Positions 1-64,000 of a stretch of 64,000 bases of DNA are shown here, piece after piece. This DNA is from Polytrichum commune. Lineage: Eukaryota > Streptophyta > Polytrichopsida > Polytrichales > Polytrichaceae. The stretch is from assembly GCA_950295325.1 (NCBI GenBank), contig OX485808.1, positions 37,902,527 through 37,966,526 of the forward strand, in the 5' to 3' direction. Position 1 is the stretch's first letter. Each line of letters begins with the position of its first letter. The position numbers were made by a program, and so were the translations under genes. A model generated the notes under the pieces. That model searched no databases. It was not told the DNA's origin and was given only the letters and a program-made list of their open reading frames with translations.

Positions 1-2216
1 GAGCATACTTTGACAAAATCCTATCTTTATAGTAACTGTTTCTATGAGCCTCCTGCAACGTTAGATGTCGAAGGCTAGCATTCGAGATGGCCAAGTGACC
101 AGCTGTGTTTTTTGTGTGTATTCGCAACAAATCCTTGAAAGCTGCACAAGTTCCACAACGCGAGAAGTTGTCACCGGGGCTCTTTATAACATATTGCTTG
201 TAATGTTGTCGATGTAGGCGGCTGAAGGTGGACGTAGAGATAGGCGTGTACCCTAAGTCTCCGTCCAAGTTGTTCACTTCCTGCAACAAGTTGCACCACG
301 TTGTTCCCACAGGCAGCATCTCTGTTCCTATCTTCTCACCAGTTGGAAGAGTCCGAGTCATATGGGGCATGGCGTCCGCCCTACCCTCAACCAATACTCC
401 AAGGGTGGCTCGTGCCTGCACTATATTCGCCCGTGGTTTTGTAGTTCCTGTATTTCCATGATCTCGGGATCTAATCCCCATCAAGCTTTCGGCCTTGTTC
501 CTATTGAATTGTGCCCTTGATATCATATAGATGTTCATCCATGCACGAATGCATATTGTTCTCCCTTCCACAATAACCATATCACGGCCGTTTTGCTCAT
601 GTTTCTGGATCGTTTGGAACACCGACTGGGCTATGAGCTTCCGACCATTGAATGGCAATGCGAAGTAGTGTTTCCGAATACTCATCAACAAAGGCCTTGG
701 GAATACCTGGCAACAACGCTCCGAACAACAATCCACCGCTGATAACATCCGTGCATGCTCCTCAGTGGCTCCCCAAATTTTCAACCCTGCTGGCCGAGTT
801 GCACACATCCTCGCAGTGTTGTATTGGCGTTTTCCAAGCAAGCGCCGATGACTTTGAGCTTCCCGGGTCGCATTATGATGGACCAACAATATTTCCGCCA
901 ATGTATGTCCTTCAAATTTGGTGAGTGAAAGAGGCCAACGGTGCAAAGTGTTCTCCCAATCCCGCGAAATAACATTGTCGGTTGGGTTCATGATAATAAC
1001 TCCAACATCCTCAGCCCCTAGGATGCTATTGTCAACACAATCCAACGGATTTGTGTTGCAAATCAATCCATCACACAAAGCATGGCCCTCATCATCAAAC
1101 AACACAACGGCCTTCCCCTTCAGTTCCGTCCTCGACAACCCAATGTAATGTGGAATCTGAACATCGATATCAAGGGTTGTCAACACACATTGAACACAAG
1201 CTCACGGGTGTTCACCCGTGGGGGACAACATTGACATATCAGCAGAATGTCCAAACTCATATAGCGGGTGAGCTCTACACCTCTCTTCACGCTACTCAAA
1301 AAAGTATGTGTTGCCTATCATATTCACATTGTGAGAAGTGCCCTTCTTACCAGTTCGCTTAAAGCCCCCACACCAAAACTAACATCCCTAACACTGCATT
1401 GTCAACAATTATTACTACGCATGTAGGTGTCACATTTGCTGGCTCAAGTGGTAACAAAATAGTAGCCATACAGGATAGTGCCAATATTCATGTTTAACGA
1501 ATATCATCGTCACCATATATCAAAATGAATCACGAAACTTCCAACTCGTAATTCACAACATATTTCACATACCTAACAGTGGATCTACAAAAGATCATAA
1601 TTGCATCTACAACTATTGAGTATGCCACACACATGATACACGGCCATCTTGTAACCTCACATATGTAGGGACAACTAACATACATATGATCTACTTCCAC
1701 GGGTGAACACCCGTGGGGCCTTCCATGCATCTGCATATAGGAGTCTTCCACGGGTGAACACCCGTGGGCGCCCCCCACCGGGTCCACGTCTCTCCCACGG
1801 GTGAGCACCCGTGAGCCCCCCCACCGGGTCCGCGTCTCTCCCACGGGTGAACACCCGTGGGGGCCCCCCAACCGAGTCCGAGTCTCTCCCACGGGTGAAC
1901 ACCCGTGGGGCCCCCACTGGGTCCGAGTCTCTACCACGGGTGAACACCTGTGGGGCCCCAACCGGGTCCGAGTCTCTCCCACGGGTGAACACCCGTGGGG
2001 CCCCCACCGGGTCCGAGTCTCTCCCACGGGTGAACACCTGTGGGGCCCCAACCGGGTCCGAGTCTCTCCCACGGGTGAACACCCGTGGACTACTATGCCG
2101 TACAGTTTGGGGGTGTACGGACATGGGGTTGCCACGGGTGCACCCGTGGCAGAGTGGGAAAGCGAGTATGGTAGAACTCAGCTCACCTCTTCCACCATGT
2201 GAGGCACACTCTCCAT
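1..2216 (-). CDS. Gene 1: transposase-like protein, 3' end outside window
   Basis: On the minus strand an open frame runs without a stop from 1156 to base 1 (385 codons) and leaves the window, so it is incomplete here. The model joins exon 2216-2187 (ATG in an AACCATGG context, 10 codons, donor GTGAGC) to the exon starting at 1156 (acceptor TTCAG); both junctions are phase 0. The 1030-nt intron holds the palindrome array. Near residue 343 there is a CxxC pair (SRCGTC), followed by a His/Arg/Tyr-rich helix ending in HRNSYYKD. This CxxC plus helix arrangement resembles transposase-like proteins (DUF7869 type) that I recall from mosses and algae, in which an acidic catalytic block follows; that block would lie outside the window. 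The family assignment is tentative. The open frame, promoter and splice sites argue for a real gene. Additional small exons inside the array cannot be excluded. Confidence 0.55.
1201..1222. repeat. Single palindrome copy near the gene 1 acceptor
   Basis: A copy with centre TT on the plus strand, opposite to the main array, lies about 45 nt from the acceptor of the long exon. The gene-1 frame read past the acceptor hits a stop inside this palindrome, which supports its being intronic. Confidence 0.8.
1694..2149. repeat. Palindrome array 1, in intron 1 of gene 1
   Basis: Ten copies of a 22-bp near-palindrome lie at about 1697, 1748, 1794, 1840, 1888, 1934, 1978, 2023, 2068 and 2132 (the last shortened). 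On the plus strand the centre is AA, so the gene-1 sense strand reads TT. The spacers are also repeated, a GC-rich segment containing GGGTCCGAGTCTCT, giving a period of about 45 bp. Copies at 1794, 1934 and 2023 carry single changes in one arm. An eleventh copy stands alone at 1201-1222, close to the acceptor. Spacer repetition suggests local tandem amplification of a palindrome-plus-spacer unit. Confidence 0.9.
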
Positions 2217-2293
2217 GGTTGCTCCTCAAGGGTGAAGGGTGAAGGGTGGTGGACTCAAATGAGGAAAAAGGAATGACCCTCCAAATGGTGGCC

Positions 2294-2301
2294 TTTATAT
2301 A
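2294..2301 (-). promoter_or_regulatory. TATA box of gene 1
   Basis: The minus strand reads TATATAAA, 78 bases upstream of the proposed ATG at 2216. A start of transcription about 30 bases downstream would give a 5' leader of roughly 45-50 nt. The leader includes short tandem CACCCTT units (about 2225-2245). Confidence 0.6.
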
Positions 2302-4140
2302 GGTCGTGAGCATGGCCTCCAATTTCACATGAGGAAGTACATTGCATTCCCTCCAATCTCGTAAGTACTTAGACGTCATTCCCTCCAATTCCAAACGCCA
2401 TGAGCTAATCACGTACTAACCTTCCTCATATTGAATAATGATGACCTTCGGTAGTGGGCTAAGACCTCGTATGTACATGGAGTGAAAATTTGGTACAAGG
2501 CGAAGGAGAGTCTTCGCGGTACCAATGATCATTGTGTAAGCTTTGCATACACCTCATACCACTACCGAGCATACTCATGCCAACATTACAATATAGTTGA
2601 TTACAATCACAAGAATCGTTTGTAACTAACCTACGACGAGGAGAAATTGGTAGAGTTGCATAATTCTTCCGTTGACGCATGACAATTAAGGGGTTAATAT
2701 CCCAGCAAGTGTAACACACTTTTTTGTTAATCCAAATTCTAAACTTACATAATGTCACCTTTTGGGAAAAAAAATTGAAAGTTATACTCCCACATAAAAT
2801 AGTGGTTGTTTGCACATATATATATACATGACTCCTTTACACATTGAGGTCCCCCTTGAGTTGAGGTGATCCAAAGTGATGTGAGAGGTTCGTCATCAAT
2901 GAGAAGCGTGTTTTTTTTTTGAATTAAATCTTCAACATTCCTTTTAGAGATATGAACCACCTAAGATATAAGACCATGCCATGGGCCAAGGAATAAATGC
3001 ACATTAACTTCTACTTGATATTGTGATATGATCTTGTCTTTTTCTCACGGTGTTTTTTAGTCGACCACCAATTATAACATAATAATGTCGCAAGCATAAT
3101 AATGTCACTTACCTAGTTATAATGAGAAATTACCTATTATTCCATACCCCACAATACTTTAAAGATGTCCAATACTTACAATATTGTGATAGTATGTTGT
3201 GAAATATTTTGTGACTTACAATGAGCGATGCAATATTTTGTGACTTATAATGAGTGATGGAGTAGTTTGCAAAATAATGTCAATCCCGCAGCCCCCATTA
3301 TGATTCTAAATAATGTTATGAAATGAATCATTTATAGGCCTAGTGGGTATAATATCACAAAATATCAATCATTGTTATGATAGTTATGTAATGTCCTTGT
3401 TTCTCTCATATTATGTGCTACATTATACTATTGCAATGGTGCAAGCATAGTAAAGTGGACCAAGAAAGTGCTCCGGTATATGAATGCCATGATTTTCTTG
3501 GTCAAACCCCTATAAGTAGTAGCAAAATGTTGTTTAAAATATATATAAAAACATTATCCAAACGATTTTGAGTTTGGAGATTATTGAACTACTATTTAAA
3601 ATTGGGGTTAAATACATTTGAGTAACCTTTAAGTAACCTTTCCAGAATGTCGAGCTCCAATCCATGGGTATGACTTGTGGACTTGCCATAAATATTTTTG
3701 AAATCACCTTTAAGGAGAATATAATGGCGTAATTTTGGACCGTGTAGCCATAGATGTTGGAGGCATGTGGGATTTGTTGTTGGCAATGTTCAAATTTAGT
3801 ACTTTGGTACTTAGGTTGTCAATCCATGCCTACAACCGACCCTACAATGACAATCATATTTTGAGAGTTTGTGATTGACTATGCTAGGTTATAATAAGAA
3901 TCTATGTGATAGCATGGTTATACTTACGTGAATACCGGTCCCTTAGATGTGCACTTTCTAAAGGACATTCGAGGCCGTAAATATGCAAGTCAACCAATAC
4001 ATTAACTGTACAACCACACTTGAAAGGTCAAGTATGAAGTTGAGTTTAGGCACATGGAATGGGATTGAGATATATGTTGGAGTAGGCAATATCAATCAAG
4101 TCAAGTGATAGGGTATTTCAAATTCGTGGGATCTCGCAAA
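2302..4140. other. Gene-free AT-rich stretch with dispersed repeats
   Basis: No convincing coding region was seen. Segment 2730-2860 resembles 24590-24710 (same order of an ACATAATG block, an A-run, a CTCCCACATAAAATAGTGGTTG-like block and a pyrimidine run). Segment 3437-3545 matches 23877-23975 over about 100 bp (both contain TAAAGTGGACCAA). These look like remnants of a dispersed repeat family. Confidence 0.55.
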
Positions 4141-4144
4141 CAAT

Positions 4145-4170
4145 GGGTTTAGGGTTTAGGGTTTAGGGTT
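4145..4170 (+). repeat. Short interstitial TTTAGGG repeats
   Basis: About three and a half units of the plant-type telomere heptamer TTTAGGG occur in ordinary AT-rich flanks. The tract is too short and too embedded to be a chromosome end; it is an interstitial telomere-like tract. Confidence 0.85.
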
Positions 4171-4654
4171 ATTTCTTTCCTTATCATTAGTCTAATTTGG
4201 GTCATCATCATAAGTTTGCTCTTCATTCTCTTCTTCTGAGTGATATGTTGGAGTTACTACACTAAATATTTTAGTTAGTGTCGTATGGTATTTTATGTCA
4301 TTCTAGCAACATTTCTAGTGACATTTATTGTAATCAAGGTTACAAATATTTGTCATCCCAACTTACTTTTAGTTCTTCCAAATGCCAATGAATCCAACAA
4401 AGTTTGGTATATTTTGCATCCGTACATTTTTGCAATGAAATGTAGTCATGGATGATTAAAATTTGGATCATAATCACAATGTCGACAATGTTGTAAATTT
4501 GTGATGCCCAATGTTTTTTTTTGAAGGAATGACAAATAATCTTAGGTTTGGATTTATTGTTGATGACACTAAACGGGCAGTTGACAATTAGTATTGAGCA
4601 ACACAAATAGAGTTGATGACTCTAACTACAATTATGTTTATTGTGTTGTGGAGG

Positions 4655-6419
4655 TACATTACATGGATGATGCTCCCGTCTAGGTAGTAACATGACATAG
4701 AAGGATGGAATATATGTGGGAGTATTTGGATGTATTGAGGGCCCAGTGGAGGGGTGGCAAGTGGGTGTGGGTTGACTTCTTTGGTGGATTGCATTAATGG
4801 CAATACTTATGATATCAGGGAAAGAATGTGACAACAAGGAATAAGATTTGAATTGAGAACATCCACACTCTAGGGTTTCAAGATGTTTCATCGCATTCAA
4901 GTATGCCTACCTAGACCATTTTGATATGAGTTCTTAATTGGGTTCTTGATATGAACACCCGCTTCAACGTATTTGCATCTTACAACATTCTCCAATATCG
5001 ATGACACATGGAGGATGGAGCCGGCTAGGTAGGAACATGACATAGAAGGATGAAATATATGTGGGAGTATTTGGACATATTAAGGGCCCAGTGGAACTTT
5101 GGCCCGTGGGTGCATAGTTCCCAACCCAGGGGGTGTACTATGACAGACATGTACGATAATATGCCAATGCATAGAAGGCTCAAGGGGTGGACGCTCCATA
5201 CCACGTAGGAACATATTAAAGTGTAAGAAGGGGTGTCACTTGCCTCATACTAGCACAAAATATACATAAGTGTTAGTTTCATCGTATTCAAGTCTTCATT
5301 CATTATTGTCATATGGTGGTAGTCCTCAAGTTCCTAGAACACTCTAAATTGAGAATTTCGCATGTCTCAAATTCATATATGGACCACAACAACATGGTCT
5401 AATGCTTGGGTCTTCCTACCTAAACCACTTTGAACCCGTGTTCTTAATTGGGTTCTTGATATGTCACACGGAGGATGGAGCCGGCTAGGTGGGAACATGA
5501 CATGGAAGGATGAAATATGTGTGGGAGTATCTGGACATATTAAGGGCCCAGTGGAACTTTGGCCCGTGGGTGAATAGTTCCCATCCCAGGGGGTTTACTA
5601 TGACAGACATGTGCGATTATATGCCAATGCATAGAAGGCTCAAGGGGTGGACGCTCCATACCACGTAGGAACATATTAAATTGTAAGAAGGGGTGTCACT
5701 TGACTCATACTCATACAAAATATACACAAGTGAGAGTTATTAATTTTTCTAGTGTGTATAACTACAAAGGATACAAAGAATTTTGAAATAAATGTAGATG
5801 TACACAAGGGGACCCTAAGGTTTCGGAGTTAACTTAACAATGTATGTGTTAGTTTCATCGTATTCAAGTCTTCATTCATTATTGTCATATGGTGGTAGTC
5901 CTCAAGTTCCTAGAACACTCTAAGTTCTTAGGTTTTGCTCCTTAGACTGTGTCTTGGGCGTTGCGATTTTGTCATCGCCGGATTGATGCAACTCTTGATG
6001 AGTATATTTGTATGTTAACAAATTATGTTAATGACTATATGTAAATGCAACTTTTTATTTATACATATTTTTGAGATTGTGTGTGTATTGCCTAATTTTA
6101 CAAAAAGAGCTACTATATAAGAGGTTTTAAGAATATGCTGAGAACGTATGTGATTCCTGCTTGTCACAAAAGGTGCATTCCCTAGGGTTTGCAATTTCTT
6201 AAGCACCTCTCAAAGGTCATTCGTTAATTTGAGACTTTCGCATGTCTCAAATTCATATATGGACCACAACAACATGGTCTAATGCTTGGGTCTTCCTACC
6301 TAAACCACTTTGAACCCGTGTTCTTAATTGGAGCCTTGATATGTCACACGGAGGATGCCGCCGGCTAGGTAGGAACATGACATGGAAGGATGAAATATAT
6401 GTGGGAGTATCTAGACATA
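4655..6419. repeat. Repeated unit family, three main copies plus a partial one
   Basis: A unit of about 300-330 bp containing GGAACATGACAT, GGGCCCAGTGG, a CCCAGGGGGT block and CACGTAGGAACATATTAA occurs near 4905-5250 and 5395-5710. It begins again at 6235, where the transposon at 6424-10339 interrupts it; the rest resumes at 10344. A diverged partial copy is at about 4655-4745. A block of 5836-5925 duplicates 5275-5345, and a block at 5998-6062 recurs at 11801-11866. No coding potential was recognised. The uninterrupted copies provide the empty-site sequence for the insertion. Confidence 0.8.
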
Positions 6420-6439
6420 TTAACCCTTAAAAGAGGTTG
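6420..6439 (+). repeat. Left target duplication and left inverted repeat
   Basis: TTAA followed by CCCTTAAAAGAGGTTG; the partner is at 10324-10343. Confidence 0.9.
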
Positions 6440-7400
6440 CCCCGTTATTGTGGGGGCAAGTAGACGCCCTGTATTTCGCGCACTGGTGCATTTGGGTGCG
6501 GATATAGACCGATTCCCTGCACCGAATTTTATGCAATTTTGTTGGCTTGTGGGCCCCGAAGTGTAGCAGACTTCGGCGAAAGATTCCCACGAAATTGGTC
6601 GTGCAGAGAATTATTTGTGAATTTCTAAGTGCCCGCTGGTGCGGTGGGGTCTGGAAATGGAATACGTATCCATACTGTGTGTATACGGCTTGGGGTGGGG
6701 GTGCGCTGATACGGCGGGTGCAAGCGTGGGTGCGTCCTCTGTGTGCGATGTGGAGTGCGACAGGCAGTCACCCGGTCACTTTGGTAACCGGGGAAACCTG
6801 TTTTAGCCTGCAACCACCTTCTGAGGTGACCTCATGGGCAAGGAGTGTGTGCCACATGGACGAATGGGGCGCATCCTCTGAAGTGTGGCAGGACATGGGC
6901 CCCTGTCCCACGACAGGGGCATCCCAACCGTAACTCACAGGCTCCCCGCTGCGGCACGGTGTGTTCCGCTGCGAGGAGTGTGCAAATCCGAGTTCCGAAA
7001 TTACGGCAATTCTAGTCAGATGTGCGGCATGGAACTGTACACATATATAGCAACAATTGCAATTACTTGTCCAAAAATGTTCATACATTCAAAAGCCCGC
7101 ATACTGTGCGGAAATGTCCAAAATGTGTCTGCGGGATTGGAGCTCTCAACAACACTCCCACCCAATCCCTATACGAAACCCACCCCCCTGAGAACTATGT
7201 ACATGATCCACATGATTGTGAAACCAGGTTAGCTACAAGTCGGGGAACTAAGTGCGGTCTATGGAAGGAAGGAAATCGACGCTCTGTTCGGGAGTGTAGA
7301 AACGGCGGCAACTATCTGTGACGTCCCTCTGGTATGCAAATCGCGCTCGTTGTCTCCACGCCATGCCTATCCCTGTTATCGGCAACGAGGACCGTCCGCC
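6440..7400. other. Left interior of the TTAA element, no gene recognised
   Basis: This GC-richer stretch contains short inverted repeats such as CCGAAGT...ACTTCGG near 6557-6578. Several overlapping open frames exist on both strands, but none has recognisable motifs or a convincing start. It is downstream of the B3 exon on the minus strand and could hold its 3' part or untranslated region. Confidence 0.4.
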
Positions 7401-7420
7401 GTTCACACCCTCCTCACCTC

Positions 7421-8099
7421 GAAGGCCAGCGGACCAACCTGCGTGAATTGTACCGTGTCGCCGAGCTTCAATCCGTTGGCGGTGCAGAATCGTGCCCAGC
7501 CCTTCGTGAACGAGAAAATCGTCTGCTTGCCAGCAGTATGCGTGGCTGTCTTCACGGAGCATTGCATCGTCGGGCCGTGTAGGGTGTAAAACACACCATC
7601 GAACCCTGCCGCTCCGTGAGTGCGCCAGAACGCTGTTGGTACATCCTGCGGAAACAGCAAACGATTGAGTCCAGTAATCTTGCGGATGTCCAATCGTGCT
7701 TCTCCACGACTCAGCACCGAAGCTGCATGCTGGAAATACCCTGAACTTCCATACTGTGTGTGCAGATAGAGGAACCAAATAGTACTGTAAATGTGGTAGG
7801 GTTTGCACTCACAATTCTGCTGGAGTCAAAATTCTTCAAGTGCGTCTTCCGAATTGTTTTGCAAAATTGGGGTCGATCGTCACTCTGGACATCGGGGAGC
7901 ACCTTCGAGTGTCTCCTGTGACCATCGTCATCCTCGGCAGGCTCGCGCTCACAACCACCCAGCAGCCCGAATTCGACGTCGACCTCCTGTGCCTCCTCGA
8001 AGTCTTCGGCAGCGCATCGTTGGTGGTGTGCGACCACCAGACGTCGGTCGTCCACGACCTCGAATGTCAGAAACGCTCCGAGGCCAAGATTCTGCAGAG
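7421..8099 (-). CDS. B3-type DNA-binding domain protein (transposon cargo, partial model)
   Basis: Two minus-strand exons splice in phase 0. The upstream exon ends at 7812 before a GTGAGTGC donor. The downstream exon starts at 7733 after a TTTCCAG acceptor and runs to about 7421, where GTGAGG could be the next donor. The second exon contains most of a B3 fold: a hydrophobic strand with ITGLNRLLFPQDVP, then FSFTKGWARFCTANGLKLGD, then TVQFTQVGPLAFEV. The GW-x-x-F, Lx-x-GD and final F-x-V are the usual B3 signatures. The upstream exon has an acidic stretch (EDFEEAQEVDVEF) and a segment LTFEVVDDRRLVV that may be the tail of another B3 unit. B3 proteins are plant transcription regulators that bind DNA. 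No ATG was fixed; the frame enters the minisatellite upstream. It could be a decaying captured host gene. Confidence 0.5.
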
Positions 8100-8275
8100 T
8101 GGATGTGCAGAGTGGATGTGCAGGAGTGGATGTGCAGATTCTGCAGAGTGGATGTGCAGAGTGGATGTGCAGAGATGTGCAGAGTGGATGTGCAGATGTG
8201 CAGATGTGCAGAGTGGATGTGCAGAGATGGCCAAGATTCTGCAGAGTGGATGTGCAGAGTGGATGTGCAGGAAGG
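8095..8275. repeat. Minisatellite GTGGATGTGCAGA
   Basis: About 13 imperfect 11-13 bp units (GTGGATGTGCAGA and shorter GATGTGCA forms) are interspersed with ATTCTGCAGA. Long low-complexity frames on both strands here come from the repeat and are not genes. A lone unit reappears at 8758-8775. Confidence 0.85.
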
Positions 8276-8995
8276 TTCCAGATGTTTCAGCCGACATTCA
8301 GGTTCACTGAAATACAATGTTGGAGGTACACTAATCCAAACCCTGAACTGCTCCACAATGTCTATTTGAAGGCCTCTAAAATGGCCAAAAGACCCTTTGT
8401 GGTCATCAAGACCAAGAAGTATGTGCGGCATCAATGAAAAAAAACCCTCAAGGGAACACCTAATACCCCGGGAGGAATCAGCATAGTAAACATCCAAAAC
8501 CGTGAAGGGGTTAATAATGCAGATGTGTCTTGGCGGCGATAGATTTTCAGATGTGTCCTGCTGGCTCAAAAAACTCAGAGCCAGTATGGAAAAATCATGC
8601 CGCGGCACAAATTGAGGACACCGGCTCTCACTAAACTGCTATCCCTTACACAAACCTGTGTCACCTAAACATCTGGTCTAGGTTGAAATCACCACAGGAG
8701 CATAAAGACCAGAGCGTAAAGGCAGTTTTTATAAACATGCGGTTGCCAATCGATCCAGCAGAGTGGATGTGCAGGTCGCTCTTGGAAGTCCCAGCCAACA
8801 TTCAGGTTCACTGAAACACAATGTTTATCGGCACACTAATCCAAACCCTGAACTGCTCCACGATGTCTTTTTGCAAGTGATTTCCCAAATGGCCGAAAGA
8901 CCCTTTGTGGTCATCAACACCAGGAAGCATGTGCGGCATCAACGGGAAAAAAACCCTCAAGGGAACACCTAATACCCCGGGAGGAATCACAACAT
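8276..8995. repeat. Direct duplication of about 200 bp inside the TTAA element
   Basis: Segment 8276-8475 is repeated at about 8776-8988 in the same orientation. Shared landmarks include ACATTCAGGTTCACTGAAA, CCAAACCCTGAACTGCTCCA, AGACCCTTTGTGGTCATCAA and GAACACCTAATACCCCGGGA. Both copies are preceded by the GTGGATGTGCAGG unit. Small insertions and deletions shift the reading frame between copies, so coding function is doubtful. Confidence 0.8.
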
Positions 8996-9212
8996 GTGAC
9001 AAAGAACCACAGAGTACTCCACAAAGATCCGGCCACATCCCCTTGTAAATGTGGATCCTTTAATTCGAATTCTCGGCAACATCCGTTGGCAATGTAGGCC
9101 AATAGGGTCGCTCACACCGAGCGAGAATGCACATCGAAATACTATAAGCGAACAGTTACTCAACGTCGAGACCCGCTAGCCTAACACCAGCAAATTATTG
9201 CAACAACAAACC

Positions 9213-9824
9213 CTAAGCAACCACGCACAAATTGGGAGACGGGGCATGGTGTGTCCAAGTGCAGGAAGACGAACCTGCGGAGTGATGATGGGCGTCGATG
9301 GCGCGCGATCCCGCATTTGCACCGGCTGTGACCCTCCCCGGGCCATCCGCGCGAGGCGCTTCATGCCTCACACCCAGCGTGGGGAAAACGTGCCCACGTA
9401 GAAGGCTAGTCACAATTTCGGGGAACCTCCGGCGCTCACACCAACCCAAAATCCGCGCCGCGTGCCTGTACCAGAGATAGCGGCACCGCTCTTGCACTCC
9501 AAATTGTCCTCTCCGATTCCAGCTGCTGGGGCGTGGCTGCGCAAGGAGTGAGGATGCATCCAGGAGCTGCACCGCCCGTGCCGCGCCGACCTCAGAAACC
9601 CCTTGCCTGTTGAACCAATTTCGCAATTCAGACTCCAACAAAATGCGCTCTGCGCTCGCCGAGTCGCTGCCCCTCTCCATGTATACGCGCCAGAGCGCGG
9701 TGTGCCTTCCTTGGATATGCAAGCACGGATCCGCAAACGAGTTTGAAAATGGGTGAAGGACAATCCGCCCAAAACAAAACCTGTTGTTGCGAATCCGGGA
9801 CACCATTTTCCCCCTCAAGGCCAA
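9213..9824 (-). CDS. Hypothetical frame in the right part of the TTAA element
   Basis: A 200-codon minus-strand frame in GC-rich DNA, with two overlapping alternative frames of more than 80 codons. Its middle (RILLESELRNWFNRQG, then AARAVQLLDASSLLAQ) looks like amphipathic helices and may be genuine coding sequence; the C-terminal part is Arg/Ala/Gly-rich and probably not. The nominal first codon is not ATG, so if real it is an internal exon or begins at an ATG inside. I recognise no family. It lies upstream of the B3 exons on the same strand and could be part of that gene. Confidence 0.25.
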   Translation of the reverse strand: MALRGKMVSRIRNNRFCFGRIVLHPFSNSFADPCLHIQGRHTALWRVYMERGSDSASAERILLESELRNWFNRQGVSEVGAARAVQLLDASSLLAQPRPSSWNRRGQFGVQERCRYLWYRHAARILGWCERRRFPEIVTSLLRGHVFPTLGVRHEAPRADGPGRVTAGANAGSRAIDAHHHSAGSSSCTWTHHAPSPNLCVVA

Positions 9825-10323
9825 CCCAGTACCACAGACGTGGTCGTCGCAATCGCAAGCGCCTGTCTATCATGTCCAAATCGCCGGCGCCACGACGTCC
9901 TTAGGCCACTCAACAAAAGATGATGATCTCCCTAAACCCTAAACCTGGAGTGGAGAAGGTGGAGGGCGAAGCGAAAGCGGGGGAATGCCCTCGCGATTCC
10001 TTTGCCACACGAGCGTGTCCTCCCAACGACACTGACCGGACGAGGCGGTCACCAACGGCCATTTGAAATTACGCCGCGTCACCACGAGGACCGTCCCCGC
10101 TCAGCTTCCACGTCTACCGTATTCTGAAGGAATACGTATGCGTACACAGAAGTCACACTTATCTCGTCCCCGACATCGCCAGACAGCTCCAAAAATTAGA
10201 TGGAAAATCCCACAAGTTGCATTTAGGTATTGCCGACATATCCGTAGTTCGGAGACACGCCAGACTCGGTGAAGATAGGTCATCAGCAAGTGCCTAACCC
10301 TGACCGTAGGCCATATTGGCCTT

Positions 10324-10343
10324 CAACCTCTTTTAAGGGTTAA
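10324..10343 (-). repeat. Right inverted repeat and right target duplication
   Basis: CAACCTCTTTTAAGGG followed by TTAA, then the host sequence GGGCCCAGTGG that continues the interrupted repeat unit. Confidence 0.9.
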
Positions 10344-11480
10344 GGGCCCAGTGGAACTTTGGCCCGTGGGTGAATAGTTCCCAACCCAGGGGGTGTACTA
10401 TGATAGACATGTGACAATGTTCACTATGAAAGGAGAGTCCAGACAAGTGGGGATCCTACATTTAGCCAATGAATACATACATAATCGACATTTAAGTATA
10501 TTTTGACAAACCACTTGTCCAAAAATAATAAGGTATGTGCACTCATTACATGGTTGTGTACTTAGGCTTGGGTTTGATATGGTGATAAACTCATCATGTT
10601 GCAGTGTGCTTAGACTTGGGTATGATGTTGTTGCATAAGCAAATCAACTTGAATTCTGACGTGATATTATCAAAGAAATTAGGGGGTTGGAGTGATGCCC
10701 ACCCCCATGCTAGAATTTCAGATTGCACATAAATATAACTATACCCCCCTTTTTTAAAGAAATCAAGAAATCCAAAGGAACCCATCTTGGCACTAAGATG
10801 GTGAATATGAGATTTCTTGATACTTAAAAAAAAATTGCCAACACATTTGGGCTTTTGCTTGACATTAAAATTTGAACCTATATTGTGGGGGTGGGGATCA
10901 CTCCAACCCCCTTTCAATCCTTGGCTAGGCTTATGCTTGGGTTTGATGTGGCATTAGCAAATCAATTTGAATTATGATGTAGCATCAGCAAAGTAATCAG
11001 GGGCCTAGAGTGATGCCCACCTGCACACCATAATTTCATATTACATGAATGTAAGTAAAGTTCAAACATGTGGGCAAGGAACTTTGGGAATTTGTTTTTA
11101 AGAATACATCAACAAATTCAAGAAACATAATCAAGCACCAATAGGGTCTTCTGTGATTTTTATTTAATTTTAAAGAAAAATTGTCAACATATTTGGCTTC
11201 TTTTCATTTACATTGCATTTGAAACTCTAGTGTAGGGGGGGTAGGCATCACTCTAGTCCCCCTTTCCAATGCTTGACTAGGCTTATGCTTGCGGTTTGTT
11301 GTGGCATTACACTCATGAGGTTGTTGTGTACTTAGGCTTGGAACACAATATTCATTAAAATGAGAGTTTTCCAGTGAATTGAGAGTACATAAAGCAACCT
11401 ATTAATCCAAGAATGAAATGAAAACCACTGGATAGCTATAGAGCACAAGTAAAAAAATAACATTTGATTTTCCGCCATAA
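10344..11480. other. Continuation of interrupted repeat, then gene-free repeats
   Basis: 10344-10412 completes the repeat unit broken by the transposon. From 10560 to 11340 a motif resembling TTAGGCTTGGGTTTGATGTGG recurs several times (10560, 10607, 10928, 11281, 11333), and a segment at 10670-10920 is echoed at 10990-11280, so this is a diverged duplication of about 350 bp. No gene seen. Confidence 0.5.
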
Positions 11481-11488
11481 ATTCCACC

Positions 11489-11603
11489 GTAGTTTCCATT
11501 AAAATGAGAGTATGTTAAGCTGGGAAATCGACTCATTTAGGTCGACTCAACCTAAATGAGTTGATTTTCCAACTTAACATACTCTCATTTTAATGGAAAC
11601 TAC
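11489..11603. repeat. Long hairpin, about 53-bp arms
   Basis: The left arm starts GTAGTTTCCATTAAAATGAG and runs to CTCATTTAGG. The right arm is its reverse complement with few mismatches and ends at 11603; the loop is about 9 nt around 11541-11549. Such a near-perfect foldback can be a small MITE or a young small-RNA hairpin. There is no clear target duplication. Confidence 0.75.
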
Positions 11604-11665
11604 ACGTTTGAAGTATAATCTAGTATTTATCAACCTAACATGACTTTTAGGTGTCCAGGTGGCCA

Positions 11666-11704
11666 ATATTATTTTGAGAGGATCCCACTCTCTCAAAATA
11701 TTGA
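11666..11704. repeat. Short inverted repeat
   Basis: ATTTTGAGAG and CTCTCAAAAT arms surround GATCCCACT; the outer bases (CAATATT / AATATTG) also pair with a small offset. It lies about 60 bp downstream of the longer hairpin. Confidence 0.6.
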
Positions 11705-11800
11705 ATATCGTGTTTTGGGTATGATGTGGCATTAGCAAATCAATTTGAGTTTTGATGTGGCATTAGCAAAGCACATGAATGTGAATAAAATCCAAACCCA

Positions 11801-12185
11801 GAGTATATTTGTATGTTAACAAATTATGTTAATGACTATATGTAAATGCAACTTTTTATTTATTACCAAGTGCTGAAAATTATGTTACCAATACTTGGAC
11901 ATATTGCTAAGTGATATTAATTATCTCACTAATACCCAGATTTCGTACTAAGCACTGATAATTTTCTTACTAACTCCCACCTATCTTACTAGGACGTAGT
12001 TAACCAAATCTTAATACGTAGTTATCTTACTAATACGCAGTTATCTTACTAGCTAATTATCTTACCAATATTTAAATATCTTACTAAGTGCCAATAACTA
12101 TATCACTAATACTTACTTATCTTACTATGTACTACTAATTAATATACGAATGTGATGCCTACATTACTAAGTACTAATAATTCTT
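11801..12185. repeat. Duplicated block and TTACTAAT-rich degenerate tandem tract
   Basis: 11801-11866 duplicates 5998-6062 almost exactly. After it, about 320 bp consists of degenerate units around ATCTTACTAATACNNAG with period near 20-25 bp. No coding content. Confidence 0.65.
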
Positions 12186-13317
12186 TATCACTACCTCCCT
12201 AAACCATCATACCGCCCAAACCCCCTCCGCATCGTCCTTAAGCCGCCGATTCCGAAATCCCTTCGCATCCCGAGATCTCATCCACCACGTCCCTTCGTAC
12301 TAATCACTCATTATGTGGCCTTTTACTTCCACCATCCCGTCATTATGGCGTTTCTTGAATGGGACCCACTCTCTCATTGTCTCTCTCTCTCTCATTCTCC
12401 CTCACTCTCATTCTTCCTCTCTCTCATTCTCCTCTTTCCACCATTGAAGCTTCCGACCCAAAGCTCCACTTCAAAACTCCCTCTTCTTTCTTCCACCACT
12501 TTTCTGGACTCTCTTCATTCTTTTTGGACTATCTTCATTTTGGACTCTCTTCATTCTTGCTGGAATACCACTTTTCTAAATTCTTGTCATTCTCTTTCTC
12601 TCCACATTTCTTCATTCTCTCCATTCTCTTGCTCCTCCTACTTTTCTTGTTTCTCTTATTTCTCCACCCTCTACTCACTTTCCTGATTCTCATTCTCTTT
12701 CTTGCTTCAACTGACTTTCTTGATTATCTTCTTTCTGTAGCTTCTACTCACTTCTCCATTCTATTGCTTCATCTTGCTTCCACCCACTTCTCCATACTCT
12801 TGTTCAAATCCAGAATGTGGCATTGCTGAAATGTGGAGAAAAGTGAGAGGATGAAGAAAGATTGGAGAGAAGTCCAATTCTGGTACTTGTAAGCAATCAT
12901 TTCATTCTCCTAATCTTCCATTCTATTCATGCTTTGGTTGCATTGTAGTGCTTGTGAAGTCCAATTCTGGAATTGTTGTTTGTGGTGAACCAGGGTTTGT
13001 TTGTTTCTGATGGTAGGGTTTCAATTGTGAGAATGTGGTGCATTTTTGGTGCACTAGGGTTTCAATTCGTTGGAGAATCTCACACCCAAATATGTTAGAG
13101 AAATTTAAGTGAGTTGTGTGATGCTTGGTTGTGATGAATTGAGTGAAATGCTAGAGGAATGCTCAAACTAGGATGCAATGAGGGTGTGTTCCTAATAATG
13201 TGAGACCAAAATTTCTTGTTTTTCTGCTTTGAGAGCATGAATGTATTTCACATGGAACTAATCTTTTAGGGTTTTGTTATGTGCAGAAACAAACATTGGA
13301 TTTGAACAACATTAGGC
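12186..13317 (+). promoter_or_regulatory. Probable promoter, pyrimidine-rich leader and leader intron of gene 2
   Basis: A strongly pyrimidine-rich stretch (about 12360-12800, CTCTCTCT and TTCTTC tracts) looks like a plant 5' leader and not like protein. A possible leader intron runs from about 12882 (GTACTTGTAAG) to the acceptor GTGCAG at 13281-13286, followed by a short exon that holds the ATG at 13318. No clear TATA box was seen. Apparent Ser/Leu/Phe-rich frames over the pyrimidine tract are composition artefacts. Confidence 0.45.
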
Positions 13318-13339
13318 ATGGCTCCACCAAAGAATCCTG
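13318..13339 (+). other. Alternative first coding exon of gene 2 (MAPPKNP)
   Basis: ATG in a good context (GGCATGG) opens a 22-nt coding segment ending at a strong donor GTGAGT (13340). It ends in phase 1, exactly like the H3-like exon at 14086-14116, so it can splice to 14219 and give MAPPKNP-VSGGVGRA. If it is instead spliced to the acceptor before the H3-like exon, the frame stops within a few codons and would act as a short upstream frame. The two exons therefore look mutually exclusive. Confidence 0.45.
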
Positions 13340-13413
13340 GTGAGTATGCATAAATTCTCATTACCTTGGCCCTAGGTGTGAAAGGGGTTGTCTGGAAGTG
13401 GTTATTTCAAGGG

Positions 13414-13903
13414 CCCACGGGTGTTCACCCGTGGGCCTCCTCACTCGCAACTGGTGGTGGGGTATGCCCACGGGTGTTCACCCGTGGGCCTCACCACTAC
13501 CAACTAGTGAGGTATGCCCACGGGTGTTCACCCGTGGGCCTCCCCACTCCTAACTGGTGGTGGGGTTGGCCCACGGGTGAACACCCGTGGGCCTCCGCAC
13601 TCCCAACTGGTGGTGGGGTATGCCCACGGGTATTCACCCGTGGCCCTCCCCACTCCTAACTGGTGGTGGGGATTGCCCACGGGTGAACACCCGTGGGCCT
13701 CCCCACTCGCAACTGGTGGTGGGGTATGCCCACGGGTGTTCACCCGTGGGCCTCCCCACTAGTAATTTGTGAGGTATGCCCACGGGTGTTCACCCGTGGG
13801 CCTCTACCCTAGTAATTTGTGAGGTATGCCCAGGGGTGTTCACCCGTGGGCGTCCCCACTCCTAACTTGCGGTGGGGTATGCCCACGGGTGAACACCCGT
13901 GGG
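13414..13903. repeat. Palindrome array 2, in intron 1 of gene 2
   Basis: Ten copies of the 22-bp palindrome lie at about 13414, 13467, 13517, 13570, 13623, 13676, 13729, 13779, 13829 and 13882. Spacing is 50-53 bp, with repeated spacers of the CTCCCCACTCCTAACTGGTGG type. Centres are TT in seven copies, AA in three (13570, 13676, 13882); 13623 has TATTC and 13829 has one arm change (CAGGGG). The spacer differs from that of array 1, so the two arrays were amplified independently around the same core. Confidence 0.9.
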
Positions 13904-14085
13904 CCTTTCCATTCTCTTGGAGGGGGCCATTTTTGGGTAGTTTTCTTTTGGCTTTCTTAGCTAACACAACATTGTTCCACCACAGGTTTATGTTTTTGAA
14001 GGTTATAGACAAGACCATGTGGTAGACAGTTGGTGTTTTATTCAGGTGCATAGAGGTGTCGCAGTGACCTCTCATTTGAATATAG

Positions 14086-14116
14086 ATGGCAAGAACTAAG
14101 CAAACGGCTCGTAAAG
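14086..14116 (+). other. Histone H3 tail-like first exon
   Basis: 31 nt encode MARTKQTARK plus one base, ending at the donor GTATAA. Histone H3 begins MARTKQTARKSTGG; after splicing to 14219 this protein begins MARTKQTARKVSGG. R2, K4, T6, R8 and K9 are present; S10 becomes Val. The preceding bases TATAG could be an acceptor, or the exon could be preceded by untranslated sequence. The rest of H3 is absent, so this is not a histone gene. Confidence 0.8.
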
Positions 14117-17100
14117 GTATAACCACAATACCTATGTGCACGTCAATGTTATATGAATTCTAAAATTATGAAAATTGTACACTATGCGGAGTACTAACAC
14201 GTGCATTTTCGTCTTCAGTATCTGGGGGCGTGGGAAGAGCGGTGAACTACGATATTGAGGTGTTGGGCCCAGAGTTGCAATGGTTCATGCAGTACAGTGG
14301 TTTCGGGGAGACAACGGTCCTCTCGCTATACACGAAGACTGGGCCTAATTCCACGTGGAGGAAGTTCCTAAAGGCAAAGCATGTGTTGGACATCCAAGCG
14401 GATGGGAGCCGCGTTCTGATTATGTGTAAGTCGTCAGAACGCAAGAAGGACTTCAAGGTTGCAGGATTAGTGGATACATTTTCGTATGCGGATGTGAACG
14501 AAGAACTCAACAATGAGGGAGAGAACATCCGCTCATTAAACGGTGAATTTCTCACCTATTGTATAGAATACAGCGAGACCAACAAGCATACAAGGTCCGC
14601 GGAGGAGAGATCAGTCATGATCGAGCAAGACTACAAGGCTGCTCTACGGCGAGTGACGGTAATAGTTGAGGAGGCGAAGGCGGCGAGGTTGGAGGAAAAT
14701 TTGAGGAAGAAGCAAATCCGAGACGGGAAGAGGAAGGATCAAGGTGAGGAACGTGCTATGTCGTCTAGGAAGAAGACAAGACCCGCCGAAGATCATGAAA
14801 TGATTGTCGAAGACACACCCGCCGAGGATGTTGTGGCGAAGAGAGGCAAGAAGAAAATTGTCGAAGATAGTCCATTTCTTGAGCTCGAGAAGATTCCGAG
14901 GCGATCAATTCATGGGCCTCCAGAAAAATCGGTTGGAGACAGATTGATGGATATGGAATTGTTTAAGAACAAGTACAATAGGGTTTGGATTTTTGGTGAA
15001 GGCGTCAATGGATTTGTAAATATTGCAAATATAGAGCGGGGCGATGCAGGGTATAACTGCCGGCCCATATCCGACGCACATTTGAGGGAGATGAAGACAT
15101 GGTTATTCAACTATGCCTTCATACCGAAGATCCATCCCAACTTCTTGACAATCGTTCCATCGGATAGGCGAAGGAAACCTACAAATTTTGAGGAGGTGAA
15201 GAACAAATCGTTCCACGTGGTGAATGGACAACACACGTTAGCAGCATGTTTGGAGTATGTGAATGATGCGGCCAGCACAGATGAGATGAAGAGGTTTTTC
15301 TCGACATGGCCCTGTAATGTGGTCTGGGCCCATGAAGGTGATGACGACCCTCTGTTTCACCTTTCTGGTGTTCTAAACCTGGATAGTGAATATAAGAAAC
15401 ATTTCCCATCATTTACGGAGTGCATTCAGCATGCCAAGAAGACGTGGATTAGGCGAGGAAGGCCTGACCGAACCGTACGCGAAAAGTCCAACAATGCGGA
15501 AGCGTTTAAGAAGTGGAAGGTATATTCCAAACTTGTGACTTTTGAATTTATCAATTGCTTGATCCCCACGGATGTTCACCCGTGGGCCACTATGATGCTG
15601 TTGGTGATTGATAGAAATAGAAGGAGTTGTATACATGGGGATTGATAAATGGCCGCTATTTGATACAGGCATTTGTTACGTGCGTCATGTGGACGTTCCG
15701 CGTGGAGAGGGAGACCAACCTCATCATGGAGCACGTGTTGCCCGTGTTGAGAGATGACATATGGGAGAAGTGGGAGAAGATATTAATGGAATACGAGAGT
15801 GACGAGTACATCGACCCAAAGACCGGGCTTCGTATGAAAGATACGAAGGGTTTCAAACCAAGGAAGGTGGTCAAGAACGATCTGAAGCAGTTTCGAGGCT
15901 TGACAGAGATGGAGCTCGACAAGGCAGCGGATCAAATCCTCTCCGCCAAAGATGGAGAGGATTACCCTAGGCATACCTTGAAAACTGTGCGCGATTGGGC
16001 GGTGAATAGGAAGAAGAAGAATGAAACCTATATCGGAATGGCACAGTGTTTAGACCCGACCCCAATGTACATCGTCAATGTGGAGCAGAAGGAGACTATT
16101 GATCGGGATTTGTGGAGATTGTGGAAGCGAGTGAATAACTTTGGAAAACTCCAGCGAGAACGACTTGTGGACTTGCTTGGAGCGGAGTACCTTATTGCCG
16201 CCATGAACCCAACAAGGAAGAGACTACCTATTCCCGACCGGTTCAAAGAAGGAGTGCGAAACATACTAGGTAGCCATAATACGGAGGTTTCGCCCGCCCA
16301 TGTCGTGTTGTCTATTGACAACAATTACGCGCTCAGCGGTGGGACAGTGATCGCACCAGTACTGCATGCTTACATGGACACATGTTTTCTGCCCGGAGTC
16401 CAGGCGGGAATAGGTAGTGGAGGTCGTATGATGGAGGTTGTCGACTCCACACTGCAAGGTCTTCGTCGCGCTTTTTCTGGCATTTTGGAGTCCCCCCAAT
16501 TGTGGACTGTGATTTCGGAATATCCGGACCGGCATTTCATACACAATGTTCTGAAGACACACTTGCCGAGAAATGTGAGATTTTGTGACGCAGTCTACCA
16601 TGGAACCAAAGAGGAGAAAATTGCTTCTCGCGATTGCTTCTTCGAAGCAAGTGCTCTTCGTGTTACAACCTGCATTTTTCCTAGTAGAGGCGAGGCAAGT
16701 TCGGAGGTGGCTGTGCTGCTCTGTGGAGGACGGAAGATGTTGGACGTGCATGAGCCTGGGCGATATGCACGTTATTCAGAGAAAAAGGCTTATTCCAATG
16801 AGGAGGCCAAGTCTTTATTCAAGGGGGAGTTGAGAATGCAGACCTATATAGATATCATCAAGCCTTCTTGTCTTGAGGGGTCATTTTTTCTGAATATTTG
16901 TGGAGGCAACAAGGTGCATATAGTGGCACATGTAAGTATTGAGCATCTTCTCCCAATTGTGATATTTTGGATATACCACGTTATGTAGATGATGTCCTAG
17001 AGAGCCATATCCTACACCAGGTAGGAAGGCCCACGGGTGAACACCCGTGGGCCTGGACATGCACCTGCCTTATAACCCCATGTTTGATAGCTCTCCAGAT

Positions 17101-20100
17101 TGTTATTTGTTTCCGAATCAATAAGTTGGGAATTTCACAATAACGAATTTGATATTTAATGGCTTTCTCATTCAATGGATGTGTTCAGGCCTTGGGTATG
17201 AAGGTAGTGAATATTGTGCCCGTGGAGATGGTGGAGGTGGCGAAGACAAAAATGATTTCCGCACTTGACTGGAGCCTACAAAGGTGGAATGAAGAAGGTA
17301 AAATCGCTGCCCGAGACCCGGAAGAAGAAGGAGAAGATGATATCGATATTGAATCGATTATTGAACGCGCATTGCGTCGCAAGCCTGTCAATGATGCTCC
17401 CCTGGAGGAGGAAGAGGATGAAGAGGATGAAGAGGAGGCGGTGAATGAAGACAACCCAGTTATTAACCTGGGGGAGTCTGAAAAGGAAGTGGAAGAGGAA
17501 GAGCAAGAGCAAGAGCAAGAGCAAGAGCAAGAGCAAGAGCAAGAGGAAGAGCAAGAGCAAGAGCAAGAGCAAGAGGATGCTGTGGCCGTTAACGCCGCAA
17601 TGGCGGACGCCATGGCGGAGCTCCTCTCGGAGGCCGAGGAGGAGGCCTTTAATTTCAAAACTTCAATGGTGATTCAGGAGGACATGCCACAGGTCGAGGT
17701 TCCCCACGGGTGTTCACCCGTGGGGGGTGTGGAGGGGGAGAGGTTGGGGGAGGCGGTGGGGCAGGAAGTTGTTCATAGGGAGCCTGAGCATAGTGTTAAT
17801 ATCGCGGTGGGATCTTTCTCGTCTGGGATCCCATCTACACCCGGACGTGGGTTTGTTGAAGTTGATACTTCTACACGAAATGAAGAACAAGCAGATGTTC
17901 GTCCTATGGGAGAATCCGAGGAGGAAGAGCGTCCACGGTCCGCGGAAGAGCCTCAATTGGAGGCTAATCCTGGCAGAAGGTCTACATCGAGACCATCTGC
18001 AAGGAAGAAGGTGAAAGCTCCCCGAAGGGGGAGGTCATCTCTACGTCCCCCTAGAGTTGTAGAACTTTCTCGATCTGCGGAGGCCATGGATCATTCTAAT
18101 CTTGAACGCGAGGTTGAATCTGGCGAAGTAGCGGATGTGGAGGATGAACTTGTGGACGTAATCATGTCTGAAGCTGCGCATGACGAAGGTGTGAGCACGG
18201 ATTTGAACGTCAGCTCACCTGTGGAGGAGGTCGCCGCTGCCGTGCTCGAAGTCCTAGGCCAAGGACGAATACACAGAGATTCCCCTGGTGTTGTGGTTGC
18301 AGAGGAGCCCACAGCTAGTGAAGCAGAGGTGATCATGCGAAAACAAGTCATATGCTTGGATAGTGATGATGATATGCCCGAGAAATGTGTGGAACTAGAC
18401 GTGAGGGTGAAGGTTAGAGATCGAGTTCCACATCGGGTTCGGGGGACGTTTGCGGACTACATGATGGACGATTCCGAGGACGAAGACTATGGGATGCCAG
18501 GGTACAACAGAGTTAAACTCAACTTTGTTGATTACCCTCACCCTATGCTTGCTTCGAGACCCGACACGGGCAAGGAATCGGATGGGAAGGAGAAGGTGCA
18601 TTTTGCACCATTTGTGGACAAATTTTTGGCAAAGGTTCCCGAGAACGTGCGATTGAATCTTGCGCATTTATACAAGTCGTATGACTATCACAAGATGTTC
18701 GCTTATCTCTCCACTCCAGCGTTTTGTGAAGCAGTGAAGGTGAAACATGTTCTACATGCCGCTTCATTGAAGAAAATGAGAAAGAGATGGACCGCGTTTG
18801 AAGCTCCAAAACATCGTGGAGGACGAGGTCAATTCCCGGGATCCTCCGCCGCTCAAGCTGGCAGTGTTGTGGATTCTACCATGGAGATCATCGACGTCAG
18901 TGAAGTGCCAGATTCTCCAAGGAGGGATGTCCATGTTGGCCCTGTTGCTGAGGGTCAACCGTCTTCCTCCAATTTGGTTGCGGCAGAACGGGAGGTCATT
19001 CCCCCGAGTTCTCATGACGACCCTGCACTCCTAGACCGAGCTCCAGGTATCATATATGGTGTTATTTGATTGGAATTGGTCCCACGGGTGTTCACCCGTG
19101 GGTCCCCTGGTTTGTAGTTTACAATTTCCACGCAAATTGTTAGATCATGTCCAATACTTGATTGATATTTTGCCCACGGGTGTTCACCCGTGGGAGAGTA
19201 TGGTTTTCAGCATGTGGATCTCATAAGTTATGTGTTGATGTGGTCATAGGTCCTACAGCCACGGCCGAATTACCTCCTTCGGTACGATGTTCTCCCCTAG
19301 CTCGCAAAACTAATCAATAAATGTGCAAGCATTATTTTCTATTGCGGATGCATACATATGTCAACCCAATCTGTTGTTTCCTAGTCGAGAAATATCCATT
19401 AGAATCTATTGTTTCCTTAGATTAAAAACCTTTAGAATGACTTGAGATTTTGTCATCGCCAGATACTCACCTCTCCAAGCACTGTTGTCCATCGGAGAGA
19501 GAAGATATGGTTAGTGTTGGATGTCAACGGGATCCTTGTGAGGTCAACAAAGTGCGACAATGTCAACACCAGGAAGTCTCTTGAATCACAATATAGCCCC
19601 CTTATAACTGGGGAGTTGGCTCCCCTCTTTCTCCCATATAGTGCCTTAATACCTAGGAAAGGACTGGGACGCTTTCTGCGTTTTGTTCTTTCGAACTTCC
19701 ATGTTGTCATCTGGTCGTCGAAGCTCATGAAGAATCTCCAGCCAATTGTGCGATACTTCTTCAAAGGGTGTAGACATCCAGAGTATGTCATTGGGCAAGA
19801 ACTATGTGACACTCTGAAGGATGAGAGAGGACAAGTTCTTCCTAGTCCTATGAATTCCGATTCAAGCTTCTTCGTGAAAGACCTGAGCGCATTTTTTGAG
19901 TGGAGCCGGACACATCCTCTGCCGCACATGAAGCAACCCTCTCATAGGACCACACTACTTGTTGATGACTCCCCTTACAAATGCATCCCAAACCCTCCTG
20001 GGAGCTACGTCAACCCTCCCCCATTTCTGTCGAACCAAAGCTTGGACACTCTGCATAATTACCTACAAAGGCTCTTGAGTTCTGAACAATATGTGCCAGA

Positions 20101-20227
20101 TTTTGTGGGGAGCAACCCTTATCCATCAGGCCAGGGACCCTTCAATCTAGAGTTGCCAAACTCTCAGATTTATAAGCAATCATTAGCTAGACATACAAGT
20201 CTGAAATCTGCCCGTATGGTCCCATAG
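14086..20227 (+). CDS. Gene 2: H3-tail-mimic / ParB-like / FCP1-like fusion protein
   Basis: Six exons join with consistent phases: 14086-14116, 14219-15519, 15669-16931, 17189-19046, 19250-19281, 19463-20227, giving about 1749 residues. All introns are GT-AG. Order of parts: residues 1-14 MARTKQTARKVSGG, matching the H3 tail through K9; a novel region to about 150; a Lys/Arg/Glu-rich helical linker with basic clusters (KKTRP, KRGKKK) that may be nuclear signals; a segment with FHVVNGQHTLAAC near residue 342, a degenerate form of the DGxHR motif of ParB/DGQHR domains; a large region ending in FLNICGGNKVHIVAH plus ALGMKVVNIV, shaped like a methyltransferase motif I but not proven; Glu-rich repeats; a basic patch; VICLDSDDD (SUMO-binding-like) near 1252; and an FCP1-like domain from 1496. 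It is probably nuclear. No known protein with this whole architecture comes to mind. The fusion rests on splice-site inspection, so two adjacent genes remain possible. Confidence 0.65.
14900..15519 (+). other. ParB/DGQHR-like segment of gene 2
   Basis: Residues about 240-444. The core VVNGQHTLAACLEY (15217-15258) aligns with the hydrophobic-D-G-x-H-R-x-x-A signature of ParB N-terminal and DGQHR-type domains. Here Asp is Asn and Arg is Thr; the Gly, His and Ala are kept. Bacterial ParB proteins bind nucleotide and spread from palindromic sites. The same fold is used in DNA-associated nucleases. The changes mean activity may be lost or altered. Confidence 0.45.
15565..15586 (+). repeat. Palindrome copy in intron 15520-15668
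   Basis: One copy (one change, CACGGATG) sits inside this 149-nt intron between exons 2 and 3. Confidence 0.85.
15669..17330 (+). other. Possible Rossmann/methyltransferase-like segment of gene 2
   Basis: Exon 3 and the start of exon 4. The segment SFFLNICGGNKVHIVAH (end of exon 3) and ALGMKVVNIV (start of exon 4) look like a beta strand, glycine loop, helix and second beta strand as in a SAM-binding motif I. A second glycine-containing strand (VAVLLCGGRKM) precedes it. I see no unambiguous DPPY-type catalytic motif. Function is unassigned; the fold call is inference. Confidence 0.3.
17030..17051 (+). repeat. Palindrome copy in intron 16932-17188
   Basis: A perfect copy with centre AA near the middle of the 257-nt intron. 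Confidence 0.85.
17400..17579 (+). repeat. Coding GAGCAA hexamer tract (Glu/Gln-rich)
   Basis: Units of GAGCAA with occasional GAGGAA encode alternating Glu-Gln after an acidic EEEDEEDEE segment (residues about 936-996). It is likely disordered and prone to length change. The reverse frame (Ser/Cys-rich) is a shadow. Confidence 0.85.
17703..17724 (+). repeat. Palindrome copy inside coding exon 4
   Basis: The only copy inside a proposed exon. It is translated in frame as PHGCSPVGG without a stop. No better splice pair that removes it was evident. Confidence 0.65.
19081..19194 (+). repeat. Two palindrome copies in intron 19047-19249
   Basis: Perfect copies with centre TT at 19081-19102 and 19173-19194, 92 bp apart. 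The next intron (19282-19462) has none, nor has 14117-14218. Confidence 0.85.
19463..20227 (+). other. FCP1/NLI-type phosphatase domain of gene 2
   Basis: Residues 1496-1749. WLVLDVNGILVRS is the phosphatase motif I, VVIWSSK motif II and LLVDDSPYK motif III of the FCP1/SCP family of HAD phosphatases, whose best-known substrates are phosphoserines of the RNA polymerase II tail. The canonical DxDx(T/V) is DVNGI here: the nucleophile Asp is kept, while the second Asp is Asn. Similar DxNG forms occur in plant NLI-type proteins as I recall them, so this may be ancestral and not a fresh loss. The domain ends about 25 residues before the stop. Confidence 0.75.
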
Positions 20228-20463
20228 GCGCAGATGTCTGTGTAGATCCCTTGTTGGGGCCGCAACTCGCTCGTACATTGTATGTGAAATAAGTGGAACT
20301 AAAACTTTTTGGACTTTTTGGAAGTTGCTCTGGTTTTGTGGACTTATTTCATGCAAACATGATATGGTGATGGATGTATGCCACTCGGATTCTACTACCT
20401 TGCAACACTGTTGTGTTAGAGAAGTTTCGACTATTTACAACCACATTGAACGTTTGGCATTAT

Positions 20464-20485
20464 CCCACGGGTGTTCACCCGTGGC
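20464..20485 (+). repeat. Palindrome copy downstream of gene 2 stop
   Basis: One copy about 235 bp after the stop codon, in the 3' region or in an intron leading to the exons at 20697-21257. Confidence 0.85.
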
Positions 20486-20696
20486 AATGTGGTGGTTGAT
20501 TCAATGAATGTACCAGAACACTTGGACAATGTTAGTTGACAACTTGGGAGTTTGGGTTGTTATGGGGAACATTAATATGTAGGACTTAGTCGGCTATAAT
20601 TCAATTATTTTTGCACATGTTCATCTTGCACCCACTGGCTCCTCTTGCATATAATGTCCTGCTTCCATGGAATCTTATGTTCTTGTACCATAACAG

Positions 20697-21257
20697 CATT
20701 CCCCATTTCCAACGCGACCTAAGAACTATATTGCCACTCCACCTCGCGGACACCGTCCTCCGGATGCTAACGCCGACTTCGCCGAAGTGACATCTCCATG
20801 CCCTAAGGTAATTTATTTTCCACATGAATCTCATTTTTTGTGGTTGTGTTTCGTCCTGGGGATTCTAATATCATTTTGGCCTATGTTGTGTTAGACACAT
20901 ATGCTCCAAACAAGCGATGTTGCGCTTGCGGTGGCTGTTCCGGTCGCGGTCGTGGTTGCAGCTCCGGTCACACGCGCTCGTGTGAAGAGACACCTTTCTC
21001 TCCAAACCACACAGCCTAGTGAGCCCACGGGCTCGGGAAATAGTTCTGGATGTTGGAGGTGTAGTTCACCCAATACCACCTCATCCATGTCTGATTACAT
21101 GGCTGCAAGGGTGAAACAACTTCGAGAAGCTACAGCTTTGACGGCGGAGAAAAAACGGCTTGAAGAACTCAAGTGCAAGCAATGTAGTGTAGCTCAAAGG
21201 ATACCCCATGACAAGATGTTGAAAATGATTACTGATTCATACTCCTCTTGTAGATAG
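20697..21257 (+). CDS. Two terminal exons of an unresolved gene or of a gene 2 isoform
   Basis: Exon 20697-20807 (acceptor AACAG, donor GTAATT, 37 codons, Pro-rich with RPKNYIATPPRGHRPPD) joins in phase 0 to exon 20895-21257 (acceptor TTAG). The second exon encodes an Ala/Val-rich stretch, a Ser/Thr/Cys-rich linker and a C-terminal helix (MAARVKQLREATALTAEKKR) that could form a coiled coil, ending in a stop at 21255-21257. An in-frame stop lies directly upstream of the first acceptor, so an earlier exon is needed. It is on the same strand as gene 2 with palindromes around it, so alternative splicing past the gene 2 stop is possible; the donor I tested (20213) does not fit the phase. No family recognised. 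Confidence 0.4.
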
Positions 21258-21281
21258 CCGGACCTTTATGGTTATAGATTG

Positions 21282-21820
21282 TCTACGGGTGTTCACCCGT
21301 GGATACAACAATTCATCTACTTTGTGACATATTTTGTTCACACTGTGCCAATTTTTATCAAATCCAAATGATGTTTTGACCCTTAGTTGTGTAGTCGGGT
21401 ATGACTTGTAGACCTTCCTGCAAGTGTTATGGATCTTGCATCGTGTGTTGCATGCCGTTGGTTGGTCACGGGCGTTCACCCGTGGTTGGATGTTTTTGTA
21501 TTAAGTGCCCATGATGGTTTTTATGATTACACCCATTATATTTGCATACATTTGTTCACATGCGCATGGTTGTTCCTTAGTGGTGTCGACTTATGTTGTG
21601 TTATGGATATAGGTTCATCTGTTGCGGGGTGTTGGTTGGTCACGAGTGAACACCCGTGGTTACAGGTGGGCTAAGTTTCACTTTCGGCAAGTACAAGGCA
21701 TTCATCTCACTTATATATATACACCAATGTGCATGAAATAGTGTGTTAGTCTATGTCAATGACCTTCCTCTTGTTCTAAACCTTGTCAATGATGGCAATT
21801 CACGGGTATTTACCCGTGAA
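21282..21820 (+). repeat. Last four palindrome copies
   Basis: Diverged copies lie at about 21282, 21466, 21639 (centre AA) and 21800 (arms TCACGGGTA / TACCCGTGA). Divergence increases rightward and no further copy was seen from 21821 to 64000. Sequence around 21445-21490 and 21625-21665 is itself duplicated (GTTGGTTGGTCACG). Confidence 0.8.
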
Positions 21821-24800
21821 GCACGTTCCCAATGCACGTTCCCATCGGTACGAATTGTCTCATAATGGTCCAATTGGCTCATTTTAGTTAATATCCCCAT
21901 CTTGCCAATATATTGTAGGCTATGTTTAGGATGACTTCATGTTATTGTCATCCATATATTGAATCGAGACAATGGAAAGTCTCAAATTACTTAATATAGT
22001 GTTTCTATTTAATTGTTGTTGGTAAAAAGAAGATATATAATAAAAAAATTATGGCATTGCATAACTCCAATTGTAAGTGCCACCAATGAATAGTGTCGTG
22101 CTGATGAATCAAATCTCAATATGGAACCCACGACACAAGCAAGGATGTCTTCCTTTTAAGAAGCAAAGTGCAAATGTTGATGGACCCTAAAAAATATAGG
22201 GCAGGGACACTTTGTCTACCTGAATGGAAATTCCAAATCAATTTTTCGAAGTTTCACCTCGAAACATGTTTTTTTATAGTATCTTTCACCTTACAATCCA
22301 TGTGTTCACAAAGTGGAAAGTTGAAGGTCCATAATTCACCCTTTGGCTAAAAACACACTAGGTACATGATGAAGGGATAACATTTTGTGACACCTATGCA
22401 AAGAAAGTGTATATATATATACAATTCAATGGTTTTTGAAAAAAATTAAATCTAATTTCTTCTAAATTGAGGGTCACGGACCCAAATTTAGTTTGTTTAG
22501 ACCAATTGCATTGATTTTGTAACAAACTTGGGAGAAACAAGAATGAATGGGTGCCTATAAGCATATCTCTCATCCGTCCATGTTGGAAAACCTACCCTTC
22601 TATATTTGTGGTTGATTCTTGGGGCGGGCACTTAAGGCCCATTCACATGGGGGTTCAAGTTTCAAGTTCCACTCATGTTAGCAAGTTCCAACATGGAGGG
22701 AAGGTCCGAACTATTGAGCCTCAAGAAACCATTAAAATATGGTGTATTATCATTGAAGACATGTATTGATTATTTAATGCAAAAACATTCGTAAGACTTG
22801 TTTTAAGAGTTGGGTCTAGCTTTTTGCTTGACCCAACTCTCAACACAAGTCTCACCTCCAAAAAAGTGTTGCCATGTAGGTATCCCTGTCATACTTAGGA
22901 CTTTGGACTTGGGACCCCGCTTGGGAAGCGCACTCATTGTTAAAAGTATGGACACACGTGGGTGCACGAAAGGGGTATCAATTGTGCCTAGGGGTTACAA
23001 AATATACATAAGGTATGGGTATTATTTATTCTAACTTTGTAAGTATACTAGGCATATTATTCATACAATCCTAGTTGTAGTTCTATGTTTAAGTTCATAG
23101 TCAATTATAATGAAGTGCATAATCTATAAGAGGTCCAAATGAATATTTCATCCAATATGTGAACCACATTCATCCATAAAATTTAAGGTTTAGGATGAGA
23201 GGGGGAAAATCACTTTTTGGAAGCCCTAAGGGTTTCTTATTGTGGACCTTGCAGGTGAAGCGAGGGTGTAGCTCGTAGGTGGTTTTTCTTCTCTTCTTCT
23301 TGTGGTTGCTTCTTGTTCCAATATATGTCTTGTCATGGTCACCGGCTCCTACAATCCCCAATCTTATTTTTTAGGTGTTGCTTATATTGTCCAAGGATAG
23401 GCTCACAAAGAATTAAGTCTAGTTTGTTATATGCCAAACCTAAAGTTCGTTTGTCTAGAGACGGTGATGATGATTATTCATTGAAATTGGGATGTGATTG
23501 TACGGTATCATTTATCTCTCATGGAGTACTTGAAGGAGTCAAGAAGAGAGGGAGAAAAACAAGTTGGCCAAAACATTAACCACCAAGACTTGGTATTTGA
23601 GAAAGTTCTATAGGATGCACCGCAAAATTGGCAATAGGTGGATTGAGTATTGACAACCAATAGACCTCTTGGACTGGCCTTCTCATATGGAAATAGGGTT
23701 ATGCTGGTATCACATTAAGAATGGGTCAATGTGAATCTATGATTTGACGGATCATTTGATGGTAGAGTTAGAAACCATCATGGCATTAGCTACAATAACT
23801 TATATTGGAAAACCAAATTTGGACGAATTGCATCCAATGGATGAACAAATTTTCAATGATAAATAAATATGTCTTGGGTGCAAGCATGGTAAAGTGGACC
23901 AAAAAAATGCTCTAGTACACTAAAACCATAATGTTTTTGGTCAAAGGCCTTAAAGTAGTAGCAAAACGTTGTTTAAATTGGATTTCTTTTCATGATGATC
24001 TTTGTTCTGTGTTGAATACTCAAATGTAGAAAATGAAGTTGAAATCTTCAATACTTATCATTAAAAGCATTTCAAATGTTGCTCACTAGATTAAGATTTT
24101 GCAAATTTTGGTATCAAATCATAAAATGAGTAATCTCCAACCTAAGCACCAATTTTATGGTGCTTTCATCGGATGAATGAGAGGTACGTTCGTATGCAAC
24201 AATCTCCTCTCACCCTTGAAAAAGCAAGTTTTTCCACACCCCCATGACATGTGGCAAAATGCACATCAATGGCCATAATGATGCCACAAGCTAAATAAGA
24301 TGCAAATATTTTCAATGAAATAGTGATTGAACATGGAAGATCAATGTGGTGAACATTAATCCTCTCATTACTGCACCCTCGGGGGGGGGGGTAGTCATTG
24401 GTTGGAGTAGCAATATACGTGCGAACAAATGATAGGGTATTTTAAAAACATGGGGGCAAAAAAATATAAATGGACTTAAGAGTAATATAGGGTATCAAAA
24501 ATGGCACTGGACATCTTTAAAGTATTATAGGGTATGTAATAATATGTAATTTGGAATTATAAGTAATGCGAGCCATTTTTCTATTAACCCAAAGTAGAAA
24601 TTTACATAATGATAGCATGTGAAAAAAAAATGAGAGTAATACCCCCTATAAAATAGTGGTTGTTCGCACCTATATCCTTAACTTTTTAACACACTGCCCC
24701 CCCCCCCCCGAGACTGCACCCAACTTAGATTATTCTTGCCTATCGAGTTAACTTAGGGCCACTTCACACATGAGCCAAGAGCCGTGACCATGAAATTATG

Positions 24801-27800
24801 GGAGCCCAAAAGAAGTATCCAAGGGCCGTCCCACGACACTTCCAGAATTATGTAGTCTTGTCACATACCCTCAAAGTGTCGTATGAAATCATATGTGACC
24901 CGGCCCTCAACCAAATGATATTGTCAATGAATTTCTATGCATGTAGAGTCCTCACACATGAGAAAATCAAATAATTCAATGGTTGTGAGATTTCAAAGTG
25001 CTATAGTCTTCCGGTTTTATATTCGACCTACCTCCACGAGGTGGTTTTTGAAAATAGTCCAAATGACCATGAAACATGACCCATTTGATACCATGTAGGA
25101 ATCCATATAGACTTTACATTCATCTTGTCTTCACATACTCCGTTGGTCCCTCAAGCGAACGGTGAAGCGGACTTGGTCCGGCTCCACCATTTCCACCAAT
25201 GAGAGTGCTCAAAGTGTACTGGTCATGGGCCCTCAGTCTTGGGTGTGAAGTGGCCCTTAGCAAGCTGTTGTGAACTGCAAAAACATGTCAAGCAATGGGC
25301 AGTGTTAGGCTCTGTGGCCCTTCGGGCAGCTCCAACCCTCTAACGCTGCCGGTTCGGAAAAATCCCTTCCCTCATGTCTTTTCATGTGGCCGACGTGCCC
25401 ACATATCCCATAATTAGTGCGCTCAACCATTTAAGGTCCAAAATCCCATGTAAACCCTCGCTTTGACTCTTCTAATCAAGTCATTGGCCCCGTGTTCATC
25501 AGCAAAATGCCACATTAAGCAATACAACATTAACTTATTGCACTTTTGACGGGGGGTGCATTGGAATTCTGTACTTGTAGCATGTGCTGCACATTAGAAT
25601 GTTAGTTGTGATTGTGGTTTACAAACATATACATAGGGTCATAATGATCTTTTCCTTGGCAATGTAAAATTGTTACATGTATATAGTGCATTATGGAACA
25701 TTGAACCCGTACTACGTAAATTGACAACGAGGGCATACATGTGCAAACGTTATAGAACCTTAGGTATGGCTTGAGTTGGAAATAATTATCTAGCATCTTC
25801 ATAATTCATCCAATCTATGGAGGTTCATTCATTGTCTTCATCCATCACCAACCCAAAACCCTCTAAGGGTTTGAGGTTTGATTTCGCAGTGATGGGGGGT
25901 CAAGAATAAGACTTGTTCATCATGGTAGACTTGAAAATGGTAATCGAGTTGGCTACAATGACATTCATGATAGGAAACTGTTTGTATGGGTTACATCCCA
26001 TGGATGAAAGATTCTCACACGACTGCATCAAACAATAATAAGTTGGTTTTCCTACAAATATTGGAGGCTTCTTCTTTGCATTTGTTACAATTGTTACCCC
26101 CCGCCTTTCCTATACATATGATGCGGTATTATCTATGTGGTATAGTACATTCATCATGCTACTTCTTAGGGCTTGGGATCCGTGGCATCCATGGAAAATC
26201 ATCCATCATGGATGGAGGGCCTCCAATTAAAAAAAGTCCCCTACAAGATTGAGGGCCATTTCAATCCACTTTGAAACTACTAGACTAATTGGGGGTCTCT
26301 GAATAAATTTCCAAAGTCAAATTGTCCAAAAATAGTCATTTATAATATAAGTCACTACGTTTTCACCTTTGCAATGGATGAGTGTATGTACATACACAAA
26401 TCCCTAGCCACTTCTTAGCTATAACTATGTACATATACCATTTTCTATGCACACCCAAAACCCTATATAGGGGTATTAGATTGAAGGTGACTCATCCACT
26501 CAACGTATGTTTTTAGCAAAGAGTGCAACCCCCCCCCCCCCACTGTCAACAGTCATGTTCTCAACAATCCCAAGTCCATGGCTAGTAGGGTTTGAAGCCC
26601 TAGGAAGAAAGGAACATTCTCTTGGGTCGGGTCAAAGATTGGGGGGGGCCCTGGGGTGTTCCAGGACATGCAGTGCCCTTATCTACCCAACTGGCTTCCC
26701 AATAATATGTTGAGTTGATTTAGGGGATGTTTACATCATGGACCATGAAGGTGTCCCTTACTCCTCTAAAATATTTGATTGGCCATTGAACTTGTTCTAG
26801 GACCACTTCAATTCATACCAAGATTTTTTTTTAAGAGTGACCATGGAACTTGAGGTCCCCAAAAGGCCTCTTTTCAAGCCTATATTATCCACTATCATGA
26901 TTCAACGGGTTTGTGATGAGAGAGACAAAAGAGGTTTGCTCGCTGCAAATGTCAACGGACCATGGCAAAGAAACGCTGCTATACTATTTTTTGAATCGGG
27001 GTTTTTGTTTTTTATTTTATTTTTGGTTTGTGCCAATCGTTACCATAGTTACGAGGAAAGAAGGGGAGAAGGTCAAACATGAAGAAAAATCCCAAAATTG
27101 TCCTTTTTGGACATATATTAAAGAGAATCAACACATCCACTTTTTGGTGCATGGTCACTTGTCTTGGTCCATTTTCAGTTTACACTTAGTGAGGGGCCCA
27201 AAGCAATGCTCAGAAGAGCCAACATGCAATGTAAAATAAGCCAATCAAACTTGGCAAAAAAAAAAAATGAAAATTGAATACATAGGCCGTATAACCGACG
27301 GTAAAATAGAAAGTATAGGAAAATGACTAGTCCAATGAAAAAAAATGATGGTAAATTAGGTATTTGATATCAAGAGGATGCGGAAATTGGACAGACTCCC
27401 AAGGGTATGGGCAATTCTTCGGTGGGTCTCATGAGGGTATGCCCCCGAGGGTATGGGTGGTCCTTAGCTAGGTTTCCATCTAATAATTACCAAACCTTCT
27501 ACGCATCCTATAAACCCTCCCAACAAATGAAACCTTTATTGGAGCTAATTTTCTTGCTCCACCTCGTCATTTTATAATTTCAACTTAGGTGTGTTCAAAC
27601 AACACACCATAATCACCATCAAGATTCAATGCAGTATCATGATTTGCAGTTGTAAGGAGCTTAAGTTCCATATATAAATTGCCAACCTCAATACGAGTCA
27701 ATCGATCTTGAGATAATGTTGGATTGACAATTGACTAACAAACACATTTTTGGAAATTCTAGAATCCCTACCTCCACATAAGCCACAATGAACTTCACAT

Positions 27801-28051
27801 TAGAAGAACTTATGCTTTAAAATCTAGTGACACTACCATACAAATACAAATGTTGGACATGTTTTGAAAGTCCTCCATACATGTGCAAAGCTTCGAGTTT
27901 TAATTTGTGTAGCATATGTATACATAATATGGCAAAGTTTCATATAACATCATCAATGCACATTCATTGATACGTGTTCCAGATGGAGCGTGCATTGTAT
28001 GAAGAGGCGAACGAAATATAAGACGTTGAACTAACAACTTGAAGATCTTTC
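21821..28051. other. Gene-free repeat-rich stretch
   Basis: No supported gene. Homopolymer tracts (poly-G near 24382-24391, poly-C near 24700-24711, 26529-26540) and diverged repeats shared with the left region (23877-23975; 24480-24710) were seen. 24730-25560 is a GC-richer block with some resemblance to 42700-43290 (both contain a GGTCCAAAATCC segment after a CCCATA segment). Confidence 0.5.
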
Positions 28052-31000
28052 TCAACTCCTGCCATTTGCTAGCAAGTCCGAGTTGCTTAATTCAATGCTA
28101 CCATTCGTCGATCTCTTCTTTGGAAGAAGGGCTCTTGTGATGCTTGCACCTGCACTTGAAGATGATGGGTCTCCATATAAAGGCTCCTTGCTGAAATCGG
28201 TGTCAAGGTCATTGAATCTCAATTTGTAGTCTGCCCATGATTCAGTATTCGTATCCTCGATCGTGAGTTTGATGTCTGAATCTCCCACGAGCATTGACAC
28301 CACGCTGAGCATTGTCGGGCGCTTCTCTGGCTGCGTTTGCACACACAACAGAGCCGTTTCGAGCACACGCCGAATTTCCATCGCATCGTCGGGATGCACA
28401 TGGAGTCTTGGGTCCACGAGACCCATCAGATCCTTACTGTTCTGCTTATACAGTTTCAAAGCCTGCACATGGATAAGTTTGCAATAGAAACGATTAATAA
28501 GCCATTGTGGGTTTTTTCTTTTCTTACTAACCACTTTCGACCGATGAATGGTGAGAGCCGACCACTTGTTACAGGTGAACCGGCTGAGTTTGAGAAATAA
28601 GCGGTCGAAGCTCGAGGCTTCAGGAAAATTACCGATCCTTTCAGAGAATGTATGGAATATACCTCAAAATAATGAAGAAACCCCGAAAGATCACAACATG
28701 TAACCAGTTGGACTTGGAAATGTGACTAGGATTTCGACCAATTATGCCCAAAACACTGCTTAGGACTTCAAGGGAGGACACAAACAATCGCCGATTTTGC
28801 AACTGATATCCCTTGACTTCGAATTACAGCTTCCTGATTACACCATGGTGTTGAGATGTACAATGTTTGTGAGGATTTCAGGGGAGATTGTGTAGCAACG
28901 ACACCTCAAGACATGTGAGAGTATGTGTTCTACTTTGTTATTGTCAAATTTTGATAAGGAGTTGTCACCGACTTTATCTTCATGATATTTTGATCAAACT
29001 TCATACATTAGGTTGACATTTGACTCAACATACATACAAAATCTTATTTGAGAGATTACTGTATTGCTTTGGGTGTTAACTTCTTGATGTTGAGCTTGTG
29101 AAAAACAAATTCGCATCACATGTCATTCAGTGAAGGGTCATGCTATGTATGTAGTTTTGGATCCCACTTTAAACAATGACATGCAAAGATCTTTCTATGA
29201 GTTATACAATGTGCATTGATGGTTCCAAGCAATACATAGAAATGTTAATCATAGTAGTCAAATTGAAAAATAAATATAACTCACATAATTAGGAAGATAC
29301 ACTTCATCCTCAGGCAAGCTGGAAACAATATTTCGCCTCCCGCTAACGATTTCCAAAAGTAGAACTCCAAAACTAAAAACATCAGCCTTTTCACTGAGTT
29401 GGCCCCAAAGTGAATACTCAGGCGCCACATAACCTCTGCCATGCAAATGGAATGAATTCAATTATCAAACATAAAACATTTTTTTTTCATGTGATTGGTG
29501 GTGGTGGGATGTTGCTGCACATTACATTATTCAAGATGCCATAACATCTATGTCCATAAATAAAATTCATGAATAAGTAAATAAAATTGGACCTTTCCAA
29601 CATATGAATTATTTGTTGTTTTGGCATGATGAGGATCACTTTGTAATGTGAAGGCGTGGAACAAAGTTATTCAAATTCAAGCTTAGCATTGGGATTTGCA
29701 ACTTACTTGGTACCAGCAAGTTGTTGAGTCATGATCTTGGATTTTTCATCCAAAATTGGTCGAGCTAAGCCAAAATCTGCAATCTTTGGATTAAGGTCCT
29801 TGTCCAACAAGATGTTGCTAGCTTTAATATCTCGATGAATAATTTTTGGTTTAGTTGATGAATGCAGATAGAATAAGCCATGAGCCACTCCCAAACATAT
29901 ATTATAACGTGTTTTCCAGCTCATAACCATTCCATTTCCATGTGCACCTACAAGTAAACAATTCAAGAATGTTGCATTAGTAGTTGTACTTGGTTTTGCT
30001 ACATAAATTGCAACAATTGATATAAACCAAATCAAATAACCATGCTTCCAAATAAATTTTGATGTGAGCAATGTATTAGTTTTGTAGATGGCGATCCATA
30101 TGGTTTCAAGGTAAAATCAATATTTAATATTCTCCAACAATTTCAGAAACATTCTTACTGATGTGAGAATGAACAAGTTAACTCTTGCAAATCATAAAAC
30201 TTGAATGCACTTACTGAGTAGAATCTTGTCCAAATCTTGATTGTCGACATACTCATAAATCAAGAGCATCTCTTTCCCATTCAAGCAATAACCTTTTAGG
30301 TTCACTAAGTTGCGGTGTTGAAGGTTGATGATGAGAATAACTTCATTGATAAACTCATCACATGCTTTTTGGTTCTTCAAGAAGAGTTGTTTCACAGCGA
30401 CAACATTGTTGTCAGATAATATGCCCTGTCAAAAACAAGAACCAAACTCTCAACATTTGCCAACTAAGGAATTCACATATAGTAATAATTATTAAGATCT
30501 CAACTTCAAAGTAATACACTCTAGTTAAGAAAAAACCTTGTAGACTGCCCCATAAGCTCCTGCTCCTAACTTCCTATCTTTTGAAAAGTTTTTTGTAGCT
30601 GTTCGTAGCTTTTGATAGTCAAATCGTTTTGGATTCACGTCCGCTTCATTGAACCCTACAAATTCATCAAGTTGTCAGCAAGAAAAGCTTATTTCAAGAA
30701 ATTCATTAATATATCATCCAAAAACATGAGGATTTAACTTGAATTCATTATGAGATTTTACCTTGTACAATAATATATGAAAATCCAATAATATGTACAA
30801 AGTCAATTCAAAGCCATTGCAAGATAATTCATGTTAAACCACCAATGATGAAAAGAAGTCTATCTATTCATTTTTCTATTCACCGTTGGTTAATTAAACA
30901 TCAAAAAATTGTAGCCATCTATCAACTAATTTGCAAGTCTTAAATACTAGCTATTAAACATTTACTATCCTATTCTTTGAGATAAGCATATTGATGGTTT

Positions 31001-34000
31001 GAGTTCGATCAACTTACTTTTCATAACGTCATGTAGATGTTTTCTACTGCGATGAAGTAGGACCACAAAGATGATGACCAAAAGAATCACTATTGATCCA
31101 CTCACGCTTGTGGCTATTATGATCACCTTTATAGTATTGTTTCTTGTTGAAGATACTGCAATGTCAAGATTGTCAATACAACATCATGTCAAAGCAAAAT
31201 GAAATATATTGGCTTCATGTTGATAATCAAAATGATATAATGATATGAAAAGACTAAACATCACAATCATCAATAATTAAGAATTAGTGATGCAAATGTT
31301 GGAGTTCAATGTCACTTTAAGTGACAGAGTGCAAAATTATGAGGTCCATATGTATTTTATGTCTTTTTGAGTTGAAAATAATAACTCTATATGAATCGGT
31401 GATATACTAGTTTGTCATAATAGATTAAACGTCTAAAATAATACTACTACAAAATAGAAAAATAGTGCAACAACAATAAATGTGTCATGAATATTACGTT
31501 AACTATATTGATCCAGAAGAACTGTTTTTGAATTATTTTATAATAATTGGATTGTTAAATCAATGTCAAGGACTCCACTCAATCACTAAGTTAACTAATT
31601 TAATTCTCACACCATGCAATGATGAAATTGAATAAGTGTCATTTGCATATAGTAAAATGCTCCAAAACATGTACATATGTACCTGGAATAATCATGCATA
31701 TTTGTTTGCAATAACATCTTTCAGCATCAGTTTCCGATTTTGAATCATAATTGCAATATGGATTCCCTTGCAAACTGAACAACACATATTTTGTAAGAAT
31801 GGTATATGTAATGAGATTAACTTCTATATTATTTATTTTTGTCACAAACATTTTAGGCACATTGCCAAGATAAAATCTTTAAAATCTTATGATTTATGCT
31901 AAGTACTATATGACATCCACAAAACAATCAATTTTGATGTGCACATTTTACAAAGTACAACATATATTTTGGTATCAATTTACAACTCTTGCAACATCAT
32001 TGTTATCTACAAGTCACTTTCATATGGCCAATGCTATGTACACAATACATCACACTTTGAAATTTTTTTAAATAAAGCAATGTTATTACATCATCTAAAA
32101 GGTGAACACCTTCTAATTGCCATACTTGGAGCATGCACATTTTTACTTATATATGTACAAAGTTCACCTTTAAAGAAAAAAGAACAACATGTTATCATAT
32201 CCACAACACTTGTATCAAATTAAACAGAGACTTTTGATAATTTATCAACGTGAATGTGGACTTACTAAATTATTGTAGTGACACTCATAATAAGACTTGA
32301 ACTTGTAATAACATTTGTGATGCTGTTATTTTTCAAGCTCAAGACTTGTAGACCTGAAGAAGAAGCGTTGCCAGTCTTTGATTTTTGTGCGATTGAGTTA
32401 AAATTTGAGATATTGTTGATATCCAAAGTGCCACCCAAAGAATTGTAATCAAGGTATCTGCATGTATTTTGCACATAAAAACATCATGATTACATCAACA
32501 ATGTCATGATTGCACATACTATACATAAACATAGGGATCCGACCTAATTCATTCTGTATAGGTATATTTTGGACATGTACATCATGATGTTGGACTACCA
32601 TTTCTAAAGAACATTTCTACCATGATTTCATAATTCGAGTATTACTAGATTGGAGAACTTTGCTTCTCAAAGCCATGCATACACATTCAATAAGAGAAAG
32701 TTCTATCTCATTGATGTCGTCATACGTAATGTTCATTTACATATATCTAAAACAAAGTGGCATCATAAAGTGACAACCTAAAGTTTGAGTATTTGGACAT
32801 TTTCTTCCATCCCCAAATTTTGAAGTTTTGAGGCTTGTAATTGTGTTTTCTGCAAATTACCACAAATTACCTAAATCTAACCCACGCCCAATAATAAAAA
32901 TGCCCGTAATATTGTAGGTACATTGCCCATACACTGTGGGATCCATAAGTTATATCATTAATTTATTGAAAATCAAATTCATCATAATGGCCTATGTCTT
33001 CAGATTGATCCCATTAGTAAATATATTGAAGACTTTCTGGAGTTAGGGTGGACAAAGGAACTTAAGTGAATGTAGGGTTTGCATAACTTACAATTGCTCT
33101 ATTTGAGTCTTTTGTACTAAGGTGCTCCAATCAAGTTGAGGATTGGAACTTGTATTTGTAAGGTTTGAAAGGTCCACCACTCTGATGCTATTTGGAAGTG
33201 TTGTTCCATTGAAAATATTAGGGATCTCCATATTCGTGAGCCCGCTACCGCTAAGATTCCTGCAACCAACGATTTCAAGTTAAACATAGTATGCACTACT
33301 GTCAGATTTGCATTTAACACCTTCTCTTGCGTTGAAATAATTCTGGAAGTATGACTTAACTTTAAAAGAATAGCTTGATCATAAAGGGTCAACAAAAGTG
33401 AGGGCCACATCATAAACTGAACTGGAAACGACGTGATTTGGGAATGTCCTCTTTTTATCTCCTAGTTTCATGTTTTTGAAGATAAAAATTGCGAGAACAT
33501 TGCTAGGTTGGACCCCACGTCGGTGACTGCCAAACTTTCCTTGGCCACAAGCAGGTTTAATGGGGGCTTCTGAATCCCGGATGCTTGGGTGTACTTAATA
33601 ATGATATAATAAAGATCACAACTCTTCAATATTACTTGAGATCTTAAAGAAAACGTCAGTACTACATGTCATAGAGTGGTGGTCAAATGCAAATCTAGAG
33701 TTTCAACAAATGGAACTACGTATAATCTGGAGAAGAAAAACTTACAATGTGTTCAACTTTTGCAACGTGGATATATTTGGCAAAGCACCAGTGAAGGCAT
33801 TGCTTGAGAGATCTCTGCAAATACACATTGATGTTATCATGAAGGTCAGATTCTTATACCTTGAAATTATTGTGCTCTTAGACACTGACTTATTATTACT
33901 TGTAGAATGCACTTGATGTATAAATAACATCAGAGTCAGGATGATATTTCCATATAGGTTCTAGACCTCTACATAAGATTAGTTTAATTTGCATAGATAA

Positions 34001-36380
34001 CTCAAAAAGGAGGCATTAGAAAAACACTTCCTTCTGAACTGCATATGTAGAATGTCAGAATATGGAATTTTTACAAATGATGAATGCAGCCATGTTGTTG
34101 AAAGTGAATTTGACTGTCATAGAAATTAATGGGTAGTGAGAAAACATTGTTCTTACAAAGTAATCAACTGTGTAAGAGTTTCAAAAGTGTGTGGAGGAAT
34201 TTCTCCTGAGAAGTGGTTTCGAGCGATAGAATACTCTTGCAGTGTGCCTGTGTTATTGAATTGACTTGGGAAGGGCCCTGTCAATTGATTTCCACTAAAA
34301 TCTCTGCATTTCAATACAAATATAGGACATCAGATTTTACGAATATGATATCACAAGCACAGTAACTGGGAGTTTTTAAATATCAGAAACACTAGTGTCT
34401 TGCTTTTCAACCATCTTGATATTACAACTTTCATGATTCTCATTTGTAGAGACCTTAAAAATCTTCTAAAATTGCAGAAAGGGTATGTCACTAGAACTTC
34501 CAGAACCTGATATCAGTCAGTTTAAAAGATGCTCACAATTGCAAAAGGTTTTGGAGAGATGAAAGCTCAGCTGGGACTTGTCCATTGAAGCTATTGCCAT
34601 GGAGGTCTCTGCAATGTAAAATTCAGTAAACCACCAAGACTTTAGTTCCATATAAGGAGCAAAAGATCACAAAATGCCATAGATGACTATATCTGCCATG
34701 AATACAAATTACGGTTTCATGGGTTGATTAGCAACTTTTGTGATGTAGTTAATGTAAAAATTGGGCAAAACTGTTCACTTTTCCTAAGCTGGGTTTGTTG
34801 ATCACTCTAGGATAGTCTAATCGCAGTCTACTAAGTTTGCACTTGCTGTTAAGTAAAGTCTTAGTCAACTCTGCTTGAAGTTTGACATATTTCCTTCCCT
34901 ATTTCAATATGCAGTACCAGTTAGTCTCAAGTCTTTCTTCCAATTGGATCATCAAGTTAATACTAGCTTCTTTCTTACTGAGGCCACTGCACTCCATTAC
35001 TCTTGGGAATCAGCCTATTCGACCCCATCTTAATGTACTTCTAGTTCCATAAGCCTTTTGGCTTCCTGGACTTTAAGATCAAATTCATTACATTGGTACT
35101 GAATCAATGACATAGTGCACAACTTCATCAATCACATAATTCGGCTCTTACAATACATTCAAAGGTAGTCCACCAAGCTCTTTTGGAAGGGGACCAGTTA
35201 GGTTTGGATTTCCAGTCAAGGTTCTGCACAAGCAATATCACCTCATCAAATCATCTTCATGATTACAAGAACTTATTCTTGGCAAAAAAATATAAAAATA
35301 TTGCCACACATCATTTTAATTCCATTCAACTGAGGGTATCTTTGCTTAGATGAGCTGAAACTTACAGTGTAGCCATGTAGAAGAACGAGCTTATCCCTGA
35401 TGGCAAGGTGCCACTGATGGACGCATCACTTAAAGTCCTGAAATGCATTTCCCAGGTCTTTCTCATTACTGTTTGTCAATACTTTACAAGAACTTAAACA
35501 TGCCCAGCTGAAAATAAATTCAATTTCACATTACAACAGAGTCCGCAATGACCTTCATGACGATCTCATCTCTAAACCTGTATTAAAGATCTTGTACACT
35601 AAGCTACAGTATCATCAGGGGATGATTAAGTGGTCCGGGTAGATTTTGCTCGCAATCAGTCAAGATCCAAGTATTTCCAAGTCCATCCGGTTACATGTTG
35701 ATATCTTTCGGTTTTCCTTTAAAATTGATTCCATAGATTCCTCTAAAAGTATCAGTGATTTGCCTAAAGTCTTGAACTAGAACCAGTCATTTCTCAATCT
35801 CAACTGGCCCATCTGTAACTACCGATCTCCCCATTCTTAGGAGGGATTATCAGACTTTGTACAAATTAAATATTATCACAATTAGAAGACGCTAATTGAG
35901 AGACTTACAGTCCAATGACCCATGTCGTTGTATCACCACTTGTGAAATTGCTTACGTAACGCAAGCAAGTTACGCCCCGCCAATTTGCTTTTTGATTATA
36001 GCAAGGGTAGTCATCGTTGTTTCCTGTTGTGTTATGCCACCCTGCCAAGTTGGTGCCAATGTTGGGAGTACTGGAATTCCATGCTGCCCACAGGCTCTGC
36101 ATTCCTTCAACTGCATCACATCCCAACAACATTAACAACAAATCAGGTTAACAACACCAGACATGATCCTTTGCACACTTTCATGGTTAGACCTAGTGCT
36201 TTCTTAATATGTTGTTGCAAAGTTCTTGTCACAGAATCTATTGGTTTAAGGTATACAGACCATGTTATGTGCTTACTTTTCTGAATCGGAAGCCTACATT
36301 TGATTGCTGTCTGGTTCTGTGAGGATGAAAGAGCAAACACCACAAAGATACATGTTTTAAAGAGATTGGACAACGTCTTC
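28052..36380 (-). CDS. LRR receptor-like kinase (LRR-VIII-like), many exons
   Basis: At least 16 minus-strand exons. Visible parts: a short exon ending at 36277; an LRR N-cap exon 36110-35909 (WAAWNSS, then [14 protein letters not shown]); single-repeat exons near 35440, 35223, 34612, 34305, 33815, 33259, 32850 and 32459 (for example [20 protein letters not shown]); a Cys-rich exon near 31775 (NPYCNYD, CYCKQIC); a membrane segment near 31157-31018 ([19 protein letters not shown]); then the kinase. The kinase has [11 protein letters not shown] (near 30545), VAVKQLF (near 30395), HRDIKASN and DFGLAR (29948-29705), GYVAPEY (29440) and the C-terminal lobe and tail in 28462-28052. All key catalytic residues are present. 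It is a plasma-membrane receptor of unknown ligand. The first exon with ATG and signal peptide was not resolved. Intron load is typical of this family. Confidence 0.8.
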
Positions 36381-36821
36381 AAATTTTATTAAGTACTCCA
36401 CACTCAATAGTGAACACAATTAGGAGGCCCTATGTATTCGGTTAAGAAATCAACAAACATGCACTTCCGATAACCATAACTAAATCAGGGGAGCTCCAAT
36501 TTTTGTTGATCACCGTAGATTTGCTAATGGAACACAAGTTTCATTGTGTAAAACTATTGGGCAGAAGTTAGAGAACATGAAAAGAAAGCGAAAAACACCC
36601 ATACAACCTAAATAGTGGTTTCTTATGCTGTTGCAATGTCCTTGTTACAGAATCTATTGTTTAACATTGTCCAGATGCCCATCTTAGTTCAAACAACCTA
36701 GACATTGTAGGGGTTAGGTGAACTTAGCAAAGGAGGGGCAACACTTGGAGATGACAGTAATACTCATCCTGCTTGGGATGCCCTCTCTAACTTTGTTGAG
36801 AATATGCTGATAGATAGATAT

Positions 36822-36845
36822 AAATAAATAAATAAATAAATAAAT
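36822..36845. repeat. Tetranucleotide AAAT microsatellite
   Basis: Six units of AAAT in a gene-free stretch upstream of the receptor kinase. Confidence 0.9.
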
Positions 36846-37149
36846 CTTCTTTCTTTTTTTGATAAATAATGGATACATGCTACTCTTCCAAGAAATTTGT
36901 CGATGTAATTGAAGTCGTTGCAAATACACCAGATGGTGCAGACACCTCTCAAGAGATGGCGGACTTCAAAATTGGTAGCAGAGTTTTAATGGGTTTCACC
37001 TGCTCTCTTCATGCTTATGACAAGTGCTGATCTTGTCAAGGATCAAGGTTTCTCAAGGCCCAGGAATTTGAGGATAATAAAGGGGGTGTTACAACAGGAC
37101 TGGGTTGAGAATATGGCACAAACTTCCACTTCCCAAAACTATTCAGAGC

Positions 37150-37278
37150 TGTAGGTGTCAAGAAGCTTACGGTCGTATGGGGAGAAATAGGCGGTCTGTT
37201 GGATCGAGACAGGCAGGAAATGTGCCACACAAATCAGTGCAAAGACCAGCTTGGTCAAAGCTCCCATTGTTGAATACA
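37150..37278 (-). pseudogene. Signal-peptide-like fragment with malectin-type start
   Basis: ATG at 37278 opens a 46-codon frame with a hydrophobic leader (LTKLVFALICVAHFLPVS) followed by TAYFSPYDRKLL, like the start of malectin-like ectodomains of receptor kinases, then a stop. A donor-like GTAAGC lies within. It could be the true first exon of the receptor kinase downstream, but the phases I tried to the next exons give stops, so a remnant is also likely. Confidence 0.35.
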
Positions 37279-37618
37279 TCCTGATATTCTGGGGAAACTA
37301 GGGGGTCGCTTGAACAGCCGGTGGAGATAAAATTGTGAACCATGAAGGGCTTCTACAACGCCTTCAAAGCTGGAAAACTTCAACCTGCACATTCACATCC
37401 ACATCAAGTTAAGGACACCCTTAGTATTCAGGAAATAGTTCGAAAAAAGTAATAAACTAAAGGACATACACAGAGTACTGCTCATCGAAGTTCAGAGACA
37501 CATGTATGAAGAAAAAGTTTGACAGCTAATTGCTTGGAGGGAAATTTGTGAAATTCTCAAGTAGCAAGCCATCAGATTATTATTCCTTAGGAAGATCCCC
37601 AAGGTTGACAATGATGTC

Positions 37619-37642
37619 CACACACACACACACACACACACA
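37619..37642. repeat. CA dinucleotide microsatellite
   Basis: Twelve CA units followed by TATATG. Confidence 0.95.
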
Positions 37643-40600
37643 TATATGACATGAAATGTTGTGTGATCACTCTCTATTTTTCTAAGTTTAAGGAAGTTTG
37701 GGTTGCCACCTTGCTTGTCAAGGAAACTTGAATTCCATGCCACAACCTCTACAGTCCTTCTGGTGTCACCAATCTTACAATCTTAGCAAAAAAAAGTGAT
37801 CCTTTCACTCCCCTATACACTCAAACAACCAAAATCATTTCTTGCATGAATTTAGTGTGCTTTCTTACTGTGCAAGACAAATCTTCAGCAAGTGCAATGT
37901 ACACTCCTGGGAATATTTGTGATTCTTAAGCATAGCACCCCGTACCTAGAGCCAGGTGGTTAACTCAACCTTAACCACCAAAGGGTGTGAATGCTCCATT
38001 ATATCCGGTAGTGGATAAATTTTGCTAGGTTTGTGCAAAGGGAGGCGGTTGCGACAAGATGAGTCATGAAACATGGCGAAGGTGTAGGATGACACTCAGA
38101 TTTGCCTTCACCTCCAGTGGAGAATTCAGTGTGAATCTACAGCAATTTAGAAGCGAGAAATGTTCACTTAGCCAAGAGACTTGAAATCTAAACACTGTTA
38201 CATCAGAAAAATTGAGCTGACTACTCCACAGATTTGGGTTTTTCCAGCATTAGAGAGAGCTTTGGAGATTGAGAAACACAAATATGTTCGGCGAAAAGTG
38301 GCCACTTAATTTGACTTCTCTCAAACAGGACACGTAAACCTCCTGTCTTTTTAAGTGAAACTAGCCACAACCATCACCACTTGCTAAAATTGAAAATCAA
38401 TGGTGGATCTTACAATTCCTTACTGTTTCCGAAAGGTTGAAACCCCGTTGAACTTCCAAGATTCGAAGACATGCACAAGAATCATGATGCCAGGTCAGCT
38501 TGCAGCCTGCGCATGACAACAATAAACATAGGAGAGTTGCATCCCAAGATTTTTGAAGATTCAAGTAAAGCTGCTGACTCAGTATCCGTAACTCATCAAG
38601 GCCATTTTCTTATCATAATCTGGCAGACGATTCAATCAAATTCGAGAACAACACAGCGTATGCATCCTTCCCAACCAGGTTGCAGCTCCATCCAGTAACT
38701 GCAGCGACAAGCTACGAGCGTCTTAAATCTCCTAACAAACCTGTAATGACCCTGTGTAAGTTACATCCCAAGTACTAATACATTATCTCTAATCAAGCTG
38801 CCCCCAAGATTGCTAGTTTCTACAGATTGTTTGCTACAAGTCTGAGTAAGTACTTGGCCCGACTTCAGGTGATGAAGATTTTTGCAAGCAGGATGTAATT
38901 AGGGTTAGAGGCTCAAGGATTATTGTGATGAATTCTCTAACGCTGACGAGCTGATCGCATTACACTGAATATTGTAATAAGTGGAATATGGTATTTTATG
39001 TCACTGTGGGAACTTTTCTAATGATATTCCTCATGGATAAGTTTCTCATGAGAGAGGAGTTAAGTCCCTGGCAGGTAAAGTTGGCTACAGAAGTCACCAG
39101 ACACACTGTTTTGATGCATAATAAGTCAGTAAGTTGACAGGCATATTTGTATCCTGTAAGCTGTTACAAGATTTGGAGTACTGAACAAGCCAGTCAATGA
39201 CTCAGTGCGTTCTTCAAAGCAATTGCTTGGAATTTCAATCCCACACGGGGACCGGTGCGTTCTTCAAAGCAATTTCTTGGAATTTCAATGCCACTGGGGG
39301 ACTGCTGTAGACAAAGTTTAGTATGATGTGGACTTAGATAGAGTGGGTTTCCATGTTCATCACCGAAGCACTAGATTCTAGATTGTTGATGAGTTGGATG
39401 TATTCTCATGAAGATAACAAAAGCAACCAAATAATCATATTTTGGTTCCTTTTTCATAATGTGGAGGGCCATGATCAGTTCTTTTTTCCGGCTATTAGTA
39501 GCCATTTTGTTATAGTGAAGTGAATTCATTTACAAACATGTTAGAAAATTTGGACTTTTGTTCTTGTAAGGTATCACCTCTACTCTTTGTGAAGAAGAGG
39601 TGTTGCCAACTAGCTTCACATGGGTGGACAGGAGTCCCCTAAAAATGGGGACCGGTTCTAAGCTCCATTATTGGGAGTAGCCAATCATCTCTAGTTTGAG
39701 CCGTGGATGGAGCCCATCCTCCTATCCAAGGGCTCACGACACCTAGGGTTTAGTTGAGTGGGGTGAGTGGTGTCACCACTTTCTCTCCATTCTTCACCCC
39801 TCTAATCACCACCCTCTTGCTATCTCAGCTTGCACCTTGTAGCCTCTTAGTAGTCATTGTAGTCATGTAGTGTTGATTTAATGGCGCCACCTTTTGATTG
39901 TAGTGGAGTTTAAGAATTTTGAATACCAAATTTTAAGTTCCGGAGTGGGAGAATATTGGTGTTGCTTGAATGTAGCTTGCAAAGATTCTTATTTGGGGCT
40001 TGTAGTGGGTATGCATTCCCAAAGGCATTCAACCTTGTTAGTTTCCCTTATGATGAGGTTTGTGATTCATGGATGGGACAGGAATTCCAATGGTATGGAA
40101 TTGAGAGTTGAATTCGGATAGTAGGAGATTTTGATATGTACCAATAGTAGAATTCATAACCACAATTGCGCCTTTTGATGCAATTTTGTTGATGCAAAAG
40201 GCCAACCTCCCTCCCTATTTATTTCTACTTGTATATATGGTTGTATGCGTGGTCTTTTAAAGCAACAATGTTCATTTTGGGTGTATTCTCTTGTTTAAGT
40301 GGGGTGCTCCAATCTTATTTGGTGTAGAATTGCATTAGATACTTCAAGCATATGATGTTTCAATGTTGATCATCTAGTATATGTGTGAACTAGTTCAATT
40401 TGGTGATTCAATTTTTTTCCATGTAAAATTAGAAATTGCCACCCGAATTGACACCTAAGTTATGTGCAATTGCCAAACACTCCTTTTCAATTCATCTAAA
40501 TGTTGCCACCCAAAACTCCACCAACAATCTCAAGCTCACCACATTGGTTGCTTTTAAACTCAGCATGTAGCCAAATGTACTACTTTGCAAAAAAAAAACA

Positions 40601-43600
40601 AATAATAAGAGTTGGCTGTGACCGTGGCCCATCAATAAAATTCCATGCGCCCACTAAACACCTAAGATAACAGTGGTTGGCTGACACATACAAACTCTAC
40701 CCCATCATTTTTTACTACAATTGTCCGTAATCCCACCAAAGTCTAGTGGGCAAGTAGGATAAATGAAATCTCACCCTAATTTGGAATTTTCACTATGCAC
40801 CCACTTCTAGTAAACATGAAACACGCAAATAGTGCAAGATGATTAGCATATCCAAATCATGCATGTAGTCATTTGCCTCATTAGTTTGGAACTCACATGC
40901 ATATTTTATTCATTATCAAGGTGAAGATTATATTCTCAATAAGTGGCCATAAAAATCTCCCCAATTTCGTTGGCTATTAAACATAGCACGATTAGCGTAT
41001 ATTGAATACATAGTCCAATTTCTTTCGAGCACATGCCTCTTTGGTGTCCACTCTTAGAATTACACCTAACCACATACAACTCAAATTTAGGTGTCCAATT
41101 TATTGCTATCTTGGAAATAGGTATGTCTACCTTATCATAATAAGTTGTTTTTATTATTGTATTACATATTAGCAGGTGCCTTAAAGGACACAAGGTCTCA
41201 ATATACATCCATACACACAATTCATATGAGCCACACCAAGTTCACATTTTACATATTTATGAGTTTGAAACCTTATTTATACATTGTCTTTATGTCAAGA
41301 AGAAAAACAAGATTATACTCATAATATGTGACATTTATGATACAATGCAACTTATGAATTTACATCCAAGGGCACTCAAACTACATATTTGAATTCAAAT
41401 CTTCTAATAATATATCAAGTATTTGACTGATTCAAAATATACAATTGAAGAATAAGTTAAATTTTAGATAGAATCACTTCCAACCTTATGCTAAAAATGA
41501 AATATGAAGTTCAAATACATGTCTTTGTGCATGAAGAGGCCTAGTCTCTACCTTTTAGACACTTAAGGGTTAACCACTAATTGACCATGCCCTTTCCTAA
41601 CAAAATTTGGTTCAAAAGTGATTCGAATTTGACACAATTTTCGTGGCATTTAAAGGTAAACCATGGATTTCTTTTGTATGGACGTCTGAGGCATGGAGTT
41701 GGTCCCTAGCACAAAATATTGTAGTCATCCAATCCATTTCATCGGAAAGATTATAACAAAATAATTGAAGGTGGTTGTTGGGAAGACATTGCAAAAAGTT
41801 ACACAATGAATTAGAGTGACAAAAGATGGGCAAGATGACTCAAACTTCTAAGCTATATTCTTCCAGTTTTGTGCAAAGGACTAAGAAATCCACAATTCCA
41901 TGTTCATTGCCCTTAAAAAATTGATGGCATGAATTTTGAATGGGTTTGGCAATCAACATTGGCTTGGAGGAGCCTCATTATACAAGGAATGTTCAATAAT
42001 TTCTTCTTCACACAAAGTTAGGAGTATGGAAATGTGATACACATATATTAATAAGAATCAAAATATCTATATACTCCACTAGAGTTGTTTATCCTATGGA
42101 AAGGCCACATGAACCGCTACACAATGCGATGTTTTTAGTTCTAGGTGCCAACTAAGGTGGGCAAGTGAAGGATTGGCAAAACTTCAGAGGGTGTGCCTAA
42201 TTGCTCTGCCCCATGACACATCTACACATGCAATTTGCCCCCCCCCCCCCCAACATGTGGGCACATGCAGTTGAGCACAAACTACCCAATGTCTAAAAAA
42301 TTTACATTGGATTCCAAATCTCTTTTCTCTTAGAGGTTGAAATTAACACTCCCAAGCTAGGTTTTTATTTGTTGGAAATGTCATTGAGACATAAATATCA
42401 ATCAACCACTCATGAAACATTTGAAATGAGTTTTAAATGCGATGACACTCACATCCCAACTTGCATGTTTGGCAACAAGACTAGACTACTCTCCCATATG
42501 TGCACCCACATGCTCCACATAGAAAAGCTTGGCCAGCAGGATGCTTGGAGATGCTAGCCAAAGTTTTGCTGGACAATTATAATTCTAATATGAGCACATG
42601 GAGCAAACATAGATTTTATTGTCCAACTTCACATCATAGACTTTGAGCCATAACACGACAATGAGGACAAGGACAAGGGGGCCTTCTATGAAAATTGGTA
42701 CTTACTTGCTAGGAATTTGCGGGCGATGGAGAGGCACAAAATATATATGGTAGAACCCCACCCTTGCCCACGCCGGATGCTGAAGGGACCCCAACGAGCT
42801 TTGTCCGACGTGACAAATGCTCATGGGGCCCACCACCACCTCTGCCTCCCTAAACTTTTCATGTCCTTGCCCATGTGGCCCGCGCAAGGCTACCAGTCAT
42901 CTCTTCCCAAACGCCTCTCTTCTCCAATGTCCCGCACTTCAACACAATAACAATTGTCATTTAGCAAAGCTTCTTCAATACCATGGTGTTGTCCTTCATA
43001 AGTCTTGTCCTTCACTGCAATTGCCCTTGAGGACTCAATCTTCTCATGCACTGCGATTGTCCTTCATCAATCTTGTCCCCTACTCCGATTGTCCTTCAAG
43101 ACTTTGTTTTGTCCTCCATGCCTATTGTCCTTTACCAAGATTTTTGAATCTGATCGACCGCCATTGCGATTGTCCTTCACGGAGGACGTTAAACCTCCCC
43201 TTACGAAGGTCACTTATCCACAAATCCCATATTGAGTGCACTTTACTTTCAGGTCCAAAATCCAATATATATGTTCACTTCCATTGAGTGAAAATAAGCA
43301 ATTGACTAGGTTTCCATTTTCGAAGTGAAACCGTTAATAAAGCATGTAATCAACCTAGAAGTCAAAAATATAACAAAACCTTCATTAGCACTAAGGTTAT
43401 AATTTTTGTGACTTACCATTGAAAAAGTCTTTGTGACTTTGTCATTCTAAAATAGAACTAAAATAAGTATTTTATTTTTAATATATTTATTTGATAATAT
43501 TTTACTCAATACCCTCTAATTTCACAAAGTATTCATGCACATTCAAACTATTTAAGTGTGATTGAATGTAATGAGGTGTAAATAACCGTATTAGAAGTTA

Positions 43601-44846
43601 ATTGAGTGCAAGGCCTAGGTTTCTACAAGTATTCATACACATTTAAACTATTTAATTGGCCTTAATTAGGATTGAATAGACTTAGTTACATTGAATCACA
43701 CTTAAATAGTTTATTAAATACCATAACAATGTATAAAAAAAATTTAACTACTCCATAACTTTAGGATAATATTCTATTGTAATTTGGTCTATGTAGTTTA
43801 GATTTTAAATACGACAAAACCCAAGGAAACCCTCAAGAAATACTCAAAAGGTGATCTTTATATCATCTAGGTGTCTCATATAAGTTTTATCAGGACAATA
43901 TTAGATTCATCTCATGTTATTTACGCTTTTAGGTAGACCATTCATACACTCAAGCATAAGGGTTTAGAAGTCTCTCAACTACTGTGTATGCATTTGGTGA
44001 TAACCTCTCAATCTCACATTATTTACCCGTGCAATAATTCGGCAATGAGTTCACATTCATTGGACCTTGTGCAGTACACAAGCACAGCCACAGTCATTGT
44101 CAATAGCCTTGCAATAAGTATTCCATTTTTGTCTTTTTACCAAAGCCAATGGCATTTAGGCGTGGTCAAGAATCTTGAGTTGATTAGTCTCTTTAATGTA
44201 ACTTGAATTGGCAATGTAAGGCACCCTTACAAGGTTTTTAATTTTCCTTCATTAAAACTCAATTTAGTTATGTTGTCTTTCAATTGTCTTTACCTCATTA
44301 CCAATCACAAAGGTAAATAGCCATTGCTAGTGTTCAACGCTCAAGGGTCAAATTTGTTGACATCAAGGATCGCTGTACCCTTCATAGGCAATAGTTGCAC
44401 CTATTTGTCCTTTCAGCGTCTAGCCTGCCAAAAATTAGAAATGTAGGAATGGTCCGTGGTTATAGAAGTCTATGGCCTCTTCAAATTTTAGAGACTCAGA
44501 GTTGTGCAACCTATCAAGCAATTGTATTACATTTGTAAGTGAAGGTCATCATCGGTCACAAAAGCAACCAAACAATAGCCTAAACCTTCAAACAAATAAT
44601 ACCATTCCTTAATCAAATAGTTCTCAAGTAGCACCCTTCAGTGTTTTAGAATCCCAATGTTCCGTCCCAAACAAGCAATTGGTAAGGAGATAAGTCAATT
44701 ATGTTCCTTCATGCTTTTAATCATAATGGAAAAACACACTAGTGGGCTATTACCATTTCAAGCACAATGGTAATGGGTTTAGGGTTTCAAGCACCATTTC
44801 AAGCACCATTTCATATTACAACAAGAACTAGTGCTACCATGTCCTT
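37643..44846. other. Gene-free stretch
   Basis: I see no supported gene. A short direct duplication lies at 39205-39245 and 39256-39296 (both contain GGTGCGTTCTTCAAAGCAAT or a close variant). 42980-43190 has a degenerate tandem repeat around ATTGTCCTTCA. A C-run is at 42238-42250. The rest is AT-rich with stops in all frames. Confidence 0.5.
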
Positions 44847-45319
44847 CATAACATTAAGTAGCAATGCTAGTAGGGTACCCTTTGAGTACCTGCAATATTA
44901 CCTCAACAAGAAGGGAAATGCTTGCAAAGCAAGGGTGAATGAATGGAGAATCAATCAAATATAATAGCCTCAAAAAGGTATCAAAGAGGTTTCCATGCGG
45001 GTGTCGGAAGACTTTTCCAAAAAGTGCAATTACCTTCTTGACCTCACCAACTTTTCCGTTGAATTATAGCTATTTAGATTTGTTTGGTTCGTAATTTAGC
45101 TTAGATTAGAACCTTTACCACCACTTGACATTAGTTTTGTCCCGGAAACCAGCATAAATAGTTCTAAGCATTGAAAGTAACTACCCAAATAAATCAAAAA
45201 TAGCCTAAAAAAAACTCAAAGGTAGTGCCACCTTTGCTCTTGAAAGAGCATCAAATCGGCATGCGCCAGTTTGATGTTCATTTAAGAAGACCATTCCGGG
45301 CTTGTTACTCAATGTTATG
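44847..45319. mobile_element. MITE-like element, 473 bp, copy 1
   Basis: Left end CATAACATTAAGTAGCAA (44847-44864) and right end, read in reverse, CATAACATTGAGTAACAA (45319-45302) form 18-bp inverted ends with two mismatches. The interior matches, in inverted orientation, the segment from 63604 to the window edge. An internal hairpin (AAAGAGCATCAAA...TTTGATG) lies near 45243-45279. No coding capacity. The target duplication is unclear. Confidence 0.65.
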
Positions 45320-46425
45320 TTAACTCATTCATGTGAAGACTATTGTCTAAATCCTACTTCCAAGTATCTTTGATTTTCAGTAAACACTACTTTTTAGAGT
45401 CCATTGTTCAATGATTTGGGCGAACCAACCCATACACTTGTTCCTTGTTGGATGCCTATATCATTGCCTCCAAGGAACGAGTGTACGAGTTGGTTTGCCA
45501 CAACCATTGTTCAATCATCACACCTTACATCCTAGGAAATTAATTGACAACCAAAATTAGGCCTTCAGCAACTGGAATAATAATCTTGCAATTCCATAAC
45601 CATTCTAAAGAAAAGAAAACATCATTTATGTTGTGAATAAAGTATTGCGAACTATCAACCATTACCTAGCATTTCAGTTTTATGGCAAAGATTTGTCTCC
45701 TTTCTCAACTGATAAGATAACAAATCTCCTATGAAACTGCCCTAACTATGAGTCAATTACTCCAGGAGCTCACAGTCAATTTACATATACAAAGACAATG
45801 GCATGGATTAAACTTTTGACAATTTTTTGTCCCACAAAGGGAAACCATATTTCAGTTCAATGAATCCCTCTTAAAGGAACTCGCAAATGAACCATAACAG
45901 AAAAGGAATTTCAAGATTAATATAGTATTGATAATCCAATACAAACACCCTAGATATCCTATGATTTGTTGTCAAACAATAGCCTTTCAACTATGAATCC
46001 CTCATAGCATGCTATATACAAGAACCATAACCAAAAATCACAAACAACAAGGAGACAGGGGCTTCAGCTCTATTCTGACACTAATAAAACATCTATACAC
46101 TCCCTCCTCCTTGGAAGCTTTTGACCATATGTTTGTAAAGCACACGTGCAAATATCAAAGTTCATACCCTTTACTACCGTAACACCATAGCAGGTTCGTT
46201 CATAAATAATTCCCCCAAAAAAAATGTAAAAAAATAGAAATTACAGGCAAAGAGAAACGAATAACTCTCAAATTATACTGTGATAAAAACGAAAAGACAG
46301 AAAATCAGGGCCACCACTATGTCTACAACCTGGCAACATGTTCCACTCCCTCAACTTTCAATGTTGAACGCCAAGCCCTGTGTCGCATAAGACCCTCTCT
46401 CGCACAACACTCTCCATCTCTCATC
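45320..46425. other. Gene-free stretch
   Basis: Nothing recognisable; stops in all frames, AT-rich. Confidence 0.5.
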
Positions 46426-47545
46426 TCGGAGGTACTCATTCTTGTTGCAATGAGTCGGCAGCACGATTTCGAGAAAGTTTCGTGTTTCTCGTGGTTCTCT
46501 GTGGACATTTTGAAGTGATTGTTTGTTTGTTTTTAGCTTCAAGGCAAATGGAGGCAAGCTTTGGTGCAATGGCTCCGGGGAAGATGCGAGGAGGTAATTT
46601 CTAGTTCTTTTCATAATGAGCCAACGGCGCGGTTTGAGCGAGTGATGTGTTTCTTGTGATTATTTCAAGGAATTGATTGTTTATTAAGCTTCAAGGTAAC
46701 GGATGGGAGGTGGGTTTTCGTGCAATGGCTTTGAATTAGATGTGATGAGGCGCTTCCCAGATCTTTTTTGCAATGATTTAATGGCACAATGTGAGAAAAT
46801 GCCGTGTTCCTGTGGTCCCCTGTGGATTTTGAAAGCGATTACTTGTTGTTTTAGTTTCAATGCAATTGGAGCTAGGTTCTGGTGCAATGGCTTTGAATTA
46901 GGTGTAATGAGGGTTTTTGTACATCTTGTTGCAATGAACCAATCCTGTGATTTGAGCAAGTGTCGTGTTTCTTGTGGTTCCGTGTAGATATTTCAAGTGA
47001 TTGTTTGTTGTTTTAGCTTCGGGGCAATTGGATCTAGGCTTTGGTGCAATGGCTTTGATTTAGATGTAAGGAGGTTTCTACATCTCTGTTGCAGTGAGCC
47101 AATGGTGTGATTTGTGCGAGTTTCTTGCGGTTACTTTAAGTGATTGATGTTTTTTCTTAGCTTCAAGGCAATGGATGGTAGCTAGGTTTTGGTGCAATGT
47201 CGTCGAATTAGAGTTTTTTTAAAATTAAAATTTATGCAATGAGTCTGGTGTGATTTGAGTGGCGTGTTTCTTATGGTTTCATGTGGATCTTTGAAGTGAT
47301 TGGTTGTTATTTTAGCTTGAGGGCAATGGGAGCTAGGTATTCATACAATGGCTTTGAATTAGATGTGACAAGTTTTTCTCTAGATCTTGTTGCAACGAGT
47401 CAATGTTGTGATTTGAGGAAGTATGATGTTCCTTGTGGTTCCATGTGGATGTTTTCAGCGATTGATTGTTTTTTTTGAGCTTCAAGGCAATGGGAGCTAG
47501 ATTTTCGTGCAATGACTCTACATTAATTTTGATAAAGGTTGAGTA
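46426..47545. repeat. Diverged tandem array, unit about 170-200 bp
   Basis: About six units share landmarks in the same order: GAGCCAATGGTGTGATTTGAG, CGTGTTTCTTGTGGTT, TGAAGTGATTG with a T-rich run, TTTTAGCTTCAAGGCAATGG, GGTGCAATGGCTTTGAATTA and GATGTGATGAGG. Divergence between units is large. Short frames that recur once per unit are by-products. It may be an old satellite or the remains of a duplicated non-coding exon. Confidence 0.75.
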
Positions 47546-48654
47546 AGTTTTGAGCGATTTAAATACCAGTGTGCAGGTGATGCATCTTCAGACTCGAAAT
47601 TGTCCTTGTCTCGGTGTCAGGGTTAAGCTTGCGGAGCTTAACCCTGTGATGAGAGTATTATTTCTAGTGAGAAGGTGTGGTAAGTGTTGTTGTTGTGGCT
47701 ATGGGCAAATCAATGCAGAGGAGCCTTACTCTGTGTAGGAGCAGCAGAGATCGTGGAGATTTGAGGAATCCGTTACTCAGCAACATCCTCAACGTTATGC
47801 CTCAAAGTGGAATCACTCATACGACTCAAATGTTGTTATAGTAGACTTGAAGGGCATGGACAGGCTGCATGGAGCCAACAATCGGCTCGGAATCTGATGC
47901 CAGCCATCAAATACGGCAGACTAAAACTGTAGAGAAGGTTAGAGTTTTATACTAACACCTAGGGTACTGGAACAAGAGTTTAGGATTATGATGAAAAAAG
48001 ACTTGAGGCAAATGAATTGGACATAATTCAAGAATTTTGACTATGAAGCAATGCATCTTAGGTATAAGCAATGTTGCTTACGACCACGCAAACCTGTGAG
48101 GCCAAATCCACCACCCTTTAGCGTCCTAGTCCGGGTGATGGCTTTGAGAATCATATGTATCTACTATAATTTTGAACCATGTGCAAGGCAATTGTCATAT
48201 TCAAGGGAACACATTTTGTTTCACTCATTGTGCTTTATTGATGTTAGACCCTTGGCTTGTGGTAGAATTGGCTTCCTCAAGGTCCACTCCGAAGCCTTAT
48301 TCACGCATGCCCTTAATGACACTCCCCTTACTCTTTTAATCTTTACTTCCTTCTTCTTGCTATTGCAAGGAGCCTCCACATTGTCCATTAACTGTGCGCG
48401 TGATTTATGGTGACTGGAGAGTATGCAAGTGTTGAAAAACACTTTACTCTATAGTCAATGTTACATTCAATCACATGAGACTTCCACACACCTTGCCTAT
48501 CCTATTGAGCCTAAAACTTGTCTAAGAACTATTTTAGTCTACGATTGGTCTAACACCCTATTGGATGGTTTAGTGGTTCCCTCCACACAACCTTAACATT
48601 AACTTGCTAAACCTGCCAACCGTCTAATTAACCATTGGTAACTTGCCTAGCAGC
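47546..48654. other. Gene-free stretch
   Basis: A plus-strand frame at 48051-48413 (120 codons) has no recognisable motif and non-coding-like composition. Nothing else was seen. Confidence 0.4.
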
Positions 48655-49078
48655 TTAATCCCAAGGTCCCGCAGTCTGCTGCCGAGCAGCTTAGTTTAAG
48701 GTCCAGCAGTCTGCTACCAGCAGCTTAGTCTCCAGTCCAGCAGTCGCTGCCGAGCAGCTTAGTCTTAAGGTCCAGCAGTCTGCTACCAGCAGCTTAGTCT
48801 CCAGTCCAGCAGTCGCTGCCGAGCAGCTTAGTCTTAAGGTCCAGCAGTCGCTACCAGCAGCTTAGTCTAAGGTCCAGCAGTCTGCTGCCGAGCAGCTTAG
48901 TTTTAAGGTCCAGCAGTCTGCTACCAGCAGCTTAGTCTCCAGTCCAGCAGTCGCTACCGAGCAGCTTAGTCTTAAGGTCCAGCAGTCGCTACTAGCAGCT
49001 TAGTCTAAGGTCCAGCAGTCTGCTGCCGAGCAGCTTAGTTTAAGGTCCAGCAGTCTGCTACCGAGCAGCTTAGTCTTA
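48655..49078. repeat. Minisatellite AGCAGCTTAGT / CCAGCAGTC, about 35-bp units
   Basis: About 12 units alternate GAGCAGCTTAGTCTTAAGGT and CCAGCAGTCTGCTACC. Within units, AGCAGTCTGCT and similar segments are self-complementary, so each unit could fold. Higher-order repeats of about 105-110 bp are visible (48710-48820 against 48930-49000). Confidence 0.9.
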
Positions 49079-51562
49079 AATCCTAGGGACTATATGGTAG
49101 TCCATCTACTAGTGAACCTTAATACAACCCCTTTCATCCACTAACCAAGGTTTCCTAAATTCTTCTTTTCTTTTCTTTCTTTTGCTCCTAAGTCATGAAC
49201 TAATCTCACACACTACTTTCACTAACTACCACCTAATCACTACATGCAATCTTAAGCTCTAAGATCTCACTCACTTGGGAAGACTTGAGAGAGAGAGAGT
49301 TTAACTAATTAACTTCACTAAGAACTAAGAACCCACACACGTGGCTCAAGCTCTTTAAGAGCTTGCTCTCTTGAGAGCGCTTGATGGAGAGAGAGGAAAA
49401 TGAGAGAGAAAACACCTTAAGTAGCAGAGAGGGAGAGAGGGAGAGAGAGGTGAGGATAGGGTGAGAGGATTAGCACCTCCAATCACAATCCCTTAACCTT
49501 CACCTTCAAAGTAGGGACTAATCCCCTTCCACCAAGCTTCCTTCTTCCTAAACTACCAAGGTGGATCCAAAAGTGGGCATTTAACCCGCGGAGCTCACCT
49601 TGCTTCACCTTACCCCCTACTCACATTATCAAGGCATCCTCCTATTGAGATCAAACCTTGAAATAACCACACAACACATTCTAATGCCTAAACTTAAATC
49701 CACACCACACTTCACTCTTTTTATGTTTTGTGAATAATCATAATACATCAAAGTCAAACTAAAATTGGTTTCGAAGAGTTAATCACCACATGTGGGCACC
49801 ATTTTGGGCTCACAAAACCTCAGTCTTGTGTGTTTCCTTTAGTCTTAGATTCTCACACGGAGAGAGGCATTCTCTACTTTCATTCAAGAAACCCTGTGCA
49901 GCCTGGAGAACAAAGCAAGAGCTCAAGATGTACATGATTAATGGTGGAATTTAGGATAAAGGATATGATGAAGGCCTCATGAGTGCATCAAGCAAGACCA
50001 ACAACTCTTGTCTTGATTAATCTTGAACTGCAAAAAACCTACACCACATATTGTATTTAGTGTCTTGATATGGTTAAGGGTACTGTTACTGGGTGGATTA
50101 CTATATGTGAGATATAAAGGTGATATAATTGGCGGCATTTCCTAGTTGCACAGATTGTGTGGAATCTCTAAGAATTTTTGTGTGTTTTTGGCAGTGTGAT
50201 TCTTGGCTCAGTTCTTTTGGTGGTGAAAATGGTTGTTCCAGAAATCAAAGCCAAACAGACAGGACTTCTCCTGTTGCAGTCTATTGGGAGCTTGTGTGGC
50301 TTGCGTCCTTATTGGTATGACATTGTGTTCAGATTCGGCAAATGATCAATTTGCATGTTGAAGTGGATCCTTCTCAGATGTAGAAATTGTATTGCCACAT
50401 ATTGGGACAAATGCATATCCTTTCTAGATACACCTCATTTCATTGTCAATAGAGTCCCATGTGCAGCCAAATTTACATTTACTCTGGTAGTCGTCTTAGA
50501 TGTGAGGCTACATCCAAACTCAAGCAGTGATGTTTGGATATGATATCCACCTTTAGTAGAAGTTTGTTACTAAGTGTGAAATGTTAATAATTTGGAAGCA
50601 GCAAGCGAGACTTACTTACCCTGTCCTTTGTGAAGCATTGCAGTGAAATAATGATGTTAGAGGTGGCGCTTGCAGATGACCAGGAACATTTCACTTAAAA
50701 GAAGTTTTGGGAATCATGCCATCTTTGGCAAAGTGAACCTCACTTCCATCATTGCTTCACTTATTTTGATACATATGCCTCTTCCAGGTATTGATGTAAT
50801 CTGATGCATGGTATCAGGTGAGCAGGGTGTCTGAGCGTACAAGAGCAGCAGTTGAAACTGCAGGGGGAAGTGTGAAACAGTAAACTTAGTACTTACTCCA
50901 GAATGGTTTGAAAAGAAGGGTCGGATGCTTCCGAAGTCTGCTCGACCAGCCCCAAGACTTCATTTAGTTTGATCAGAACATATCCCTTACAAACATGAAT
51001 CTGTGCAAGTTGTATAGAATTTGTGTGAAGTAACATGTAGCATGTGTGCAGAAGTAAGCAGTATTGTTTGGATGTAAGTGCAAACATTCCACAATGCATG
51101 TTTGTTGTTTGATTTGTATCTGACAAGTAATGCATCTTGAAGCATGTATTGCAATGCATGAATAGCTTTAGTATGTAATTGTAATTGAATAAACTATCAT
51201 ATGTAGGCAAAGCACTCTACAAGAAAACTAGGCTCATATTTGATTGTCTGTCTATGAGTCTTGAACAAAATTTTACACTATTGAAAAAAATATGTTGAGT
51301 TGAATTTTTTCTTGGATGTGGTTGTTGCTGGTCACTAGTATGTCTGATGTGCCTTGCAGGTATTATATGTACACCTGTACAAAAGTCAAATCCGTTTACA
51401 GATTTGACAACTTGTAAGTAATTGAATATATTCACAGATTTGACAATTTACATGTAATGCAAGTTAATAAAGTTAGCATTTGATGGTAGTGTAAATATGC
51501 TCAAACTAATATAAAATTATATTTATAAATGCTTTTAAGAACCACTTACTTTAATAGAGCTG
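49079..51562. other. Gene-free stretch
   Basis: Contains purine-rich GAGAGA tracts (49285-49460). No supported gene. Confidence 0.5.
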
Positions 51563-53245
51563 TCAAGTCTTCCTCCTTGCAAGCTCTCTTATTGATACCA
51601 TCTTGTTTGAGTTGACTGTTTTGGACAATTTAACCACCCTTATAAGATTTTCCTCCATCACAGTCTCTAAAGAGACTTCAACGTCGATGTCCTCATTACA
51701 CTTTGTGTCACATGCCTCTACTTCAACTTCATTACTATTGAACAATGGTCTTACCACGTTATCTAACATGACTTGCTTTTGAAAGTCATTATCAAATGCT
51801 CTTAACAAACATGTTTGTGTCCATCCTTTGCTAATCATGTCAATCTTGTTTGAGACATTGATCCAAGCCTTGTAAAACCAATGACATAAGTGAGGCTTTA
51901 ACTTGCTCATCTTAAAATCCATTTGCACATCCTCCCCTCCTTTCAATTGGCTTGAAATAGTGTCCATAGTTAAATTCTTGACGAAATGCATGCTTGAAAG
52001 GGCGTTGAATGACTACATCTGTTGGTTGATAGACACTTGTGCAGTTTGCTGGTATGTAGAGCACAAGAATTTCATGATGATGTGTCTTCATCCAATCTCG
52101 AAAACTTTTGCTAATGTGCACACTTCAGCAGTCAATAAGCCATATCATCTCTTGATTTACTAGGAGTGTCATTTGCTGGATTTGTACATCTAGGTAAGGT
52201 CGTAGGATCTTCTCAACAAACTCTTTGTATGTCTCCAGTATAGACTAGTGATTGTAATTGTAGGAAATGTTCCATCCATACAATTCACACTCTTTTCTAC
52301 CCCCTTCAAGCTTAGGTAAACTTTTTGTAGTGGTACCTTGGAAAATGACTTGGAAAGGTAAGCAATGTCCGTTTGCTACAGAAGATACAGTAACTGTAAC
52401 TTGACATTTGTCTTCTGTCCCATGTACTTTGATGTGTTTTGCTCCTTTAGTCTCCCATGTCCTTGATCCTCCTGTAGGAACTAAATGAATGCATGTTTGG
52501 TCAGTATTCACAATCAACTCCTTGGGTATGTTGTGGACTTTGACTAAGTAAGCACACCGTTGTGCCATTGTCTTGCCTTGTTCTTCGAAATCTTTTGGCA
52601 GTTTACCAACTGCAGTAGTTGCAGCCATGTAACTCCAGTTCAGCTCAGCTTTCACAAAATGCTTTGTCCATTCATAAGATACTTTGAAGGCAGTAGAATG
52701 TGTACCCTCAAGGATATGCGGAGCTTTGTCAAGGATGATAGCCTTGATCAATGGCTGGATACAAACCGCATAGAAAGGTTGCTCTGCCTTTCTCATCTCG
52801 TTCAAAATTGCACAAATCTCTTCTTTCAAGAGAAGGTGAGAGTCTAAAATCGGGCAATGTTGGGCGGATTTGGCAAAGTAAGTGTCAAATTCCACACATC
52901 CCTTGTATGTATTTTTCAAGTCTCCATTTAGATGAAACCATTTTCTCATGGAGCTTTTAGACAAATTGTCATACACACAAGAAAGATCTTCAGGTTTCCT
53001 ATAGGCTGACCTTAAGAAATTTCATGTCCCTCCTATAATTCTATATTGTTTCATTGCATTGAAAATAGGAGGCCAGAGAATAAGAGTAAAACAGTTTGTA
53101 TAAGAACCTCTAACCTTCTTTGTGCCCATTGATCTCTTCATCTTCTCCACCTTTGGCTTCAACAACACTCTCTCCGTTTGTCTTGGTCTGCCCACTGGCC
53201 GCTTGAAAATCTCTTTGATTGGCCTCGACTACTCCCTCTCCAACC
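51563..53245 (-). pseudogene. Decayed pogo/Tigger-like DDE transposase
   Basis: On the minus strand the first part (52976-52245) contains helix-turn-helix-like sequence and LIVNTDQTCIHLVPTGG, the first catalytic Asp of the DDE_1 (Tc1/mariner, pogo) fold, followed by TVSSVANGHCLPFQVIFQG. The frame then stops near 52242, resumes, and stops again at 52127-52125 where a Trp codon is expected next to the second Asp (LIDC). The third Asp block (YIPANCTSVYQPTDVVIQR) is at about 52075-52020, and a C-terminal part continues in another frame (51991-51563). It is therefore inactive. A basic Pro-Arg segment near 53150-53240 (RPVGRPRQT, AT-hook like) may be its N-terminal part. Confidence 0.8.
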
Positions 53246-53337
53246 TCTGGTTCAAAGTAGAAAACTCCTTCTCAATTTCGACCCTCTCTCCTCTCTTGTA
53301 ATGGAAACAAATGCAAAATCTACTCTTTGTTGTTTAG

Positions 53338-53725
53338 GTGCCATTGAGGCACCACGGGCCTTGGCTTGGTGGTTAGGGCTCATGGCCCCCAATGAGGAGG
53401 TTGTGGGTTCTATTCCCCATGCCGGCGTGGTGCTCACCACCTTAGTCCACCCAACTATGGTGGGGGGGTCCTTGGACCTTGTTATATGGGTACCTCAAAG
53501 CCCTTTGGGGGGATACCATGTCCGGTATCTTCAAGGCACTTGTGGCTAGCTAGGAACTTGTATAGTGTGTCACTATAGTGTCTATCCTCGAAAGGGGAGA
53601 GGAGTATTTGTCCCAATGTCCCCTTGTCCAATGGGCATCGGGTCATTGGCATTACGAACGGACACTTTATTCACACCGGCCCCTTGCTTGAAAGGGGTTG
53701 GAGTTTCTATCTATCTAGGTGCCAT
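53338..53725 (+). mobile_element. tRNA-derived SINE
   Basis: The segment GGCTTGGTGGTTAGGGCTC (about 53360-53378) matches a tRNA D-arm / A box, and GGTTCTATTCC (53406-53416) matches a B box (consensus GGTTCGANTCC) with one change. Spacing between the boxes is tRNA-like. A non-tRNA body follows, with GGTACCTC, a GGTATCTTCAAGGC block and a CCCTTGTCCAATGGGCATCGGG block. The 3' limit is uncertain and no target duplication was fixed. Confidence 0.6.
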
Positions 53726-55285
53726 TGTTAAACCTTCTCTCATACACAAACACAAGAAGATAGAAATACATACAAGAGTGGAAAGGGCAAAAAAATACAC
53801 TCTACAACAACTTAAGGGAAAGTACTTAAGCAAGATTAGGGTAAGGACTTAGGTTTAAACAAGTTGGGCCGCCATAAATGGATGAAAAATGCAATTAGGA
53901 TGAAATTTATGCACATCTTTCCCATCCTAAACACGAATGATTTTTAATCCAATAAATGAAAAGAAGAATTTCAAAAAAATCTATTTTTGGAACGCAAACC
54001 TTATTTTTTCAAGAAAACTAAATATTCGTGCGGCAGGTGGCGAACCTGCTATCGTGTTACGGTATTAGTCTATGGTCTCACATCGTCTTTTTCATATAAT
54101 AGAGCTTAGTGAAAATCGTACCAAGACAACAAAGTAACCATGATCTCAAAAAGTTTTTTTTTTACTTCTCAAAATCTCAAGACCATAGCCCTTTTCAGAC
54201 CTACACACTTAATAAAATATAGTTCCCTTTATAACATGATCTCACTTACTTTTTTATTGTGGTTGAAGATCAAAATAACAAAAATCATACCATCGTATGT
54301 ATAACATATTATGTGTCCAAATCTAAACAGATTTGAATATATTTCAAGAAATAAATAAAACATTTCAACACGAAGGTGTTGAACCTGCCAAGGTAATATG
54401 GTATACTTAGAATAACCAAAATATGATATTTCCTCTTAACATTATCATTATACAAGAGAAATATAGTCACTATTTGGATATGGTTGCGATTGTGGCCAAT
54501 GTCATCAACTTATTCCATGAACCAACCTACAATGAACCCATTGCATTCATAACATCACAAATACTCTAAGTTCCATGTTTGGTATGACCAACATATGCCA
54601 TGGTCTAGCTCAAGAGTCTAAGGAAAGACTAGCTTATGGTATGCCTGCACGAATGGTTGGACTAAGGGGCGCCATGCCCCAAGCCCATGATAACCTAACC
54701 ATCCCAAGACCCACCTTTACCTTGAAAAAGTGGCAAAGGTATCATACATTAAGCAATCGGACAACACATGGGAAGGCCAGGTAAGCATGGAGATGGCACG
54801 TAACATCCACCTTGAGCCTACAAAAAAATATGGAAGGGTTTAAACATGGAGGTTGAGCTAGTGGCAAGACCATTTGGGCTCGACTAAAGTTGTTATTGGT
54901 TCACAAGACATGTGTTGGATTGAAAGGAGCTTAAAAATACAAGATTGAGCATTCAATCTAGTATGAAGAGGATTTAGAGAGCATTATGCAAGAACAAATG
55001 TCCAATTATTACTAGTTCACAACACATCCAACAAGGGCCAAGTAATATCATTTTCCTAGCCAAATTTGAAGTTAATTTGTATAATCATATCTAATGAACA
55101 TAGAAAATTTCACAACTTACATGACATCCAATCTCAACAAATTGACAAATGCCACAAATCCAATGATCGTCAACAATGGGGGTCTCTACCTTGACATGAA
55201 AAGAGTTTGTAAACTGCAAAATCGGTCATCCCTTTGACCGAAAAGTATATTGACAATGTGGCATCACCTTCAAGTTGACTTCTTA
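53726..55285. other. Gene-free stretch
   Basis: AT-rich, nothing recognised. The two phrases GGTGGCGAACCTGC (54038) and GGTGTTGAACCTGC (54376) look like fragments of related repeats. Confidence 0.4.
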
Positions 55286-55288
55286 ACT

Positions 55289-55442
55289 CACTACTAGAAA
55301 TGTGGTAGTTTCATGACACGACGATTCAACACGAAGTGACCACAGCCACACAAACCCAAGTTGGCCTGAAGTCGAGCTCGTGTCATTCAGGTCGCTTCGT
55401 GTCGAATCATCGTGTCGTGAAACTACCACATTTCTAGTAGCG
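55289..55442. mobile_element. CACTA-type MITE, 154 bp, with ACT target duplication
   Basis: The element starts CACTACTAGAAATGTGG and ends with the inverse of CGCTACTAGAAATGTGG; the arms pair over about 50 bp. ACT directly flanks both ends (55286-55288 and 55443-55445), the 3-bp duplication expected for CACTA elements. The right terminal base pattern has one change (CACTA to CGCTA). Confidence 0.85.
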
Positions 55443-55445
55443 ACT

Positions 55446-57669
55446 CCATTGAAGGCCTGCTTGAGGGCTACTTGATATTTCTTACCAAGCTTTGGGAGTT
55501 GGGACTCTTGCAATGTCTTACAGTTCTTGAGTCCTTTTAAATTAAGTTACTTTGGTTGACGAGCATGTGAAATGGAGCGTAGAGCACCCTCCCATTGTGA
55601 AGTTCACGGCTTGTCATCCTTCACTTGACATCCAAGTTAATAGGCGGATAGTTGGCACGTGGTTTTACATTATCAGCTTGCTCTTTGGTACTATTTGAAT
55701 CGGCCTTCATGTGGTGGTTGCCAAAATGTATAGTTAGTTTTTAGGTGTGGTTCTTAGTGTTTCAACCCACCTTGCATGCCTTCTTAGGCACATTGCATTT
55801 ATGATGGCTCACCTTTAAATTGAATTCTATTGAATTATTATATTCTATCTATGTCAGTAGATATAAATGCACCAAAGATGTTAATCAAGTTTGGGAGGTC
55901 TCTACCAAAACACTAATAATATTTGATAACTTTCTTAAAAATAGTCCGATGATGATTTTAAAATTTTCTCGAGACATATTTTTATATACAATTATTTATT
56001 TTGGATATTTTCCTTAAAACCATTCGTTGATGAACATCATGCAAGTTTACACTTTTTATACATGGATTTTTGAGGGCTAGGGATTTTTTTGGTAATACAA
56101 GTGGAGACTTGCAATATGTGTACAATGCTTGTGGAACATGTAAACTTGAGATGACCCCCTAGACATGATTACTAGTAGTTAGATATTATGTACATGAGAG
56201 CTTAAGTTTTAACTACTATACAGACCTTGTAAACACCTATGTGTCTCTATGAAATAATTATAGGGAGGGGGGGTTTGGACTCTTCATCAAAAACCTAATT
56301 GATTTGTTATGGTCATTATGAAATGAACACCCTATATAAAGAAAAGCATATGTATGTATACTAACTACATGCTAGAAAATGGACTTGTGTATTTATACTC
56401 AGCTTTTCCACTTAATATAATAAATGCCTCCACCACATATACAAAGTATAAATCATGAATTGAATAAGCCATCATTACATATAAAATAATATAATTATGC
56501 TTTCCAATGAGAAAGTAATTGAATTATTTTTTCATCCATAGACATGCAACTCCACAATTGTATCAAAGAAACGTAGACAAAAGCACGATAACATAGTGAC
56601 AATCCAAAGAGCAAGACTAAAGGAAGCCCATGAGAGCTCCAAGACCCTCTAGTTTGTAAAAACCTATAAACCCTACAAGAATAGACATGATAGTCATTGA
56701 AGATTATGACTATATGACAACAATGGATGAAAACATTAAGTAAATGAAACTAACACATTGATTGTTAGTTTTTTTCTCTAAACCTTAGGGCCCCCTCTTG
56801 TACATCTACCTCTACTTTGGAAAAAACTAATAACCTTTTTAGATGTACACACTAGATCATTCATGGTATGCAAAGTCCACCCCCCATGGAAATAAACACC
56901 CCAGTAAATCTATTAAACTAATTTTGTACAAGTTGAACTAATGAGCATAAGCTTATTTTGCACATTATTGAGATATGCAGAATATGATCATGTGCACATA
57001 CACTGCAACACAATGTGAAGTTTATGTGCCTCATGCATATTTACACAATATACTTCAAGAAAGAAACAAGGTTTTAACAATACATTTATCACCTACATAT
57101 CCTAACCAATACACCATTTATGGTATTTAATTCTACATGAACGGTCTAAACTAGATGCCTAGAGGCTTAGTAGTGTCACGTCCACTAAATTTCAACATGA
57201 CACTATTTTTCAACATCAGTTGCTTTTGAAGTGCATAACTATTCAAAGTATCATATTAAGCGTAGCACATTGGAATGCTTGAGACAATAGTTTTACAATT
57301 CGATATGTAAGAGGAAGATATTATTCTACATACTAATGCCAACTGTCATGTGGTTACATTTATGTTATCCTTAATTCTATTATCAAGCACACTATTATCC
57401 AGCACACTAATGCCAAATGTCATGAGGTTATACAAATTATCAAGTTGTTGGGGTTAGTATCCTAGCATATGCCTCATCAATGGGGTATCTGACACTTAAT
57501 ACTACAGACAGGGTAGACTTATGAGACATCATAAGGGCCCAACAGGGCTTACACACCACCCCAAGGATGTAACTGTCACAAGTTCCAAAAGAAAAGTCAA
57601 AAGCCGAGGTTCCAAAACGAGCAGTCACATCCAAAGTTTGGAAACAAGGATAGACAGTTTCACCGTGAA
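55446..57669. other. Gene-free stretch
   Basis: AT-rich; no supported gene. The right end may contain the 3' part of the kinase copy that follows on the minus strand. Confidence 0.45.
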
Positions 57670-58924
57670 TTATGTGCACAATGAATGGTCATTGTGCTGT
57701 TCCAATAAGATGCCTTCCAACTCTTCAATGATTTTCGCAAACCTAGGGCGCACTGGAGTCACTGGATGCCAACATCTTCCAATGAGAGCCTTTAGCTTGG
57801 GATTACATTCGTTTGGTAACAAGGGACGCTCACCCTCCAATACCTTCACTTGCACTTCACCTGGATCCTGAATGTCTGAGAAAGGCACATGTCCAGTCAA
57901 GATTGCGGAACACACCATTGCAAAGCTATAAACATCACTCTTGTAGGGATTATGACTTGTATCATCTTCGTCTTCATCTTCGTCTTCATCTTCATCTTCA
58001 TTTCCATGGATACTGATGAGCTCTGGAGCCATCCATCTTATTGTACCAATTTTTCCTCTGTATGTTGCCACATTTGATAAATCTTTGCCACATTTGATAA
58101 ATCTTTGATAAATCTTTAACAATCTTGGGAGAACGTTGAAAATTGTCGTGTGATCCTAGACCCTGGGAGAGCCCAAAATCTGCCACCTTGATATTCCAGG
58201 TGCCCTCCATTACATCCTTGAACAAAATGTTGTCTGACTTTAAATCTTGGTGTACTATATTGTTCTGATGGAGGTAATTCATAGCTGCTGCTATTTGAAG
58301 CATCATATCAACTGCTTCATTCATAGAGAATGGGACTTCACGGGTTGTATCTTCAGCTAATCTTCTTTTGAACAGATCATTAAGATCTCCATCCATCAGC
58401 TCCATGACAATGGACTGTGTGCGTTGATCTTCTGCATAGCATAGTAATCGAACAATGTTGGGATGATTCAACTTTGCCATGATTGAGACTTCATTTCCAA
58501 AGCTTCCATTACCAATGGATCTTACAAGAAACATCTTTTGTGCAACATCTTGGACATTTGAGTAATGATGCCAGGTCGATAAGAACACATCAGCATTATC
58601 AGATCCACTTCGCCCCAACCGACACTTCAATTTCAAGTTTGAAATGTCCTCCTTCAAAATCATTGCCATGACATCGTCCCTGAAGGGACTAGAGCTGGAT
58701 CCTGAATACCATTCAGAACTGGCTTGGCCACCCTCCGCTTTCATATCATATCTGAGTTTCGGACAGATAATAGGACTGATAGTAGGACTGTAACTGCTTG
58801 TACGGTAATCAGGTTCCTCCGTGGTCTCTTTCCCTCTTTCCTGATCTTCCTCTAAGAACCCTAATATCAACATGACAATCCACTGTTTCAAATATGGTCC
58901 TCTCAGTTGCAAATCGTAACGCAA
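57670..58924 (-). pseudogene. MLKL-like kinase copy with frameshift in the activation segment
   Basis: The first frame (58924-57998) has a kinase N-lobe with Lys in VAQKMFL, MELMDGDLNDL, then VHQDLKSDN (HRD is HQD) and VADFGLSQ. Just after DFG, tandem duplications of 20 and 11 nt at 58064-58114 add 31 nt and shift the frame. The rest (RGKIGTIRWMAPELI, PYKSDVYSFAMVC, C-lobe) continues in the second frame to the stop at 57670. An Asp-Glu hexamer tract lies near 57962-58000. Relative to the neighbour at 59482 the N-terminal helical region is missing and no good ATG was found. This is a paralogue of that gene, about 570 bp downstream in the same orientation. Closest family: plant mixed-lineage/MLKL-like kinases. 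Confidence 0.75.
58064..58114. repeat. Tandem slippage repeat that breaks the kinase frame
   Basis: Plus strand: one 20-nt unit ending GATAAATC, an almost exact second unit (TTTGCCACATTTGATAAATC), and an 11-nt partial unit TTTGATAAATC. Removing 31 nt restores continuity with the conserved sequence leading to WMAPE. Confidence 0.85.
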
Positions 58925-59481
58925 TTCATGTCTTTGAAGAGTTTAGTCTTCTGTTCTTGCTAGTATACCCAGGTTGTGTTCAAGAGGAGATTTTCTTGTA
59001 GTTGTTTCTAACAATACTCGAACTCTATATCAAGTCTTCTCACAAGCAAAAGGGGTAATTGCCGATAATCAGGAATTCTATTCTATAATCTAAGAACCTT
59101 CATTCAACTTTTCCAAATATCTAGGAATATGAAGTAGGTAAACATGTAATAAACTTAGCTCAAATAAATCTATTATATTCCTTTCTTTGAAGTTGTGTCA
59201 ATCATAGATCATTAGCAAACTTCGTGACGAAGTATCCTAAACTCGGATAGAGTTTTCTCTACATACTATGAACTCATTGAGTCAAGAAGAATCAAATCAC
59301 TTTCACAAGACTTCTGTGCAATTTTTGTTCTATAACATCAAAAATCACACTTCAAATATATTTGATGAATAGTCCTAGTATAAAAATTAACTTAACAGAC
59401 TTGGAAGTACAAAGCCCTTCAGAACACACCTCAGAAAGTCTAAAAATTTCACGAAGATACAAAGTACACAACTGTGTCACT
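58925..59481. other. Spacer between two kinase copies
   Basis: AT-rich 557-bp spacer without a recognisable gene; it probably contains the 3' region of the kinase at 59482-61056 and the 5' region of the copy. Confidence 0.5.
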
Positions 59482-61056
59482 TTATGCTACTAGAGAGCAA
59501 CGTAACATACCTAGAAAAATGCGCCAATGTAAATACTGCAACTCTTTACATATTTCCGCGAATGATGGCCGTGCACTAGCCTCCAGTTCCCAGCATCTCA
59601 TAATCAAGGTCTTCAGGTCTCCAGGACACATATCAGGTAACCGAGGATGTTTACCACGCAAAACCTTCCTTTTCACTTGCGAAAGACTACCAATTTCCCA
59701 AAATGGAACATTTCCCGTCAAAATCTCATAACAAAGCATCCCAAAGCTATAAATGTCGCTCTTGAATGGATACTTGAGCACCTCCTCACTGCCTGAGATA
59801 GATTGTGCTTGTCCCGGAACCGCAATCATTTCTGGGGCCATCCATCTGGTTGAACCCTTATTCAAAGACTGACACGAAAATGTGCTGCTGTACTCCTGTT
59901 CCTTGGAGATCCCAAAATCAGCCACTTTCACATGGACAACTCCTTTTCCCTTCACATACTTGACTAGAATGTTATGTGATTTCAGATCTCTGTGCAAAAT
60001 TCTCTTCTCATGGATGTGCTTCATGGCTTCACCTACCTGAAGCATGATGTCAACAGACTCCTCCAAGGTGAATGGAACCTTGCAACTGCTACCCGACTGG
60101 AATCTTTCTTGAATCAGGAAATGGAGGTCACTATCCATCAACTCCATAACAATGGAATTCTCACGTTTGTTTGTCGCATAACAAAGCAATGGCACAATAT
60201 TAGAGTGTGATAAACGCTGTAAAATCGACACTTCACGCAGGAAAATGGGATAGAGCTCCTCTCCAAAGAAAGTCTTCGCAGCCATTTCAGCTCCCAGCCA
60301 AGTTGTTTTCTGCACTAGAGTACCCATGGAACATTTTGCCAATGTCTCCTTGCGTTGAAGACTTCCATACTCTACTTCCCAATGGCGTGACTCAGCCTGG
60401 GCTTCTTGGAACTCCAATCTTTGAAGTACATATGTAGCAAGACAATATTGTTCATTCTTCGGATTGTTTGAGTCGTGTATCACCTTCTCCAATCTCTTCA
60501 CCAGAATGCCTCGATCGACAGAAGCGTTTGCTAGCACTTTATTGAATTCATCTGCGTGTTGGCTCTGAAGTTCGGTCCGTTCTAGGGTAGGTGATGCACT
60601 TCCCAAAATCTTGTGCAAACGTAGCATGAGTAATTCCAATTGAAATGCTCTCGTAGCCACATGATTAGAGACGTCAGTTAGAATCATGACACTTTGTATC
60701 CACTCATCTTTGCAACAGTTCAGGATGAACCTCTCCATCTCGTTCACCAACTGATAGAGGAGTTTACAAACTTTGAGGAACTCTTCTGCACACCTAAGAG
60801 ACGAGGAAGGTAGTGTAGTGTCTAAACCCTTGCTCTTTATCAACGTCACGACCATCTCCAGTTTATGGACTAGGTATCTGCACTGCTCGTGATGGACTTT
60901 CACATTTGAGCCTCCAGAAGTCATCCCTTGCACCTGATGCAAGCATTGTTCCACATGCTGTAAATACCTCTTAGGCGTCTCTGAGTGAGAATCTGTTTTC
61001 CAGGGTCTTTTGAGTATGCGGCCTATCCAGGCAGGTGAAGCTCTAGGTGCAGTCAT
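59482..61056 (-). CDS. MLKL-like protein kinase with N-terminal helical bundle
   Basis: Single-exon frame from ATG 61056 to the stop at 59482, 524 residues. Residues 1 to about 235 are predicted helical (YLQHVEQCLHQVQG, EEFLKVCKLLYQLVNEMERF, HVATRAFQLELLMLRLH), resembling the HeLo/4-helix region of plant MLKL-like and related kinases. The kinase domain has Lys in AEMAAKTFF (about 257), MELMDSDLHFL, ILHRDLKSHN (about 353), VADFGISK (about 377), STRWMAPEM (about 403) and YPFKSDIYSFGML. The glycine-rich loop is poor (CSMGTLVQ), so ATP binding may be weak; the other catalytic residues are intact. It is likely cytosolic or membrane-associated, in immune or cell-death signalling by family analogy. 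The frame stays open a few codons upstream of the ATG, so an additional 5' exon cannot be excluded. Confidence 0.8.
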   Translation of the reverse strand: MTAPRASPAWIGRILKRPWKTDSHSETPKRYLQHVEQCLHQVQGMTSGGSNVKVHHEQCRYLVHKLEMVVTLIKSKGLDTTLPSSSLRCAEEFLKVCKLLYQLVNEMERFILNCCKDEWIQSVMILTDVSNHVATRAFQLELLMLRLHKILGSASPTLERTELQSQHADEFNKVLANASVDRGILVKRLEKVIHDSNNPKNEQYCLATYVLQRLEFQEAQAESRHWEVEYGSLQRKETLAKCSMGTLVQKTTWLGAEMAAKTFFGEELYPIFLREVSILQRLSHSNIVPLLCYATNKRENSIVMELMDSDLHFLIQERFQSGSSCKVPFTLEESVDIMLQVGEAMKHIHEKRILHRDLKSHNILVKYVKGKGVVHVKVADFGISKEQEYSSTFSCQSLNKGSTRWMAPEMIAVPGQAQSISGSEEVLKYPFKSDIYSFGMLCYEILTGNVPFWEIGSLSQVKRKVLRGKHPRLPDMCPGDLKTLIMRCWELEASARPSFAEICKELQYLHWRIFLGMLRCSLVA

Positions 61057-62312
61057 GATTCCAATAAACAACTCACCAAGTCACGATGGACTGAGAATTT
61101 CTCCACAACCTGAGCCCAACAATGAGAACGTCAACGAGGGAATATTAGTTATGGGTGTCAGATTTACTAACCATGAAGTGCAACCATACAAGTTGGTTAT
61201 TCTCCTAGAAATTTGAGGTACAAAACACTTCAGATTGTAAGGCCACGGCCAATTGACTGCCTTGAACCGTGCCATTCGGGGCAAAACAGTCCCAAAAAAA
61301 TCTGTTCACAAAATAAATCCACAACAGTTGCAGCCGAAGAGATTCCCCTGATTTCATTGAAGTCGAGGTGTAAAGAGGTTTCACATACCCTTCACCTATC
61401 GTTGGTGTCTTATTTGAGAGTTGCACTACACAGACATGCGTAAAAGTAGGCTTCAGAACTTACCCAGGTTGCTTTACAAGCTGAAGTCTTGTTAGGAAGA
61501 GACAATGACTTGAATCTGGAGGGGAACTTATTGCAAAGTGATCAGTTATTTTCAAACGATGTCTCTACTACTATAACTCCATACTAGCATGTACCCTAGA
61601 GTATAACCTTGAAAGTCTCCTTGTCTTGAAAATCTAAATTGAAATCTTTTGTCATTCACCTTGCTTTGACACAAAAAAGACAAGATAAGATTTCCACTTA
61701 CAATTACAGCCCCTGTTACGTGGCAGTTGATTAAAATGGAAGAACGAACACACCAGAAGCGCGACCCGAGGTGGATCTGAAGGGGATCTGAACATCCATC
61801 AGTCTCGAAGCTGTTCCACAAAGCAAGCGATCACTGAGTTAAGTCATCACAGGAACACCTCAGCTAAGCACTGCAACATATACTTACATGTTACAGAGTA
61901 TAATACGAAAGAGCCTCAGGTTGAGAGCGCAGGAGCTAATTAATGGACTAGTAAGTTGCCAATCCTCTCCCTGTGTCTCCTATTTAAGCTCCCAAGAACT
62001 CCCTCCACACAAGGGACTCTCGTGGACTGTGCAAACCCTAAAATCCGGAACGTCAACCAGTTCAGGCCCCGATCCGTGTCACTGGGGCGCTCCATGGCCC
62101 CCCAGGCGCACATTGAATCTGGGCCATGGAGGCCTCCGGGATCCATGGACGGCTTAGATTGAAGGGGGCAGCTTACCCCGGGCAGTGCTCCAAGCCAGCG
62201 GGATTAGGGGGGGCAGAGGGCCCACGCAGGGCGGATATGAATTCGCCATTATGTTCTATAAGAAGGGTGTAAGATTGATTGTGCATCTTTCCCATCTTTT
62301 GAGAAGGTGTAG
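61057..62312. other. Upstream region of the kinase, no gene fixed
   Basis: Small minus-strand frames (61205-61426 and 61552-61821) lack recognisable domains and could be leader exons of the kinase. 62050-62240 is GC-rich with repeated GGCCATGG/GGATCC-like words. No TATA box was assigned. Confidence 0.35.
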
Positions 62313-62832
62313 TTGACTACACTAAACATGATATTTAGTGTTTGATTGTATTTAGTGTTGTTACCACCCTATCATGTTCAACACTAAATTTCAAATTTTT
62401 GATATTTAGTGTTAGACATGAATGCGCCGCCACCTTCCCTACTGCCACCTCCTCTCCTACGAAACAATCCTCTTCAATAGCTAATAGGTTTCTACCTACT
62501 CCACGGGGAGTCATCAAAAAATATCAAGATGAGTCATCATAAAATATCAAGATGAGTCATCATAAAATATCAAGATGAATCATCATAAAATATCAAGATG
62601 ATAGGTTGGAATGCTAGAAGATATGTTGGAATTCTTCTTTTATCATTGTTAATTTTTTCTCATATCTAACACGAAATTCGTGCATGTAACTTCCACACAT
62701 TACTATAGTTGAAATTTAGTGTTTGAATACACGGTTAATGTTACTTACTTTCATAGGGTTAGTGATGTTTAGTGTATGCGTTCGTATTTAGTGTATCTAA
62801 CACTAAATATCATATTTAGTGTAGTTTTCCCA
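62313..62832. mobile_element. TIR element with TTTAGTG-type ends
   Basis: Left end ACTACACTAAACATGATATT and right end, read in reverse, ACTACACTAAATATGATATT form about 27-bp inverted ends. The interior contains many scattered ATTTAGTG or CACTAAAT words and a short tandem of GATGARTCATCATAAAATATCAA (62520-62600). No coding capacity. The ends contain CACTA but no convincing target duplication was found. Confidence 0.6.
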
Positions 62833-63603
62833 GTTGCCAAATATTCGCATAAATACCTTGTCCCGGAATTGATGGGAACTCGTACCCGTTAATGTAGATG
62901 TGTCTTAAATGGTTAATTTTCAAACTAGCCTACTTATGGCATGATATGAAACAAGTAGGTTAGTACGAGATGGTTAGCAAATCCAAATCAAAATTTAGGA
63001 GCTCATATGAATATCTTGATCATTATCAAAGTGAAGATTATGGTGTCAATAATGATCATATAGGTGTCCATACCTAACTTCAAGACTTGCACATATACCA
63101 CTCAAATATACATGTCCAATTAAGAAGAGTGACCAATTAGTAAGTAGAGTAAGGCTGACCAACTAGTTATTTAGTAAGTAGAGTAAAGGTAACCAACTAG
63201 TTATATAATAAGTAGGCCTAGCCACTGGGCCCGCCTAGCCACTAGGCCCGACACCACCCTAAATCCGGCCTCCCCAAAAAAGATATGAGGCCCACAGCCT
63301 CACCCCGCCTTGGTGGCAAGCACCACCCCCACCCCCCACCCCACCGCCAACTAGGATCATTGAGGCCCTTGGATGGGCCTTGGTGGATCAACAGTCCGGA
63401 TGCACCATGAAGAATCTCATATATAGCGCCTCAGTGACAAGGCAACCGAACCGGCAAAAAGGTGTGAATCTAGCCAAAAAAAATGTGGAAATAGTAATTC
63501 CCAATAAAAATTATACATACAACAAGAAAATCAATCAATCACATACTTATGAGTGCCCAAATGAGCTGATCCAAACGCCGATTAACTTTCTTATCGAGCA
63601 AGG
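62833..63603. other. Gene-free stretch
   Basis: A short tandem duplication at 63130-63215 (GTAAGTAGAGTAAGG and ACCAACTAGTTAT words) and a GC-rich patch (63220-63345). Segments 62955-63075 resemble 40840-40960 (GCAAATCCAAATC / TTCATTATCAAGGTGAAGATTAT words). No gene. Confidence 0.45.
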
Positions 63604-64000
63604 CATAACATTAAGTAGCAAGCCCGAATTGACCTTCTTAAAAGAGCATCAAACCGGCGCGTGCCGGTTTTATGCTCTTTCAAGAGCAAAAGTCACACTA
63701 AGTTTGAGTTTCACTTAGGCTATTTTAGATCTATTTGGGTAGTTACTTTCAATGTTTAGTATTAATTATGTCGGTTTCTAGGACAAAACTAATGCCAAGT
63801 GGTGATAAAGGTTCTAATCTAGGCTAAATTACGATCTTAACAAATTTAAATAGCTACAAAGCAACGGGAAAGTTGGTTAGGTCAAAAAGGTAGTTGCACT
63901 TTTTGGAAAAGTCTCCCGACACCCACATTAGAAACCTCTTTGATACCTTTTTTAAGCTTCTATATTTGATTAATTATCCATTCATTCACCCTTGCTTTGC
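63604..64000. mobile_element. MITE-like element, copy 2, truncated by window end
   Basis: Starts CATAACATTAAGTAGCAAGC and matches copy 1 (44847-45319) in the opposite orientation to the window edge, with the same order of landmarks (GAGCATCAAACCGGC, GGGTAGTTACTTTCAATG, GGTTCTAATCTAGGCTAAAT, CCTTGCTTTGC). A strong internal hairpin (AAAGAGCATCAAACCGGC with GCCGGTTTTATGCTCTTT) is at 63642-63681. About 75 bp of the far end is expected beyond the window. Confidence 0.65.

Follow-up and report, generated by a model that had tools for sequence, protein, structure and literature searches.

Organization of the locus

The window, that is, the whole stretch of 64,000 nucleotides analysed here (C6:37902527-37966526), lies in the genome of Polytrichum commune (408 Mb, 64 contigs). 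It holds two genes, gene 1 reading leftwards and gene 2 reading rightwards, and repeated copies of a 22-bp palindrome, CCCACGGGTGNNCACCCGTGGG. The features are listed below; negative positions lie before the window, and copies A, B and C are other genomic copies of the same element.

1-21900, no strand: window part of a giant transposon (comparison with copies on contig C1; target site duplication CTTG on both sides)
1-1201, minus strand, open to -874 outside the window: gene 1 main exon, DUF7869 transposase-like, 692 aa (PF25273, E 3.1e-46; 3' splice border approximate)
1201-2150, no strand: array 1, 11 sites, in predicted intron 1 of gene 1
2187-2216, minus strand: predicted first coding exon of gene 1, MESVPHMVEE, GT donor behind (splice site from sequence only)
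13318-13339, plus strand: possible alternative first exon 1a of gene 2, MAPPKNP-, phase 1 (from sequence; splice partner inferred from phase)
13414-13903, no strand: array 2, 10 sites, between gene 2 exons 1a and 1b
14086-14116, plus strand: gene 2 first exon 1b, MARTKQTARK (from sequence; copies A, B and C compared)
14219-15519, plus strand: gene 2 exon 2, PH-like fold (weak) and ParB/sulfiredoxin fold, motif NGQHT (predicted structure)
15565-15586, no strand: palindrome in predicted gene 2 intron 15520-15668
15669-16931, plus strand: gene 2 exon 3, no Pfam domain (Pfam scan, predicted splicing)
17030-17051, no strand: palindrome in predicted gene 2 intron 16932-17188
17189-19046, plus strand: gene 2 exon 4, acidic low-complexity region (predicted splicing)
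17703-17724: palindrome, in frame in predicted gene 2 exon 4 (PHGCSPVG)
19081-19194, no strand: two palindromes, starting at 19081 and 19173, in predicted gene 2 intron 19047-19249
19250-19281, plus strand: gene 2 exon 5 (predicted splicing)
19463-20227, plus strand: gene 2 exon 6, NLI-interacting-factor (CTD-phosphatase-like) domain (PF03031, E 7.4e-12)
20464-21820, no strand: five palindromes, starting at 20464, 21282, 21465, 21639 and 21799, behind gene 2
21878-21900, minus strand: right terminal inverted repeat, ATGGGGATATTAACTAAAATGAG on the minus strand (left partner outside the window)
21901-21904: target site duplication CTTG, after the right terminal inverted repeat

The main exon of gene 1 looks like a DDE transposase when its motifs are read by eye, and DUF7869 is precomputed in five of its six database relatives, the sixth being a 460-aa fragment. 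The six predicted exons of gene 2 have GT-AG borders and join into an uninterrupted frame of 1749 aa. Near the right end of the element, at about 20880-21258 (plus strand; window ends read by eye), lies a conserved short frame beginning MSDYxAARVKQLREAT, which is 128 aa long in copy A and in nest C and is perhaps a third gene or a further exon. The window also contains tandem repeats at 8093-8270 (13/36-bp units) and 48649-49083 (35/69-bp units), an open frame at 52245-53021 (minus strand) without a Pfam match that resembles a pogo/Tigger-type transposase, and adjoining protein-kinase-like frames at 57670-58942 and 59482-61080 (minus strand), the latter with PF07714.

Palindrome sites in the window

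At up to four mismatches to CCCACGGGTGNNCACCCGTGGG there are 29 sites in the window, 15 of them exact, and none in 20 simulated sequences of the window's first-order composition; half-sites with at most one mismatch occur 58 times against 1.69 expected. Two variants bring the total to 31, namely 2131-2150, with arms of the same kind and no 2-bp centre, and 21799-21820, which reads TTCACGGGTATTTACCCGTGAA and has six mismatches to CCCACGGGTGNNCACCCGTGGG. The original prediction of about 31 copies at 1201-2149 and 13414-21820 is borne out, as is its statement that none was seen in 2150-13413 and 21821-64000: at up to six mismatches no full site lies in 2151-13413 or after 21821 in the window, and one of the 58 half-site matches, at 22953, stands alone outside the palindrome region. 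The spacers of the two arrays are unrelated, as had been stated, with periods of 45 and about 53 bp in TRF.

Site 1201 adjoins the gene 1 main exon. The predicted intronic location holds for the three further introns of gene 2 with one or two sites, but not for site 17703, which lies in predicted coding sequence, nor for 20464 and the last four sites, which lie behind gene 2. Similarly, confinement to the two intervals holds within the window, but the same element has three more sites to its left, at -2086, -1846 and -962.

The palindromes belong to a giant DUF7869 transposon

Palindrome clusters with the same inner spacing recur at distant places in the genome, and when the window and its preceding 30 kb are compared with clusters at C1:34.0 and 48.4 Mb, the similarity starts and stops sharply at shared ends. 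The palindromes belong to a giant DUF7869 DNA transposon, which measures about 24.2 kb (24-27 kb across copies) and starts near -2292, so that the window contains all of it except the first 2.3 kb or so. A 20-bp terminal inverted repeat, GGGATATTAACTAAAATGAG, is present at both ends of the window copy and of copy A, with one substitution at the right end of copy B; in the window copy it is preceded by three extra bases, ATA or ATG. The 4-bp target site duplication is exact in the window copy (CTTG/CTTG) and in copy B (ATCC/ATCC), and agrees at three of four positions in copy A (CAAG/CAAC). The element thereby combines the DUF7869 domain, terminal inverted repeats and target site duplication of a DNA transposon.

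A genome search with gene 1, whose copy counts are lower bounds because 65 of 2199 candidates were scored, returned 70 rows. They comprise at least 46 near-full-length copies (5 at 99-100%, 30 at 91-94% and 11 at 83-85% identity), at least 34 of which have no internal stop, at least 16 partial copies, and at least four distant loci in eight rows at 38-53%. Both genes sit in one multi-copy transposon, so a picture of two host genes with arrays in intron 1 does not suit them.

On C1, several copies of these elements, inverted and interrupted, are nested at 19.78-19.88 Mb (L014-L021), and L016/L017 in this nest encodes an LTR-retrotransposon-like polyprotein. Copy A carries an insert of about 410 bp in the phosphatase exon, at about C1:34016232-34016643, which over 282 columns is about 79% like the core of a dispersed repeat, the GAGGCCTCGG repeat described below.

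Sites are conserved between copies

Eight single sites were aligned, as far as possible, with their counterparts in copies A, B and C; the arms are 98.9% and the 60-bp flanks 76.9% identical, in 23 comparisons that are not independent tests because the copies are related. Single sites hold their position between copies with flanks that are 60-75% alike. Around sites -962, 1201 and 15565 the sequence is itself so well conserved that 20-44% of control windows do no worse in copies A and B; single sites 17030, 17703, 19173 and 20464 are the informative ones. Decay of site -1846 in copies A and B, and of site 21465 in copy A, counts against conservation. The number of sites per array differs between copies. 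Among 130 sites with at most four mismatches, the two outer bases are the most variable and the inner eight of each arm vary little. The centre is TT in 48 and AA in 46 of 100 sites at up to one mismatch, five duplicate loci being left out. This asymmetric centre flips between copies, in the arrays too, while the arms are mostly retained: at site 19081 the window copy has TT where the three others have AA, two of them with intact arms.

CpG was kept in palindromes at 39 of 46 positions in copy A and 33 of 35 in copy B, and in other non-coding DNA at 80 and 81 of 120, respectively; as a sequence pattern, the retention in palindromes would be compatible with loss of DNA methylation in the elements. 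Against a functional reading, gene conversion could be what keeps the sites identical among copies.

Related elements carry other palindromes

Genome-wide, the CCCACGGGTG-type palindrome has 644 exact sites, compared with none for the pattern read backwards. Among the first 50 listed, all from C1, copies or fragments of the element account for 39 and one other dispersed repeat for 11. A scan of all loci fetched up to then for palindromes of the form 10+2+10 brought up others, and at loci chosen as encoding gene 1 relatives each diverged family that was read has another palindrome.

In the family whose gene 1 is 85% identical, read at two loci (L036 and L037), the palindrome is CCCACGGGCG-NN-CGCCCGTGGG; 13 of the 14 sites with at most one mismatch carry the single base-pair change in both arms. 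The exception, L036:1708, is homologous to site -962 and has one arm of each kind; a variant without a centre, at L036:4716, is of the CCCACGGGTG type. L034 and L035, two copies of one family with 40% identity in gene 1, have TTTACGAACG-NN-CGTTCGTAAA, with 2909 exact copies in the genome. L038 (42%) has GTTTGGGTCG-NN-CGACCCAAAC, with 9231 exact genomic copies, far above the coding copies found; the GTTTGGGTCG-type palindrome is also present at L017, which codes for a gene 2 relative with a phosphatase end at 31% identity. The centre is much freer in the GTTTGGGTCG and TTTACGAACG families. A fifth palindrome, GAGGCCTCGG-AT-CCGAGGCCTC, with 1917 exact genomic copies and AT as its centre in 131 of 131, fills a dispersed repeat in whose fetched stretches no coding relative was found; loci of this repeat also hold two to four CCCACGGGTG-type sites each. 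The repeat (L001, L022-L027, L029, L030, C1) is tandem-like, with palindromes often 126-129 bp apart.

At up to one mismatch, each coding locus has its own palindrome only, except for L018, where two elements adjoin, and for the mixed site of L036. The layout also recurs: L034, L035 and L038 each have two main palindrome arrays 3-4 kb apart, one of them before gene 1 and, in L034 and L035, the other at gene 2, and TTTACGAACG palindromes on C1 form the same paired arrays, for example at 2270108-2270915 and 2274119-2274799. The gene 1 sequence diverges with the families as well. These observations suggest that each family runs its own private DNA-recognition system.

The description of the palindromes as a functional site family and not a random satellite is supported by the identity of the arms relative to the flanks and by the same layout with another palindrome in related elements. 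A dedicated system linked to paralogues, as proposed at the outset, is supported in substance; what had been missed is the single transposon that contains both genes. As for the converse, a common dispersed repeat without a link to the gene families, the palindrome is indeed dispersed, yet linked to the element by the 39 of 50 listed C1 sites.

Gene 2 encodes a putative ParB-like fold, an H3-like tail and a phosphatase-like domain

Exon 1b encodes MARTKQTARK, which corresponds to residues 1-10 in the N-terminal tail of histone H3, and is predicted to splice in frame to VSGG. Copies A and B show nothing but silent changes in it, and copy C reads MARTKQTTRK. The ATG and donor of exon 1a are also present in copies A, B and C, with the peptide MVxPKNP; since they are conserved and have the same splice phase as exon 1b, two isoforms of gene 2 are possible. 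At up to three mismatches no H3-like peptide was found in the fetched parts of L017, L034, L035 and L038; those of L017 and L038 may not reach the start of gene 2.

The exon 2 model predicts a ParB N-terminal (CTPase) fold. Its mean pLDDT is 64, with residues 271-310 of the matched range at 58-69, and Foldseek with the gene 2 model returned nothing at E ≤ 0.001, the best match being at 1.4e-3 with a TM-score of 0.19 by query length. The gene 2 sequence had no match in the PDB, and no ParB family in Pfam or NCBIfam matched at E ≤ 1 among 43 members scanned. GERR is the nucleotide-binding motif of ParB; in its place the 43 members have N/DGQH (NGQHT in 31, DGQHS in 11) or, in 1, DGQYS. Relatives of gene 2 are also present in public metagenomes.

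Discussion

On balance, we consider it somewhat more probable than not that the palindromes are private recognition sites of the giant DUF7869 transposon, which are bound by a dimeric protein encoded by the element and serve in anti-silencing. Each family retains the sequence of its sites, and from one family to another the whole set is exchanged, which fits a sequence-specific dimeric binder encoded by the element.

The binder might instead be the gene 1 transposase or a TnpA-like partner, with a role in the cutting or synapsis of the ends like that of CACTA subterminal repeats. Sites do extend to within about 60 bp of the right terminal repeat (site 21799), there is a half-site about 90 bp in from the left end, and gene 1 diverges along with the families; however, most sites are 1-13 kb from the ends, clustered at gene 5' ends, in introns and once in coding sequence, and degeneracy is greatest (3-6 mismatches) in the four sites closest to the right end, which makes this role unlikely. 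A host DNA-binding protein that regulates the elements through the palindromes is highly improbable, as several unrelated palindromes would require several host factors and the 50 listed C1 sites are all in the element or the one other repeat.

Binding need not be involved if the palindromes act by shape, as RNA or single-stranded DNA hairpins in splicing, silencing or replication, and the long arms, the many intronic sites and the joint change of both arms between families agree with this. A hairpin alone would accept any paired change, however, and the CCCACGGGTG family keeps its sequence: 78 imperfect sites, related copies being counted apart, have 117 position pairs that differ, 86 with a change on one side and 31 that still pair. 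Five sites moreover lie outside both gene models, and we regard a hairpin function as very unlikely. We judge it quite unlikely, too, that the palindrome is a functionless short repeat that moves or copies itself and owes its uniformity to gene conversion or template switching. The variable number of sites per array, the nearly equal use of TT and AA centres and the change of centre at site 19081 speak for such a repeat, but single sites hold their place between copies while their flanks diverge, and families with unrelated palindromes again have an array before gene 1.

With recognition by an element-encoded dimeric protein as the preferred reading, the binder would most likely be the gene 2 product, through its predicted ParB-fold domain. 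With about 30 sites, some arrayed at the 5' ends of both genes and others scattered singly along the rest, the protein could load all over its own element and hardly elsewhere. Once bound, it would keep the chromatin of the element open and drive or time the expression of both genes, an anti-silencing like that of VANC on VANDAL elements. The ParB fold would imply a clamp that is loaded at the palindrome and then slides, and the H3-tail first exon and the NIF phosphatase domain may act on chromatin and RNA polymerase II. The fullest version of this model, which we offer tentatively and regard as doubtful, is a eukaryotic ParB/parS-like clamp with an H3-tailed isoform and a CTD-type phosphatase end, which slides from the 22-bp palindromes and evades silencing, palindrome and reader changing together when families split.

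Several known systems are comparable. The TnpA sites of CACTA (En/Spm) elements are many copies of a short element-specific motif near the ends; the present sites are similarly numerous, but most are internal, in introns and where genes start. Proteins that mimic the histone H3 tail are a known class. Gene 2 has the exact MARTKQTARK at its predicted N-terminus, here encoded by a transposon and in a possible alternative first exon; no case of a transposon-encoded H3-tail exon was found in a limited literature search.

VANC of the Arabidopsis VANDAL transposons provides, according to passages of two reports (PMC5735166; PMC10398659), a precedent for family-specific anti-silencing motifs. As described in part of the former, these motifs lie in introns and upstream regions, in tandem repeats that gain and lose units, and differ between related families (PMC5735166), and the palindromes are likewise family-specific tandem-repeat motifs in introns and upstream regions. 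The VANC21 motif, however, is 9 bp long (YAGTATTAY) and has a single orientation in the arrays, in contrast to the 22-bp palindromes, and VANC has DUF1985/DUF287 in the same passages (PMC5735166), whereas gene 1 is DUF7869 and neither DUF1985 nor DUF287 is among the Pfam matches of the gene 2 frames. For the ParB family, excerpts describe VirB as a member that counteracts silencing (PMC10653881) and KorB as a plasmid repressor clamp (PMC11790492). The likeness to ParB/parS, as far as these excerpts go, is in the ParB-like fold (predicted here), the palindromic sites and their large number per element (PMC10653881, PMC11790492); differences are the eukaryotic, intron-bearing transposon, the 22-bp sites, N/DGQH in place of GERR and the phosphatase domain in the same protein.

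At least four site/element pairs of one design are thus present in one genome, with sites that can be read from sequence, and how selfish elements build and change a sequence-specific escape from silencing can be put to a direct test in a system other than VANC. Judging by a limited search of the literature, such a protein would be the first from a eukaryotic transposon to have a ParB fold and an H3-tail exon, and the palindromes could yield orthogonal sequence-specific chromatin tools.

Follow-up and report, generated by a model that had tools for sequence, protein, structure and literature searches.

A multicopy transposon of the moss Polytrichum commune with a conserved exon encoding a histone H3 tail

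The whole stretch of Polytrichum commune DNA analysed here (64,000 nucleotides, hereafter the window) holds an exon that encodes MARTKQTARK, identical after its methionine to residues 1-9 of histone H3, and this exon belongs to a multicopy DNA transposon of about 20 kb with terminal inverted repeats. The comparison of its copies indicates that selection at the protein level maintains the tail across five clades and that the identity with H3 is not due to chance. We hold it as nearly certain that the exon is real and selected, and as very probable that mimicry of H3 is the reason for its selection. The fuller reading, in which the selected protein would act at the palindromes of its own element as a decoy against silencing readers, stands at even chances, and we infer its steps after conservation from sequence.

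The tail exon and its gene

The coding part of the exon (ATGGCAAGAACTAAGCAAACGGCTCGTAAAG, 14086-14116, forward strand), identified by genome pattern matches, copy comparison and a tree, encodes MARTKQTARK and one further G, with GT directly after it. It ends in phase 1 and is continued in phase by VSGG from an exon starting at 14219 with AG just before it; our reading of the window thus confirmed both the exon and its continuation as originally predicted. The GT donor stands directly 3' of the exon in 54/54 copies in which the exon was found, and an ATTCAG/GT acceptor lies upstream of the tail ATG in 10/10 aligned rows. The tail-bearing exon (exon B, 14046-14116, forward strand) would accordingly comprise acceptor, short leader and H3 tail, and it probably starts at 14046. 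Its earlier description as a first exon held for the coding part 14086-14116 and failed for the start at 14086, as 14046 is likelier and another start exon lies upstream. The 14116/14219 junction is predicted from the conserved splice sites and the phase.

That other start exon (exon A, 13287-13339, forward strand) has its ATG at 13318, encodes MAPPKNP and ends with a phase-1 donor; its coding part ATGGCTCCACCAAAGAATCCTG (13318-13339), followed by GTGAGT, lies about 0.7 kb upstream of the tail exon. It is conserved as MxPP[KR][NK]P with the phase-1 donor in clades W, M, E and D, and was not found in the two clade C loci read. Skipping of the tail exon is predicted to give an in-frame MAPPKNP-VSGG protein, while its inclusion ends the upstream frame at once (MAPPKNPGA*) and leaves the tail ATG as a possible new start. 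As the two start exons are in phase and the acceptor is conserved, the tail looks like an optional module that would be put on or left off by exon choice. If exons A and B lie in one mRNA, the upstream ORF MAPPKNPGA* would precede the tail ATG, which counts against the explanation that we consider best.

Six coding exons with matching phases yield a predicted protein of 1749 aa with a single terminal stop. All lie on the forward strand: after the tail exon come exon 2 (14219-15519; tblastn, clade consensuses and phase), exon 3 (15669-16931; copy comparison and phase), the acidic, EQ-rich exon 4 (17189-19046; phase), which has a palindrome inside it at 17704, exon 5 (19250-19281), placed by splice sites and phase, and exon 6 (19463-20227) with the stop at 20225-20227. 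In frame in exon 6 is a NIF/FCP1-like domain (PF03031, 45.7 bits vs a cut-off of 21.8, E 7.4e-12). The usual motif of NIF/FCP1 phosphatases is DxDx; phosphatase activity is doubtful here, since DVNG stands in its place. Exons 2 and 3 gave no profile match in Pfam, NCBIfam and PDB. The NGQH motif of exon 2 may resemble one of ParB/DGQHR domains, and the same searches returned no ParB-like profile match for the exon 2-3 protein and no recognised DNA-binding domain in the protein. Two single-sequence folds were too poor for comparison (pLDDT 36.3 and 32.7). The claim that the rest of the protein is not a histone agrees with the Pfam result, as no histone fold (PF00125) appeared when the reading frames from exons 2, 3, 4 and 6 were scanned. 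Clades W and D share 75% identity over positions 20693-21251, downstream of the stop, and this stretch may represent another exon or another gene.

Occurrence of the tail and selection on it

The occurrence of the tail was determined in the 408 Mb genome with a degenerate 30-nt pattern holding every spelling of the ten tail codons, with the reversed pattern as control. The pattern gave 54 matches and the control 0, and these matches were 17 H3 genes (14 full-length PF00125 matches and three intron-containing H3 genes) and 37 copies of the window's transposon. The shorter MARTKQT pattern gave 73 matches (control 0), comprising the 17 H3 genes, 54 element copies and two out-of-frame matches on C1 (L082:1010 and L083:1003), which lie inside a long ORF of another repeat and were rejected as independent mimics; the two may serve as a measure of chance. 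As every match was an H3 gene or an element copy except these two, and as the controls were empty, chance identity of the nine residues was rejected, and the earlier judgement that it was very unlikely was upheld. Copying of other histone tails was likewise rejected, as the H4-tail pattern matched true H4 genes in 10/10 cases, and no relative was found in viral contigs.

Relatives were gathered by tblastn with exon 2, which gave about 50 near-complete relatives and further fragments among the best 97 of 740 candidates, those that were scored. The window and 57 loci were examined around exons 1 and 2; the choice was based on exon 2, independently of the tail, and fragments without the N-terminal part fall outside this sample. 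The exon was seen in 54/58 examined copies and was displaced in two more (L085, L086), the others being a fragment without the exon region (L059) and a decayed copy (L060). An extra copy from the MARTKQT search (L084) brought the copies with the exon to 57. The tail is spelled exactly in 37 of them, and the others carry A7T (17 copies, two of them also R2K), A7S, T6I or R8H (one copy each). At A1, T3, K4, Q5 and K9 all variation among the 57 copies is synonymous, while R2 is kept in 55/57, T6 in 56/57 and R8 in 56/57.

The copies fall into five clades, W (that of the window), M, E, C and D, with exon 2 consensus proteins 70-87% identical. MARTKQTARKV is common to all five consensuses, which differ at 1-5 tail nucleotides, all silently, and the Val at position 10 pointed out in the original prediction is constant among them. 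On a tree of 54 copies built on exon 2, the internal-branch tail changes outside codon 7 were synonymous in 7/7 cases, with a neutral probability of 4e-5 to 2.4e-4 by assumed transition bias. Three replacements outside codon 7 (R2K twice and T6I) were all on terminal branches, and with terminal branches included 10/13 changes were synonymous (P 7e-5 to 7e-4). The W consensus is 87-94% identical to those of M, E, C and D in exon 1, 49-83% in intron 1 and 51-72% on the 5' side. The tail is not uniquely conserved, as exon 2 too has fully invariant stretches (29/427 nine-residue windows among the five clades).

Conservation of the exon with synonymous changes in related copies, proposed beforehand as a sign of selection, was found between the clades, codon 7 excepted. 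Most of the nine residues put forward as fixed are indeed kept, and equal fixation of all nine does not hold, with Thr7 in 17/57 copies. The H3-like GG at positions 12-13 is also present; it is weak evidence of mimicry because it is encoded in the next exon and is common to both predicted isoforms. Taken whole, the original prediction was right about related copies and synonymous clade changes and missed the multicopy transposon gene, the two start exons and the private palindromes.

The A7T replacement is a G to A change in CAG, a CHG site, and lies on scattered branches of the tree; several Thr7 copies have an open exon 2. Of the changes in clade M, 56% are C>T or G>A and 14% the reverse, and the density of changes is highest at CHG sites (46 at 97 sites, compared with 35 at 112 CG and 116 at 421 CHH sites). 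The CHG position and this bias make recurrent deamination in methylated copies the likely cause of A7T. Unordered parsimony made Thr ancestral (17 vs 18 steps), and the order was reversed once A-to-G cost twice (19 vs 22). As the measured substitution bias supports the costlier A-to-G weighting, Ala is favoured as the ancestral state, without certainty; were Thr ancestral, several clades would have moved to the Ala of H3 in parallel.

The carrier transposon and its palindromes

The transposon occupies positions 1-21900 of the window (forward strand), with its 3' border read in six copies and its 5' border in L079; the 5' end of the window copy lies at C6:37900234, 2.3 kb ahead of the window. 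The element has inverted ends (ATRGGGATATTAACTAAAATGAG), near-identical over 23 bp, the 3' terminal inverted repeat being CTCATTTTAGTTAATATCCCCAT (21878-21900, forward strand; comparison of copy ends). The 3' border was identical in six copies with unrelated flanks. Target duplications of 4 bp were seen in 3/3 copies with both ends read, namely ACTC, ATAG and, for the window copy, CTTG, which stands at 21901-21904 and, by the 5'-end reading, before the 5' end too. The element ends were sought in L067 and L081 and were absent from them. The copy on C3 measures 19,947 bp and lacks 3.9 kb that the window copy has at 6424-10339 (copy comparison), a segment flanked by short repeats.

A profile search identified, on the reverse strand at 2-1201, part of a 692-aa DUF7869 (transposase-like) ORF that the start of the window truncates. 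The DUF7869 match (PF25273) reached E 3.2e-46 in the C3 copy, and a match at C6:37901730-37902152 lies within the window's element. DUF7869 was found on the opposite strand, 8.9-22.5 kb upstream, for 41/54 tail exons, at 25.8-52.6 kb for 4/54 and not at all for 9/54, among the 53 matches used for pairing out of the best 150 of 1491 candidates. The 1491 first-look candidates in the genome suggest a large DUF7869 transposon superfamily. Beside the DUF7869 ORF, a 287-aa ORF (L066:1666-2526, minus strand) gave the impression of a BAH-like look, for which no match was obtained in Pfam, NCBIfam and PDB, leaving BAH without support.

The element also carries a private motif, the perfect 20-bp palindrome CCACGGGYGNNCRCCCGTGG, in 19 copies within the window's element; the remaining 42.1 kb of the window and the shuffles contain none. 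The C3 copy has 18 in the element and none in 5 kb of flanks. By motif search, six exact palindromes lie upstream of the DUF7869 ORF (1697-2088) and eight exact ones, along with imperfect ones, in the intron that separates exon A from the tail exon B (13415-13902), where they are spaced 50-53 nt apart. Intron 4 holds two more (19082-19193), and single ones are located in intron 3 (17031-17050), within coding exon 4 and downstream of the stop (20465-20484). Genome-wide the palindrome occurs at 1063 places (control 0), roughly 57 copies times 18-19, and among the 50 of these 1063 places that were listed, 41 clustered with known copies or fragments and 9 were isolated.

The palindromes differ by clade. 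The core is GGGTG..CACCC in 41/41 sites read at W, M and E loci and GGGCG..CGCCC in 33/34 sites read at C and D loci, the remaining site being mixed, so that both arms changed together between clades. Two distant protein relatives with 25-29% identity, L064 (C1:37773000-37778999) and L065 (C4:20996000-21000999), have no MARTKQT start nearby; the palindrome repeated in them differs from that of the window's family and is built around GGAGGTTCCTC..GAGGAACCTCC. As the cores are clade-specific and the distant relatives have a palindrome of their own, the proteins and palindromes appear to travel as pairs, which suggests that such pairing is a general trait.

Candidate functions of the tail

The layout of the element resembles that of the VANDAL transposons of Arabidopsis. 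In VANDAL21 the VANC-binding motifs form tandem repeats, situated both within introns and ahead of the transposase, and their type changes from one subfamily to another; VANC proteins bind them and cause loss of DNA methylation (PMC5735166). The likeness lies in the second transposon-encoded protein, in the placement of the repeated motifs and in the variation of motif type by subfamily; in the moss element, motifs specific to it are repeated inside introns and close to the transposase-like gene, and they vary by clade. It differs in having a DUF7869 transposase-like gene and a 20-bp palindrome motif, and is known here from its sequence. The tail protein is not a VANC family member, as Pfam scans gave no match to DUF1985 or DUF287. 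The available part of the VANC account (PMC5735166) mentions no histone tail, whereas the moss candidate factor carries that of H3.

In the mechanism that we favour, Met removal would expose an ARTKQTARKV N-terminus on the second protein of the transposon. The protein, or a partner, would bind the palindromes, so that many H3 tails would be presented on the DNA of the element itself. These tails would engage host readers or writers of H3K4 and K9, in the likeliest case as a decoy holding silencing factors away from the element, and exon choice would decide whether the protein has the tail (exon B) or lacks it (exon A). Candidate plant readers are SHH1, a reader of unmethylated K4 combined with methylated K9 that assists in bringing Pol IV to silenced loci, and ZMP, whose PHD finger reads unmethylated K4 (both from the available part of PMC7617993). 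Exons of the SAWADEE domain were found at two places in the genome. Together with the VANDAL-like layout, the specificities of SHH1 and ZMP and the conservation of residues 1-9, these exons favour a decoy at the element's own palindromes. Action of the tail protein at these palindromes seems slightly the better bet, and a net anti-silencing effect comes a little short of an even chance. We propose only tentatively the full counter-defence, in which a DNA-addressed, exon-switched H3 tail would coat the palindromes and readers, for example those bringing Pol IV, would bind the protein and not nucleosomes.

Enzymes of H3K4 such as LSD1-like demethylases and WDR5/COMPASS-type complexes contact residues 1-5, which are kept here (R2 in 55/57 copies, the others in 57/57). 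It is nevertheless unlikely that the tail serves to recruit such enzymes to the element or its targets in a SNAG-like manner, as conservation is no less strict at R8 and K9 than at K4 and contact with R2 and K4 only needs neither R8 nor K9; its precedent is SNAG, which mimics the H3 tail and recruits LSD1 (PMC12612597, available part). Tethering of the protein and transposition complex to chromatin with H3-tail readers, with a consequent choice of insertion sites, would suit the presence of the DUF7869 ORF in the same element, yet it leaves the palindromes spread through introns unexplained and we regard it as improbable. We give as little credence to the tail as a substrate that host K9 methyltransferases would methylate for self-limitation or dosage control of the element: K9 is invariant in 57/57 copies and automethylated mimics of G9a type offer a precedent (PMC9768651, available part), but Val10 stands in place of Ser.

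Conservation of the N-terminus for nuclear import or for RNA or protein contact, with H3 identity by convergence, would accord with its basic character and with the shared GG belonging to the constant exon. The 9/9 identity at the very N-terminus, the 0 control matches and the synonymous drift with constant protein make it very improbable. Transposons capture host exons, but a functionless captured H3 fragment amplified by the transposon is scarcely credible, and capture of an H3 first exon was left unsupported, because no exon ends after K9 in the three intron-containing H3 genes read, the R2 codon is AGA or AAA in the element vs CGN in the 17 H3 genes, and the substitution pattern is one of purifying selection.

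The decoy reading joins kinds of process that are known separately, histone mimicry by parasites and anti-silencing by transposons; no description of their combination, with an exact nine-residue N-terminal H3 tail encoded by a transposon, was found in the open-licence literature. Histone mimicry is known in host regulators and in viruses, where influenza NS1 has a short C-terminal motif imitating the H3 tail, unlike the nine N-terminal residues of the transposon. SNAG belongs to host transcription factors and imitates H3 without identity, whereas the transposon tail is identical to H3 residues 1-9. The two are alike as N-terminal peptides imitating the H3 tail on non-histone proteins (Snail/GFI1; PMC12612597, available part). 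G9a/GLP too are non-histone proteins with a motif like that of H3K9, which is methylated and then bound by HP1, but it lies inside a host enzyme and is followed by a phosphorylatable Thr, whereas the transposon tail is followed by Val (PMC9768651, available part). From H3 itself, with which it shares residues 1-9 and the GG at 12-13, the transposon protein differs in its 1749-aa model, in Val10 and in the histone fold not being found.

If the tail does bind silencing readers, transposons would counter silencing through the histone code itself as well as through DNA methylation, and a DNA-addressable H3 tail would be at hand as a tool. The natural mutants (A7T, R2K, A7S, T6I and R8H), the two predicted splice forms and the two palindrome types make the idea directly testable. 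Alternatively, the DUF7869 protein could be the one that binds the palindromes, or they could function as hairpins in RNA.

Two further observations concern clade D. The intron between exons 2 and 3 is missing there, giving an 895-residue frame with one stop (L063:3311-5995), and coding exon 4 contains an in-frame amplification of the palindrome, which is read there as GPSHGRSPVG repeats (L063:6113-6685).
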